Assembly (NCBI GenBank): GCA_020091685.1
Contig: CM034594.1
Span: 40,928,015 to 40,992,014, forward strand
Length of the DNA: 64,000 nt
DNA from: Lutjanus erythropterus
Lineage: Eukaryota > Chordata > Actinopteri > Lutjaniformes > Lutjanidae
Direction of reading: 5' to 3'
The position numbers and the translations under genes are program-made. Positions 1-64,000 of the stretch are shown here, one piece after another. The notes under the pieces are model-generated. The model made no database searches, was not told the DNA's origin, and saw only the letters and a list, made by a program, of their open reading frames with translations. The stretch's first letter is position 1. The number at the start of each line of letters is the position of its first letter.

Positions 1-1160
1 CCACAGTTGTCTGCAATCATTAACAATAACTGGGGGGGCAACTGACAAAAAAGTAGTCAAATAAATGTTAGCATGATAGCATCAGCAAACTCTTGTTTGC
101 CACTTTCCCCTACATAAGTCATCTTACTTTGCCTCACTCTGTGTTCCTCCCCTGGTCATCCTGCAGAGTCTGAACCACTGTGTTATGCTAACAGCTTGTT
201 ACATGATGTTACACAAACGAAATTAACTTAGCTAACATTAGCTAGCTTACCAACTACATATTTACTTACAGGATGCGCAACTTACTTCAGTGTGCTTGTG
301 GAAGTTAGAAGAGGAGTTTTTAAAAGTAAAAATCTCAGTATTTTCAGGCGTCACTGTAGCAGGACGCAGCTGGTGGTGCTTATTTTTCCTCAGACAGCAG
401 CAACTTACTCAATCCCCGCATTTTCAGCAGACTAGATGTAAAGAAATATAAATGCCAAATGTAGCAAAGTAAAATCTAGGTAATTGGCTCAAAAATATAT
501 TAGAGTAAAGAGTAAAAGTACAGTGGAAATAAAGGAACGTGAAAAGTATTTGTTGCTTGTAATCAGATCAGATGCAACAAAGACAGTCAGAGATGGGTGA
601 TTTTGGGGCCTAACTCATTATTAGCATGGACTTTTATTCAGAGTTTTAGCACATTTACTTTAGTGCATGTAGCAAAGAAATCCCAACTACACGCCATGTT
701 TTCTGTCATACGGAGGAAGTTGCGAGTGGGAGGACAGTAAGACAACACTAACTCTCGGCCATGCTGGTGAACTTTTACTTAAACACACGTTTTGTGGAGG
801 CAGAGCTGCTCTGAGAGATGAAATACACAGGCGGTCGAGTCTAGCTTCAGTTGGCAAAGCCAGACAAACAGTTTCAGGGTGCAGGTGGCTGACTGGCAGC
901 TTTGAGCGAACAAGCCAGCCAGCCTGATGAGCGTATGCTGATATTTAAAATGAACATGACGGGTTACAGCCAGTTCTATCTCCTGTGTAGAGTTCAAGTG
1001 CACTTTTGCCTTTTAGCAGTTTTCCAAACTGTGATGATATTCTGTATTCTTCTAATTATCATTCATCTAAACAATCAACTGTTCCAACTAACAAATATTG
1101 TGTGTAAAATATTCTATCTGATGCATGATGTTATTTCTGCTCAGCTTGGTCAGTGCACCT
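1..1160. other. No gene seen
   Basis: This is AT-rich sequence with a GCTAACATTAGCTAGC string near 230 and an AAAAGTAC-rich repeat fragment at 490-545. Open frames at 779-1165 on both strands lack any family resemblance. Confidence 0.6.
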
Positions 1161-1556
1161 ATTAGGGATGCGAATTTTGAGCATTTTCCTTAACCGATAA
1201 TTTAACACGTTAACAATCAACAATCAATTAATTGTTAATGTTTAATAAACTATAAAATACATGTCTTTAATTCTAGTGGCACATTAGTTGTGTGAAACAT
1301 TAATTCACAAAGCACAAAATAAAATAAGGCAATAAAATAAAAGGCTCATACCCGAAACGGCTGCTCTTATCCTTATCTAAGAAATGGCTCCACCAAACAA
1401 TTCATACATTTACAGACTAACAGCAGACCAAATCAAACAGTCACAGAACCTGTGAGCTCCAGAGAAACAGTAAACATTATTGGTTAATAACTTGCTAAAT
1501 GGGTTAAATTCTCACCGGCAATCGATTAATGATTGATTATTAACATCCCTAGCCTC
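1161..1556. mobile_element. Small TIR element (TAGGGATG ends)
   Basis: The left end TTAGGGATG and the right end CATCCCTAG are inverted, 390 bp apart. The interior is AT-rich with repeated TTAACAATCAA and AATCGATTAAT strings and has no coding capacity. A related fragment appears near 28415-28500. The superfamily is not assigned. Confidence 0.6.
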
Positions 1557-2103
1557 CATGCTTCTTGTGTCATGTCTGGAGGGACCCCTCTAGCGTGCTG
1601 CTGAAGTCAGGTGACGTACAAACTGTTTTATAAAGAGCAAAAAAGTTTACACACGGAGGAGGCTGGGCGGATGGATGGGTCAAACACAGGACTTTCACCT
1701 GTAGACAACATTGACTTAGCAAAGTAAAGTTATGTTAATGTAACTTGCATAAGTTACATAATGTAACTTTATGGAACTAACATACTTATTTTAACCAAAA
1801 CAATGATCTTGAAGTGTTTTTTGTGCTTTTATTTTGAAAGTCTATGTAGACATTGCAATTTTATTAGTGCTACCTTGACCTTGGCCCTGCATGTACAAAA
1901 CTGACGCTCGAGGGTTACCCATAGCATCATAGTTACTGTTTTAGCTTTAGCAGAATATGTTTATGTAAGAACCAGTCACTGATAGTGAGAAGTTGAACTG
2001 AATTTGGCTTTCAGGGCTTTTAACAACCTCGTGTTTGCATTACCTGGAACATACACTATAGATTATCTGGACTCAATCCCTCTTACCGTCCTGCCCTAAT
2101 TAC

Positions 2104-2260
2104 CAGAGGTGGGACAAAGTATTTCCCTGCAAGTGACAAAAAATTTTCATGTCTTTGCAGTCAAGTCCAAAATCAAATTTCGTGTTCTGATCAAGTCATA
2201 ATGTAACACTTAGTTTCCAGCCTCATTGATTTACAGTTACGTAGCTGTTACATATGGTAA
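2104..2260 (+). repeat. Dispersed fish repeat (AAGTC-rich)
   Basis: The segment begins AGAGGTGGGACAAAGT and continues with CAAGTGACAAA, TCTTTGCAGTCAAGTCC and CAAATTTC strings. This order is typical of a common teleost dispersed repeat, as I recall it. It has no coding content. Confidence 0.45.
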
Positions 2261-3379
2261 CGTTAGCGCAGCATTAGCTTGTTCTGTGGTAATACTAGCC
2301 TGCACTTACTGTTCTTTGTGCAACTTCAAACGTTGAAACTAGTAGGAAATTGTTGTCTCTCTGTAATTTTCGACCCACACATTTTGCATACTGCAATCCA
2401 TGCATAGTTTGCATAGTTTTTATATACGTATGAAATTCTCTGGTATATTTTTTCCAGCTGGAGCTCAGTAATGCAGTGTTAGTTCTTCATGGTTCGTGTG
2501 ACTCTAGCCCACGCCTCGCCCTAGATGTGTCTTCATCCACAGCTGAAAATAGTCACCTACAAATGCACTATTTTCTCCTACTGAGAAACATTTCCCAAAA
2601 AAAACTGACTGCACAGCCTGAATTACTCAGCCTTTCTGGAAAATGAAGCTACATTTTTGTAAATATTTACATCTTTGATAGGAACAAGTGGACTTGTGGC
2701 TGAGAGCTACAGACAGGATATGTCAGAAAGTAATGTTACACAGGAAAACACATTATTGGTTTTGGTCTTTTCCTTGGATTTGTTGACAATAAGAAAAATC
2801 TGCAAAATTATTTATGTGAGCAAAACTACAACTTCCATTGTTTGTGAGAGGCTGCTGTGGGGTTGTTTGCAAAATTCTGCACAGAGACGTGATTAAATAA
2901 ATCCATTAATGTTGTAAAAGCAAACCATGACTTCCACCATGTGGAGGCAGGGGTATGTTGAAGAGGAGACAAGCGTCTCTGTCAGGGGTCAGTGAGTCCA
3001 CAGAGGAGACAATAACAACAGTTGAAGAAGAAGTTAGCTTCTGATTTTGTTACTCAGAAACAGGAATAAAAAGTTCTCTTAGTGTTGTGTAACAGTGTTA
3101 CAGAACTCATCATGTTGAAATTTTAGTTGATCAACCTTCTTTCAAATTGTCTGACCCCAGATATTTTCAAAATAAAGGACCTATGTTCGAACTAAATAAT
3201 TACATATTGAGCATTAAAGTGAAACTGAAACTGTTGAAAGAAAAAATACAACTTTACTGTTACAAATTAAAAGTTGAATTAATATAAAAAATATTTTTCT
3301 CTCACTAAAATACACATAGTGATTTATAGTCAGATTTGCTCACTGACATAAATAAAAGATAGTGACATATTTCTTCTTC

Positions 3380-3812
3380 TTTCCACTGTCCAAAACTGAA
3401 GCCAAAATACCCTGGATAGCAGCTATCTTGCGCTGGTGATGTCATTTTGGAGCCGGAGTCAGAGCTCAGCTGTCAATCATGGCATGAGACCACCTTTTCA
3501 TTGTATCAAATTAAAAAACTAATTATAATAATAATAATAAAATTAAACTGATTAAAAGCAGACTAATTGGAAAAATGAGCACAACAAACATAAGCATGAT
3601 GAGAACTATCTAAAATGACAGAAAACAACTTTAGGAAAAACTTATTTGATGTGTACTTTGGTGTTTCGGTTTGGACCATGTTCTATTTGCTAACATTGTG
3701 GAGGCAGTGTTTATGACCTGTACTGCAGCCAGCCACCAGGGGGCGATGGACATTCTTTGGCTTTACTTTCAGGGAGCTCTCATGTTGTTGATGTTTATAG
3801 TCTATGGGTGTG
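3380..3812 (+). repeat. Dispersed fish repeat with CCACCAGGGGGCG block
   Basis: The right part, CTGCAGCCAGCCACCAGGG then GGCTTTACTTTCAGGGAGCT and TATAGTCTATGG, is a familiar dispersed repeat of percomorph genomes (from memory). The left part (TTTTGGAGCCGGAGTCAG) appears to belong to the same unit. The element carries a CTCF-like site. Confidence 0.6.
3732..3749 (+). promoter_or_regulatory. CTCF-like motif
   Basis: GCCACCAGGGGGCGATGG matches the CTCF core CCASYAGRKGGC at every core position. It sits inside a dispersed repeat, so occupancy is unproven. Confidence 0.45.
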
Positions 3813-4513
3813 ACCAGTAGTTAATAGTGGCTAAAGTTAGCAAACTTATATAAATATATATATATATAACTTGACAGATTTGTAGCATTGCTGAGTCAGA
3901 TCACTGACTATGACTTTTCTACTTATGATACTATTCACCCAAGTATCACAGCAGTTTGGGCTGCATTTTATGAATGAAAACTGCTTTATAAACTAAATGT
4001 ATCATTGCTTATTATTAGTTTGTGGAATAGTCACATAATGCAATATGTTTATATAATTATAATATATATATAATATATTATATGTACGTGAATACAAATA
4101 TTTTTTTGTGACAGTAAGGACAAATGCAGCAGTAAAGAGTGGAAGAGTGGGTGAAAACACAGGTCATTCACACAGGAGACTGCGGTTCGGTTCTGGTTAT
4201 TATTTTAACCCAAACCTAACCTAGTTGTTTTGGTGGCTAAACCAAACTGTCAAGTTCTGCTTTCAGTCTTTGTGCAATTCCCCACTTGACCTTTATTTTG
4301 AAAGGCTAACCAGATGTTTCATATTTATTATTGCTAACTGAGAATGACAATTAGTTTAAATGTCATGAAAAAATGAAAAAATGTACCCCAGTCTAATAAA
4401 TTAAATTTTATTTTTACCTGTTTCACCATGTCTTAGTATTGATTCTGTTGTAGCGACATTTCAGCAAAAGCTTCATATAAAGTCTCACTTCAAGGCAATT
4501 TAATTGTTGTGTT

Positions 4514-4546
4514 TTCTCTGAATAAGTGGTACACTTATTCAGAGAA
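4514..4546. repeat. Perfect hairpin, 15-bp arms, 3-nt loop
   Basis: TTCTCTGAATAAGTG at 4514-4528 is the exact reverse complement of 4532-4546, separated by GTA. A T-run or gene end that would make it a terminator is absent. It could be a young inverted duplication, or it could be structured in RNA. Confidence 0.8.
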
Positions 4547-5119
4547 GTAAATAAGTGATTTCTAAGTATTAACCTTATGTTGTGTTTGTAGGGTTAATAT
4601 GAAGTAGTTTTATTATTAGTTATGTGCAGGCAGTACTTCCACCACACTGGGTTGTGTATGCAGGTATCTGGCCTGCAATTCATCATCTTTTCAATGTGAG
4701 GTTCACTATGTTTATAAATGACGCATGAAGACTTATCAATGCACAGAGACACACAGTAACTAAAGCCATCCACGTCCTTATGTTTGCTAATGCCGCCTTT
4801 TATCTCAGGGAATAAAAGGCCATTGAGAGGGACGAGCAAACTCTGACCACAGAGTCAGACTCCTCATGTTGGAACATGGAGAGCCGCAGTGAAAATATAA
4901 AGATCTTACATCATTTCACCTCGTCTCCCTCTCCTTTCTGAGAACGTTTGTATTGAGGTGGTGTGCCCAAACACGCTGCTATTACATAAATGGTCAGGGA
5001 ACACGAGAAGTGAAGCCAGTGACGTTTTAAAAGGCTGGAGAGACTGTGTGATGTGTCTTTGGGTCAAACGTTGATAATGTTGACTGATAACCAACAAGAA
5101 CACACATTTAAGTATTTAA

Positions 5120-6790
5120 AGAGCAAAACATGATGAGATAAAATACCAAATAACAGAATAGAAGCCAAAAATATGGGTAGTTTTTAATATAAAGTCTTGA
5201 ATACTAGAATAATAATACAAATTAAAAGTAAATGAAATGAAGCAATGGGCCAAGGAAGGATAAAAGAAACTAGATAACATAATATCTGGAGATATTGTGG
5301 GTGTGAATGCTGGATGTTGAAAAGCTGGTGTTAAACTGCATTGCTGGCTTTAAAAGGTGAATAATACCAAGAATGTATGAAGGATGTTAAGTATATTTTG
5401 CTGCAAAGCTGGTACCAAACTGAATCACTGGCTTTAATTCATATGTAGAAACAGTTGAAGGAGTAGAAAGAATTGGAAAATAAGAAAGAGTCTAATTAGT
5501 ATGAACTGGATTTAAAAGACGAATAAGCTTTATAATGTATTAAAAATGTGAAACTTTATGAGGTTTTAAAGGAATTTCTGGGTTAAAGTGTTGGTGAGTA
5601 GAAAAAAGTTGAAAAGAGTATGAATAGAATGAGACAATGAAGCAATATTAGTGAATTTTAATGATCCTTGTAGGGATATTGTGGTTCAACAACAAATCAT
5701 GATCAGATAAAATACCAAATAACACAAAAATAAGGGATTTCTGAAGAAATTGTAGTGAATGCTTGATGTTGAAAAGCTGATGCTATAGCATTGCTAGCTT
5801 TAAAAGTTGAATAATACCAAGAATGTATGAAAGATATTGACTAGTTTGTTGGAAAGCTGCCGCCAAACTGAACTGCTGGCTTTAATCCGTACAAAGAAAC
5901 AGCTGAAAGAGTATGAAGAGTTGAAAAAGTGGGAAAGGGTCTAATTAGTATGAATGGGAGTTAAATAAAAGTTGATTAAACTTCATTATGCATTAAAGAT
6001 ATGGAACATTATAAGGTTTGAATGGAGTTTCTGGCTTAAACAATTGATGAGTAGGAAAAAGTTGAAAAAAGTGAAGGAACCAGCAAGAACTCATGATTCA
6101 GGATAGAAGTGAATTTTGATGATCCTTATAGGGAAATTGTGGTGCCTCAATAAATTCTGATCAAGTAAAATACTAAATAATATAACAGTAGGTGTAATTT
6201 TTAACATAAGGTGCTGAAAATTCAAATGCTAAAAGTGAGCAAAAGGACGGCAATAAAGCAATGAGCCAAGAAGGACAAAAGAAAGAGAAGGCAATATCTG
6301 AAGAAATGGTAGGTGTGAATGCCAGATGCTGGAAAGCTGATGCAACTGCACTGCTGACTTTAAAAGCTGAGTGATGCCATGAACTGAAGAAAGATGTTGA
6401 ATATTTAAAAGTCTGTTGAAACGCTAATGCAAAACTAAATTGTGGGCTTCAATTCATGTGTAGAAACTGTTGAAAGAGTATGAAGAGTTGGAAAAATGTC
6501 TAATTAGTATGAATGGGATTCACGTAAAAGTTGGATAAACTTTGTAATGTACTGAAGATGTGGAACATTATGAAGTTTCTGGGTTTAAGTATGAAGGCGT
6601 GGAAAAAAGGTGAAAAGAGAGACGCTTCAACAGCAACAAATGATTAGATAAATGATCAAATAATACAAAAATAGGGGTAAATTTTAACACAAAGTTCTGA
6701 AAATCCAAATGCTGGAACATGAATATCAAGTAGGTAAAAGAACTGCAACGGAGCTGTGGACCAAACAGACAAAAGAAACTATTTTTAAAG
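5120..6790. repeat. Tandem array of ~0.46-0.57 kb units
   Basis: About three and a half diverged copies follow one another. The anchor AGATAAAATACCAAATAA recurs, with changes, near 5136, 5703, 6159 and 6646. A second anchor, GATGTTGAAAAGCTG, recurs near 5310, 5764 and 6330. Each unit also contains an internal half-repeat (AAAGCTGGTGTTAAACTG versus AAAGCTGGTACCAAACTG, about 105 bp apart). The strand shown is rich in A and G. No frame is preserved. Confidence 0.8.
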
Positions 6791-7934
6791 TATCAGTGTG
6801 TCACACATGGAAGGAACGCGAGCAGAGTGCTTTGCATAGGAAGGAAGAGTTTTTCTGTAAAATAATGATAAATAAACCCATCATCATTACCTTCCTCCAC
6901 CAGACACACACACAAACACGCACACACTGGCTGACGGTCGGAGCTTGAGCGAGCTGATTTTCATACGCAGCCTTCAGAGATGCACTGAGCCGTACCTGGG
7001 CCACATGAGGAAGTCTTGGCACTGGCAAATCACATTCAAATTCTGCCCTCAAAATTTGCTTGCCTCCCAGCCAGCACGGGCTTAATGTCAACTCTTTCAT
7101 GTTAGCAATATGCAAACAAGAGAACCTATCCTGTCAGCCCTGTCCGTGTGTGTCTGTGCACTCTGTCTCTGTAACTCTGCACGAATCTCTAACTGCTTTT
7201 ACATTTGAAACAGACAATAAGAAAATATCATATTAATTGTATATCAAATAGATTATTGATCAAATATGAGTAGAGGAACCAGCTGATGTTAGCAGGATGC
7301 AGCACAATGTTATATAAACTCTCAATATGACACCTGTAAATGTTCCAATAGAGATCTTCAGTTTCCAAAGAGACAAACATGAAAACAGAAACAGCATTTG
7401 CAACAACCTCCAATACCAAATTTAGAATTTTAAATATAGGTCCTAAAATCAATTTACAGGTTTTCAAAATTCTTGTGTTTTTTTTTTTATTTATTAATTT
7501 TATTATATATATATATATATTTTAACTAATTCTCTGTTGTCGACTCTTGGTACTTTTCTGTTTTGGAGTATATTGCAGATTCTGGATTGCGCAGATGAAA
7601 CTCGTGAATGTTGACTGTAGATATTCTGCAGAAATATGATGAGGATGTTGTTATGATGAAATTTGACACTCTTCCAGGGGGAGCCACCCGATAAGCCCTC
7701 TGGAGTTTTGTCTCTGCCTGCACATGGTTTGCGCTTGTACGAATGTTTCCTTGTGTTTTAACCTTTCTATCAGACTGTTGTGTTTCTGCAAAATAACAAA
7801 TATATCAGGCTGTATTTTGGTAAAATACTTTACATCAGTATTTCCATTTTATACTGGAGGGAGAGGGAAAAATTACATTTTTTTTATTTTTTCCCCTCTT
7901 TCTCTTGCACCTTATACACTTATTCCCCATCTGT

Positions 7935-7980
<46 letters not shown>

Positions 7981-8629
7981 CCAGTACAACATTGTCACTT
8001 GCCCTGTCCTGTATCTACTGTTGTCTTTTGTCTGTATTGTCCTGTCAGCGTTCTGTCTTTTGTCTTGCAGTTAATTAAAAAACACAAAAAAGTCTCAAAG
8101 CAACTCCTGTTAGGGGTCAAACTATTGTGAGTCAAAGAGCTGGGGGTTGCAATCTTTTTAAACTTAAAAAAACAAGCTATGAAGTGTCTATATTCAACAC
8201 AAATACCTTCATAGCATATTATTAATATCATAGAAATTGCATAGTTGTTTTTGCAGTTATATGTTGAGGGAGGGATATCATTTTTCACAGAGTGGGGGTG
8301 GGGTGAACAGTAGTTGCCACTGCCATAACCACAAAACATAACGTCAAAAATACAAACCTCTCACTGCTTCTTTTTTAACTGGCTAACGTCATTTCTCCTG
8401 GAAAAATGTAAACAGACAGTGGGAGGGGATCATCCCACAGCCCGTCACACACACATCGTGACCTCGAGTGGGGGCTGTTGCACCAGTTACCAAATTCTTT
8501 TCGAATCCTTTTAGGGATTTCACACATTTCAGGCTTCACGTAGTTCTGTGCCAGAGAACGTCAGTGAACTCTTCTCGTCTTACTGTCAACACTTTCTTAT
8601 CCACTGCTTTTCAAACCACTGTTGTATGT
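6791..8629. other. No gene seen; microsatellite only
   Basis: A short CA-rich tract is at 6905, an AT run at 7505-7520 and the CA microsatellite at 7937. Overlapping frames on both strands look like chance. Confidence 0.6.
7937..7980. repeat. (CA)n microsatellite
   Basis: About twenty uninterrupted CA units occur here. Long Thr-His frames across it are artefacts. Confidence 0.97.
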
Positions 8630-9127
8630 TGATGATTTTGTCAACTCAAATTTTCAAGCCAACTTGTTTCCATACATTTTTAGGTTCTGATCCTTAAGTT
8701 TTAATAAAAAAATAAAAATAAAAAAAAGCTGTAGTCTTTAGTTGAAACAAGTTTACTTTTCTTCTTTAGATAAACTTGAATATTTGAGTTTTTTCAAATA
8801 ATAATCATATTTATGAGTTGTTAACCTTATTTATCTTTATTTGGGTGCCTACAAATTCACTGGTTTTAAAATATTAAAATAGTAACCATTATTCTCATTC
8901 ACGTAAGAGTTTACTCAATAATTTTTGAAATATATTTTAAGGGTGCAATACAACTCAAAGATTCAAGTTTATCTAAATATGGAAAGTAAATGATTTCATC
9001 AAAAGATCAGTAGTTGGTAAAACTTTATCAAAGCGTATGAGTTTGAGTTGAGCTCAAAACTCAAAAATCTATTGCAGTATGTTGCCTTGAAATTTTGAGT
9101 TTTCTCAACTGCTTTTGTTTTAACAGT
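8630..9127. mobile_element. TIR element of the TTGAG/CTCAA family
   Basis: TTTTGTCAACTCAAATTTTCAAG at the left mirrors TTGAGTTTTCTCAACTG...AACAGTGT at the right. The interior shares strings with the element at 13832-14338 (CTCAAAGATTCAAGTTTA; ATCTATTGCAGTA). It is non-autonomous, and its left end is approximate. Confidence 0.6.
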
Positions 9128-10698
9128 GTGACTGGATTGTGGTTATTCATGGGCGGGTAATTCTTTTGCTACAGTTGGTGATTTGTCAGTTTTCCTTTGC
9201 CTCCTATGCACATTCTCAGCTTTGGCCTCTGTACTCCATGTTTCTGTCTACTCTTGTTGTCATGTTCAACTTCATAAAAAAAAGTAAAAGAAGACGGCAA
9301 AATTTTCAAATACGTAAGAAGAGAACGCACATATTTTCTTCTTGCATTTTCTGTTTATTACAGTTACAGCAATAGTCTGCTGCTATTAATTTAAATTAAA
9401 TTAACAAAGAAAAACCTGTTGCTTATCTGTGAATGGTGGTGAGTCCCAAAAGACATCTGAAGGCAAAATATGCTTAATATACAAACACAAAACAGTTTAT
9501 TTTAAGCTTTAGTATAGCCTTTAGGTGTATGAAAATATAAAGGAAACACGTAATAATTTACATATTTACAGTCAGTGTAATTACATGTGTTGTATGAACA
9601 TGAGGTGTCGGTGTTTAACTGTGCAGTCAACTTATGCACTCATTTACATTTTGAGGGAGACAGTTGTGATGTAAATCTCTCATACACACTAAGGCCCATG
9701 AGGAAATAGGCAGACTGCATATAGAAAATGCATTTACAGCTTAAAAAGTAGGTTAGTGTGAAAAACAAAAACTGAGAAATTCACAGATCTCTCAGTTTGG
9801 AACGCTTCCAGAACAGAATGACTAGAGGTGCACCTGAAATTGGAGGCGGGTGCACTCGTGGCTACAGTGCTGGCCCGTAACAGCATTGAAAAATAGTAGG
9901 TATTACAGGTGCATGTGGCCCCTGATGAACAGATTACGCTTTAACACTGGAAAAAGTCAGAACAGCAGTAAGTGAATAAAGCAGGTTGTTCATTTTCAGC
10001 AACAATTTGCAATATGAGTCAGAATGACACCAATATTATCTTCATAAATCTGCAGCCTCTAACAGAGCCATTCACTGTGTTTAACTTTATTCAATCACCT
10101 GAAAACAACACCAGGCTGCTGCAGTATCACCATATAGACCTTGAAACACATCGCAGTGCAAACGCTGCTATGTAACATTACTTTAACAACACATACATAA
10201 CATAGATTACTAAATTATATGGCCATACACAAGGTGAGATACATTAGAATTATTGCTGAAGTAGCATCAGCACGATGTAATCATGATCAAATCAGTTTCT
10301 TTATTTTTATTTTTTAATCTTATTATAGTAGCTTCCTGCGTGAAGTGTTTCTCAAACTTTTTACACCACATACCACCTCAGAAAATATGAATCTCTCCTT
10401 GTACCACCGTACCCTTTTGCGCTGTTTGGTTGTAACAGATGCTGTGGACACCTCACTGGTGCCTCTTGATCGTCCACTTCATTTTCAACATGGCTCAAAA
10501 TATTCTCCTGCACTTCTCTTCATAATAGTTCATATTTAGATCCATAACTGCAGTCTTGTTGAAGTATTCATTTTCATACCTTCACTGATACTGAAACAAA
10601 AATATGGAAAGACAAAACTAATTTTGAAATACATTTCAGTGATCTCATATTTTATGTATTTGCTTTCTAATTTGTTTTTCATTTTCATTCATCTGTGT

Positions 10699-10713
10699 GC
10701 CACTAGAGGGAGC
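10699..10713 (+). promoter_or_regulatory. CTCF-like motif
   Basis: GCCACTAGAGGGAGC fits the CTCF core with one deviation near its end. It lies 0.85 kb upstream of the first visible pou2af2 exon and reads in the same direction as the other candidates in this window. Confidence 0.35.
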
Positions 10714-11034
10714 TTGTGTACCACCACCACATTTAAACTTTCTGCTTGGTTATCATGTTTAAGCTGTTGCAGAACAATGGGAGCAATCATGTGACTGGCT
10801 AAGAGAGTATTTAAAGGGATAGTTCACCCCAGAAATTAAAATTCAGCCAATATCTATTCACCCTCATGCTGATTGAAGGATTTTTTTTAGTCCAGAAAAC
10901 ACTGCTGGAGTTTCACAAAAAAGAAAACAGCGTTGCAGAAACTTCCAAACAATGGGAGTGAATGTTGAGCAGTTTTCAACAGAATAAAAACAGAAATTGC
11001 CTCCATCAATCATTCAGGTTTGGGTGAACTATAA

Positions 11035-11256
11035 TGTTAATAATCACCACACTGATCTATATTTGTTCTTTTGCACATAATTCTGGTATATTTTACCATT
11101 TGTATTGTCCCTTCTCTAAATAAACCAAACTAAACTAAATTAAATGTTAATAATCACCACACTTGATCTATATTTATTCTTTTGCACATAATTCTGGCAT
11201 ATTTTACCATTTGTATTGTCCCTTCTCTAAATAAACCAAACTAAACTAAATTAAAT
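11035..11256 (+). repeat. Tandem duplication, two 110-bp copies
   Basis: The block starting TAATCACCACACT recurs after 110 bases with only a few differences and ends in CTAAATAAACCAAACTAAAC both times. The near identity implies a recent event. It lies about 300 bp upstream of the first visible pou2af2 exon. Confidence 0.9.
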
Positions 11257-11559
11257 CTTGATATAAAAGACAAATTTAAGGAAGCACCTAAAGGATTGCT
11301 GTCCAGGTTGTTTTGAGAGGGACTAGATACACAAACAAGAGGAGCTCTGTTGCTTTAATGTGACTGTCTGTTTGCTCAGGTAAAAAAACAGGCAAAGAGC
11401 GAGCTTAAAGTGAATTTGACTGAAACAACAGCTGATACACAATCTGCTGGCATGTGTGAAGGCAATAATCCAGCTCACTCTGTTCTTCTAATAACACCCT
11501 ATCCCAAAATCCTCACCGTCACATGTAGGCTAATCCAGTTTGGTTTTTCTCTTCCACAG

Positions 11560-11599
11560 GGAGGATCGACCACTCCACCTTCATTTGTCCAAATGCCAG
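11560..11599 (+). CDS. pou2af2: pou2af2 internal exon (40 nt)
   Basis: The acceptor is TTCTCTTCCACAG and the donor is CCAG|GTGAG. The exon reads G-G-S-T-T-P-P-S-F-V-Q-M-P and ends with one base of the next Gly codon. The SFVQMPG string crossing the join is a family signature. The frame upstream of the acceptor is open but unlike the family, so a spliced exon is preferred to a start here. Confidence 0.82.
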
Positions 11600-14500
11600 G
11601 TGAGACTGCAGATCAAATACAACATCACAGATCTCACCTCTCCCTCTTAAAGCCTGCAGGACAAATCTGTCAACACCGTCTCATTCAGCCCTCTCATCAT
11701 TACGACAATTATTACCCCCCACAAAGCATTTCGACTCAGTTGTCTGCAAACTTCCAGAATTTGAGGTGTTAAACACTGTGTTTAGAAAGAGCTGCCATTG
11801 TGAAAGTGAGGACATCATTTTTGAGACAGTCGATCACTGTATCCTCATATGTGACTTTGATAATTAAGGTTAGGACTCAAAGGCTTAGCTCTTTACTTAC
11901 TGTGTTCATACACTGCCTTAAAACTTTAAGTTGACTGAATTTGAAAAGACAAGTTGAAGTAATTTTGTAACAATTCAAAACAAGTAAACTTATTTTCACG
12001 CTGGTGAAGAAGACACAAACACATTTGATTTCCTTTTACATTTTCTCAGTTTGAAAAGTCAGTTCTTTGTTTCACACGAAGAATTTCTGGCTGCAGCTGG
12101 AGCAGCCTGTTGGAGACACTTTGTCCCAGAATTGGCACAAAGACAACATTTGAAACTGAATTTATTAAGGTTGAACTGTAAGGGGGAAAGGACTGAATTC
12201 AATGCTACCCATCCAGCAAAGTTTGGTTGAAAAGACATTGACTGCCAGTCGTTTAAGAAACTTTTGATTTTGGCTAAAAGTGAACAATGAAAATGTCACT
12301 GAAAAGACAACTGTTCATTTACATCCCATCTATGCCTGATTTTGATCGAAAGTGAGAGGTAAAATGGTGTCTTTTTCATGTTGTTGAAAAGACAGCTATT
12401 CAAGGACGTCCCAGCTACGTCCAGTTTTAGTTGAAAGTGAAAGGTGAAAAGTTGTTAAAATAACAGATGGACTAAGCACAGCCGTCTCTTTTTAGGCTAC
12501 ATTTAGGCCAAATCGGACAGATTAAATAGGGTCCAAATTTCAACAACTGTTTTAACATTTATTTTTGACACAAATTTCAGCATTTATTTTTGGCTAAATA
12601 AAGACCATAGAATGACTACATTTAGCCCAAAAGACATCTTTTAAATGATATGTTTGGTGGGTAACCTTCATCATAGTTTGCAGTGTCATATATCATCATA
12701 TATCTTTTCTTCAAACTGTACTCTGCTAATCATTTTTCTTTAGAAACTTACTTTAATGAGTTGCTTGAACTCCATACAGTACATTCACTCAAGTCTTCAT
12801 TTCATTTCATGTTTAAGTTCAGTGGTTTTCTGAAAATAAATACTAGAAATTTTAAGTTTAAGTAACGTAATTACATAAGTAAAGTAAGTAAAGCTTCTAT
12901 ATTTGCTTTAAGACAAAAAAAAAAGACAAAAAGATTAGTTGATTACATTAAATTTGTGTATGATTTTCTACTGTGTACCTGTTTTTCCATTTGTCAGAGG
13001 AACTCCTTTTCCTTGGCGGCTCATTTGAGTTGTGGTGTCCCTCAAGGCTCTGTTCTTGGCCCGCTTCTGTTTTCTTTATGTTGTACATGCTGCCTCTTGG
13101 CCAGAATGATCAAAATCATGATGTGTATTGTCATTTTTATGCTGATTACACTTAGTTATACACGCTATTAAAACCCACAGACCCTAGTAGCCTAGCAAAC
13201 CTCATCAAGCCTGCCTCTCCGATATTAAATCCTGCTTATCCCAAAATTTCGTTAACTTTAACAAGGTCAGTCTGTTCGGTCTCTCAAATTCCATCAGCTC
13301 TTTTGGTTCTAATCTTTTTAGTTTTTCAAATAATATTAAGCATTTTCGGAAATGTTTGATATATGTTTTTCTTTATACTACTATATATTCATATATTATT
13401 TTCTTAATTTAAAAGCTTCATATTCTTCTGTGCAGGGTCTCACATGCTGCCCAGCTACTACGGCATGAGGCGTCCCTTCATCTCAGACTCAGACTTCTGC
13501 TCGTCCAGCAAGCAGTTCTCGCCTGACGTCTATTCATCCTCGTTGGGGGGTAAACCTCTAGGCTGCGAGCCCTCCACCATGACCAGCTACTCCTCCCTCA
13601 TTGACAGCTACTACCCAGAGACCTTCGGTGATTACCGCAGCGCCGCCGCCTTCTCCAGCTCCGGAGGATCCTTCCTGCCTTCGTCGGCCCTCTCATCCCT
13701 GCTGCCTCCCTTCGGTGGAGAGTCCTCGCATTTATTTCTGGTAGGAGAGCAGAGGCTCCCTCTGTGTGAGAGTCTGTGACTGACATGAGTGAAGAGGTGA
13801 TGGAGGTTCTAGAGATAACCATCTAGTTAATACACTGTAAAAACAAAAAAGTTGAGAAAAATCAAATTTCAAGTGTTGAAAAAATTTAATCAACTACTAA
13901 TATTTTGTTGAGATAATTAATTTACATCTCTTCTTTACATAAACTCAAATCTTTCAGGATTAGACAACTCAAAAATTGTATTTAAGAAATATTGTGCAAA
14001 TTAATTGAAGTGTAAGCAAATTATGGTGCAAATTTTATTATTTTTAATTAAACCATTTAGCTTCAGGTAGCAACATAGTGACAAATCAGCTTCCAGCTCA
14101 CTGTGACCAATTTCTGAAATTTTTTTTTTTTTGAGTTTATAAAACTCAAAGATTCACATTTAACTAAAGAAGAAAAGTAAATTCTCTTAAATGAAGAAAA
14201 TAAAGATTATAGTATGACAAAACGTTTTTTAAATTTATTTAACAAGTCAATAATTTGAGTTGGCCTCAAAACTAAAAGTATCTATTGCAGTAAGTTGAAA
14301 TTGAAATTTTGAGTTGTCTCAACTTTTTTTTCTACAATGCCGTACAGTACAGTTGATTTGAGGAATAATATAAATGGCATACTGCCTGCACTTCTGACAT
14401 GAGCAGTCAAGGAAATGAATGAATGAATGATTTGTCTTCTCTCTTGTCTTCCTGTCTCAGAGAGACTCATGGGAGCAGTCAGTTCCAGAGTCAGTATCCC

Positions 14501-14898
14501 AGGTGGAGGTTCTGTGTCAGGACAGCCTGGCCTCCGTCAGCGTCCCGCCCTCCATGCCCAGTCCCGAACCCCCGGGGAGCCCCTCCCAGTACCGCTCGCC
14601 CAGCCGCGGCTCCTCCATGGGCCCCGTCTCCAGCAGCCAGCCGTACACGCTGCACCCCCTGGAGGACGCCCACTACCACCCCTTAACCACCAGCAGCACT
14701 TACCCGGTCCCCTCCACCTCCTTCCCCTGCCCACCTTACATGAGCAGCCCCGTCAGCGACCTGGTGTCCAAGATGGTGACGGAGGAGGCGGCCGACAGCC
14801 ATGCAAGCCTCCCCGCCAATGGCGAGGCTCACTCCTGCTGGGCCAAAGAGGACGGAGTGAGCTCCTGGTCGCCCTATGAGATCAGGAGGGCCTACTGA
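11560..14898 (+). CDS. pou2af2: POU class 2 associating factor 2 (OCA-T1/C11orf53), 5'-partial
   Basis: Three exons (11560-11599, 13436-13740, 14461-14898) join in frame to give 260 residues and a stop. The family is a POU2F3 coactivator acting in the nucleus of tuft-type cells in mammals. Recognition rests on SFVQMPG at the first join, YYGMRRPFISDSDF near the start of the second exon, RDSWEQS across the second join, and the end W-x-x-YE-x-RRAY, which parallels human SYECRRAY as I remember it. The middle is rich in Ser, Pro and Tyr, as expected of an activation region. The N-terminal exon with the Oct-binding peptide was not found in the 11.5 kb upstream, so this is partial. The visible exons start in phase 0, which would fit the phase-0 end of the peptide exon in pou2af3. 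Introns hold a LINE fragment and a TIR element. Identity is secure; the true 5' end is unknown. Confidence 0.9.
11900..12650. repeat. Imperfect tandem repeats in pou2af2 intron
   Basis: Within 12200-12480, GTTGAAAAGACA recurs near 12227, 12298 and 12382, each followed by a diverged block ending in GTTGAAAGTGAAAGG-like strings, a unit of roughly 75-85 bp. The left part (TTTAAGTTGACTGAATTTG) resembles the TTGAG/CTCAA family. No coding content is seen. Confidence 0.55.
12956..13345 (+). mobile_element. LINE reverse-transcriptase fragment in pou2af2 intron
   Basis: Around 13015-13070 one frame reads SCGVPQGSVLGPLLF, a hallmark of non-LTR reverse transcriptases. A second frame reads FYADYT at about 13133, where the catalytic YADD is expected; the second Asp is lost. 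The two motifs are in different frames, so the copy is frameshifted. Weak similarity to the following segment continues to about 13345. The clade is uncertain (L2/Rex1-like). Confidence 0.8.
13436..13740 (+). CDS. pou2af2: pou2af2 exon with YYGMRRPFISDSDF block
   Basis: The acceptor is TTCTGTGCAG and the donor is TTTCTG|GTAGG. The exon opens with two bases completing a Gly codon and ends in phase 0. It encodes the most conserved block of the protein (YYG-x-RRPF-x-SDSDF followed by KQFS-x-DVY), then Ser/Pro/Tyr-rich sequence. Reading past the donor gives an unrelated tail, which supports splicing. Confidence 0.92.
13832..14338. mobile_element. TIR element (ACACTGTAAAAA end) in pou2af2 intron
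   Basis: The left end ACACTGTAAAAACAAAAAAG and GTTGAGAAAA is mirrored at the right by CTCAACTTTTTTTTCTACA. It is AT-rich and non-coding, and related to 8630-9127. It fills most of the 720-bp intron between the last two pou2af2 exons. Confidence 0.75.
14461..14898 (+). CDS. pou2af2: pou2af2 terminal coding exon
   Basis: The acceptor is CTTCCTGTCTCAG. The frame starts R-D-S-W-E-Q-S directly after the previous exon's H-L-F-L, restoring the block found in mammals. The exon is GC-rich compared with its surroundings and encodes Pro/Ser/Tyr-rich sequence, then S-C-W-A-K-E-D-G and the C-terminal YEIRRAY before TGA. GC-rich shadow frames run on both strands here and are not genes. Confidence 0.93.
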   Translation, partial: RDSWEQSVPESVSQVEVLCQDSLASVSVPPSMPSPEPPGSPSQYRSPSRGSSMGPVSSSQPYTLHPLEDAHYHPLTTSSTYPVPSTSFPCPPYMSSPVSDLVSKMVTEEAADSHASLPANGEAHSCWAKEDGVSSWSPYEIRRAY

Positions 14899-15344
14899 AT
14901 GGAGGACGGACCTGAGGTTCCCAATTTATAAGAAGGTGGAGGTTTCACAGACAATTAAACAGTGACCTCAACAAGCACCTGACAGTACAGTGAAAACTCA
15001 CTTAGTCGGACAGCTGTGAGGTGTTGTTGAAAGGACAGTTTCACACATTTATAAGAGAGGATTCGGGTTTGAATAGGAATGTGGTAGCCTGTGTTGAGAA
15101 AGGTGCCTGATTGGTGGAAAATTCCTACTTTTTTTTTTTTTGGAATATGTATCTTTTTTGTTTGTATGAAAAAGAGAGATCAGTGTGGACTTGATCAGAA
15201 AACCATCGCACCCTTAAAACTGAAAACCAAGCAAATATTTAGCGATGTGATAAAGTTGATAAAAAAGTCACTTTCGTGGTGTATAATATGAGGACTTGTG
15301 CTTGCTATGAAAAAAAAAGTTGCATGTTAAAGATCTTAAACTTA
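14899..15344 (+). other. pou2af2 3' untranslated region (extent unknown)
   Basis: This non-repetitive AT-rich sequence follows the stop codon. A close ATTAAA occurs near 14954. The nearest canonical AATAAA (16222-16227) lies beyond a repeat insertion, so the cleavage site cannot be set from sequence alone. Confidence 0.4.
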
Positions 15345-16089
15345 CAGGGTACTTGCATGGACGGATTACGAGGTAATGGGACCCTGGGCACAGGCATGTA
15401 AAAGGCCCCCCGTCCCTCATACAAAGAACCAGACACCCTGACTGAAACAGACACAAAACGATGTGATGCAGTTGAACCACAACTCTTAGAATCTCAGAGA
15501 CACAAAAATGACTTGTTTCTAGTCATTTTGTGACTTTTTGTTGCCATTTTGTTTCTCTATGTGGTTGTTTTGTTTCAACTTGAGGTAATTTTGGGGTTTT
15601 TTGTGATCACTTTGTGGCCATTATGTTTCTCTTTGTGTTTTTTTTTGTTTCTCTTTGCTGTCATTTTGTGTCTCTGGAGTCGTTTTGTGTCTATGTGGTT
15701 ATTTTGTTTCATCTTGAGGTCATTTCATGTCTCTTTGTAGCCATTTTGTGTCTCTTTGTAGTCATTTGTTTCTCGCTATTGTAATTTTGTTTCTTTTTGG
15801 GGTAGGTTTGATTCTCTTTGTTGTCATTCTGGTTTTCTTTGAAGTCATTTGTCTCATTTTGCTGTTGTTTTATGTCTCTTTGTGGTCATTTTATGTCATT
15901 TTGTTGTCTTTTTATGTCTCTTTGTAGTCATTTTGTGGCTCCTTCTGGTTATTTTGTCTCTCTGTCTGGCTGTTTAGTCTCTTTGTAGTAATTTTGCGTC
16001 TCTGTTGTAACTTTGTGTCTTTTTGTCCCCATGGGCCCCTTGGCCTGTGCCCAGGGTGCCTTTTCAGTAATCCATCCATGGGTACCCTG
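15345..16089. mobile_element. TIR element with internal minisatellite
   Basis: The ends are a ~60-bp imperfect inverted repeat: CAGGGTACTTGCATGG at the left and CCATGGGTACCCTG at the right, both also sharing GGGCACAGGC. Between them (about 15500-16025) runs a degenerate array of units such as TTTGTGTCTCTTTGTAGTCA. No transposase is present. It follows the pou2af2 stop codon by 450 bp and may be part of its 3' untranslated region. Confidence 0.78.
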
Positions 16090-16119
16090 CACAACTACCC
16101 ATGGGGGGTAGTTGTGCAG
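16087..16119. repeat. Perfect hairpin, 14-bp arms, 5-nt loop
   Basis: CTGCACAACTACCC and GGGTAGTTGTGCAG are exact complements around ATGGG. It abuts the right end of the TIR/minisatellite element and may mark its insertion scar. Confidence 0.85.
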
Positions 16120-17493
16120 TTGTCGGTTAACTGGAGATAGACTTCCTTTACCTATGCATTCACACACACATCTATCTGCATCCATATGCATCATATGTCC
16201 ACATATTTCTGTTTAGGTGAAAATAAACAGAGCAGTAGATTTTCAAAATGGTGTGAGGTTGATCTTTAGTACATTTATTGTCAGAATAACCAATAAACAG
16301 TGAATTTACATGACAAGACTCCTCCTGACCTGAGTCAACTCTAACTCTTTAATGTCACTTGTTCTGCTTTAGTACCAAAGCTTGACAAAACCTACTGATA
16401 AAAGAAAGACAAAGCCATACATTGACAATTTCAGGATCACTGTGTCATGTATGAAAATATTGTAACAGGATCCTCTTTACTAATACATAGTGTAAATTAA
16501 CCTGCTGTTTAATATCATAACAAATTTTGAAGGGGTTGATGAAGGAGAACAACAGAAAAAAGGGTTTCAACCACTGCTTTAGGAAAAGATTTGCCATTTT
16601 AAGGAGGTTGTTAGGCCTGACTTGCAGAATTACACAAGTGTATATAATTTAGGTAAAGAAAATAAAGTAAATAAATCCATTTAGAGCCTGAAAAGTCTGA
16701 TGAGGGTATTTCTTCAGCCGTCTCATATCATGCGTTGTTTTACTCTCTGCTGGGGAATCTGAAGCTGGAAACACTTTAACCCCATTCAAAAAGAACCATA
16801 TGAATGATTAATAAATGGTTAATAACACATTTTTAAAGCAAACAAAAAAAAACATTAAACAGTCTAACTGGAGTGCTGTCATGGTCTTTGTTTTTTTATT
16901 ATTAACTACAGTAAGAATTCAGCACCCAGTCTTCAAGACTCATTGTCTTTTTATGACACAATTATAACACTATTACATACTGTATTGTAGTTGTAGGCAG
17001 ACATAAGGATGTTTTTTGTGTTTAACAGTTTTTGTTTACAGCTGTGACTCAGTTGCAAAACATGAGTAAAGCTGACACAAACTTTAAAGACAAAGAACGA
17101 ACAGTAAGACATAAAGGCTCCATTAAAACTCTAACAATGTTTGATGTGATGCGAGTCTCTGCTGTTCAGTGTAGATGAATACACTTTTCACTTAAGTGAG
17201 GTCTGTCTGCGTGTTCACAGTGGTGTGTTGGAAATCATTTACAATGCTGTTTCATTTACATGTGGCTAAGTATATGTTAATATCGAAATAAATGATTACT
17301 CTGATAAATGATTTCTAGTAAGGTTATTAATTAGGTTGTAATCATGTTATAAATCATTAATAAGCTGTTATGAGACATTAGATAAAGCAGGCAGCAGTGA
17401 CCTGTTTCTTGCCAAATAGTGAGCTCACATCTACGTGCACTGTTGAGACTCAGATCTGATTGCCTACTTAGCTTAGCATTTATACCTGTCAGC

Positions 17494-18219
17494 TTAAAGG
17501 GATAGTTTGAATTATTTGAAGAGGGGTTATTTGAGGTACTTACTGATAGTCAGTCTATTAGCTGCTTACGTAGGAGAAGCAGAGAGAAGTACTAGCATAG
17601 AAGCTAAGTAATGTATCAGTGCAGACAGGATCAGCAGCAAAAGGTATTTTAGAGGTACGTTATATTTAGAATATTTTGACCATTTTACTTTGCTGTCAGG
17701 CAGCCAATTCTGACCAACCAAACTCCATAGTCAAAATCAGTCATTTTACTTTGCAGAATATGTGAGTTGCTGGTCCACCACTGCCTCAATCCTTTAGTTT
17801 GCTTGTGTTATTGTGTGACTTCGGTGAATCCAAACTATCCTTGTAAAACACCAAAGTCACACAACAATGCAAACAAATGAACCGATCAAGGTTACAGTAG
17901 ACGGGAAACTCCTGTGTTCTGCAAGGTAGAATTATATTACGCTTATATAACAGCGGTTCCCATCAGAAATGACTGTCTAATGGCAAAGTAAAGCAGTGAA
18001 AATATTCTAAATGTAGTACACACTTAAATAGATATTGATTATTATTGGCTAAAATACCTTTTATTGCTGACACTTTCTACAGCTGTTCATTGCTTAGCTT
18101 CTGTGCTGGTACTCTTCTCTGCTTCTGCAAACTACGAGGCGTCTACTGCAGGTAATACACTGACTACAGATAAGTACATCAAACAACCACACTTCAAATA
18201 ATCCAAACTATCCTTTTAA
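17494..18219. mobile_element. TIR element (TTAAAGGGATAGTTTG family)
   Basis: The left end TTAAAGGGATAGTTTGAATT is mirrored by AATCCAAACTATCCTTTTAA. Inside are GAGGTACTTACTGATAGTCAG near the left and TACTGCAGGTAATACACTGA near the right, shared with the copy at 48131. It is non-coding and recognisable as a common fish element. Confidence 0.8.
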
Positions 18220-18674
18220 TCAAATACTTGTTAATAAGTTACTAAAATGTAACCACTGTCAGCGTATCTTAATAGTAAAAAAAATTCATTTGATATAGCA
18301 AATTAACATTCAAATGATCAGGTTCATACACTGAGGTTTTGCATTTTTAACATGCACCGTTATACCATTTGTCAGTAATACATGTTAGTAACTCATTAGA
18401 AGGATTAATTAGTAGTAAGCAATAACTGCCTCTTTCCAAATAGTGAGGCAACATTAATGTATGAATACTGTGTTATAACTTCTTTATAATAATATAATTG
18501 GAAGATCTAATCGATCACACAGCAGTGTTTTAATTGAGAAACTTGATCTCAGTGTGTGTCTTTCAGAGGAATTACTTGTTGATCCAGAAATTAACTGTAA
18601 TCCAAGGATAAATACGGTCTTTATCAGGCCTATTTAATTGGTGACCCAGGGGCTGAATCCGGCACTTCAATGCA

Positions 18675-18785
18675 TTAGTTCCCAACCTGGGGTCTGACAC
18701 CCCCTTAAGGGGGCGCCAAAAATCACAAGGGGCCCCCAAGGCTTTGTCGGCTCTGAGCTCATCAAACATTAGATTTGTCTGTTCA
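18675..18785 (+). repeat. Dispersed fish repeat (TTCCCAACCTGGGG)
   Basis: AGTTCCCAACCTGGGGTCTG, then CCCCCTTAAGGGGGCGCC and AAAAATCACAAGGGG, is a well-known dispersed motif of fish genomes (from memory). The CCCCCTTAAGGGGG palindrome is part of it. Confidence 0.6.
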
Positions 18786-19024
18786 CTAAAAATAACAATT
18801 TGTACAAAAGTCTGTATATGAAACTACTTGAAAAGATAGATTTGTTGTTGTTGCATTATTATTGTTTTGGTCGGGTATATAAGTACATAAGTTACTCTGT
18901 TGGGTTGTTTAAAGATACAATCAATCAAACAATAAGCGTGCTTTAATTCAGCCCTTTGATCATTTTATAAATATGAAAAATGTATATTCTTGTCTAAATA
19001 TTAAAAGGATATATTGTTTCTAGG

Positions 19025-19385
19025 ACTGCAACTAATAATTATTTTTCATTTTCATTACTGATTAATCTTTTGATTACGTTCATGATTAATTGATGAGGTG
19101 TTTGGTCCAGAAAATCTCAGAAAATGATGAAACATGTTGATCACTCTTTCAAAGCTTTAGGTGATGTTCTCAGATGTCTTGTTTTGTTAACAGCCCAGAC
19201 ATATTCAATTTATTGCCATAGAGGAGTAAAGAAACTAAAAAAAAACTCACTTTTGAGAAGCTGAAATCAGAGAATTTCAGAATTTTTTATATAAAAAAAT
19301 ATGCAAAATTATTTATTGGTCATCAGAATAGTTGGCAATGGATTTAATAGTCAATTCATAATCAATTAATTAATTAATTAATTAA
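19025..19385 (+). mobile_element. Dispersed element (GACTGCAACTAATAATTA)
   Basis: It begins GGACTGCAACTAATAATTA and ends in TCAATTCATAATCAATTAATTAA. The interior includes TTTGGTCCAGAAAATCTCAG. A reverse-orientation copy is at 31870-32125. It is non-coding. Confidence 0.7.
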
Positions 19386-19930
19386 TGTAGCTATAATTGT
19401 TTTGCACATTAAAAGTCCTAACTTTACACATCAGGACACAGGAAATGTAAACTTTCACCCCCTTGGCACTTTACTTTTTGTCAGATCTCTGCCCTTCTAA
19501 AAGAATAATTGAATAAGGCTGATATTTTCAGAATTATTCTGGGGAATTGTTTTTGATGATTGCGATCAACTCCCTATTTTTGCTAAAAAAAAAATGTAAC
19601 AATAGGTCTTCTGTAGGATTAATTGTTGGTGTGTAAGAGATGTCAGCTGCTGGAACAGATCTATTAAATTTCACACCAGTGTTTTAATTGAGAAACTCAT
19701 CCAGGAAGAATCATAGGTTCATTTTTAGCTAAAATTCAACTGCAATCAAAGTAAGGGCAAATAATGATTAAATAGGCTTTATGCTGTATGATTGGACACA
19801 TTCACGTGTGCGTTTGTTCCACTTTAAAAAATGTGCTTGAAATTGTTTTTATTTTTGGATCAGGAATAAAAAATGATAGTAAACCCTGCTGACTTGAAGG
19901 CAGACCAGCTGAGGAGAGGTTCTGACTTTT

Positions 19931-19948
19931 GACCACTAGGTGGAGCCC
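19931..19948 (+). promoter_or_regulatory. CTCF-like motif
   Basis: GACCACTAGGTGGAGCCC fits the CTCF core CCASYAGRKGG well. It lies between pou2af2 and pou2af3, 1.5 kb before the latter's first coding exon. Confidence 0.4.
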
Positions 19949-21463
19949 TGACATCACCGCTGCAGCAGCAGGAGAGGAGCTGCTGAGCTGCTGAGCTGCA
20001 ACAAGAGGGAGAAAATGTCTGAATGTAACGGAGGAACAGAGGAGAGAAGTTTTCATATAGCAATAATGTAATGAAGAGGGAACTTTATGAATAACCTGGG
20101 AGGGCAAAAATGAAATAAACGTTTGAAATCAGTCAGAATCTTAAATATTCTTAATGGAGTGAGGATGCTATTACTGCTAACACTGCTCCTGCAAATAATA
20201 ATAATCATTTAGTTATAGTAATAATAATAATTACAGCCTAACAATCATAATAATTGCAGTAATAATACCCTAACACTGCTATTTGATGACTAACGTTTGA
20301 GCAGTTTGAGAGACTACATTGCTCCAGATGTTTACATCTGGATTAATGGGCTGTAATTAATGTAAAATGTTTGTATTTTGTTGTTATGTCTAATAATTTA
20401 GTTACTTTTCATGTACACCCACCATCTAAAAGAAATGAAAGTCTGTTGCAACGATCAAATAAAGTCTGGTGAGGACATGCTGCTGCTGTCTGGTGCACAG
20501 AAAGAGCAGCAAAGTTCTTAAAGTAATTTTCTATGAATTATTTAAAAACAAAAAAAACCAAAAAAAAACCAAAAAGAGTTTTAACGTTTATCACTTAAAT
20601 CAAATTAGTCTGGATGGAAATGGTTTGGCGCTGGATTAAGATCTAAATATTAAGACACACTTCACTGAGAGGAACTCCACTGGCAAAATGTTCATCATTG
20701 TGGGATAAAGTTGTATTTTTAAAACTTAAAAGTGTCTAAAAGTCTCCTTTAGTTTCCTCCTGCAGCCCTGAGAAGATGAGTGCGCTCAGAGCACTTGCTG
20801 CAGGAGCTCCAGGCCTGCGATGGCAAAGATGGCTACTGCCCTTTGCCACGCCCACTTCTATCCCACTATTATGCGTTTTTCTGTGAAATAAAGCTTAAAA
20901 ATATATTTGATGGTATTGTTAAGATGCTGAGTGGCCGCAGTGAACGTGTGGTCTCCAAAATGACGTGAATTGCGGTGTTAAATTGCGCACAAGAGGCAAC
21001 CAGTGCTGTAGTGCTTAATGAGGGGGTGTGATGCTCTGATATTGCAAAAGGATGATAAAATTAATAAAAGTATGGTTTCTTTTCGGTCAAAGTGTAAAAT
21101 ACTATTATATTACATTAAAGTGGAACTTATACAATGTCTATGCGTAGTGATTTTTGTTGAAAAATCGATATAAGTCTGTTGCCTCTGAATATTCAAATTG
21201 AAAGTAACGCGCAATCAAATCATTGTCAAATCATTGAGTTCTAGGGGTTTTAAATAGTAGGCATGGAGGGAGAAAATCTCAAACTAATATGTCCCCAGCT
21301 ATATTACAATATTGTTGTATGCTCTGACTCTACTGTAAGACATTTGTGTTGAGATTTTTGGAGACTTTTGCACAAATTTCGTTCTTGGCCATTTTGCTGA
21401 GGCAGAAAAGGACGTTGTGGAGTCCCACAGGTCTTCTCCAGGCAGCACCTCTTCATCTCAGCC

Positions 21464-21473
21464 ATGATGTCTG
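21464..21473 (+). CDS. pou2af3: pou2af3 first coding exon (ATG ATG TCT G)
   Basis: Only ten coding bases precede the donor G|GTGAGT. Joined to 23413 they read M-M-S-D-K-P-K-V-Y-Q-G, matching the human start M-S-E-K-P-K as remembered. The out-of-frame ATG at 23384 just before exon 2 does not enter the family frame, which favours this start. Confidence 0.8.
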
Positions 21474-24400
21474 GTGAGTTTCACGTCGGATTTTCATCTG
21501 GAAATGGATTTTATTGCATTTTATCCTGTTAAGAAAAAACACAGAAGAGAAAAAAATGAGAGTGTTTAGTGGCAAAATTAAAAGAATAGCAGACTCATGT
21601 GCAAAATGAGGAGGATTTTCATACAGATGTTCATTTTATCACAAATTTAAATAATATATAAGATGACCAACAATAAAATTTAACTTTAAGATGTAAATCT
21701 TTGTACTTTAATGCCACCTGTTTCCTAGTTGATGGGTGGATCAAGAGAGCCGTTTTTTCATTCAAACACCCCTTTACAGCTTGACCGACTTTCAAAGATT
21801 TATTATAAGTGAAATTTCTGTGTTTTTTCTGTTGACATATGTCGGGACATGTAGATTATCAACTCCAGAGACATTTTATTATCATATATTAATTACAACC
21901 AGAGCTGACACTTCAGCCGTCGCCTCTCAGCCCGGGCTGCCTGTGCGTAACAGGACGTTAGAGTGGGATGTGTCTGCTCTGTGATTTTCGCCCACTATTT
22001 GCCACATTTAAGACAAATCATGAAGTAGCATTTAGCCGTATGAATATTTATCAGATGAGGTTTCGCAGCCGAGGCTTCGTCTCGTTATCAAATCGCTTTT
22101 TTCCAAACGGCTCGCCACTCCTGAGTGCATTAAATTACGCCTTTAGGCCTAAATTACACGCACCTATGCGAGGCATTCTCCCCCGGTTCCCGAATCAAGC
22201 TTCACCTATAGGAAAAGTTCGGCCAATTATTCCCTGAATGTGCCATAACGTCTTACACATGTCACATATCCGAGCTGTGCGCGGGGGCAGGAGTGATTTG
22301 AATAAAGTCACAGATTGGAGAAGAGATTAGGTTTGAATAATAGCCAATACGAGCCTGAAATTTCTTTTCGTTTTCCATTAAACGACAATATGATCAAACT
22401 GAAGCCAAAACTGAGCTTTGACTGAGTGATCGGACAGGTAACACGGAGCTGAAGTGCGTAAAGAGTAAACATTGTTTTCTTGGAGAGTTGTAGCGCTTTT
22501 TTTTACCCAAAGTAACTTAACTTAAGCGTCGACTCTTACGCACAACTGCAGCTCAGAACGGCAGCTTTAACAAAGCGTTCACTGAGAGAAGTCTAAAGTT
22601 TAAGTTACGATCGATTTACAGACTCTTTCAGCTCTTTGTTTGGGCGTTTTACGCGGTCGCCCCGAGCGCCCTTATCCAACTTTATCCAACGATCCTTCAC
22701 GCATTCCAAACTCTAGATCGACCCATTTGCAGTATTATACTTTTGTTCGATCGTTTACGCGTCTATGATCAGAAATATGTACTTACTGTAGCGCGTTTTG
22801 TGCCTTTTCCTTTGTTCCTGGTCTGGGCGGGGTGGCTCTGATCACACACGGCTGGCTGCAAAGACAGAGTCAGCTCACGGGGAAGTAGGTAATGCCGTAA
22901 AGAGGGAGCTCTGGTCAGCAGCACTGGGGGCTCCGGGGTCGGGACAAGCGGGCGAAAATACCCGGAGCCACAGCGCGCATTGAAACGCTAATAATGCGCC
23001 TTTACGCACCGCAGATTCAGACAAAAATGTATAAATTCAAGCGCCACACACGTTTCAAATTACACTTTATTGTTTATTATGACATGTAATATATGTTAGC
23101 AACATTATTCACCACTAAAATGAGTGAATTCAACAGTTGGCGGGGTGTTGGACAATATGGCAAAATCATTGTCTCATGGAGAGACTGCAGATTACCGGGG
23201 ACAAAAATGTGAGGAGTTATTATTTCTATTAATTTCTGGGAAGAAAATATACAATGGGCTGCAACTGAAGGAGGAGGGATGGGGGAGGTGGGGGGGGGGG
23301 GTCATTGTGGGGTGGAGAGGCGGAGAAGAGAGAGAGCCAGTGTCTGCTATTGTCTGCTCCAGCAGGGAGGGTGTTTGGTAAACATGAGTGACATGCTGTT
23401 CTCTTCGTGCAGACAAACCGAAGGTGTACCAGGGTGTCCGGGTGAAGATCACGGTCAAAGAGCTGCTGCAGAGGCAAAGAGCCCGCGAGGCCAACAGTAA
23501 AAAAGTTAAAACGGTAACTTTCCCTCCCTCCACCCCCTCCTCCCCTTTTCTCTCTCTACATCCTCACTGTCACTCTGCCTTTTCCAGGAGAGAAAAAAAA
23601 GTCACTGAGCAAAGCAATAAAGTGGCCCAGTAAATGACTGACTAACCCTGCCACACACGTTTCTAACAAAGCCCTTAAGCACGCACACAAACACAAAGAC
23701 ACACAAACATTTGCAGAAACAAAAACCTCCGTGAAAAATGATCTCTTTCAAATTAAAACCAAAATGACCTGACAGAAAATATCTAATACTCTCCTCCTCC
23801 TCTGAACAGATATCCCAGGCTTGTCTGGATCTTCAGGAGCTCATGTCCACCTTTCCAAGTAAGTTCAATATCCAAGTCCAGTATCTAACGCTAAAGAGTA
23901 ATCCAACCTGACCGAAAGCAGGACCACGAGCTACACCTACATTTTCGATGTACAATCTGAAAAGTGAAGTCAAAATTGACATGCAGTCTGCAATGATCCA
24001 AATTTAAAAAATCCAGCCATTACAGTACTCTAAATCCAACTGTTCAGTAATCTGAAAACTCCGCACTGTTTGCAGCAAGTCAGCTAAATCTGATCGTGTC
24101 TTTGGATGAATCTAAAAGAGGAAAAATCAGCGGCACTCCTTGATGTCAGGCAGCAACCTGCCCTGAACCCTTAAAAACCAGGATTAAAATACTCACATGA
24201 ACGCACCAGTCATGACCGACTAGCCAGAAAAAGAAACTTGTAATGTAATTTCTAGTCAACTATTGACAGCTCCATTCCAAAAGTGCAGGGCCCCTTCTTA
24301 TAAACCATGATGGCTACATTCAAATGTGTTGGCTGATGTTGTCATGACATCACTCTGAACTTATAGGCCTATTTAAATTTCTTCCTGTGCTCTGTTACCA

Positions 24401-26876
24401 TGCAGACACTAACCTGCACCTTTCTTGGGTGCAGTCTTGAAGACATTTTCCCCACACCTCACTTTAATTCTTAGTGTCGGTAGATTAAATCTAGAAAACT
24501 TTTATTTTGAAATGCAACATAAGAACAGCTTTCAAGCGCTGGTGTGTTGCCGATATGTAATTTAACATATATGACAGTCATGTAGTGTGGTTCGAGTTTA
24601 CATTTTTATTCACTTTTATGTCATTTTTCATCTAAATTTTATATTGAATTCTGTTAGGTCGCTATGTGGATCCTCCTACCGCAGCTCCCCCTGCGGACGC
24701 GAGCAGCTGTGGCGCGCGATCCCTCCAGCTGCGCGCGGCGAGCTCGTTCCCCTTCCCTGATAGCTCGTGCAACGTCCAGCTGCAGGAGAGCGCCTTTAAC
24801 GACATCCAGCAGCAGTTCGGGGACATGATGTTGCCCAGCAACGGCTACAGTGGCGGCGGCAACAACAACAACAACAACAATAACAACAACAACAACAACA
24901 ACAACCACAGCAGCAGCGGTGGCGGCGGCGGCGGCAGCTACAACGCCTCCCTGCCTCCCCCTCCCTGGTGCCACGGACTCTCCTCTGATGCGGACTACTA
25001 TGGCCATGGGATGGTAGGTTTCTCCAACTGACACTAACCAAAGTCCATGTAGTTTTTTGAAAATTGTTATCTCAAGTCGGTTATGGGTTAAATGTGTAAA
25101 AAGATGCCCCCCAGTTGTTATCTATGAGGTCTTTTGGTGCATTCGGCATGGACTATCAACACAATTTTAATTTACAGGCAACCCAAATAGGGTAAATCTA
25201 TATTTAAAACTAGAGCCAGACAGATATCTCGGTCTACCGATATTTTGGCCAATATTTTCCTATCACAGTGTATCAGTATCAGCATATATGTTGTCCAATA
25301 CTTGCTGACATGGAAACCTTTTTGTTTTGACAGAAAATATGCAGATTTTTAAAATTTTATTTTATAGGCACAATTTTGTGTATAGTTGACCCTTTTTCTT
25401 AATTCAAATTTAATATGCAGATATGTTTTCTATGTGTTTTTTAAAATGTATACTTATTCATAATGATTAGAAATACCAGTGAAAGTTTACTGTTTCAGTG
25501 GCCTGATATCATTGTCACATGGATTATTGCAATATTGGTTGATATATTCATATCTGATTTGTTTTACTCCCTAATATCGTTCTCAACATCGGCCCCAAAA
25601 ATCCAGCATCGGTCAGGCCCTACTTAAATGTGATGTATTTCTTGACAGTTGACAGTTTGATGATCAGGATGTATGCAGAATAGAAGAGAGTTTTAAGTTA
25701 AACTGGTAAATGTATTGAAAAATGATGTCAGTGGAACAAAGTGTTTCTAACACCTCAGGCGACATTAAATTGTACATTTTTGGAATAGAGGTTCGGCATG
25801 GCTCAGCAGAACCCTGCACTGAGGCTTGAATTCAGCATGTAGGACTTATATTTGTATGGTCTGTAGTACATGAAAGTAGATAATTCAGTTCAATTCAATA
25901 CAACTCTATTAATTAAGGAAGGGAATTTCATTCAGGGTGTGGTGAAAACAGAAGGGGAACATTGTTTTATTTGTAATAAGATCTGTTTTTGATCCAGTGG
26001 GAACTCATTTTACTGTAGAAAATACTTAAACGCAGCCTAAAGTAGATATACACATCAGGAGAGGAACATTATGTAAATAGTTTAATAAAGGAATAATTAC
26101 ACTGTAAAAAAAAAAAACATACAGGAATTTAGTGGAATCAACTAATCTTGTCTAGTTAACTTAATGTAAATAGACAAGTTTTATTTATTCAACTTAATTA
26201 AATTTAAAATTGCTGTTCAGGACATGTTAGAACTTATTAACACAAGTTCTTCTCACCTGAATAGTTGTTGGTTCAACTTAAAATCTTAAGCTGAGCTAAT
26301 CTTTTTTCTCAAGTATAAGTTGAATTAATATCATGTTAATTTGACTAGAAAAGTTTATTTGTTTTGAATCATAAAATTACCTCAACTCTTCTTTTCAAAT
26401 TCAGTCAAGTTTTTTAAAGTTAATCAAATATTTTTTACAGTGCATGTCCATCACATGACACATTTGCTCCACAATGTCCTCACCATCCACCATATCTCCT
26501 CCTCTTCCTCCTCCTCCTCCAGGCTCCCTGCTCCTCACCGGAGTCCCTGAAGTTCTCCAACCCCATGGATCACAACAGCTACTCGCCGCAGCAGGACTCT
26601 TTCTCCTCCTCCTCTTCCTCCTGCTACGACTCCCCCACCAGGATGGAGTCCAGCTACCCCGGCTTCACCTCCGAGCACTTCCACTATCAGCACTGCACCC
26701 TCCAGGACTGTTACTGCCTGCCCCACTGCTGGCCGGGCCAACAGGAGAGCTTCTCTGCCCCCGAATACGCACCTTACTACACCCCCACAGACTATCCATA
26801 CGCCTATCCCGTGGAAGAGAACTATTTCAAGAGGGATTTGCAGATGGGATCCGAAATGTGTTATAATGTACTATGA
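21464..26876 (+). CDS. pou2af3: POU class 2 associating factor 3 (OCA-T2/COLCA2), complete
   Basis: Five coding exons (21464-21473, 23413-23513, 23810-23858, 24658-25013, 26523-26876) total 870 nt, giving 289 residues plus stop, all joined at GT/AG sites in frame. The product should bind POU2F factors (POU2F3 in mammalian tuft cells) and activate octamer-driven genes in the nucleus. Residues 5-27 hold the Oct-binding peptide KPKVYQGVRVKITVKELL, nearly identical to human COLCA2 as I recall it. Residues 122-136 are 15 Asn in a row, followed by a Gly run. The C-terminal third is rich in Tyr/Ser/Pro with a Cys/His-rich stretch (HYQHCTLQDCYCLPHCW), and the end N-Y-F-K-R ... CYN resembles the human end. 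The start ATGATG has G at -3; the second Met would serve equally. Human COLCA2 is somewhat shorter, largely for lack of the Asn/Gly tract. Confidence 0.92.
21880..22990. promoter_or_regulatory. CpG-rich, non-repetitive block in pou2af3 intron 1
   Basis: This 1.1-kb block has far more CG dinucleotides than the surrounding AT-rich DNA, matches no repeat seen elsewhere in the window, and contains homeobox- and forkhead-like strings (TAAATTACGCC, GTAAACATTG, ATGAATATTTATC). Short open frames inside are not protein-like. It could be a CpG-island promoter for an alternative first exon, or an intronic enhancer. Confidence 0.45.
23413..23513 (+). CDS. pou2af3: pou2af3 exon encoding the POU/octamer-binding peptide
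   Basis: The acceptor is CTCTTCGTGCAG and the donor is AAAACG|GTAACT. The 101-nt exon encodes YQGVRVKITVKELLQRQRA plus a basic tail, REANSKKVK. This peptide is the signature of all POU2AF proteins, where it clamps the POU domain and octamer DNA. It is the only copy of this peptide found on either strand of the window. Confidence 0.95.
23810..23858 (+). CDS. pou2af3: pou2af3 small third exon (49 nt)
   Basis: The acceptor CTCTGAACAG and donor CCA A|GTAAGT bracket I-S-Q-A-C-L-D-L-Q-E-L-M-S-T-F-P. The phases (0 in, 1 out) fit both neighbours exactly. It falls where mammalian proteins have a variable linker, so the support is splicing logic rather than sequence identity. Confidence 0.72.
24658..25013 (+). 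CDS. pou2af3: pou2af3 fourth exon with Asn and Gly homopolymers
   Basis: The acceptor is ATTCTGTTAG and the donor is GGGATG|GTAGGT. It opens R-Y-V-D-P-P and carries a 15-codon Asn run at 24861-24905 (14 AAC and one AAT), then a Gly/Ser run and L-P-P-P-P-W-C-H-G-L. Antisense frames here are poly-Val or poly-Cys artefacts of the AAC repeat. Confidence 0.87.
24861..24905 (+). repeat. (AAC)15 coding microsatellite
   Basis: Fourteen AAC codons and one AAT encode 15 consecutive Asn in pou2af3. Near-pure codons point to replication slippage and probable length polymorphism. Confidence 0.97.
25208..25622. mobile_element. TIR element in pou2af3 intron 4
   Basis: The left end TAGAGCCAGACAGATATC and the right end ATCGGTCAGGCCCTAC are inverted with mismatches. 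The interior is rich in CGATATT/CCAATATT strings. It is a common non-autonomous type in fish. Confidence 0.65.
26099..26442. mobile_element. TIR element (ACACTGTAAAAAA) in pou2af3 intron
   Basis: The left end ACACTGTAAAAAAA and the right end ATTTTTTACAGTG are inverted. The interior is AT-rich, with TTCAACTTAA and TTAAGCTGA motifs. It ends 80 bp before the last pou2af3 exon. Confidence 0.75.
26523..26876 (+). CDS. pou2af3: pou2af3 terminal coding exon
   Basis: The acceptor is a long pyrimidine run ending CTCCAG. The exon begins A-P-C-S-S-P-E-S-L-K-F and ends with N-Y-F-K-R and CYNVL before TGA. Tyr-Ser-Pro-rich sequence in the first half resembles human COLCA2, as does the Cys-rich middle. 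Confidence 0.92.
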   Translation, partial: APCSSPESLKFSNPMDHNSYSPQQDSFSSSSSSCYDSPTRMESSYPGFTSEHFHYQHCTLQDCYCLPHCWPGQQESFSAPEYAPYYTPTDYPYAYPVEENYFKRDLQMGSEMCYNVL

Positions 26877-27086
26877 TGCAGTATTGTTTCATCCTCTGAC
26901 TGTAAATAGGATTCTCTTCAAGTACTCGTGGTCGCTTTGCATTTCAGCGTGTGCTCTGACTGGCTTCTGTTGTGGTGGAGTGAATATGATGAATGTGGAA
27001 TGGATGGAAATGCTGATATTTTTGTACTGATTACTTTTTTTCACTACCTAGATTTATTTTCATACACACAACTTGTTGTCATATTA

Positions 27087-27092
27087 AATAAA
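27087..27092 (+). terminator. Candidate polyadenylation signal for pou2af3
   Basis: AATAAA occurs 211 bases after the pou2af3 stop in a T/A-rich stretch. It is the first canonical hexamer downstream of the gene and precedes the next repeat insertion at 27174. Confidence 0.6.
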
Positions 27093-27173
27093 AAAAAACA
27101 TGTTAAAACTTATCAGCGTGCTTCAGTTCATTTCTCTTTAGTGGCTGATGTAGCGTTCACACTTTAAAGGGAC

Positions 27174-27637
27174 AGTTCACCCAGAATCAAAAATACATAA
27201 TCATCCCCTGGCCTGGAGAGTTGGTGTAAGTTGCGGAGTTTTGGAGTCTGTCTTCTCTCCAATATAACGGCATTAAATGGCACTCGGCTTGTGGTGCTCA
27301 AAGTGCCAAAAAAAAAATACATTTGAAAAACTCAGCAGCGATCTCTTTGTCCAAAAATCATGACCTAGTTACTCATGATAATCCACAGACCCTGCTGTGA
27401 GTAATTTCATGTAGGAACTACTTTCTTTCTGCAGTAGAATCTACCAAAATTACTGTAGAATCTACTCGAGCACCAAAAGCCATTTAGTTCCATCATACTG
27501 AGGAGAAAGCAGACACCTCTACAGCCAATATCTCCAAAAACTCTGCAACTCACATCAAAACAGTCTAGATGGATAAATAGCACTACGGGCCAGAGGAAAA
27601 ATATGTTTTTTTGAGTTTGGGCTGAACTATCCCTTTA
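27174..27637. mobile_element. TIR element (TTAAAGGGACAGTTCACCC family)
   Basis: The left end TTAAAGGGACAGTTCACCCA is mirrored by GGGCTGAACTATCCCTTTAA. It begins about 80 bp past the pou2af3 polyadenylation signal. Internal blocks (ATCATGACCTAGTTACTCA; ATCCACAGACCCTGCTGTGA) recur in the copies at 39242, 57262 and 58540. Confidence 0.85.
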
Positions 27638-28009
27638 AAAAGTTAAAACGCAGCCAGGTTCAGTGTAAATTGGACACACAGGTGCTCTCAGTTAGTTTCC
27701 CGTTGCGTCTTGCTCTTCTGCATCTGGTTCACGGTTTACTCCCTAAACAAGCCAACGCGACTGTCTTCCACGTCTCCTTCATTCACCGTACATCTATCAC
27801 AGGAAACAGCAATGTGGGTTGAAAAAGAACAAAATGTGGGTGGAACAAGAACAAATAAACAAGGCGAGCTGATAACGTGTTGAGGCTGAACTGTGCTGTA
27901 ATGTAACACTTTGCACTGAAGGGCAGGAATCCTGCAAGATTCAACTTAACCTGCAGGGAGGAAGTTCACCAGAAGTCAAAGAGAGCAAGAAGTGCACACA
28001 GAACAAGTT

Positions 28010-28320
28010 TTGGTAACACCTTATTTGAATAGACAGCCTGCAGAGAGTTTACAGAGTATCTGTAATATTTCAACAGCTTATTAGCTGGCATTCTACAATT
28101 CAACTGGTTGCTTTGTCTGTGCATGTTTAACAGATTATCTATAGAGTAAATGCAGTGATGGAGAGAGCACTGAAAATCTGTATAAGTACAGCTACATAAC
28201 TACAGTATTACTCACAAGTAAAAGCAATTTTGTTAGAAAAATACTCATGTAAAAGTACAAAGTATTAATTTAAAAAACTACTCAGAGTATTAGTTACTTT
28301 TTAACCACTGACTTTTGATA
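28010..28320 (+). repeat. Two adjacent dispersed fish repeats
   Basis: 28010-28135 (GGTAACACCTTATTTGAATA) and 28145-28320 (GTGATGGAGAGAGCACTG, then GTAAAAGTACAAAGTATTAA) are recognisable dispersed types. Related AAAAGTAC-rich fragments are at 490-545 and 49610-49745. Confidence 0.5.
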
Positions 28321-28559
28321 CATTATCAATAGCAACTATTCAATCAAAGAAGCTTCTGTTTCTCCGAATCTTTAGTCCAAAACCTTCCTGCTCAGTGCTC
28401 ACAGTCCTCACCCTAAGGTTGCAAATTTTGTGCATTTTCCATAACTGATAATTGAAAATGCTCGTTATTGCTTAATCATTAATAATTTGTAAGATACAAA
28501 ACACATGTTTCTGCTATTTTTTTTCTCATTTTCCTCATTTAAAGTTTGAGTTTCCTTAG

Positions 28560-28652
28560 ACAACAAACGACTCTGCTGTGAGAATCGAACTCAGGACCTT
28601 GTTGCTGTGAGGCAGCAGTGCTAATCACTGCACCACTGTGCCTACTTAATAA
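28560..28652 (-). mobile_element. tRNA-like SINE-type fragment
   Basis: On the minus strand, GTGGTGCAGTGATTAGCACT resembles a polymerase III A box region, and AGTTCGATTCTC about 30 bases on resembles a B box. This sequence type recurs across fish genomes as a dispersed repeat. It is too short and lacks an acceptor stem, so it is not a tRNA gene. Confidence 0.6.
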
Positions 28653-29121
28653 CTAATCATTAATTAGTTACTTCCACCCCTGATTACAAGTAAATGTTCT
28701 AGTGCTAGAAAGTCCGGACTGTTGAGCAACTGAAGTCGTATATCAAGCGAGAACGAGACAGAAAAGTCTTTGTACTGTACTCAACTGAATGCAAGTTGAA
28801 AATGATTAGCAAATCATTGCATTCTGTTTTTATTTACATTTTACTTTGTTGGAACTGGAGTTGTTATAATATGTTGTTATAATCTTTGTTGAACATTCTA
28901 ATGTTCAGAAATGTATACACAAATATTCAGTGAATGTTTTATCATGTGTACATGTTCCTTCTTGTATTGATGTGGAACATTTGTGTGCTCCTACACTGGT
29001 GAAGTAAAAGTTGTCATTCCTTCATACGAAGTGGCATTAAATATTCTCAGAAGTTGTAACAGTGAATCATCTCATTCAACAAATGTTCAAAAGTGCATGT
29101 AGTAAATTTCAGTAACATATA

Positions 29122-30322
29122 CACTGCCTGAACAAAAAAAAGTTACCACCTGTATTTAACTAAGTAAATAGTTAAGATCCTTCCATTGGATAATTACTGC
29201 AGTGATTAATATGTTTCAGCTGACAATAAGTTATTTAACTCTAACTGATGCAGTGAGGAGCTTCTCATTTCTTAAACAACCATGTCAGAAGACATATCCT
29301 GATGTTACGCTGTTTCATAAGGGTCAAATTATTGACCTGCATCAAGCAAAGAAAACAACTAAAAAGATTGATGGAACTACTAAAACTGGGTTAAGAACTG
29401 TCCAACACATTATTAAAACCTGGAAGGATAGTGGTGAACCATCATCTTCCAGGAAGAAATGTGGTTGGAAAAAAATCTTGAATGATCATGATCGGAGATC
29501 ACTTCAACATTTGGTGAAATCAAATTGTAAAAAACCAACAGTAGAACTCACAGCCATGTTTAATAGTGAGAATAAGAACATTTCCACACACACAATCTGA
29601 ACTCAAAGAACTGGGACTAAACAGCTGTGTAGCCTTAAGAAAACCACTTATCAGTGAAGCTAATTAGAAAAAAAGGCTTCAGTTTGCGAGGGAGAATAAA
29701 GATTAGACTGGATCAATGGAAAAAGGTCATGTGGTCTGATGAGTCCAGATCTACCCTGTTCCAGAGTGATGGGGGCATCAGGGTAAGAGGAGAGGCAGAT
29801 GAAGTGATGCTCCCATCATGCCTAGTGTCTACTGTACAAGCCTGTGGGGGCAGTGTTATGATCTGGCGTTGCTTCAGTTGCTCAGGTCGAGGTTCAGCAA
29901 CATTATGTGTCCAAAAAATGAGTTCAGCTCACAACCTGAATATACTGAATGATCAGGTTTTTACATCAGTGGATTTTTTTCTTCCCTGATGACACGGACA
30001 TATTCCAAGATGATAATGTCAGGATTCATCGGGCTCAGATTGTGAAAGAGTGGTTCAGAGAGCATGAGACATCATGAGTCCAGATGTTACCCCCACTGAG
30101 AATCTTTGGGATGTGCTGGAGAGACTTTACACAGTGGTCCGACTCTCCCATCATCAATAAAAGATCTTGTTGAAAAATTAATGCATCTCTGGACAGAAAT
30201 AAATGTCGTAATATTTCATAAGCTTATTGAAATGATGCCATGGTGAATGTGTGTTGTAATCAAAGCTAAAGGCTGTCCAATGAAATATTGGAGTGTGTGA
30301 CTTTATTCTTGGCAAGGCAGTG
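29122..30322 (+). mobile_element. Tc1-like DNA transposon, inactive copy
   Basis: The element is bounded by TA dinucleotides and inverted ends CACTGCCT, with an A-rich stretch after each. Between them, two frames (29202-29600 and 29654-29989) and a third stretch to about 30150 encode pieces of a Tc1-family transposase. An N-terminal helix-turn-helix region (GLRTVQHIIKTWKDSGEPSS) is followed by the catalytic region with MWSDES and SVMIWRCFS, then FQDDN and PTENLWDVLERL remnants. Stops and frameshifts separate the pieces, so it cannot make an active enzyme. Confidence 0.88.
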
Positions 30323-31617
30323 TATTTAAACATGAAGTTGATTATCATTTGCATTAGCAGATTTTTGTTTATAGAAAAAACTAGTTAATCTACAAATTCA
30401 GCTCATATAGATACAGAAGTTGATTCTCACTTACATAACTTATGAAAACTAGATTTACTAATTGTGTGTTGAATATTTGTATATACATTATATACAATAT
30501 GTGGAGAAGTTCATGAATTGACACACACTCTATAGATGATCTGTTAAACATACACACACATAGCAAAACTGTTAAATCCCAACTAATAAGCTATTACAAA
30601 ACGCTCTATACAATCCAAATAACCCTCTATGGTACAGTGTGGCCTCTGGGTAACATACACATTTTTGCCCCTTTACACTCACACAGTACATCCTCATTTA
30701 TGTTGTAATACCCTGAGGAAACTAGCAGCAGTGTTTTCAGTAGTCACATGACTCTGGAGGTCATGTTGAAAGCCTTTTTCACGCCCTCCCTCACATGGTT
30801 CAGCTCTCACCACAAAAATGGACTGAAAACAACTTTTTCTGTCATTTTAAAATCTGGAAGAAATTAGATTCACATTAATAGATGAGTAAAGATTTTCACT
30901 TGTTTGATCTATTTTATTTCATAATGGAAAAGTGTTCAAATGTAAATGTTGACTTGAAATAACACTGAACCCACCATGACATTTTGAGTATTATGTACTA
31001 TTTATATTCTGTTCAACCACTAAAAGACTGGGGCTGAAATGCATTGACAACTATTTTATTTTAACTGATAAGCAGTGAGCCGAACATGGCAGCAACACAA
31101 CAAATGGTGGCAACATAAAAGATACAGCAGGAAAGTGAAAACAAATGAAATATTACGCGTGTTTTGAGGAGGTTTATGATCATTTGGTTTGACAGACTGT
31201 TGATGTAAAATATGCCGACACTCTTTGACACATTCAGGCTGTTTCACACCGGTACAAAGTTGGCTGAAGATAAAGTTCAGACGAACGTTTCAAATGGCAT
31301 ACATTTTAAAGTGGTGAGACCAAACCATGAGCATAAGATTAGCAGCACAAGAAAACATAATGACTGTGTGATTGTGCCAACAAAAGCTGACTGACCACCC
31401 ACATATCAGTGTTGTTCTTTGAGCTACTAAAATGCTTAACCGCCAGCAGTCTCGACTGTGATAAGGTGACTGAACTTTTTTTTTTTTGAAACTTCTGAGG
31501 AAAAATGTATCAATGAATGCTCTCTCCAGGTCAGAGTATCAGTGCCAGACACAGGGGAAAACTGAGAGGAGAAAGACTCTTGTTCTCAAATTGTGTTGAT
31601 TGTTGCCAGTTTGGGGG

Positions 31618-31765
31618 AAAAACAGATTACATGTAACAGGATTACATAATCTGGATACAAAAAAAAGGAAAGTTACAGAAACAAAGACCTAATCAGATTA
31701 CAGATACATTTAGTAAAAATGGGGATTATTAATAGGATTACAGTTTTAAAATAAAGAACAATATA
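31618..31765 (-). repeat. Dispersed repeat (GATTACATGTAACAGGATTA)
   Basis: It contains GATTACATGTAACAGGATTA and AAATGGGGATTATTAATAGG. A shorter copy is at 61055-61140 and a related one at 63740-63895. It is non-coding. Confidence 0.65.
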
Positions 31766-31869
31766 CTACAATTTTCACAATTTTTTGTCTTTAAATCAGT
31801 CAATCAGTTGCGCACAACAAAAGGAAGGAACAAGTGCACAAACTAATAAACCTAACAATCAACATAAAA

Positions 31870-32125
31870 CAGTTAGAGCTGCAACAATTAATCTATTATT
31901 AGTTGACTATTAAATTAATCTGCATCTATTTTGGTAATCAATTAATTATTTATTTATTTTTTTTAATTAAAACAGTCCAAATTCTCTGATTTCAGCTTCT
32001 TAAATGTGAATATTTTCTAGTTTCTTTACTCCTCTCTGACAGTAAACTGAATATGTTTGGGTTGTCTTGGATTTTTCTTCATAATGTTCTGATATATTAA
32101 GGACCAAACATAATTAATCATTACA
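31870..32125 (-). mobile_element. Dispersed element (GACTGCAACTAATAATTA), second copy
   Basis: It starts AGTTAGAGCTGCAACAATTA and continues with AATCAATTAATT and CTCTGATTTCAGCTTCT, the complement of a block in the copy at 19025. The far end is eroded. Confidence 0.6.
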
Positions 32126-32149
32126 GGAAAGACTTGAAAAATAGGGCCA

Positions 32150-32350
32150 AACACATACAGCACACTGATAGAGGGCTGAACATTATGATGTCACAGTGAC
32201 AGTGACCTTTGACCTTTTGGATACAAAATGTATCACCTCATCATTTTATCCCATTCTCATAATTAGTGTGAGTTCTTAAGTTATGGCCAAAAATGTGTGA
32301 GTAAGGTCACTGTGACCTTTGACTTCTGACCACCAAAATCGAATCAGTTC
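32150..32350 (+). repeat. DR1-bearing dispersed repeat, copy 1
   Basis: GATAGAGGGCTGAACATTAT leads into TGACCTTTGACCTTTTGG, then TCTTAAGTTATGGCCAAAAA and GTCACTGTGACCTTTGACTT. Further copies are at 32690-32960 and, inverted, at 53990-54365. It is non-coding. Confidence 0.75.
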
Positions 32351-32689
32351 ATTAACCTACTTTAAAGCTTATCTGCGGCTCTCTCAGCCGTGGTAATGTG
32401 ACTGGAAATGTTCTTTGGAAAGTTGACTTAAACCTTCTAAGACAAAACTTATTCGGAAAAAGCAGTGAATGCTCTCTTTATGGGAGACAATTATTGTCAG
32501 GCAGAAGAGGAAAAAACATGGGAGCTCTGCCAAAATGAACATGACCTGATACATCCTGAGCTGACTCAAGATCTCAGACTGCAGCAGTCGTTGATCACTT
32601 GTGGCCTCTCGGGTCTGAAGGAATTTAACATTGAACTGTAAAAAGGAAGTTCTCTCCTGTACATGTGTGATTCCAGTGAATAATTTCCG

Positions 32690-32960
32690 GTGAGGAACAT
32701 GCTGTCTTCACTTGGAGACTGTTTTTACTGAGGAGGACAGACTGATAGAGAGCAGAACATTCTGATGTCACAGTGAAGTTGACCGTTGACCTTTGACCTT
32801 TTGAATATAAGAGGTCATGGCCTGGTCATTTTATCCTTTCAGATATTTGTGTGTAATTTTGTCATAACTGGCGAATGAATTCTTGAGTTATGGATAAAAC
32901 TGTGTTTAGTGAAGTCACCATGACCTTGACCTTTGACCTCTGACCACAAAACCTGAATCA
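32690..32960 (+). repeat. DR1-bearing dispersed repeat, copy 2
   Basis: It has the same order of blocks as copy 1: GATAGAGAGCAGAACATTCT, TTGACCTTTGACCTTTTG, TTCTTGAGTTATGGATAAAA and CCATGACCTTGACCTTTGAC. Two perfect DR1 motifs lie at 32787-32799 and 32927-32939. Confidence 0.75.
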
Positions 32961-33940
32961 GTTCAGTTTGAAGCATAATGCCCTGTGGCCAAAAAACATA
33001 AAGGCATAAAAGTCATTAAAAAAACAGTTTCTCCAAAATTGTGGAAAATAAAGAATAAAAAGTGAAGAAGTTTTCTCTAATGTTCCTGTCAAGCGGACAA
33101 AACGAGATGCATCACAACGTTCAACATTCAGTTGGCACACTTTTATTTTTTTCGTGCCTCCTGCTCCTCAGACAGCTTCAGTCCACCACTAGATTTACAT
33201 GAGCGTACAAGCAGTGTACAACAGGTTAAGCAGCAAGCCTCCACATTTCCTTTTCTGTAAATGATCAAATGTATCATGGTTCCTCTGCTAAACTTTTTAA
33301 ACCACAATGTAAACCTTTAGAAGTCTCAAATCAAGTCTAAAGGGGGAAAATTTTAAATGAGTGAAATTCAGCTTTAACTCTTTGACTGTTTGACTAATAA
33401 AACATTATACAGAGGTCACATTCTATGTTTCTTCACACAAATAAAAGTCTGCGTGTGGAAAATAAATTGTGATGATTACAGCCTCCTTCCACATACTTAT
33501 GTACCTCCGGGCCATAAATTTGACAAGTTGCTGCAACAGGCCCGTATCCACCCTGATAACTACAGTTAACTATCAATGATGACAGATTTACTCATATTAG
33601 TATGAATAAAGGTATAAATAAAGTCATTTTAATTCTTTCTGTTTAATTAGTTACCATAACATCACAAAGAAAAAAATGTATCACCAAAACAGTAACTTTT
33701 GATGAGTTGATAGAAGCAGGTGTGTTTTCATTGGACAGTGATGAAACATACAGACATACTACAAATAGATAAAGAACTAAAGAGCAGTCAACATCAAGGA
33801 TTATAACTATAAAAAATATAGTTACAAAATCGCTCTAACTCAAGTGGATGGTGGAATCTGTCTTGTAGTTTATAGTTTTTAACTTTTTATAGTCATAGTT
33901 AAAGTTACAGTTTCAGGTATAGTTGGACGGCCCTTAAAGC

Positions 33941-34942
33941 TGGGCTGCACCTACGAGGATTAATTTCTAAGCCTTCAACCATGACTTAACTTTAAATTAT
34001 GTTGGAGCAAACTTTAAAACAAGCTTAAAATTAAAAATGATTAATTAAAACACATATGTAAAGCTCAGCTTAATTTTTACTCTAAATCTAGATTAACTTT
34101 AATTCTTCTGCAACAACTGGTGCTACCAGGCTGTCTCTTTCTTCCTTATTTTGCTTGCCCATTTTTAAATCTTCTTTTATTGGTCAGATTGCTTCATTAA
34201 TTCAGCCAACAAGTTTTTCTTAAAGGAGGAGAAATGAGAGCTTCTCTGCTGAGCAATCAAGAATAGGCTAACTACAAACCTTTTACTAACTTTACTAACT
34301 AACTTTTTAGCTAACAAGCAAACAATGTAATGTTTGGTTAACTTTTCAGTTAGCTAGCAAACATAGTAATGTTACGTTAACTTTTTTTTAGCTACATACC
34401 AAATATTGCAATATTTAAACTTTTTAGCTGTCTAAAGAACTTTGTAATTTTTTGCTAACGTTTTAGCTAGCTAGCAAACTATGTAATGTTTTGTTAACTT
34501 TTTACCAAATGCTGTAATATTTTAAATTTTTAGCTATAGAAAACTTTATAAGGGTTTGCTAACTTTTTAGCTAGCTAGCAAATAAGATGATGTTTTGTTA
34601 ACTTTTCAGATAGCTAGCAAACTGTTTTGTTAACCTTTTAGCTAGATACCGAATATTGTAATATTTAAACTTTTTAGCTGGCTAAGAAAGTTTGTTATGT
34701 TTTGCTAACTTTTTACCAAATGTTGTAATATTTTAACTTTTTAGCTGGCTAGAAAACTTTGTAATGTTTTGCTGACTTTTTAGCTAGCTAGCAAACAACA
34801 TGATGTTTTGTTAATTTTTCAGTTAGCTAGCAAACACTGCAATTTTTTGTTGTTTGTATTTTTTTTTCATTTTAAATGTAGTTTTGTTAAACTCAATTTA
34901 GAACTAATCTTAGATTAAATGAATCTATGCTGGTGCAACCCA
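33941..34942. mobile_element. TIR element with GCTAGC minisatellite inside
   Basis: The left end TGGGCTGCACCTACGAGGAT and the right end ATGCTGGTGCAACCCA are inverted with mismatches. The interior from about 34290 to 34850 is a diverged tandem array of AACTTTTTAGCTAGCTAGCA and AATGTTTTGTTAACTTTT. A shortened relative is at 52041-52515. Confidence 0.7.
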
Positions 34943-36139
34943 CTCTGAGAAGAATTAAACCAGTGAAAGATATGTTGCTGAGCTCCTGTGTCCCACAGGT
35001 GCAGACTCATGGGTGAGGGGGCACGGGAGCGGGAGACACCCCACCTTCCTCCTCCCTCCATCAGCAGGGAGTGCACTGCAGTCAGTGGCTGTTGCACCTC
35101 TGGGCCACAGACGTGGCAAACGTTTGCCCAGGGCTGAACCCTTTCTTCTGCGTAAGGAGCGTAGCAATTCACATCATGGGCCAATCATCCACTGCATGTT
35201 GTGGCATGGTTTGTAACTAGTTTAGAGAAAGTTGAGTAATTTCAGATGGAGAGAGATGAATAATGTGGGTGTAGAATTACAATCTGTAGCTTTGTTATTG
35301 CTGCATCTGCATTTTTTCCAGCATGTTCCCTCACAGATTAGAGACTCCATGCAGCGCTCATTCTCACGCTATTGTTGGTTATATATTGTAGATGCCAAAA
35401 TTCTGTGTAGAAAATGTATTTGTCATTCTTAATTTTGAGCAGTTTTCTTGAGGCCCTAAATACTGATCACCTGTCCAGATTTACTTGGGTGTGAAAACCT
35501 GATCCTTTCACAAACTGTAATTTAAACATTTGGGTCTAAACCTTGATGGAGTGTGGCTGTATATGATCCCATACCTACCTAAAGCCCCATAGACTGCTAA
35601 CAACAGTTTCTTTTAACAGTATTTTTGTCCTCTGAGCCTAACCGAAAGACAAATGTTACAGCTGTAATCCCCTGCGAGGCACACACTAAGCTGCTGCAGA
35701 CAGAGGCAATTAAGTGAAAGGGCTGCTGGGGAATGTGGCACCTAACATCAGCGGTTTGAACAGATCAAGATGTGATCCACCCCAACCTGATCTGTCTGTT
35801 GCTCCTGACTCTGATCTCTGACTGTAAACAAGCCCGAGATGCGCCCCCCACCGCCCCCACCCCCCCTTACCTCCAGGGGCACTGCAGCAGCAGCATTGTT
35901 AGGACTGGCAAGTGTTTCACGAGACGGGAGGGGTGTGTGTGTGTGTGTGATGACATGCTTCATCCCTTCAGGTGTCTGATAGGTCTAATAGCGTCTGATG
36001 AGAAAGCAGGGAATTAGTGGCTCACGCTATTGACATTTATCACAACACTCGGCGTCTCCGTCTCACCTGATCTGTCAGAGCTGGAGGCAACGACACAAAA
36101 GGATTAGAACTTTCAGCCCGTAAATCTGTTCCAGCTAAA

Positions 36140-36650
36140 TTCAGGGGAAGCCTTGAATTTTGGTGTCCCTACAAGAGTAGTCAGTGTGCAGGGAGGTTTG
36201 GTTCAGACACTCTGCACTCTTAGAAGTTGGGGTTCCAAAAGGGTTCTTCCTGAAGGACTGAGGTTTTACCCAAAACCATTTGCTTCTGAACAACCCTTTT
36301 TTAAGAGAGGGTTTTGTCAAGGGTTCTTTGTAAGACTACGGGTTGCATTAAGAACCTTTTTCATTGAAAGAAAGAACCCCCTGTTGAAATCCTTGTGGAA
36401 GACTTTCACCAAGGATTCTTTAACTTATAATATAAAAAAGGTTCCTGGTAGAACCTAGATTTCTCAGTAGAACTCTGTCAGTGGGTTCTGTGATATACCC
36501 TTGGACTACAACATTGTTCTTGACAGAACTTCGTTGGTGGGTTCTAGATAAACCCTTGGAATATTAAAAAGGCTCTGTGTAGAACAGACTGAATGTGCTC
36601 TAACAACCTTTGGAGTTTAAAAGGGTTCTTGGTAGAACCCTGTGAGTGTG
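36140..36650 (+). repeat. Minisatellite-like array (GGGTTCTTGGTAGAACC)
   Basis: Variants of AAAAGGGTTCTTGGTAGAAC recur near 36237, 36430, 36500, 36570 and 36618 with irregular spacing of about 60-70 bp. Each contains a short GGTTCT/AGAACC inverted motif. The 101-residue frame across it is not a gene. Confidence 0.65.
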
Positions 36651-38676
36651 GTCTTGGACCAATAAGATTGATGGACTTATAAATTGGTTTGGGTCTACCT
36701 GTCATATTCATATGCCAGACTAGGCCTATTATTATGCTTTTTACAGTATTAGGCATATTTTCTATCAACAGAAACTCAGACTGCTGAAGCAATCAACTAA
36801 CCTCAAATAAATTTTGGAAAGCATTTTTTCATTGAGGGAGGAATGTGGATTTAGTTCCAATTATTTACACTAGAAGCATGTGAGGAGAGACTCTTTAAAT
36901 TGCCTGTATGAACACGAGGAATGATTACAGCAAGAAAAAATAAACTGTACGTTTAATTCCCTGAAAGACTGGAGACAGTGTGACCGTACTTTAACCCTTT
37001 AAATTACCACAAACTAATTGCCACCTGCAATTAGCTGCAGCCTTTGTGCCCCTGAGGGTCCAGGGCCCGGTGGCAGTTGGCTGGTAATCTCACTTATTCA
37101 GATTATCTAAACCCCTCTCTCTGAAAGTAAAACTGAAAGTTAGAGCACCTGAAGTTACTGAAGCCCATTTCTGCCAATGTGATGAAGAAAAGGAAGTGAT
37201 TATAACAAGAAACTTTCTACAGATCATGATGTAGTATCTCAAAAGAATTTCTGATTTCCTGTCTTGCAAGATTTTTTATTTTAATTGGATTTATATGGTC
37301 AAAGTCTAAGTAAAGGGAATTCTAAACACATTATACAAACACGTTATTGCTGTTATTAGGGTTAAAAAGGATTAATATGGTTAAATGATGCCTCTAGTGT
37401 GAACTGACCCACCAGTCCACCTTGACAGTGTCACGTTTTGCCTTGCAGAGGCGTGAAAAGTACATGCATTCTCATCTCGCAGTCAAGCTAGCAATAATAA
37501 ACATGTCCAGTCAGACTTTTAAAATAAAGCTTGCTGAGAAACATTCCAGGTGACGGTCACAGTTTGGATCAGATAGAGGCGCCAAAACTACTTGAAGAAA
37601 ACATCATAGTTTGGGTTAAAAGGACAGGACTATTGAATCCACAGGAACTATTTTCTTTCTTACTGTAGAAAGATAATATATGTATATATAATATATTAAT
37701 TAATACATGTGAGATTCCAGTGAATAATTCCCAGTGAGAAACATGCTTCACTTAGAGACTATTTTCACAGGACAGAGGAGGACAGAGGACATGTTCAAAA
37801 AGTCAGGAAAACATGTTGAGTCCACGTGGACATTTGTACCAAGTTTGAAGATATTCCTTCAAGACATTCTTGAGATGTCACCCTCACGAGAATTGGATGA
37901 CCTGAGAAAATAACGCCTGTGGCCATAAAAATATAAAGGCATAAAAATATTTTCTTTTTTAAAAAATGTTTTTCAAGAGTTCTGAAGCGCAGACGTCCTT
38001 CAGCATACAGTCATAGCTGTGTACAAAAAAAAAAAAAGATGATTGCTAGTTTTGTGCTGCATCATCTTACATTCTTTTTGCTTTGCTTCTTTTAGTTAAC
38101 GATGAACCAGTTAAATACTGGTGCAATATTTTAGCATGCTGGAGGAGGTTTTGCCTGCTTTTTTTTTTAAAGAAAATATTGGTAACTGAATGTTTTAGAT
38201 AACTGAAATATAAATTCCCACAATCTCATAGAAAGTATCATTATTAGGAAGTCAATGACACCGTTTAGAGAGGGTTTTTTCCTCAAGGCTGACTCTTATC
38301 TTGGCATGTTTTTACTTTGGAAGTCGGTTGTGGGCTCTTGCTCAATATCGTGACTCATTATCAGATAGATAAAGAAGTATGTGAAATATTTTTCTGCCGG
38401 TGCCTTGTACAAAGTGCCAAGTTGCGTCAAGTTATGAAAACTGAAACATGATTAGTTTCTACGATTTTGAAGTGCCAAGTGTGTACTAGACCTGTGGTGC
38501 CAGATGTTCAGAGTGTTGGACAGGCTTCATGATGTTTAACCCAGGTCAGAGCCACATCTGTCAAGTCTGAACAAACAAACAGACAATCAGAGATTGAGAG
38601 AGGGTTTTGTTTTCTTTCCTGGACCCAGTCCTGAAACTGGATGCATTGTGTCAAAGGTAAACAGGATTGGTGTGTC

Positions 38677-38679
<3 letters not shown>

Positions 38680-38715
<36 letters not shown>

Positions 38716-38725
38716 GTACGTGCGT
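38680..38725. repeat. (TG)n microsatellite
   Basis: This is an interrupted TG run that creates spurious Cys-Val frames. Confidence 0.95.
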
Positions 38726-38974
38726 GTGCAGACTGTATTCTACAGGTCCTGTTGGCGAGCTCCCCTCATGCTTCCTGTTCAACCCGCCCCCATGGAAATC
38801 CCCCTTGCAGAGGCCTGGCAGCACCTGATCAGGGAGAAGAAACGCCCACCTGAGGCCTCAGCGCTGGTCTTCAGTCAGCGTGCAGACGAGAAAGCAATAT
38901 TATTTTATTACACTTTTTTTCTCCCTGACTACTTTTAGAAAAACATTTGATCTATGAAACGTTACGTTTATTCA

Positions 38975-39225
38975 TTTACAGGGAAGTATACAAGAGACCA
39001 TTGTTCACTTGGTCATGAATTTGCAGAGGTGGCGTGTGTGTTTGTGTGTGTATTACTTTTGTTGTGGAGACATCTGTTTACACAATCACATTCTTGGGAT
39101 CCACCTTTCTTATGGGGACAAAATGCAAGTTGCTATAATGTAAACCATTCAATGTTAGGATGAGGACTTGGATTAGGTTTAGGTTAGGTTTAATCTGAGG
39201 ATTAGGGTTAGGATGAAGTGATGGG
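38975..39225 (+). repeat. Dispersed fish repeat ending in GGTTAGG strings
   Basis: CTTATGGGGACAAAATGCAAG, then ATAATGTAAACCATTCAATG and a run of TTAGG-containing strings, matches a common fish repeat. The TTAGG strings are irregular and not a telomere. Confidence 0.55.
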
Positions 39226-39241
39226 AGCATGACTTTCTTTC

Positions 39242-39496
39242 TATTAGTTCTGTCAGATTCTGAAGTAGATCCTGCTGCAGAAAGTGAGCACTTCCTACAA
39301 GAAACTGCTCACAGCAACGACTGTGGATTATCTTCAGTAACTGGGTCATGATTTCTGAAAAGACACATTGCTACTGAGTTTTTAAAATGTATTTTTTTTA
39401 GTGTCATCTTGTTCCAATACATTGGAGAGAAGGCAAACATCTCTAGGCCAGAGGGAAAATATGTACTTTTGATTCTGGGGTGAACTGTCCCTTTAA
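39242..39496. mobile_element. TTAAAGGGACAGTTCACCC element, truncated copy
   Basis: It keeps the right end (GGGGTGAACTGTCCCTTTAA) and the ACTGTGGATTATCTTCAGTA block but lacks the left end. Confidence 0.75.
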
Positions 39497-39937
39497 AAAA
39501 AGAAATTATTATGGTATGATATCTATTTGGAAAGTTCAAGAGGAACTTTTGGTGCTACACAGGAAAGGCCCCTTACAACTTATTTATGTAATGTTTTTTA
39601 TCCTTATTATTAACTTTTTTAATAAACTTTTTATTTATTTATTTTAACTATGATTATTCTATAGGATTTGTTTTTTGCACAACGGGGCTACAAATGTTAC
39701 ATTTTGTTTGTATTTGTAATGTGTCTGTTCAGAACGTGCTGGTTTATGTTGGTAATTGTCATTTCTGTGACCTTGGTAATGCTGGACTTGACATAATGAA
39801 CACAATAATTACCAAAATCCTATTTAGTTACACACTGATTGTGGGTAATGTGGTCCCTGGGTTTTGAAGATAGAGGAATAAGTGCCATAACAAAGATGTA
39901 ACATGATCTAACATGTAATGGGTAAAGTAACTAAACA

Positions 39938-40576
39938 GTCCCTCCAGGAAGTTGTGATGTTGCGATCGCAACCGTTCACGCAAATTCAACCAATCCTTGT
40001 GAATTCTGTGTGACCTCGCAAGTTTGTCCAAACTCTGCTACAAATTTGACCAAATTTGATGCCATAGTTTCCTGCAAGTTCCACCAATCACAGCAGTCCC
40101 CCACGCAAACGTCATACATGTACATCTCAACGAACCAACTCAGTGTTTTGTTTATTCGCTTTTTTTTTGTTGGCATATATATATATATATATTTTGTCAT
40201 AGGTACTGAAAAGAATACATTTATTTGTGCTGTTGCTGAGTTTGAGCTCCAAAAAGATTTTGCTTCTTTGTGGTATGCATGTTGGATTTGTATCATTTTT
40301 GTAATTCTGAGGTCTTAGTTAAATCACTCAGAACAGAGTGCAGTATTGTTCTCCCTGGACCAAGTTGCTTTTTTAATGAATTATACAAAGAATTTACATC
40401 TTTCTTTTGCAATTTTCTCTCTCTCATTTTTTTTTTTTTTTTTGCAAAAATGCCTAAAAGCATCACAACACGGATTGCAATTATGTATTTATTTTTTTTT
40501 AGAAAACCTGCAGTGAAATCAGGCATTTTTGGCTGCAACAATCCCAAAAAGGGCCTGTAAAATCCTGCAGGGTCTG
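39938..40576. mobile_element. Non-autonomous DNA transposon (CAGTCCCTCCAGGA ends)
   Basis: The left end CAGTCCCTCCAGGAAG and the right end AATCCTGCAGGGTCTG are inverted with mismatches. Near the left end is the palindrome GTTGCGATCGCAAC. Blocks such as CACCAATCACAGCAGTCCCC are familiar from fish genomes. No transposase is left; a hAT origin is possible but unproven. Confidence 0.65.
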
Positions 40577-41472
40577 ACTAAGGTTACACTACATCTTTAA
40601 AAAAATGTTTGCTTTAAAAACAGACATGCTCAGTGAAGCAGTCACATGAAGTTTGTTCACTGTCCATGTTGCACAGGAGGAAGGTGGTCTCACTTAAACC
40701 AGCTGAGCCATTCAGAGGATCTGACTGTATAAATGTAATCATAGAGCACAGTACAATACACAATAGCAGTTTGATTAGGATCAACACACAACACTCCCAA
40801 TCAAACAGGATGCTGGCGATGGTACAGTGACGCTGTACAAGCTGTGCTGCTTTATGAAGCTCCTTTGAAGTTTTATGATCACATTTATTGAATCCAATGC
40901 TTTGTGTCTAGACACAGTGCTGCTTTTGTCTTTGTTAATATTTAAACCACAGGATCAATGATTTTGATCACGACTTTTGATATGAAAACACGTCTCATCT
41001 CGGTCTAACATAAAATGTTATCAGCCCCAGGGAAAAGGTAGATGAATGGGGTGAATAACATCACTCTGTGTTTCGCAACAGCTGATAAGCTTTACCTGTG
41101 TGCAGTCATATCACAGGGTGTTTCTTTATTGAGGAAATCAGGTGCTGTTTACACTCATTCACGCTTTCCGCACAGAACCCCGACACACACCCAGGCCTGA
41201 TAACAGAAACACTGCACTGTGCCGTGCGGCGAAAGTGACAGAAAGTCCTATTTACACATCAAACATAAGGTAAGTGGAGGGTGAACACACCTGATGTGTG
41301 ATAGTACTGTGTTTCTATTTGTGAAGTAGGTTAGTCAACACTATTAAACTCACAGACTTCAAATAAATACATTGCTGCAGGAAGAACAAGAAAGTGATTC
41401 AAACCTCACTTCATCACAGCTCCTTTGTTTTTTCCTGTCAGGTGTCTGGTAGGCAGTGAAATAGAAATAAGA

Positions 41473-41900
41473 GAAATAATAATAATACATAGGTTTTATA
41501 TAGAGCTTTTCTAAGTACCCAAAGACGCTTTACAAAAGGAAAGAAAAGGATACATACAGACAAAAGAAACACACATACATACAATGCCTAGATACAAGAA
41601 ACAGATTAGGGGTGGGCGATGCTGGAAAAGATGATTTGTCAGGTGTTGTACGTGGTCTTGAAGAGATGAGTTTTGAGGTTGCGTTTGAAAGAGGGCAATG
41701 TGTCAGAATTTCGGATGTCCAGGGGGAGGGAATTCCAGAGGGTAGGGTCGGCAATGGCGAAAGCTCTGTCACCCAGGGTGCGGTATTTGGTCGTGGTGAT
41801 GGGGGTAAGGAGGTGGGCATCAGCAGAGCGTAGGCGGCGAGTGGGAGAGTGGCGATGGAGGAGATCTGTAAAGTATGATGGCGCAAACAAACACAACTAC
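41473..41900 (-). mobile_element. LINE 3' end (C-terminal ORF2 and tail)
   Basis: The minus-strand frame at 41896-41639 encodes APSYFTDLLHRHSPTRRLRS, then FAIADPTLWNSLPLDIRNSD and FKRNLKTHLF, the familiar C-terminus of fish L2/Rex1-type LINEs. It is followed by the usual tail GTAAAGCGTCTTTGGGTACT and a TATTATTATTA end. It is 5'-truncated, as is normal for LINE insertions. Confidence 0.88.
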
Positions 41901-42002
41901 ACCATATGTTCACTAGTAAGATGCTACAAGGCATAATTTGTATTCAGACAAAATATTATTCTATTTCTATGATTTTGATCTTTACTTGGTAGATCTGGTT
42001 CT

Positions 42003-42430
42003 CATACTGTTTTTAAATTATCCCCTAATAAAGTCTATTAAGCGTCTCATAGTGGGAAACAACACACTTTAGTTTACAGGACAGTTCTGTTGTAATGTGC
42101 CCCATTACCCTCTAATGAAGTCTAGTAAAGGGTCTAATAGTGGGGAATAATACACTCTAGTTTTCAGTACAGTTCTGTTGTAATGTGTCTCAAATTATTG
42201 TCTAATGAAGTCCAATAAAGTGTCTGACAGCAGGAAATAATGCACTTTATTTTACAGTACAGTTCTGTTGTAATGTGCCCTGTTACCCTCTAATGAAGTC
42301 TAATAAAGGGTCTAACAGTGGGAAACAGCACACTTTAGTTTACAGTATAGTTCTGTGATGCATCTTAAATTGCCCTCTAATAAGTCTAAAAAGGGTCTAA
42401 TACCGTCTAATAAAGAACATATTTTTAGTT
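42003..42430 (+). repeat. 88-bp minisatellite, four copies
   Basis: ACAGTTCTGTTGTAATGTG recurs at 42081, 42169 and 42259 with a degraded fourth copy near 42347, a steady spacing of 88-90 bp. TCTAATAAAG/TCTAATGAAG strings fill the rest of each unit. Looser relatives continue to about 42600. Confidence 0.88.
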
Positions 42431-43094
42431 TTCGTCTAATTTGATATGAAGTACGACTTGTTATGAGTTATTAGAGCAATTTTGTGTGTATGGTGTCTAT
42501 TTATAGTATATTTGTGTTTGTTTACTCTATAATAAAGAACATATTATTTCTAGTTTTCATCTAATTTGATAAAAACAAAAAAAGTACAGCTTATTAAGTC
42601 TAATTAGTGTACTGAAAAAAATGAAGTGCGACTGACATTCAATGGAACGTCCCAGGAAAAAGACATCTGAGTACAGCAGCATACATTAACTAATGTAAGT
42701 GTGGAATAAACCACAACATTTGTGGCACTAACATTCTGCCTGCATTGCCCGTCTAACTGTACAGATATCATCCATATGTGAGAGCAGTTGAGACAGCAAT
42801 AACATACAGGCCCCTTTGCCCCCACCCCCCCCCCCCCTCCTTTTTATTCGCTGCTATCTTGATCTGTGGCGTCTTGTACTGTTTAAGGATAATCTTCACA
42901 TTAAGTGTTCTCAGATAAGTGAGCAGGAGGAACAGGCCTCGGCATGACTGCCCAGGCTCCGGTGAAACTCCTGCTGTTGACGTTGTTTTTCTTGACAGAT
43001 TAAACACAGAGATAAATCAAATGCACAAGTAGCCAAAGCGATAGTGATAGCAGATGGTCGACGCATTTTCTGAGCAACACATGTAGGAGTTTGA

Positions 43095-43450
43095 AGCTCC
43101 CTGGGGCTGTATGTTAAATATGAAGCTGCAACTAGCAGTCACTTAGCTTAGATTAATATAAAAACTGGAACTGGGGAAACAGAAAGCCCATCCAAAAGTA
43201 ATCAGTATTTTTTACACTTCAGTTTTTCTACTTCAAATTATTTATGAGATAGTTTAGAGATGCTGGAGGATTTGTTCATCTTTGTACAGAGCTGGGCTAG
43301 CTAGTTTCCAGGCTTTATGCTAAGCTAAGGTAGATGACTGCTGGCTGTAGCCTAATATTTAACAAGCAGATATGAGAGTAATATATCTATCTTCTCAGCT
43401 ACTGTTCAGCAACAAAGTGAATAGGGGTATTTCCCAAAATGTCATTTTTT
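43095..43450 (+). repeat. Dispersed percomorph repeat (GCTAAGCTAAG)
   Basis: TTGTACAGAGCTGGGCTAGC, TTTATGCTAAGCTAAGGTAG, GCTGGCTGTAGCCTAATATT and GTATTTCCCAAAATGTC follow the order of a very common fish repeat (from memory). It is non-coding. Confidence 0.7.
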
Positions 43451-44146
43451 AACTTTAATTTTGAAAACTTCCAATATAATGGATTGATTTGTTAAAGTTT
43501 GGGTGCTTTAGAGCCAATTGTAGCCAGATAAATGGATAGACATAGACAGATGTTAACAGATTTTCTGCTGAAAGCTAGTTTGTCAGGGTGTTACTGCCTT
43601 TCTGTCACACACACACAAACACACACACATATACACAAACTTGGATCTTTCTTGGCAAATGTTGTTGTCTGGGTTTTCCCCTCTTCCACTACAATCAATC
43701 AGTAGCTTTTATGCACTGACACGTCTGTTTGCACCAATCACCTATAAATTTAATTGAAGCGCTGCTGGTGCCACACGGCTTGTATATGGTCTGACACACT
43801 GAAATAATATGCTGAGTCATGAAATTAAATTTTTATAACTCAGCCAGTGCTTACGTAAAATGTTAAAAGTGTTTGACGTGATTTGATAGCACAGGGGTTA
43901 AAATATTAACAGAACACTTCAAACCACTTATGAAGGAAAACACACTCTTTGGCTTTTAAGTGAGGACATGTTGACAAAGTGAGTCACTGTTTTTCTCCTG
44001 AGTCACTGACATCAATTTTATCTCCATGGAAACCTGATGCAGTCCTCCAGTCGGATTGTGTAATCAGACTTTTATTAACAAGGATGTGGATGACAGTAAC
44101 GGCTGGATTATCAACTGGACAAAGATGGGTTATGACCATAGATATA

Positions 44147-45610
44147 CACTCCTGAACAAAATCTTAAGACCGGGAGAAAAATTGTAAGTATTCGCATTTT
44201 GCACTGGTGGATCATAACCAGGTTGTAAGTGGAGCTTCAAAATACAAAAAGAAGAAACGGGAGCAAGAGACAAAAAATAGAAAGTAGGCAATTTATTTAA
44301 AACTGGATTTAAACTCAAACAGGCTGTTCATCAGCTGATCAAAAGTTTAAGACCATAGCCCAAAAAAACCCCAAAACAGAACTAAAAGTGTCAAAAAAGG
44401 ACTCAGTAGTGAGGAGCCCCACCGTCCTTGTTGACCACTTCAAAAATTTGTTTAGGCCTGCTTGATGCGAGTGTTTCCAGGAGGCTGGTGGGATCATTGC
44501 TCCATGTGGGGAAGATGGCTTCACAAAGGGCATCCACAGCCTGGAACTGACGTCCATTGTTGTAAACTTCCCTTGCCATCATACCCAAATGTTATCAGTG
44601 GGATTTAGATCAGGGGAACGTGCAGGATGATCCAAAAGAATGACATTATTCTCCTGGAAGAAGTCTTTCGTCAGGCAGGCGTTAACTAAGGCATGAACTG
44701 CAGTGTTGTCTTGTTGAAAGACAGAGTCATTACCACACAGACGAGGGCCCTCAGTCAAGAGGGATGCCCACTGCAACATCTCCACATAGCCAGCTGCCAT
44801 TTGACGCCCCTGCACAACCTGAAACTCCATTGTTCCACTGAAGGAAAAAGCACCCAGATCAAGATGGAGCCTCCTCCACTGTGCCGCGTAGAAAACATCT
44901 CCAGTGGGATCTCCTTGTCATGCCAGTAACATTGGAAGCCATCAGGACCCTCCAGGTTAAATTTTTTATCGTCAGAGAATAAAACTTTCTTCCACATTTC
45001 AGTGACCCATGTTTCGTGCTCCCTTGCAAACTCCAAATGGGCAAGTTTGTGGTGAGGGAGTAGACGTGGCCTTTGAAGACATTTATTATTCTTTAAGCCC
45101 TTCTGTCTCAAATGGCATCTTGTGGTTATTGGGCTGCAGTCAGCATCAGTAAGGGCCTTAATTTGGGTTGAGAATCGGCCTGTGTCTTCATGGACAGCCT
45201 GTTGGATCCACCAGCTCAGTGCAAGTGAAATTTTTTGGGGTCTACCACTTGATTTTTTGTCCCACAGACCCTCAGTCTTACTGTGTCAAACCTCGGCAGC
45301 AATGGCACGTTGCAAGAGGCCTTTCTTGTGCAGCTCAACAATCCTGCTACGTTAAAAGACAGAAAGCTTTTTTGCCTTTGCCATCAAGAGGTCATGACAG
45401 TATGAATACCTAAAAGAAAATGACATGAAGGAAAGATTTTTGCACAGATTTTGACTTTTTAAGGCTATGGTCTTAAACTTTTTTTGTCTCTTGCTCCTGT
45501 TTCTTCTTTTTGTATTCTGAAGCTCCACTTACAACCTGGTTACAATCCACCAGCGCAAAATGAGAATACTTGGAATCTTTCCCCCGGTCTTAAGATTTTG
45601 TTCAGGTGTG
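44147..45610 (-). mobile_element. Tc1-like transposon with long inverted repeats, inactive copy
   Basis: Ends CAC(T/A)CCTGAACAAAATC are inverted and flanked by TA. The inverted repeats are about 200 bp and each contains two copies of a TTAAGACC-bearing site (outer near 44164 and 45590, inner near 44348 and 45470), an IR/DR layout as in some fish Tc1 elements. Minus-strand frames encode transposase fragments: [26 protein letters not shown] and GRQFQAVDAL. The usual Glu of PIENLW is Asp here (PTDNIW). In-frame stops and frameshifts make it inactive. Confidence 0.9.
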
Positions 45611-48130
45611 TATACGTATGCATGTTCCAACGCTGCCACCACAGTGGCCTGCAAGCAAATACAATTAAATGGCAGAGCTGATATTTTTCTCACTAAAAAG
45701 CACCACAGCATTTATATTTCTCAACCAGTTTCAATAAGTCATTTCAAAAGTCAAGGGTTCATGATCTACATGGAGTAAGTTATAAATAAACTAGCAGATC
45801 AGACCCTTGAATACAACATGACTTACTGAAATTGTAGAGAAACGCACACATTATAGTGATTTTTATCCAGAAATACTGCAGCTCCTCCAATTACAGTCTT
45901 CCCTGATTAAATATGGCGGCGACGTTGATGTAGACCCTCTGCAGCAACAGGCTGAAGCAGTCAGTGCAGCGTCTGTGTATACATGCATATGTCCCTGACC
46001 ACAAAAGTCCCAGGTTCACTGCATGGGAATTGGTCAGAATTTTGATAATTACTGATCGAATTTCCACACAGAAAACCTAATAACTGTAATATGTAATACA
46101 ATGCAGTGAGAGATGGAGACATAAGGGTAAACAGGAGCCTAACAGCCCTAGGGGGCTCCAGCAGGTGAGCTCAAACAATAAAGACAACAATCACTATTGA
46201 AGTACTCAGGCAAAGGTTTACATTCATACAAGGCCAATATTGCAGCCTGATTTTGTAATGATGTTCTAATTTTGAAAAGTTTAATCTGGCCAGTTGTCAT
46301 GCAATTGTCATTGTCATTTTTTCTTCTTCAACGCTCTACTCAACATTATTTATATAACACACTTCATACAAACGTGCCGCCCACAGTGGTTCACAGATCA
46401 CCAATAAAAAAAAGCACAGACAAAAAAAAACAAAAACAAAAAAAAACAAACAGACAAAATGAATATAATTGTGCACAACATAAAAAATACAAAACTAAAA
46501 AGTCAAATAAAAGTCAATACAAGTCAATACAATAGATTAACACATGAAATAAAAAAGGATATAATCCAGTGACCTGGCACATGAAGAGTTTTAATAAAAG
46601 TTATGATAATATTCAAAAAACATTTATTTATTTATATATTACACACACAAAAATCATTATAGCCTGCATTTATTTTATGATTAGACTACTTATTTATCTA
46701 CAAAAACCTCCTTTCCACAAAGAACTTTCCAAAAACAATTTTATAATTAAGTTCTAGACCAGGCTAACTATTGTTCTTTTTATGGTTTGGAACACATCCT
46801 ATCTATTATATGTCTTACATCTTTCTAAAACATTTCTCTTGTGTTGTTCTTTCACATATCTAAGTCAAGGTGTAAAGCAAATTGGCTACATCAAACTATG
46901 AATGAATGAAGGAATAGTTCATGTAAGTTAAAAATTCATTGTTTCACACAACAGAATTCACAGTTCAATTCACACGAAAAAGGAAAAGGCTGAAGGCACG
47001 GATTATACAATCCATTAAAATGAGATAACCCAGAATATCCTAACACAAAAACTAAATGATATTCCATAATTATTTGCCATATTAATAGTTTTATGTAATT
47101 CTTAAATATCTTCCATTTCAAGGTTTTTTTGAAACTCAACACAGAGCTTCAAATTTCAAAGTCCATCCCATAGTTTAACTCCCTCAGATCCGGAGGCTGA
47201 CAGCTCCAGAGATTTAAGGCCACAGTGGCTGACAGCCCATGCTTTTGTTTTCAGCAAATCACAGAATAACCATTAGATTTTGTTTAAAATATTTTAAGAC
47301 AAGGTTTATATATATATATTTTCTGTTCTTTAATAAAGAAAAAACTACAGATTATAAGCTCTGTATAAAGTGTGGGTTACTAGAAAGTGGTATTACGAGA
47401 CAGCTTTGTAATAACAGCAATTATTGCGCAACAGCAAGATGAATATAAAAAAACAAAAACGAAACGTGCATTCTCAGTCTCCTTGGGGTGCCAGATTTCT
47501 GAGACCCTGCGGCACAACCTTTCCATGATAAGCTCTGGCAATGCGTCCCGCCCCTGCGTGCTTTCAAAGGTGCTGCATAGGCATGTTTCTGCGGTGCCTC
47601 TTGGCCCAGAGATGAAGAATTTTAAAGGGACTGCGTTATTCAACAGATCTCATCACACACTGCATCCCTGAGATAAAATAAACTGTTAGGCAGATAGGAG
47701 GAGGAGAAACACTGGACTGACAACAGGCAAATGTGTCACACATCATATTACCTTTCAACAACATCTATCTTCCTGGAGCGCCCTAAGGACGTGCACATAA
47801 GCTGTGTCAGCAGAAGACAAACTGGCCGTTCTCTGATCAACAGACAAGCTCAAGTTCACATTTTGCAACAGTGAGGAAAAAAAAAAAAAAAGAAAAAAAA
47901 AAAGAAGAACACATTAGCAGCACATTCTGAGTCAGTCATCAGATAAATCATTTGCCAAGAATTAAGGACAGATGATGAAAAAGGTTTTTGTGAGGAAAGG
48001 CTGCAGGGATTAACACACGATGTCTGTTAAATTCATGATTTATACTTTACAGAGGATTCAAGTGACTGGACTCAAAATGATCATCAAGCCAAAACCTCTG
48101 AATACATTCATGTTTAATTCATACAGGATC

Positions 48131-48940
48131 TTAAAGGAATAGTTCAGAGTATTGAAAGTGGGACTGTATGAGGTACGTGTCCATAGTGTATTACCTACAG
48201 TCATGAATTCCGACTTGCGTTGAACACTGTGGGGCAAAAAACTGTAATGTTAGATGGTGTGATGTGGTGATGATCAGGGATTAATATTTTTCCTGAAAAT
48301 GAGAAATTTTCTATCCTAAGAACAGAAGCTCATTATCCTGATGTATCCTGGGTAATGCACTTGTTTTGAAGGTATTATCTGGCAGTATTAATAATTACTG
48401 AGGCAGGAAAATGCCATTTCAGCATTCATCAACATTATGATGACCATAATATAAACTATGCAAGCCTTATAGCTTGAGCTTCGCTGCAGCTGTGAGGACA
48501 AAATGCCAAGTTTACAAGCTGTGATCTGTCACTGTATGTCTGGAAATCCTCATGGAAGTGATATTTTACAATTCTTCATATTATTAACAAACAAAATTCA
48601 GTAAAGCAGGTGATTTCCTGTTTTAAAATCATTAGATTAAGCTGAGACGGATCCCATATTCTGTTGGTGTTCAGAGGCTGCTGTTGCGATGCAGCAGAGG
48701 GCGCAGTGTCACATATCGTCAGCCTAAGAAACTCAGTGATCACGTCAAGTTAAAGAGCAAAGCGAAAAAAATGTAGGTGTCTAAAATAAGTGTTGCTGCT
48801 CACCCTGTCCACAGAAGTTCACTGGTAAACTTCCTACACCAAACTGCGGCAAATTGATCGGCATCTACTAGATAATACACTGACTATGGATAAGTACTTC
48901 ACACAACCCCACTTCAAATGTAGCAGACTATCTCTTTAAA
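48131..48940. mobile_element. TIR element (TTAAAGGGATAGTTTG family), second copy
   Basis: It starts TTAAAGGAATAGTTCAGAGT and ends with TAGCAGACTATCTCTTTAA. The inner blocks GAGGTACGTGTCCATAGTG and ATAATACACTGACTATGGAT match the copy at 17494. It contains a strong CTCF-like motif at 48690. Confidence 0.75.
48690..48708 (+). promoter_or_regulatory. CTCF-like motif
   Basis: TGCAGCAGAGGGCGCAGTG is a strong match to the CTCF core (CAGCAGAGGGCGC). It lies inside a TIR element in the gap between pou2af3 and pou2af1. Confidence 0.45.
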
Positions 48941-49829
48941 GTAACACTGAGGTTTGGTTTAAAGATACCCCACACATTGATATGATGTCTCTACATTTCC
49001 TGCAAATTTGAGGAACTGGACTTAAAATGATCTTGTCAGGCAAAATCTCTGAAAATCTTCATGTTTAATTCACCATTGATCTTCAGTTACAGTCCCATTC
49101 ATGCAAACCTGCACTCTTGGAATTCATACAAACCCTCTCTTATGTGAGAATTGTGCAATATTTCATGTTTCAGCTGTGCATTTCATACATCTGTCACTTT
49201 GATTTATTCTCTGTTTATTTATTGTCCCCGTTGATATCCACTGTCACCAATATACTCGATGTATTTGTTCTGTTTTCACAATTTTGAATTCTGCATGAGA
49301 AAACGGAGCCAAAGTCAACTTCTCTTCACCTTTCTGTCACACGAGCAGGCCTGGCACGTTTTCTCCCCTGTGATACGATCTCAGGTGTGGGCTTTGACAG
49401 ATGAGCTGCAGCCCCCCTCACGATGTCAGTTTCCCCTGGGGGAAAACCCCGAGAAATAGAGGCCTTCAGTGCCAAGAGCAAGCACAAGCACTAGGCCAAA
49501 GTCCTCATCCTACAGTGCAGTGTAAAATGTTCCAGTGCGTTATTTTGTAGCTAACATTTTGAACTATCTTGCATATTTCTGTTTGAACGACAGCCTAAAA
49601 TAATCAGATAGGAAGTAACAAAGTACTAACTACAAAGTGCTACTGTACTGTACAGTAGATGAGGTATCTGTACTTTAGTTGAGTATTTGTTTTTCTGACA
49701 ACTATTTATGTTTACTTCCTACATTTTAATACAAATAAATGTACTTTTCACTGCTTTTCAAAACAGGCTTGATACTTAGTTTTGATGTATTTGAAGGAAA
49801 TGATTGATTATTTTTGTTTTGCCAAAACA

Positions 49830-50950
49830 AAAAAAGACGTAGCAAGATGAAAACAACGCAACAAGACCAAACAAGACAAAAAAAACATAACAAGACTAAA
49901 ACAAATAAAAGATGCCACTAAGTCAAAACGACATAACAAGACCAAACAAGACAAAAACAACGTAAGACTAAAACAAATGAAAGATATAACAAAGTGAAAA
50001 TGACGTAAATGACAAAAATTACATAAAAGGTGTTACAAGATGAAAACAACGTAACAACACATACAAACAAACGATGCAGCAAAGCAAATATGAAGCAACA
50101 AGACAAAAATTACATAAAAGACATGGCAAGACAAAATGATGTAACAAGACGATAACGTAACAATAGATAACAACACACAGACAAACTAAGAAGATGTAAC
50201 AAGACAAAAATGCTGTAAAAGACATAACAAGGTGAAAATGATGTAACAAGATGAAAATGACATAATACATAACAAGATAAAGATTACTTACAAAACATAA
50301 GAAGATGAAAAGATGTAATACAATGGAAACCACATAATAATAAGATGAAAATGAGCTAAAACATGTAACAAGACATACACAACACAAGACGTAACAAGAT
50401 GAAAATGACGTAACAAGGTGAAAATAATGTAAGAATACGACAGAGACAGAGTACGACAAAGATTACGTAAAAAAAACCATAAAGTAAAAAGGATGTAACA
50501 AAATAAGAACCACGTAATTCTACATAACAAGAGAAAGCGGAAGTAAAAGATGTAACAAGACAAAAAAGACCAAACACAATGTAACAAGACGTAACAAGAC
50601 AAAAATGACTTAACAAGACAAAAATGATGGAAAAGACATAACGAAGTGAAAACATGATGAAAAAAACTTAAGAGATGTAACAAGATAAAAATGACATTTA
50701 AGACATAAGACACAAACAAGATAAAAGATGTAACAGGCATAACAAGATGAAAATGACATAACAAGACCTGAAAATGGCGTAACAAGACAAAAACAACATA
50801 GCGTGACAAAGATTACTGAAAAAACATATCAAAACAAACAATGTAACACAATCAACACAATCACCTAATTGTACATAACAAGACAAAACTGACGTAAAAG
50901 ATGTAACAAGACAAAAATGACATTTAAAACGTAACAAGACAGAAGACATG
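49830..50950. repeat. 1.1-kb minisatellite, AACAAGACAAAAATGACGTA type
   Basis: Short degenerate units (roughly 18-22 bp: GTAACAAGACAAAAATGAC and variants with GATGAAAATGAC) repeat dozens of times. The + strand is nearly free of T outside the ATG/GTA positions, which leaves long stop-free minus-strand frames (up to 173 residues, Ser/Cys/Phe/Leu-rich). Those are composition artefacts. Confidence 0.92.
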
Positions 50951-52040
50951 AGAGGCATAATTTAAACAAGCATGTGTACTACAATTTGAGTACAGTATGT
51001 ATTTTAAAGGCTCATTTAGGCAGAAGTTTAAAGCTGCATCATTCAGTCTCATGTGTTGGCGGCTCCAGATGGCAGACAGGTGGAACTGCAGCTGAAAAAT
51101 TCAGTTCAAAAAACTTCAATGCTGAGAAATCTTGCAACACGTTTCTTCCATAATTATTTATTTGTCCTCAGTAACTTATCTTTATTACATCCACTGATTT
51201 ACAATACTTTCTCCCCTTCATACCAAACATTCATTGCAAGTCAGTCATGTCTCAGTGTGTGGTATGGTATATGGCAATGCAAGATTGTTATATTGATCAG
51301 GGCTGCAAGAAGCTTTTCTGTTGGAAACCCATCTGTGACTGACACTGATAAGACGGGTGTGTTTCGACATAAAGGTCTTGCCTGAAGCAGTTTCAGTTTA
51401 AAGTCAGTTTAAAGGCTTCACATGTGCTCACTGGCCTCAGTTGACACCCTTGTGAAGGATGAACTGTTCAGATTGTTAATGTTTCTTGGAGTTTTCATTT
51501 TGTGCCTGTGACATTCTTTTCAATCTGTGCGAGAATCAAATTGCACTCCCAAATCCCAAAAAAATGTGTTTGTCAGCTCTCTTCTGGCTTCTAGTGCAGG
51601 CAGATACAGACAGTCGGTTCCTAAGATGGTACTTATCCTTTTCCACTCCACCCCTCCCTACCATAAACCTTTTTTTTTTCATTTTTAGGAGTGTTCAGGG
51701 GTCTTTAGGGGGAGATAGTAGAGCTGTGTATCATCTGACAGCTGGGAACCTGAAGATCAAGTTAAATAAAAGGCAGCTCATTTTCAGTCATAAATCTGTA
51801 ACAAACACATTTTAAAGGTGTGTATAAGAGCCTAAAAAACATCAAGACTGAAGTCAAGCCTTTCCCATGCTCCATCATGTCTCAGAAGCTGTTGCAACAC
51901 TTTTGGGTTGATTATGTTGATTACACAGATTTGTATTTGCAAAATACAACCATTTCCAACCTCTCAAGAACTGAAAAAAATGGTCAAAAATCCCTCCAAA
52001 ATACAAGCATGAGCATGAAAGCATGAATTTTCAAAACAAG

Positions 52041-52515
52041 TTATGCTGCACCAAACTTTTAAACCAGTTTAAAATTAAGAAAGATTCAATTTAGACCTTT
52101 CTTGAACATTTTTACTCTAAACCTAGATTAATTTTAATTCTCCTGGACCAAAAGTTTACACTTCAGCACTACACTTCACTTGAGGAGGTTTAACATTTAA
52201 AATGATGGCATTTTTGAGATGGATTAAGCAGAATAATCAAGTTCGTCAAAGAAAGTTAAAAGAATAGAAAGAAAAGAAAAAGAAATTAGAGCTTCTCTGC
52301 CAAGTCATCATGAGTATTGGCTAATTAGACTATTTTTTTTTAGCTAGCTAGCAAACAATATCACTTGAAAATCTTTTTAGCTAGCTTTGTTTACTTTTAA
52401 CCAACATAGCAAGCAAACAATAACATTTGGTTAACTTCATCGCTAGCTAGCAAACAATATAATTAAAAACCTTTTCAGCAAGCTAGCAACTATTGTGTTT
52501 ACAATTTAATGTTTT
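52041..52515. mobile_element. GCTAGC-minisatellite element, second copy
   Basis: TATGCTGCACCAAACTTTTA, TTTTTACTCTAAACCTAGAT and TTAGAGCTTCTCTGCCAAGT parallel blocks near 33945, 34075 and 34235. Three to four GCTAGCTAGCAAACAAT units follow. The right end is missing. Confidence 0.65.
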
Positions 52516-52936
52516 GTTAAGGAATACAGAGCAGCCGAAAGTTAACAGCTCTGGTTGAGCACTTCTTGGTAACATTGTCCTAGAAAACTTTGACAATACA
52601 GACAACAACAGCGTCTTTTCCCTCTTTTTCAATGACAGTTTCTGCTGCAACAGCTGTGAATATCATTTCAAATTAAACATAGGTGAATATAAGCATTACA
52701 ATAATATCTTACACACTCATTTAAAAACAGTCTCAGAACATCAGCAGTAGAAATTTACATTAGATTGCAACTCATGGGCAAAAATAACGCTAAATTGTAT
52801 TTTGCAAAAATAGAAAAACAGATTTCTTTCCCTTTTGCTACATCTTTATTTTAAACACAAACTAACAATAATAGTAGAAGGCATTTTGGTCATTGCAGGA
52901 AAACAGGTGTAACTCTGACATTAAAGTTAATTCTGG

Positions 52937-52942
52937 TTTATT
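52937..52942 (-). terminator. Candidate polyadenylation signal for pou2af1
   Basis: AATAAA on the minus strand lies about 325 bases past the stop codon. A second copy lies further downstream near 52850, so site choice is uncertain. Confidence 0.35.
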
Positions 52943-53267
52943 ACAACTTATTTTTGGTCATTTTGACCACCATTCTTATCTGTTATAATAACAATGTAAT
53001 GGCTAAATTAACTGTTGAGATCAAGGAGCATAGAAATATTACTACCAAGATGTCAGACGGGTGTAAGAATTGATGCAAGATTATCAAAATAGTTAAATAG
53101 TTTAATTTCTTTTTTACCACTTGCCCAATTGAGTAAGTGAGTTGCCAGATTTAGTTGCCTAGCATGGCATTTTAGCCAAGTTGTAATAAACCCAAATTAT
53201 CCTTGTTGTTCTTTATAAACAAAAAGAAAAAATACTGCTCTCCACAGATAGAAGAACGCTCATATTT

Positions 53268-53687
53268 TCAGACATTGGGAATGAAGATTGAGTTGTTGTA
53301 AGAGTCTTTGTCCTCCACGACGCTGTTATCCTTTTGTTCATCCAGAAGTTTATCCAAAAGGCTTGGGGATTCCGGCTCTACCCCTGCATCCTCATCAAGA
53401 GACTGGCTGTGCTGTTCAGGGTCCAGCTGGTGGTCTGGACGCTGCAGGTCCAGTATCTGTGGTTGAGGATCTACACCCTGGGGGATCATGGTGGTCAAAG
53501 ACATGGACAGGGGCATGTGGACCAGAGGTGACCCAGGCAGGGCTGCAGAACCCGGGGCAAACTGGACCCCTGGGTTGGGCATGGTAGATATTGTGGTGAG
53601 GGGCTGGGCCCAGGGGAGGTAGGTCAACCCTGAGTCTGGGAGCTCCATCTGAGGGAGGGCTGCTGGTGCTGGGGCCACAGGTATGGT
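53268..53687 (-). CDS. pou2af1: pou2af1 terminal coding exon
   Basis: On the minus strand the acceptor GTTGTTTCAG is followed by T-I-P-V-A-P-A-P. The exon carries LTYLPWAQPLTTI, a Pro/Met-rich activation region, and the acidic LLDKLLDEQ end. The stop is TGA at 53270-53268. The open frame continues upstream into the intron, but that extension is not family-like. Confidence 0.93.
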   Translation of the reverse strand, partial: TIPVAPAPAALPQMELPDSGLTYLPWAQPLTTISTMPNPGVQFAPGSAALPGSPLVHMPLSMSLTTMIPQGVDPQPQILDLQRPDHQLDPEQHSQSLDEDAGVEPESPSLLDKLLDEQKDNSVVEDKDSYNNSIFIPNV

Positions 53688-56600
53688 CTGAAACAACACC
53701 AAATAGTACTAAATGGTCACAGAGGAACTAAAACTATCAAAGGCATAAACTTTTGAAAAAGTGCAAACCACAATTATATGTCTGCGTCAATAGAAGTTCA
53801 TGAAATTATAGAAAACTAGGTTGAGCGAGGAACCTATGACTAAGTCTGGAGGGGAGTATGTGATCGTTTCCATTTGTGCGCGTGATCCCTTGACTTACAG
53901 CTTGTCCCAAGCTGATCTCAAATACTACCAGATCACATGGTTAAATTCTTTTTGTGCACATTCATGACTGTATGCTGACGGACCTCTGGCATTTTGTTTT
54001 CAGGTCATCTCATTCTTGTGAACGTGATATCTCAAAAATTCCTTGAGGGAATTTCTTCAAACTTTGGCTTTGTGACCTCATGTTCATCTGGTTCTTGTGA
54101 GGGCGATATGTCCAGAACACTTGGAAGGAATTTCTTCAAACTTGGACTCGAGCATGAACTATTTAGATTTTGGAAGATGAAGATCAAAGCTTAAGATTAA
54201 TGTGACTTCACTTAACACATTTTTGGCCATAACTCAAGAATTCATTATCCACTTTTCACAGAATTACACACCAATGTCTAATAGGGTACAATGATGAGGT
54301 GATGACATTTTATATCCAAAGGTCAAAGATCAAGTGCACTGTGACATCATAATGTTCAGCTCTGTTTCAGTTTGAAATCTTGTTTCAGCTCAGGACAAAG
54401 TACGTGTGGGTCATGTTAATGTTGGTGGAGCAGGTTTTCCCTGAATTGAGAGGAGTTACTTACTTTCCCTGGTTATTACTGTAATCCAGCATTGATCTCA
54501 GCAATTACTTTGACAAGAGCATTGTAGAAACCATGGTTGTAATAAACCCAAATTATCCTTTAGTTGTTCTTTATGAACAAACAGAAAACATACTGCTCTC
54601 TATGGACAGAAGAACGCTCAAATTTTCAGACTGCTGCTAACTTTGGTTGATGCTGTATGAGTCTTTGTCCTCCTCTATGTCGTCATCCTTTTGATCCTCT
54701 GAAGTTTATCCAGGAGGCTCGGTGATTCTGGCTCTACCCCTGCATCCTCATCCAGAGATTGGCTTTGCTGTTCGGGGCCCAGCTGGTGGTCTTAATACCT
54801 TGTTGCCTTTTATTAAATTCCTTCAAAGTTAGCTGTTGTCAAGCTGAAAGCTAGAACCAAGGCAATGGCAACCTTTATAGACAAGACAGACACTATTATC
54901 CAGGCTGTTCTCTTTGCTTCTCTTTGCTTTGCTGAACTCTTGAAACCCCAAAAGAACCAGTATGTTGGCATGGCTATGCATCAATGTCAACTTAAAGTGA
55001 CACTAGATTTATGCAGATACATCGGTCTCTAGTAACTGGTTCAGGAAAATCAACTCCAGGGGAATTCTGTTAGAGTGGAGGCAATGTCAACATGAAGATA
55101 GAAACGGAGCATGCCAAGTTGGCAATTTTGTCTGATATCAACAACTCTCAGTGAGCTCTACAAATCCTTTAGTCCAACGGTTCACAACAACCATGCTGTG
55201 AACGGGTAACAGTCTGAGCAGTGTTGACTACTGGGTCTCAATCATGTGATCTGACAAAAAACAGTAACCCATCCACCCCCCACCTCAACTGCCACCACCT
55301 CCTGCTGGCGCAAGCGATGGATGCCAGATAATTAAGAATGATGGTGTTCGGAAATCTGCCTTCAGTTTAGATACCGCTCATATACCTGTAAATGAGCACT
55401 GAAATGATAATCTTACTGCCCTGGACTGGATTCTTTGTATTTAATGTCTGGACAGAATATTTTACAGTAAATTCAGTCTGATCTAACCATGATCCCCATG
55501 CAACCCAGTAATCCATGACACTGCTCTTAGCTAGCATCAAAAAACAGTCAGAGCCCCTGCTTTATGTCACAGATGGTTAAAGTTGGTCAGTCTGTTTGAA
55601 GAAGTTATACTTCAGCCAATCCACGTTTTGTCAGAGGTTAATAACATTTTTGCTTTTTTAGTTATGAAAACTTGTCAGCACTGGAATCTCTGCCAGTCAC
55701 TGGAACTGCTGCAAAGTCAAGCTGGCCACATGTGTTGCTCTCTGTGAGGGAGAAAACCACCACTCATCAATGCCGATCTTCATTTGATACTAAAGAGCTA
55801 GAAGGTTTAGACTGGAGTATGACGTTAAGCATAGGAAAATGTTGGGATCTGCCAAGCAGGAATCTGACAGCAAGCTGGCACAAAGATCTGCCCAAGACAC
55901 GGAACTCGAGAGCAGATTGGGTTAGGTTTCTGCTTCCTGTTTTTATCAGGACTATCAGTCCAGTTCATCCAGGCTTACACTTCTCTATAACTTTAAAAGT
56001 ACTATGTGAAGCAATTTACATGTATTAATTGCTCTGTTTTGCTAATATGTGAATGAATTGTGACCTAGCTTTAAAAAAAATGAAACCTTCCTAGTCTTTG
56101 CTAATAAGAGTCTCTGGACTGATTTCTAAGTTTTAGGACTCTGGCATGTTTCTTACAACTTACAATTTCTGTTAGAAACTTTAAAGGATGTGATGCTCCC
56201 AGGAGCCATCCCTCTTTTCAGCTCTCCAACTCTAGCTAACGTTAGCTTGGAAATGGAGTCACCTGCCACAACACAAGCCTAACTTTATCTCATCTATCAA
56301 CATGATTCTGGTCGAACATGTTCAGTCTCGTGTACGTCACGTCACAAATCTAGTCAATACCCAGTAGGGCTGGGCAGTACTAACAGAGCACTTCATTTGA
56401 TATCTTCCTTTTTTGACTTCATTCCATTAAAAAATACTAGTAGTAGAGCCATACGTTCAAACATTTTGGTGACATTTCAGCACACTGAACTACAAACTCT
56501 GTCAAATACACCACGATCGACTTCACTACACCACAGACTATATGGGTTGTAGCTTACAACAAAAAGTATTTTTTTCCAGTTCTGGGAACAAAAAGGATCA

Positions 56601-58162
56601 AATGCAGGTATTGTTTGACAGGAGAAGTTTCAGTACTACTTAAAGCATCATTATCATGAGTATTTCAGTCAGTACCTTAAAGGTTTTGACCACCAATACC
56701 CGGCCCTCATGTCAAAGATGCCCGCTTGCCACTGGTGTCAATAATTAATGACATCGATATTCTGAAAATTCCACATAGTACCTTTAACAAAGATAATAGG
56801 ACTACACGTCTCAGACACAACACATGCAGAATGGTTGCGTCTGTTGTTGAGGTCAATATTTCAACGTTCATCACTTCCTGTGGCTGGAAAAGAGATGAGC
56901 CCCAGGATTCTTCCTCTTTCTAATGTTCCCAGTGATTTATTTTGCAGTACCCATGCTACTGTACTATTTAATACACCTGAAAAAGATTTAATGTGTCCCA
57001 ACATGTCAAAAATGCCAAGATGTCCCTCTGCATCCACTTGCATTTTGCAGTATGCAAACCAGCAGGCTTTTCTGACTATTTTGACCCCTAATCCTTTGTG
57101 ATTGGTGCTTGAGTGAGAGGTTCAGATTTCAAGGGCAAGGACAGCTGAAGTATGTCATAAATGTAAAAAGAAAAAACATGTAATTGGGAATGCAGGGTTA
57201 GTCGGTGCAGTTTTGCAAAGCCTTGTCTGGTGGAACATTAAAGAAAAAAAAAATTTTTTTTTAGTATGAATTGCAGAGGTTTGCAGATATCAGCTGTAGA
57301 GATGTCTGCCTTCTATCCAATATAATAAGACTAGATGGCACTCGACTTGTGGTGCTCAAAGCACCAAAAGAAAAAAAAAACATATACATTTGTAAAATTC
57401 AAAACCAGTGTCCACAGTAATTCACAGACCCTGTTGTGAGCAGTTTCATGTAGGAACTACATTCTTTCTATTAGAAAGGAAGTAGCTCCAGTAGATTCTA
57501 AGGTAGTTGCAGTAGACTCTACTGCAGAAAGAAAGTAGCTCCTACATGAAACTACTCACAACAAGGTCTGTGGATTATTTTGAGCAACAAGGTCATGATT
57601 TCTCTACGGTCAATATCTCCAAGTCCAACCAAAACAGTATAGATGGATAAATAGCACAAGTATGTATTTTGGGGATGAGCTGTCCCTTTATGCATTTCTT
57701 TGTTCACCTGTTGTCTTCTACTCACCCCAAAGTTAGTGAGCAGTGGTGCGTGTGTGTAAGTCAGCATGGTGTAGCTGGGACACAGAGTCTGCATGTACAC
57801 ATCAGCGGTGAGGGCCGGGGTGGCTGAGTAGGCCAGAGTCTGAGCTGAGCGCTCCTGCTGGTTGTAGTCGGACGAGGACCAGGCCGTTACAGCAGGCTGC
57901 AGGCTGGCGCCAGCGATGGTGGCGGGGGGCACAGCTTTCCATCCCGCACCCTGCAGCCCTCCGTCGCCGACCGCAACTGACTGCTCGGCTGGGGAGCCGC
58001 CGGCAACATCAGAGCCGAAGATGGCTGAAAATCAAAGAGAAGGTTGAGTGTGAATCTTCAGACAGGCAGAGACACATGCTTTGCTTACAGGAATCAGTTT
58101 GTTAGGAATGAACGTGTACCTTGTGTGTATGATGACTGGTTATTGTTTTGTGCGACCACATC
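53268..58162 (-). CDS. pou2af1: POU class 2 associating factor 1 (OCA-B/BOB1), 5'-partial
   Basis: Three exons on the - strand (58162-58120, 58024-57726, 53687-53268) join in frame to 253 residues and a stop. OCA-B is the B-cell coactivator of Oct1/Oct2. Matches to human POU2AF1, as remembered, include ADVYMQTLCPSYTMLTYTHA (human ADVYVQPVCPSYTV...LTYASP), LLTNFG, LTYLPWAQPLTTI (human LTYFPWPQPLSTL) and the acidic end SLLDKLLDEQKDN before DSYNNSIF. The upstream exon with the Oct-binding peptide was searched for on this strand up to 64000 and not seen, so it must lie beyond the right edge. The intron between the last two exons is 4 kb and carries a decayed second copy of the terminal exon. pou2af1 faces pou2af3 across a 26-kb gap. 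Confidence 0.93.
53990..54365 (-). repeat. DR1-bearing dispersed repeat, inverted copy in pou2af1 intron
   Basis: The complement blocks CATAACTCAAGAATTCATTA, CCAAAGGTCAAAGATCAAG and ATCATAATGTTCAGCTCTG identify the family. The left part (TTTCTTCAAACTTGG, twice) is an additional tandem segment, also hinted at in 37795-37925. Confidence 0.7.
54520..54795 (-). pseudogene. Decayed duplicate of the pou2af1 last exon
   Basis: This stretch repeats 53170-53440 in the same orientation: the 3' flank (ATAAACCCAAATTATCC), the region around the stop codon (AGAAGAACGCTCA) and the coding part for SPSLLDKLL and the following acidic residues. Several small indels break the frame, and the copy stops inside the exon before any splice acceptor. 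It therefore lies in the last intron as a non-coding fossil of a tandem duplication with a spacing of about 1.35 kb. Confidence 0.85.
54796..57261. other. pou2af1 intron, no further exon recognised
   Basis: Neighbouring exons join in phase 0 without it. The 118-residue + strand frame at 55672-56028 has no recognisable domain and is opposite to the gene. Confidence 0.55.
56366..56707. mobile_element. TIR element (AGGGCTGGGCAGTA) in pou2af1 intron
   Basis: The left end AGGGCTGGGCAGTACTAA and the right end CCAATACCCGGCCCT are inverted with mismatches. It is non-coding. Confidence 0.6.
57262..57690. mobile_element. TTAAAGGGACAGTTCACCC element with internal fold-back
   Basis: It lies in the last pou2af1 intron, 36 bp from the splice donor at 57726. 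CACAGACCCTGTTGTGAGCA near 57423 is mirrored by CTCACAACAAGGTCTGTG near 57560, so about 150 bp can fold on itself. The right end is TGAGCTGTCCCTTTA; the left end is missing. Confidence 0.75.
57726..58024 (-). CDS. pou2af1: pou2af1 exon with ADVYMQTLCPSYT block
   Basis: On the minus strand the acceptor TTTTCAG is followed by A-I-F-G-S-D-V, and the donor is TTTGGG|GTGAGT. The exon is GC-rich. It encodes the conserved ADVYMQTLCPSYT and LLTNFG segments characteristic of OCA-B. Confidence 0.92.
58120..58162 (-). CDS. pou2af1: pou2af1 internal exon (43 nt)
   Basis: On the minus strand the acceptor is CTTTTAG and the donor CAAG|GTACAC. The exon reads D-V-V-A-Q-N-N-N-Q-S-S-Y-T-Q with one leftover base, and joins in frame to the exon at 58024. 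It corresponds to the linker after the Oct-binding peptide. Sequence identity is weak; phase and splice sites carry the call. Confidence 0.7.
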
Positions 58163-58346
58163 CTAAAAGAAACAGATAACAACAATGAAAAAGTTGAGTT
58201 GGGCATGTCGATAATTTGCAGTGGAACCATAATCACATGCTGCTGCTGTAGTCTAGTCGTACTGTAATGTTGATATATAAATATGTGGTATTTACACTCG
58301 TACCAATCAAGGCCAGGTGTGAGCAGCAGCTGAGTCAAGATTATGA

Positions 58347-58361
58347 TCAAAGTGTGTGTGT

Positions 58362-58424
<63 letters not shown>
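58347..58424. repeat. (TG)n microsatellite
   Basis: More than thirty TG units with few interruptions lie about 190 bp upstream of the first visible pou2af1 exon. The 181-residue frame that spans it is an artefact. Confidence 0.97.
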
Positions 58425-58425
<1 letters not shown>

Positions 58426-58539
58426 GAGATACATGCCAGAATTTGTTCATGTGTTCACATACAGTATAGGTATGGTCTGGAACAGTTTGTCTATAATTCA
58501 TGTGTGACTAAAGCTAAACTTTGTGTGATTTTTAGCATG

Positions 58540-59434
58540 GGAAAACAGTTCAACCCAAAATCAAAAATACAGACTTCTCTTCTTACCTTTAGTGCTATTT
58601 ATCCATCTAGATTGTTTTTGTATGAGTTGCAGAGTTTTGCAGATATCGGTCGTAGAGATGTCTGTCTTCTCTGCCAATATAATGGAACTAGATTAAACTC
58701 AGTTTGTGGTGCTCACAGCACCCAAAAAATACATTTGAGGGTTCAAGGCCCCTCAAAACCCCAGAAAATACATTTAAAACTCAAAACCAGTGTCTCTTTC
58801 CGGAAATCATGACCCGGTTACTCAAAATAATGCTCCGACATAGTTTCTGTTAAAAAGGAAAGTAGTTCCCATAGATTCTATTGTATTAAGAAAGTAGTTC
58901 CGACATGAAACTGCGTTTTTGAGCTTTGAGCCCCACAAGCTGAGTGTCGTTTAGTCCCATTATATTTCCTCAGATTCTCTCCAAAATAATGGACCTAGTT
59001 GTCACTCGGCTTGTTGGGCTCAAAGAAGCGATAATTTTCTTTTTCCAGAAATCATGACCTGGTTACTTAAGATAATCCATGTCTTGTTGTGAGCAGTAGT
59101 AGGAGGAACTATTTTCTTTAGAAAGAAATTAAGAAATGAATTTCGTTAAAATCTACCAGAACTACTTTCACAGAATTACAATCCTACATTGAAATACTCA
59201 CACCAAGATCTGTGACTTATCTTGACTAACTGGGTCATGTTTGTTGGAAAGAGGAACTGGTTTAGAATTTTTCAATTTTTCAATTTTTCATTTTTATTTT
59301 TTTTTGTTTGTGCACAAACAAGCACAAACACAAACTCTGCAACTAACACCAAAACTGTCTACATGGATAAACAGCACTACAAGCCAGGGGGGAAATATAA
59401 ATATTTGATTTTGGGGTGAACTGTCCCTTTAAAA
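58540..59434. mobile_element. TTAAAGGGACAGTTCACCC element, long rearranged copy
   Basis: It starts ACAGTTCAACCCAAAATCAA and ends TTGGGGTGAACTGTCCCTTT. The internal blocks (AATCATGACCCGGTTACTCA) occur more than once, so it is either a nested or an internally duplicated copy. It lies upstream of the first visible pou2af1 exon. Confidence 0.7.
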
Positions 59435-61309
59435 GAAAGAAATGCATTAAACTCAAGTTAAAGCTTGTAATTCTGGTTATTTGTTCCTCTACTTTATGTA
59501 TCATCGCCCTATTTTTTTGTTCCTCAGTGGATTTGGATTTTCTCACTGTAGTAACAGAGCTGTGTTACAGAGGATTGGATGTTAGATCCAATCAAGCAGA
59601 CAATGGAAAACAATGGATACATGTCTTTCACAAAAAGAAAAAAAAAAATTGCTGGAATCCTCCAAGCTGCAACTTAAAAATTGATCAGACTGCGAAAGTG
59701 TGTATCATGTTCCCTGAAGGCACAACGGCCACACCAGTCTTACACCAGTCGAGGCTGTTCAAAGAGAGAGGGTGGAGTCCAGCTGCACCCACAGATGGAA
59801 GTAGATTAGGAAGACTACTGACAATCCTGAGAACATTTTATTATTTATAAAAGATTATATAAAAATTTTGCCACATAAAAGATGTTTAAGTAAGATTAAA
59901 CTCTCAAAACCTTTCAAATGATTTTACATTTTTTCCAAGTGTATTCCATTGAACCTCTCCCTATCATTTACTAATTTCTGTCATTTTTAGGGGAGAATTC
60001 AGGCGGAGCTGGCAGGTAAACAGTATATGTCACATAGAAGTAATGTACATCATCTGAGGATTCATCTGAGCTGCAGCTCAGCACTATGTGTCAAGTTCTG
60101 TAGTCACAAGTCTGTAATAAACATTGTGTTTTATCCCACTTTAAAAGTTTAGGGCTTAGACCATTGTGACTGAAGTATATGATGGTCGTTCCAATGCTCA
60201 GTTATGTCTCATAAGTTGCAGCAGTTTTTGAAGTTCGTACCATTTATTGCCTCACGTTTTTGACCAGCGTCGCCACACCGTTTTCCATCCAGCTGGGCTG
60301 TTTTGTGTTGCAGATCAAAATGGGTTTGGGTGGGTGGACAGAATTTGGGCGGGTTTAACATGAGTTGGGCTGTTTTTTTTAATACATTAAACATAACTTC
60401 ATATCAATAATTTATGCATAAATTATGTTATGAAACCCATTATTTTATTTTATTTGTGTTGTAACCTCCTATATGAATTCTAGCCCACCTGTGAATACTT
60501 TTTAGATTTTATAATTTTTATATTTGTATATTTTTGTTTTATTATTATGTCATATTGAAAAATTGTTATGAAGCAAAATAATATTAATATTAATTAATTG
60601 GCATGGGCATAATTGGCATTGTTTATTATCAAGATTATTTGGCCATTTTTGTTTGCTAGTTTTTGTTAGTTTTTTTTTTTTTTTTTTTTTATCAGTTTGG
60701 GCAGATTTTGACCATTTCTTGAGTTGGAAAATACCAGACCAATCTGACTGTATTATGGTGGCAATACAAGTAATTAAGTGCTGTTAAACCTAGTCCACAC
60801 ATGTGAAATGAAACTACATAAGTTTGAATCTGATCCAAATCGTCCTCTATCATTATCCTAGCAATTATGTCGCCGATAAATCTAACCCCATCGAAAAAAA
60901 GAATGATGAGCTGTTCTTTTGAATGGCGTGTGGAAAGAAACGGAGCCATGGGATCCAGCTCCCTTCAAAGAGCTGTCACAGTTGATGTCTTTAGTATTTA
61001 ATTCTATCTGTGCCAATATTTTTATCATTTGTTTAAACACTATCTCTTATGTACAAATACATAATCAGATCACAGAGACAAAATGGGGATTATTAGCAGG
61101 ATCATAGTTGTGAAGTAGATTTTGAAATTAAACGGTATATACTATTATGCACACAATGCACACATTATAACACTTCACAAGTCTCACGGCACCACTTTGA
61201 TCTCAAGTGAGCTAATTTTACAGCTGTCAATTCAGCAGTGACAGTTCTGCCTCCAGCTGTGAAAAGACTGTCATTATTCAAGATTTCATCTTCCATTTTA
61301 AAGAAAGAA

Positions 61310-61640
61310 CAACTGCCAACGTTAGCTATACAGATCAACTGCTAATGTCAGATACACAGACCAACCACCATCTTTAGCTACACAGACCATCTGTTTATGT
61401 TAGCTACACAGGCCACTAACATTATTTTCACAGCGCACGCGCTAACATTAGCTACACAGAACACAAACCAACAGTTTATATTTAACTACACAGACCGACT
61501 GCTAGTGTTAGCTACACAAACCAGCCACTAACATTAGCTACACATTCAAACTGCTAACATTAGCTACACAGACCAACCACTAACGTCAGCTATACAGAAC
61601 ACAAATTAACTGCTAATGTTAGCTACACAGAGATCCAGCT
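61310..61640 (+). repeat. Minisatellite, TTAGCTACACAGACCAACC type
   Basis: About ten units of roughly 30-35 bp carry the core GCTAACATTAGCTACACAGA with substitutions. Confidence 0.85.
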
Positions 61641-62933
61641 AGCTAACCTGTCAATACGCCTATAGAGCAGCAAGGACATGGCCCTTCCAGTATGGGACCT
61701 ACTAGGGGGCCACTGGTTTTTATGCCCTCCCAAAGTTGAAGTTGAGGGGGGCAGAGACCCCCCAATCTTGGGGCAAAGCAGGAAAAAATGCAGTTGTAAA
61801 ATAGCCATGGACTAATAAATTTAATTGGCATTTGACAGGAAAGGAAAATAAAGTCATAGCATGTTGCTATTTAATTTTCATGCTGGCTGGTGTGTGTTTT
61901 GTTGCTCTTATGTGAGCGCACCAATCGCTTTAATTAAAGCATGAATTCAAAGAGCCATGAATTCAAGCACCTCCAATCATTAATGCAATTAATACAGTAA
62001 CTTGTGTCTCTACCATCTGAATGAGACACATAACATGATGTCTGCCACCAGCTTTGTGTGGAAATACTTCAAAATATTTAACAATGCAGATTCAAATTGA
62101 GCACTGTGCTGGAGGGATAAAATCCGATGGACTGAGGTTTGCTGCGACATTTGAAATATCGTACAACATTCCAAGTGAAGCCAAAAGTTTCAAGAACAAC
62201 AAATTCCAAATTTATTCAAAACACATCTGGATGAAATACTGCAGCATCCAATGGATTTACCTTCAGCAGTTGGCTGTGACAAAAAGTGCTCCTCACTGAA
62301 GAAAGACACCAAAATCTCCCGAAGAATCCATCCATGGCTTCACACAAAGTGAGTGAGATTTTTTTCTTTTTTAGAGTTTTACTTCCTAACTTTCAGTGAT
62401 CATTAACTTTATTCAGCCTGCTATTTTAACCATCGAAGTGCGCACTGAAAGAGCTGTCCACTGCGCTGAGCAGCAGCCTCTGAATGCAAATGGACTGTGG
62501 AATCTGTTTCGGTTCAATATCATAACTTTGAAAACTCCCACTGACTTGTTTTAACGAATTTCGTTAGTTTAAAATTTGAAGAATTGTAAAATAATACTTC
62601 CATGAGACTGTTCAGTCAGACAGTGACAAATCACAGGCTGAAATTGGAATTTCATCCTCGAATCCAGCCACAGCAAAGGTCAAGGTGCATGAAGCATGCA
62701 GAGTATTATGTTCATTATAATGTCGATTAATGTTGAAATGACGTTCTCCCTCAGTAATAATCATTAATGCCACCAGATAATAGACTAAAGTGGTCATCTG
62801 GTCAAAATGTGTCATTTTTGGGAAAATTTCAATCCCTACCACTCACTTCATCAACTTTACATAGACCGAGTTTTTGCCCCCCCAATGTTCAACTCAAGTC
62901 GGTGCCTATGGACCGAACATTATACATGCTGTC

Positions 62934-63298
62934 TGTCAATTTAAAACATAATTTTACAAGTCAAGAAAGTTTCAGTTTGTTGTATGTTTGTTTAGCTCAG
63001 TTTTGTGTTATCTTACCTGAAATATTTCATCTAGCAACTCCTGGTCCTTTTATTAGCCAAAGAAAAGAAATAACTCATAATACCCATTGTTGTGCAACTC
63101 CATGCCAATATGAAAACACAAAGGCATCGTAGCTTCAGCAGCTAACATTAGCTTTTGGATGCAGAAAGTCACAATGTCACTTAAACAACTTCTAGGTGTG
63201 TAGTCTTTTGAATTACGTATCTTCACAGTCTGATACTTAAACAGTTTTACAACAAGCAATGACTTTCTTGACTTGTGAAATTGTCTTTTAAATTGACA
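62934..63298. repeat. Inverted repeat, 36-bp core arms, ~290-bp spacer
   Basis: TGTCAATTTAAAACATAATT...CAAGTCAAGAAAG at 62934-62969 is the near-exact complement of 63263-63298. Weaker complementarity continues inward (TTGTTGTA ... GTTTA). It is either a fold-back element or an inverted duplication. Confidence 0.7.
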
Positions 63299-63379
63299 AA
63301 TATCACGTGTAAGTCGAGGTGCAATTCACAGTGAATCAGTCCCATGTTGGTCCACCGGATGGGACAAGACTTAAAACTT

Positions 63380-63610
63380 TACTGGGGCCTGAAAAGTTGA
63401 GCCTGAAAAGCCCCAGCCCCAGCTCTGAACCTGACCCGAACCCGTCCATCTTTAGCATATGTCAGCCAGAACCCAATTACAGCCAGACATTTTTCAACCG
63501 GAGAGAAAATTACACCTGATGTAAGCCCATGAAATATATGAAAAATACAGCCCAACCCGACCCAAACCCGCCGGGTCTCATTGGGTTCGGGCACAGATCT
63601 CAAGCTCTAG
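63380..63610 (+). repeat. Dispersed repeat (CCTGACCCGAACCCG)
   Basis: CTGAACCTGACCCGAACCCG and CAGCCCAACCCGACCCAAAC recur as in a known fish repeat. A related GGGTTTGGGTGGGTGG stretch is at 60310-60360. Confidence 0.6.
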
Positions 63611-63739
63611 TGTGACTTCATGTCTCTATTGCTAAATATTTTGGGCCTACATTTAATTTAGCATAATTACAGCTAGTAATCAAAATGTGCAGTCACACGT
63701 AACAAGACAATATCTGACAACAACAAAAATAAAATATTG

Positions 63740-63895
63740 GGTTAAACCATTTCACCATATTTGGTATTGAGGTAATCCAAAAGTAACAGAAAGTAATCAA
63801 GTTACTTGATACTTGGATTAGGTTACTGAATACATTTTTAAACAGGTAATTAGTAACTGTAGTGGAATATATTTTCAAAGTAAGTCTCCCAAGCC
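63740..63895 (+). repeat. Dispersed repeat (AGTAATCAAGTTACTTGATA)
   Basis: AAGTAACAGAAAGTAATCAAG, then GTAATTAGTAACTGTAGTGG and TTTTCAAAGTAAGTCTCCCA, matches a repeat family common in fish. Confidence 0.6.
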
Positions 63896-64000
63896 TGGAA
63901 ACTAAACACATCCCAGTCGTGGATAAATGAAATTATTTGTAATTTCATGAAGTAGACTGGAAGGCCTCTAAACACCCTGGCATTCATATACTTCCAATTT

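What the first reader, a model, noticed from the sequence alone, without database searches (positions are those of the whole stretch)
11560..58162. A complete three-member POU2AF (OCA) coactivator cluster in one fish locus
pou2af2 (+), pou2af3 (+) and pou2af1 (-) are recognised from conserved blocks and in-phase splicing. The order and orientation match human 11q23.1 as I recall. This implies the tuft-cell pair (OCA-T1/OCA-T2) and B-cell OCA-B were already clustered in the bony vertebrate ancestor, and that fish may use the POU2F3-POU2AF2/3 system.
Basis: partly seen in the sequence, partly recalled or inferred. Interest (0 to 1): 0.7.

Follow-up and report, generated by a model that had tools for sequence, protein, structure and literature searches.

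The report
Fish immune and tuft-cell coactivator cluster
This fish carries side by side, as humans do, its versions of three genes that help POU-family transcription factors run B cells and tuft cells; the trio is an expected find, but a fourth gene with the same POU-binding motif, of the IkappaB-zeta kind, lies next door and hints at where that motif may have been shared.

Summary
The three genes are real: Pfam or PDB sequence matches identify pou2af2 (+), pou2af3 (+) and pou2af1 (-), and the exons join in phase with AG/GT borders. The finding's interval is not complete, though. It holds one of the three POU-binding (OCA) exons, that of pou2af3; the others lie just outside the window in the same genome, pou2af2's 1.2 kb left and pou2af1's 7.1 kb right. 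With predicted first exons the cluster spans 85.5 kb. It is the only POU2AF locus that two family searches found in the 938 Mb genome. All three genes share five coding exons and intron phases 1-0-1-0, which suits tandem duplication. Human clustering and the strand of POU2AF1 are in papers; the rest of the human order is recalled. No BTG-domain hit lies on this contig, so btg4 is not next door. Use of the POU2F3 system by fish is plausible but untested. Beyond the window, 41 kb past pou2af1's predicted first exon, lies an OCA-bearing IkappaB-zeta-like gene whose first four intron phases match the POU2AF genes. This suggests, but does not prove, a 5-prime module shared through ancient linkage.

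The parts
11560..11599 (+). pou2af2 exon 3 (exons 1-2 lie left of the window at C4:40924221-40924230, predicted, and 40926733-40926833)
   Evidence: AG/GT borders, phase 0 in, 1 out; GGSTTPPSFVQMPG
13436..13740 (+). pou2af2 exon 4
   Evidence: PF17721 E 5.8e-39, profile 1-100, for the open frame holding it; borders
14461..14898 (+). pou2af2 exon 5, with stop
   Evidence: PF17721 E 9.2e-39, profile 99-233, for the open frame holding it; borders
21467..21473 (+). pou2af3 exon 1, predicted start (MS; an earlier in-frame ATG is at 21464)
   Evidence: chosen among 6 listed ATG-donor candidates, two of which are this one exon, by phase, donor and fit to a recalled human start; prediction only
23413..23513 (+). 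pou2af3 exon 2, the OCA peptide KPKVYQGVRVKITVKELLQRQR
   Evidence: PDB 9pfn POU2AF3 E 7.5e-10; only OCA peptide found in the window
23810..23858 (+). pou2af3 exon 3
   Evidence: AG/GT borders, phase 0 in, 1 out
24658..25013 (+). pou2af3 exon 4, with a poly-Asn/poly-Gly tract
   Evidence: AG/GT borders, phase 1 in, 0 out; no Pfam family over its cut-off for this body
26523..26876 (+). pou2af3 exon 5, with stop
   Evidence: AG acceptor, open frame to stop
58120..58162 (-). pou2af1 exon 3 (exons 1-2 lie right of the window at C4:41009659-41009674, predicted, and 40999154-40999281)
   Evidence: AG/GT borders, phase 0 in, 1 out
57726..58024 (-). pou2af1 exon 4
   Evidence: PF09310 E 5.1e-7 for the open frame holding it; borders
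53268..53687 (-). pou2af1 exon 5, with stop
   Evidence: PF09310 E 1.2e-7 for the open frame holding it; borders
54563..54792 (-). partial duplicate of the pou2af1 last exon and 3'UTR, inside intron 4, with a shifted frame
   Evidence: three ungapped blocks 80-89% identical, offset 1356-1358 nt; frame read by eye

Best explanation
The locus is the fish counterpart of the human 11q23.1 POU2AF cluster: pou2af2 (OCA-T1), pou2af3 (OCA-T2) and pou2af1 (OCA-B), three tandem paralogues of one five-exon gene. Each is predicted to start with a short coding exon, followed by an exon for the OCA peptide and then an activating region. By the mechanism established for the mammalian proteins, the OCA peptide binds a POU2F protein on octamer DNA and the rest activates transcription: with POU2F3 in tuft-like or solitary chemosensory cells for pou2af2/3, with POU2F1/2 in B cells for pou2af1. 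Shown here: gene identity, exon structure, order in the fish, one locus in the genome at the sensitivity used, and OCA peptides that keep the motif except for one conservative (pou2af1 K to R) and one non-conservative (pou2af3 K/R to Q) change. Inferred: expression, partner choice, activation and the three first exons.
For: Pfam PF17721 and PF09310. PDB POU2AF3 best for the pou2af3 OCA exon. Three OCA exons with AG/GT borders. Same phases 1-0-1-0 in all three gene models. Whole-genome matches only here: PF09310 5 of 7 candidates scored, PF17721 2 of 3. Human cluster (PMC13043367, passages) and strand of POU2AF1 (PMC7907150, passages). pou2f3-positive tuft cells in zebrafish gut (PMC13381698, passages) and gill chemosensory cells (PMC12927525, passages).
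Against: No transcript was seen. The three first coding exons are predictions, guided by recalled human starts. The pou2af2 OCA exon alone scores below the PF09310 cut-off (E 0.158); the OCA exons of pou2af2 and pou2af1 were not put against PDB, so they rest on motif, place and phase. Three papers on zebrafish tuft-type cells contain no 'pou2af' (0 occurrences). A review says channel catfish OCA-B failed to co-activate in reporter assays (PMC13043367). btg4 is not adjacent.
Confidence: 0.95

Rival explanations
1. One or more of the three genes no longer binds or helps POU2F, so the cluster is kept by descent rather than by the known function.
For: pou2af3 has Q where the published motif has K/R, and pou2af1 has R for K in GVRVK (motif, peptides). 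A partial copy of the pou2af1 last exon sits in its own intron. Catfish OCA-B was inactive in one study (PMC13043367, passages).
Against: Body exons are open with AG/GT borders. pou2af2 matches the whole PF17721 profile, positions 1-233 of 233. Y, Q, G, V, R, V, V, K, L, L, R are invariant in the three OCA peptides.
Confidence: 0.1
2. The three OCA peptides arose separately (convergence or exon shuffling) and the genes are neighbours by chance.
For: The bodies after the OCA exon hardly align, and pou2af3's body matches no Pfam family over its cut-off.
Against: Same exon count and same four intron phases, about 4e-4 by chance under assumed phase frequencies. Only locus found in the genome. Clustered in human too.
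Confidence: 0.03
3. The IkappaB-zeta-like gene beside the cluster is there by chance, and its OCA motif has nothing to do with its neighbours.
For: Two other IkappaB-zeta-like loci lie elsewhere (C24 and C5), and the C24 gene also has an OCA-like exon, so the motif does not depend on being next to POU2AF. OCA motifs were not counted over the whole genome. Two to four matching intron phases are weak evidence.
Against: Of three IkappaB-zeta-like loci that I counted in 938 Mb, one lies 41 kb from the only POU2AF locus found (arithmetic by hand, about 5e-4, post hoc). Its OCA motif is the more complete of the two IkappaB motifs read (29.1 against 14.7 bits).
Confidence: 0.5

Closest known systems
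Human POU2AF2 / OCA-T1 (C11orf53)
   Same: OCA peptide fits the published motif without a mismatch; body matches the full-length Pfam profile
   Different: 297 residues in the fish model; the human construct in PMC9576728 ends at residue 288; expression unknown
Human POU2AF3 / OCA-T2 (COLCA2)
   Same: best PDB hit of the OCA exon, same residues KPKVYQGVRVKITVKELLQ
   Different: Q at a K/R position of the motif; poly-Asn/poly-Gly tract in exon 4
Human POU2AF1 / OCA-B (OBF-1, BOB.1)
   Same: OCA exon and two body exons match PF09310 over its cut-off; strand as in human
   Different: GVRVR instead of GVRVK; last 35 positions of the Pfam profile not matched
IkappaB-zeta (NFKBIZ), whose OCA motif is known (PMC12807641, passages; PMC11393961, passages)
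   Same: C4:41050670-41062725 has an OCA exon followed downstream by ankyrin repeats; PDB 9bor IkappaB-zeta is the only IkappaB among the 60 of 362 matches listed and aligns in one stretch over 1-157 of 160
   Different: linked to the POU2AF cluster; ankyrin repeats after the fourth not found in the stretch read

Membership tests
POU2AF (OCA) coactivators | OCA peptide (R/K)xYQGVRVKxxVK(D/E)LLxx(K/R)R | tested here: met
   motif from PMC9576728; pou2af2 0 mismatches, pou2af1 1 (K to R), pou2af3 1 (K/R to Q), by reading
POU2AF (OCA) coactivators | family-specific body after the OCA peptide: pou2af2 and pou2af1 | tested here: met
   PF17721 1.2e-82 for pou2af2, PF09310 2.7e-17 for pou2af1
POU2AF (OCA) coactivators | family-specific body after the OCA peptide: pou2af3 | tested here: inconclusive
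   no Pfam family for the body; joined protein rings PF09310 in its OCA part at 2.9e-5, below the cut-off. Likeness of the C-terminus to human COLCA2 is recalled
POU2AF (OCA) coactivators | three genes clustered on one chromosome, as in human | tested here: met
   fish; human: PMC13043367 (passages)
POU2AF (OCA) coactivators | same order and orientation as human 11q23.1 | tested here: inconclusive
   only the strand of human POU2AF1 comes from a paper (PMC7907150) and agrees; the rest of the human order is recalled
POU2AF (OCA) coactivators | binds POU2F on octamer DNA and activates transcription | not testable with these tools
   needs binding and reporter tests; catfish OCA-B failed reporter assays (PMC13043367, passages)
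human flanking order (btg4) | btg4 next to pou2af1 | tested here: not met
   PF07742: 11 matches among 12 candidates scored, none on C4
human flanking order (layn) | layn nearby | not tested
   no search made
IkappaB-zeta (for the C4 neighbour gene) | OCA motif | tested here: met
   OCA profile 25.5 bits, E 6.8e-6 in 324 kb; best in 30 Markov-resampled copies 13.9 bits; three departures from the POU2AF motif, one of them the Ile that PMC12807641 reports for IkappaB-zeta
IkappaB-zeta (for the C4 neighbour gene) | IkappaB-zeta-type ankyrin repeats rather than another IkappaB | tested here: inconclusive
   for: Ank_4 4.1e-11, PDB 9bor, 39% identity and 120 bits to recalled IkappaB-zeta against 36% and 82 bits to recalled NFKBID and 40 bits to recalled BCL3. 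Against: with recalled IkappaB-zeta as query of the genome the gene gives one piece at 5.2e-5, below six other ankyrin pieces and the C24 and C5 genes
IkappaB-zeta (for the C4 neighbour gene) | full ankyrin domain | tested here: inconclusive
   later repeats not found up to C4:41122014

The most novel reading that the evidence does not exclude
The OCA motif of IkappaB-zeta and that of the POU2AF proteins come from one ancestral 5' gene module (start exon plus OCA exon, phases 1 then 0) that was shared between neighbouring genes. This fish would still show that ancestral neighbourhood: three POU2AF genes and an OCA-bearing IkappaB-zeta-type gene modelled within about 139 kb (C4:40,924,221-41,062,725). 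The C4 gene would be an old IkappaB-zeta paralogue, absent as far as I recall from human 11q23.1, and the C24 nfkbiz would have lost the DNA-contacting arm of its OCA motif while keeping the helix.
Probability: 0.3. Interest if true: 0.75.

Novelty: new member of a known kind. Interest (0 to 1): 0.45.

Why it matters
The trio indicates that the B-cell and tuft-cell coactivators were already clustered before fish and tetrapods parted, so fish with accessible pou2f3-positive gut and gill cells can be used to ask what OCA-T1 and OCA-T2 do. If the IkappaB-zeta link is right, it gives a testable origin for the motif that lets IkappaB-zeta bridge NF-kappaB and POU factors, a link described in 2022-2024 and without an evolutionary account in the passages I read.

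Tried and rejected
Window-only reading: with one OCA exon in the window I considered that pou2af2 and pou2af1 had lost theirs. The genome rejected this.

Exact YQGVRVK-coding pattern in the genome: 5 matches against 1 for the reversed control pattern. Two are the OCA exons of pou2af2 and pou2af3; those on C6, C12 and C17 lack the following VK(D/E)LL and were taken as chance. The pattern misses pou2af1 (GVRVR). A wider genome-wide count of OCA motifs was not obtained, so 'fourth OCA gene' holds for the 324 kb searched only.

btg4 beside the cluster: rejected for this genome. EED beside the cluster (a trout nfkbiz neighbour in PMC10299181, passages): a recalled EED sequence found nothing convincing in 324 kb (best E 1.3).

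The C4 neighbour as NFKBID rather than IkappaB-zeta: zeta scores higher (120 against 82 bits), but both references are recalled. In the genome search with its own ankyrin part, the C24 nfkbiz was the weakest of 7 matches, below two generic ankyrin pieces on C8.

The C24 OCA-like exon: its score (12.8-14.7 bits) does not stand out from what resampled 324 kb reached (up to 13.9); I keep it for its place and phases only.

pou2f3: four multi-piece POU2F-like loci (C5, C6, C11, C17) with best pieces 86-93% identical to a recalled POU2F3 domain; which one is pou2f3 I cannot say.

Of no use: Rfam scan, 0 matches; tblastn of one pou2af2 exon against phages; pou2af3 exons given singly to Pfam.

Paper searches: 10 of 10 used. 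In their capped listings I saw no study of fish POU2AF2/3, nor of POU2AF linkage with an IkappaB gene. The trout IkappaB paper holds no 'pou2af' or 'oca'.

Full report
What is in the window. The window is G000:C4:40,928,015-40,992,014 of a 938 Mb genome in 444 contigs. Eleven coding exons of three genes lie in it, one of them predicted. On the + strand: pou2af2 exons 11560-11599, 13436-13740 and 14461-14898; pou2af3 exons 23413-23513, 23810-23858, 24658-25013 and 26523-26876, with a predicted start exon at 21467-21473. On the - strand: pou2af1 exons 58120-58162, 57726-58024 and 53268-53687. Internal borders are AG/GT and the frames run through.

Identity. The joined pou2af2 body matches PF17721 over its whole length (1-233 of 233, E 1.2e-82) and the joined pou2af1 body matches PF09310 (E 2.7e-17). 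The pou2af3 OCA exon matches solved POU2AF3 best (7.5e-10), then POU2AF2 (1.2e-4) and POU2AF1 (8e-4). The body of pou2af3 has no Pfam family over its cut-off; its assignment rests on the OCA exon, its place and its structure, with a recalled likeness of its C-terminus to human COLCA2.

Completeness. The finding calls the cluster complete within 11560-58162. It is not. A motif scan in six frames and a profile scan find one OCA peptide in the window. The genome supplies the rest: the pou2af2 OCA exon at C4:40926733-40926833 and the pou2af1 OCA exon at C4:40999154-40999281. In the first joining script the pou2af1 OCA exon was one base too long and the frame broke; with the border at the GT the frame runs through. 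Predicted first exons are at C4:40924221-40924230 (MDT; one of 2 listed candidates in 20 kb that end in G) and C4:41009659-41009674 (MHWEK; the only listed candidate, under a filter modelled on a recalled human start). With these the cluster is 85,454 bases long. The model proteins have 297 (pou2af2), 288 (pou2af3) and 301 (pou2af1) residues.

Shared build. All three models have five coding exons with intron phases 1, 0, 1, 0. OCA exons are 101, 101 and 128 nt, third exons 40, 49 and 43 nt (pou2af2, pou2af3, pou2af1). Under assumed phase frequencies the agreement of four phases in three genes has a chance of about 4e-4. I take the three as tandem paralogues.

Copy number and neighbours. In the whole genome PF17721 rings twice (3 candidates scored) and PF09310 five times (7 scored; one match below the cut-off), all at this locus. 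So no second cluster from the fish-specific genome duplication was found at this sensitivity. The left flank has ADAMTS-type frames on both strands and a BTB-domain frame (5 of 7 frames given to Pfam matched; likened from memory to ADAMTS8/15 and ZBTB44). BTG-domain genes give 11 matches, none on C4, so btg4 is not a neighbour here. For human, a review states that the three genes form a cluster on chromosome 11 (PMC13043367, passages), and a SNP table shows POU2AF1 running towards lower coordinates (PMC7907150, passages), as in the fish. The side of POU2AF3 and the place and strand of POU2AF2 in human are recalled.

A fourth OCA gene next door. Long open frames in the right flank included one with EKVYLGVRVKMPVRDLLRNIR, in an exon at C4:41050670-41050791 (+), 41 kb from pou2af1's predicted exon 1. 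An OCA profile built from six peptides (three human stretches printed, three fish) scores it 25.5 bits, E 6.8e-6, fourth after the three POU2AF exons in 324 kb. Thirty Markov-resampled copies reached at most 13.9 bits. Nine exons, this one included, join in phase with AG/GT borders up to C4:41062725. The later ones hold ankyrin repeats. In PDB 362 sequences match and 60 are listed. Four ankyrin-repeat proteins rank above IkappaB-zeta by summed score, with best stretches of 60-83 residues; IkappaB-zeta (9bor, E 8.3e-33) is the only IkappaB listed and aligns in one stretch over 1-157 of 160. Repeats beyond the fourth were not found. Introns 1 to 4 of this gene have phases 1, 0, 1, 0, as in the POU2AF genes.

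Other IkappaB-zeta genes of this genome. A recalled human IkappaB-zeta domain gives 16 matches. Five are at C24:11666347-11668135 (62-69% in four pieces, 33% in a fifth), two at C5:21933094-21935981 (50-51%), one at the C4 gene (43%, E 5.2e-5). The other eight, 32-42% identical on C2, C4, C5, C7, C8 and C11, I took as other ankyrin genes; six of them have lower E-values than the single piece of the C4 gene, which counts against a close kinship, though the joined exons align at 39% over 160 columns. Two thousand bases upstream at C24 hold an exon reading FFATELRPPEYTQAIQKKNTVKELLKMRRQ, phase 1 in and 0 out, after a possible start exon ending in phase 1. It keeps the helix half of the OCA motif and lacks the YQGVRVK arm. 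Its score, 12.8-14.7 bits, does not stand out from the best of the resampled copies (13.9 bits), so only its place and phases speak for it. If it is real, the start-exon-plus-OCA-exon build is the same in both IkappaB-zeta-like genes read and in the three POU2AF genes. The OCA likeness of IkappaB-zeta and POU2AF is known (PMC12807641, passages; PMC11393961, passages). In the passages I read I saw no account of its origin or of linkage.

How it most likely works. Known for mammals (PMC9576728, first of two parts read; PMC13043367, passages): the OCA peptide binds POU2F with octamer DNA and the C-terminal region activates. The fish peptides keep Y, Q, G, V, R, V, V, K, L, L and R. pou2af3 departs from the published motif at one K/R (Q) and pou2af1 at one K (R). 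pou2f3-positive tuft cells are reported in zebrafish gut (PMC13381698, passages) and pou2f3-expressing chemosensory cells in gill (PMC12927525, passages), so partner cells exist in fish; neither paper's text contains 'pou2af'. Four POU2F-like loci are in this genome. That pou2af2/3 act there is inference. Against easy transfer, a review reports that catfish OCA-B did not co-activate.

Verdict. The trio is a sound identification of known genes in one more vertebrate, with corrected limits. The linked OCA-bearing IkappaB-zeta-like gene is the part a specialist may not expect. It is one genome, the linkage estimate is post hoc and by hand, and matching phases are weak evidence by themselves, so I hold the common-origin reading at about three in ten.

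Noticed in passing
right of the window, C4:41050670-41062725 (L023-L025): IkappaB-zeta-like gene with an OCA exon, 41 kb beyond pou2af1's predicted first exon; first four intron phases as in the POU2AF models.
   Followed up: yes
C24:11668857-11668948 (-), L039: OCA-like exon upstream of the likely main nfkbiz: helix KNTVKELLKMRR present, YQGVRVK arm absent; phases 1 in, 0 out; score not above chance for a long search.
   Followed up: partly
54563-54792 (-): Partial duplicate of the pou2af1 last exon and 3'UTR, 80-89% identical in three blocks, 1.36 kb from the intact exon.
   Followed up: partly
24860-24940: (CAA)n tract coding a run of 15 Asn, followed by a poly-Gly stretch, in pou2af3 exon 4.
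   Followed up: no
29172-29989 (+) and 44579-45285 (-): Short Tc1-type transposase-like frames: HTH_SB (0.0037) and HTH_Tnp_Tc3_2 (9.8e-6), both below their cut-offs.
   Followed up: no
12866-13168 (+): Reverse-transcriptase-like fragment (RVT_1 E 0.0037, below cut-off) inside a pou2af2 intron.
   Followed up: no
42016-42400; 57413-57582: An 88-nt unit repeated 4.4 times, and an inverted repeat with 57-nt arms and a 56-nt spacer in pou2af1 intron 4.
   Followed up: no
C4:40806705-40845826 (L034-L038): ADAMTS-type frames on both strands and a BTB-domain frame left of the cluster.
   Followed up: partly
[quoted passage not shown] whether it overlaps pou2af3 exons is worth checking.
   Followed up: no
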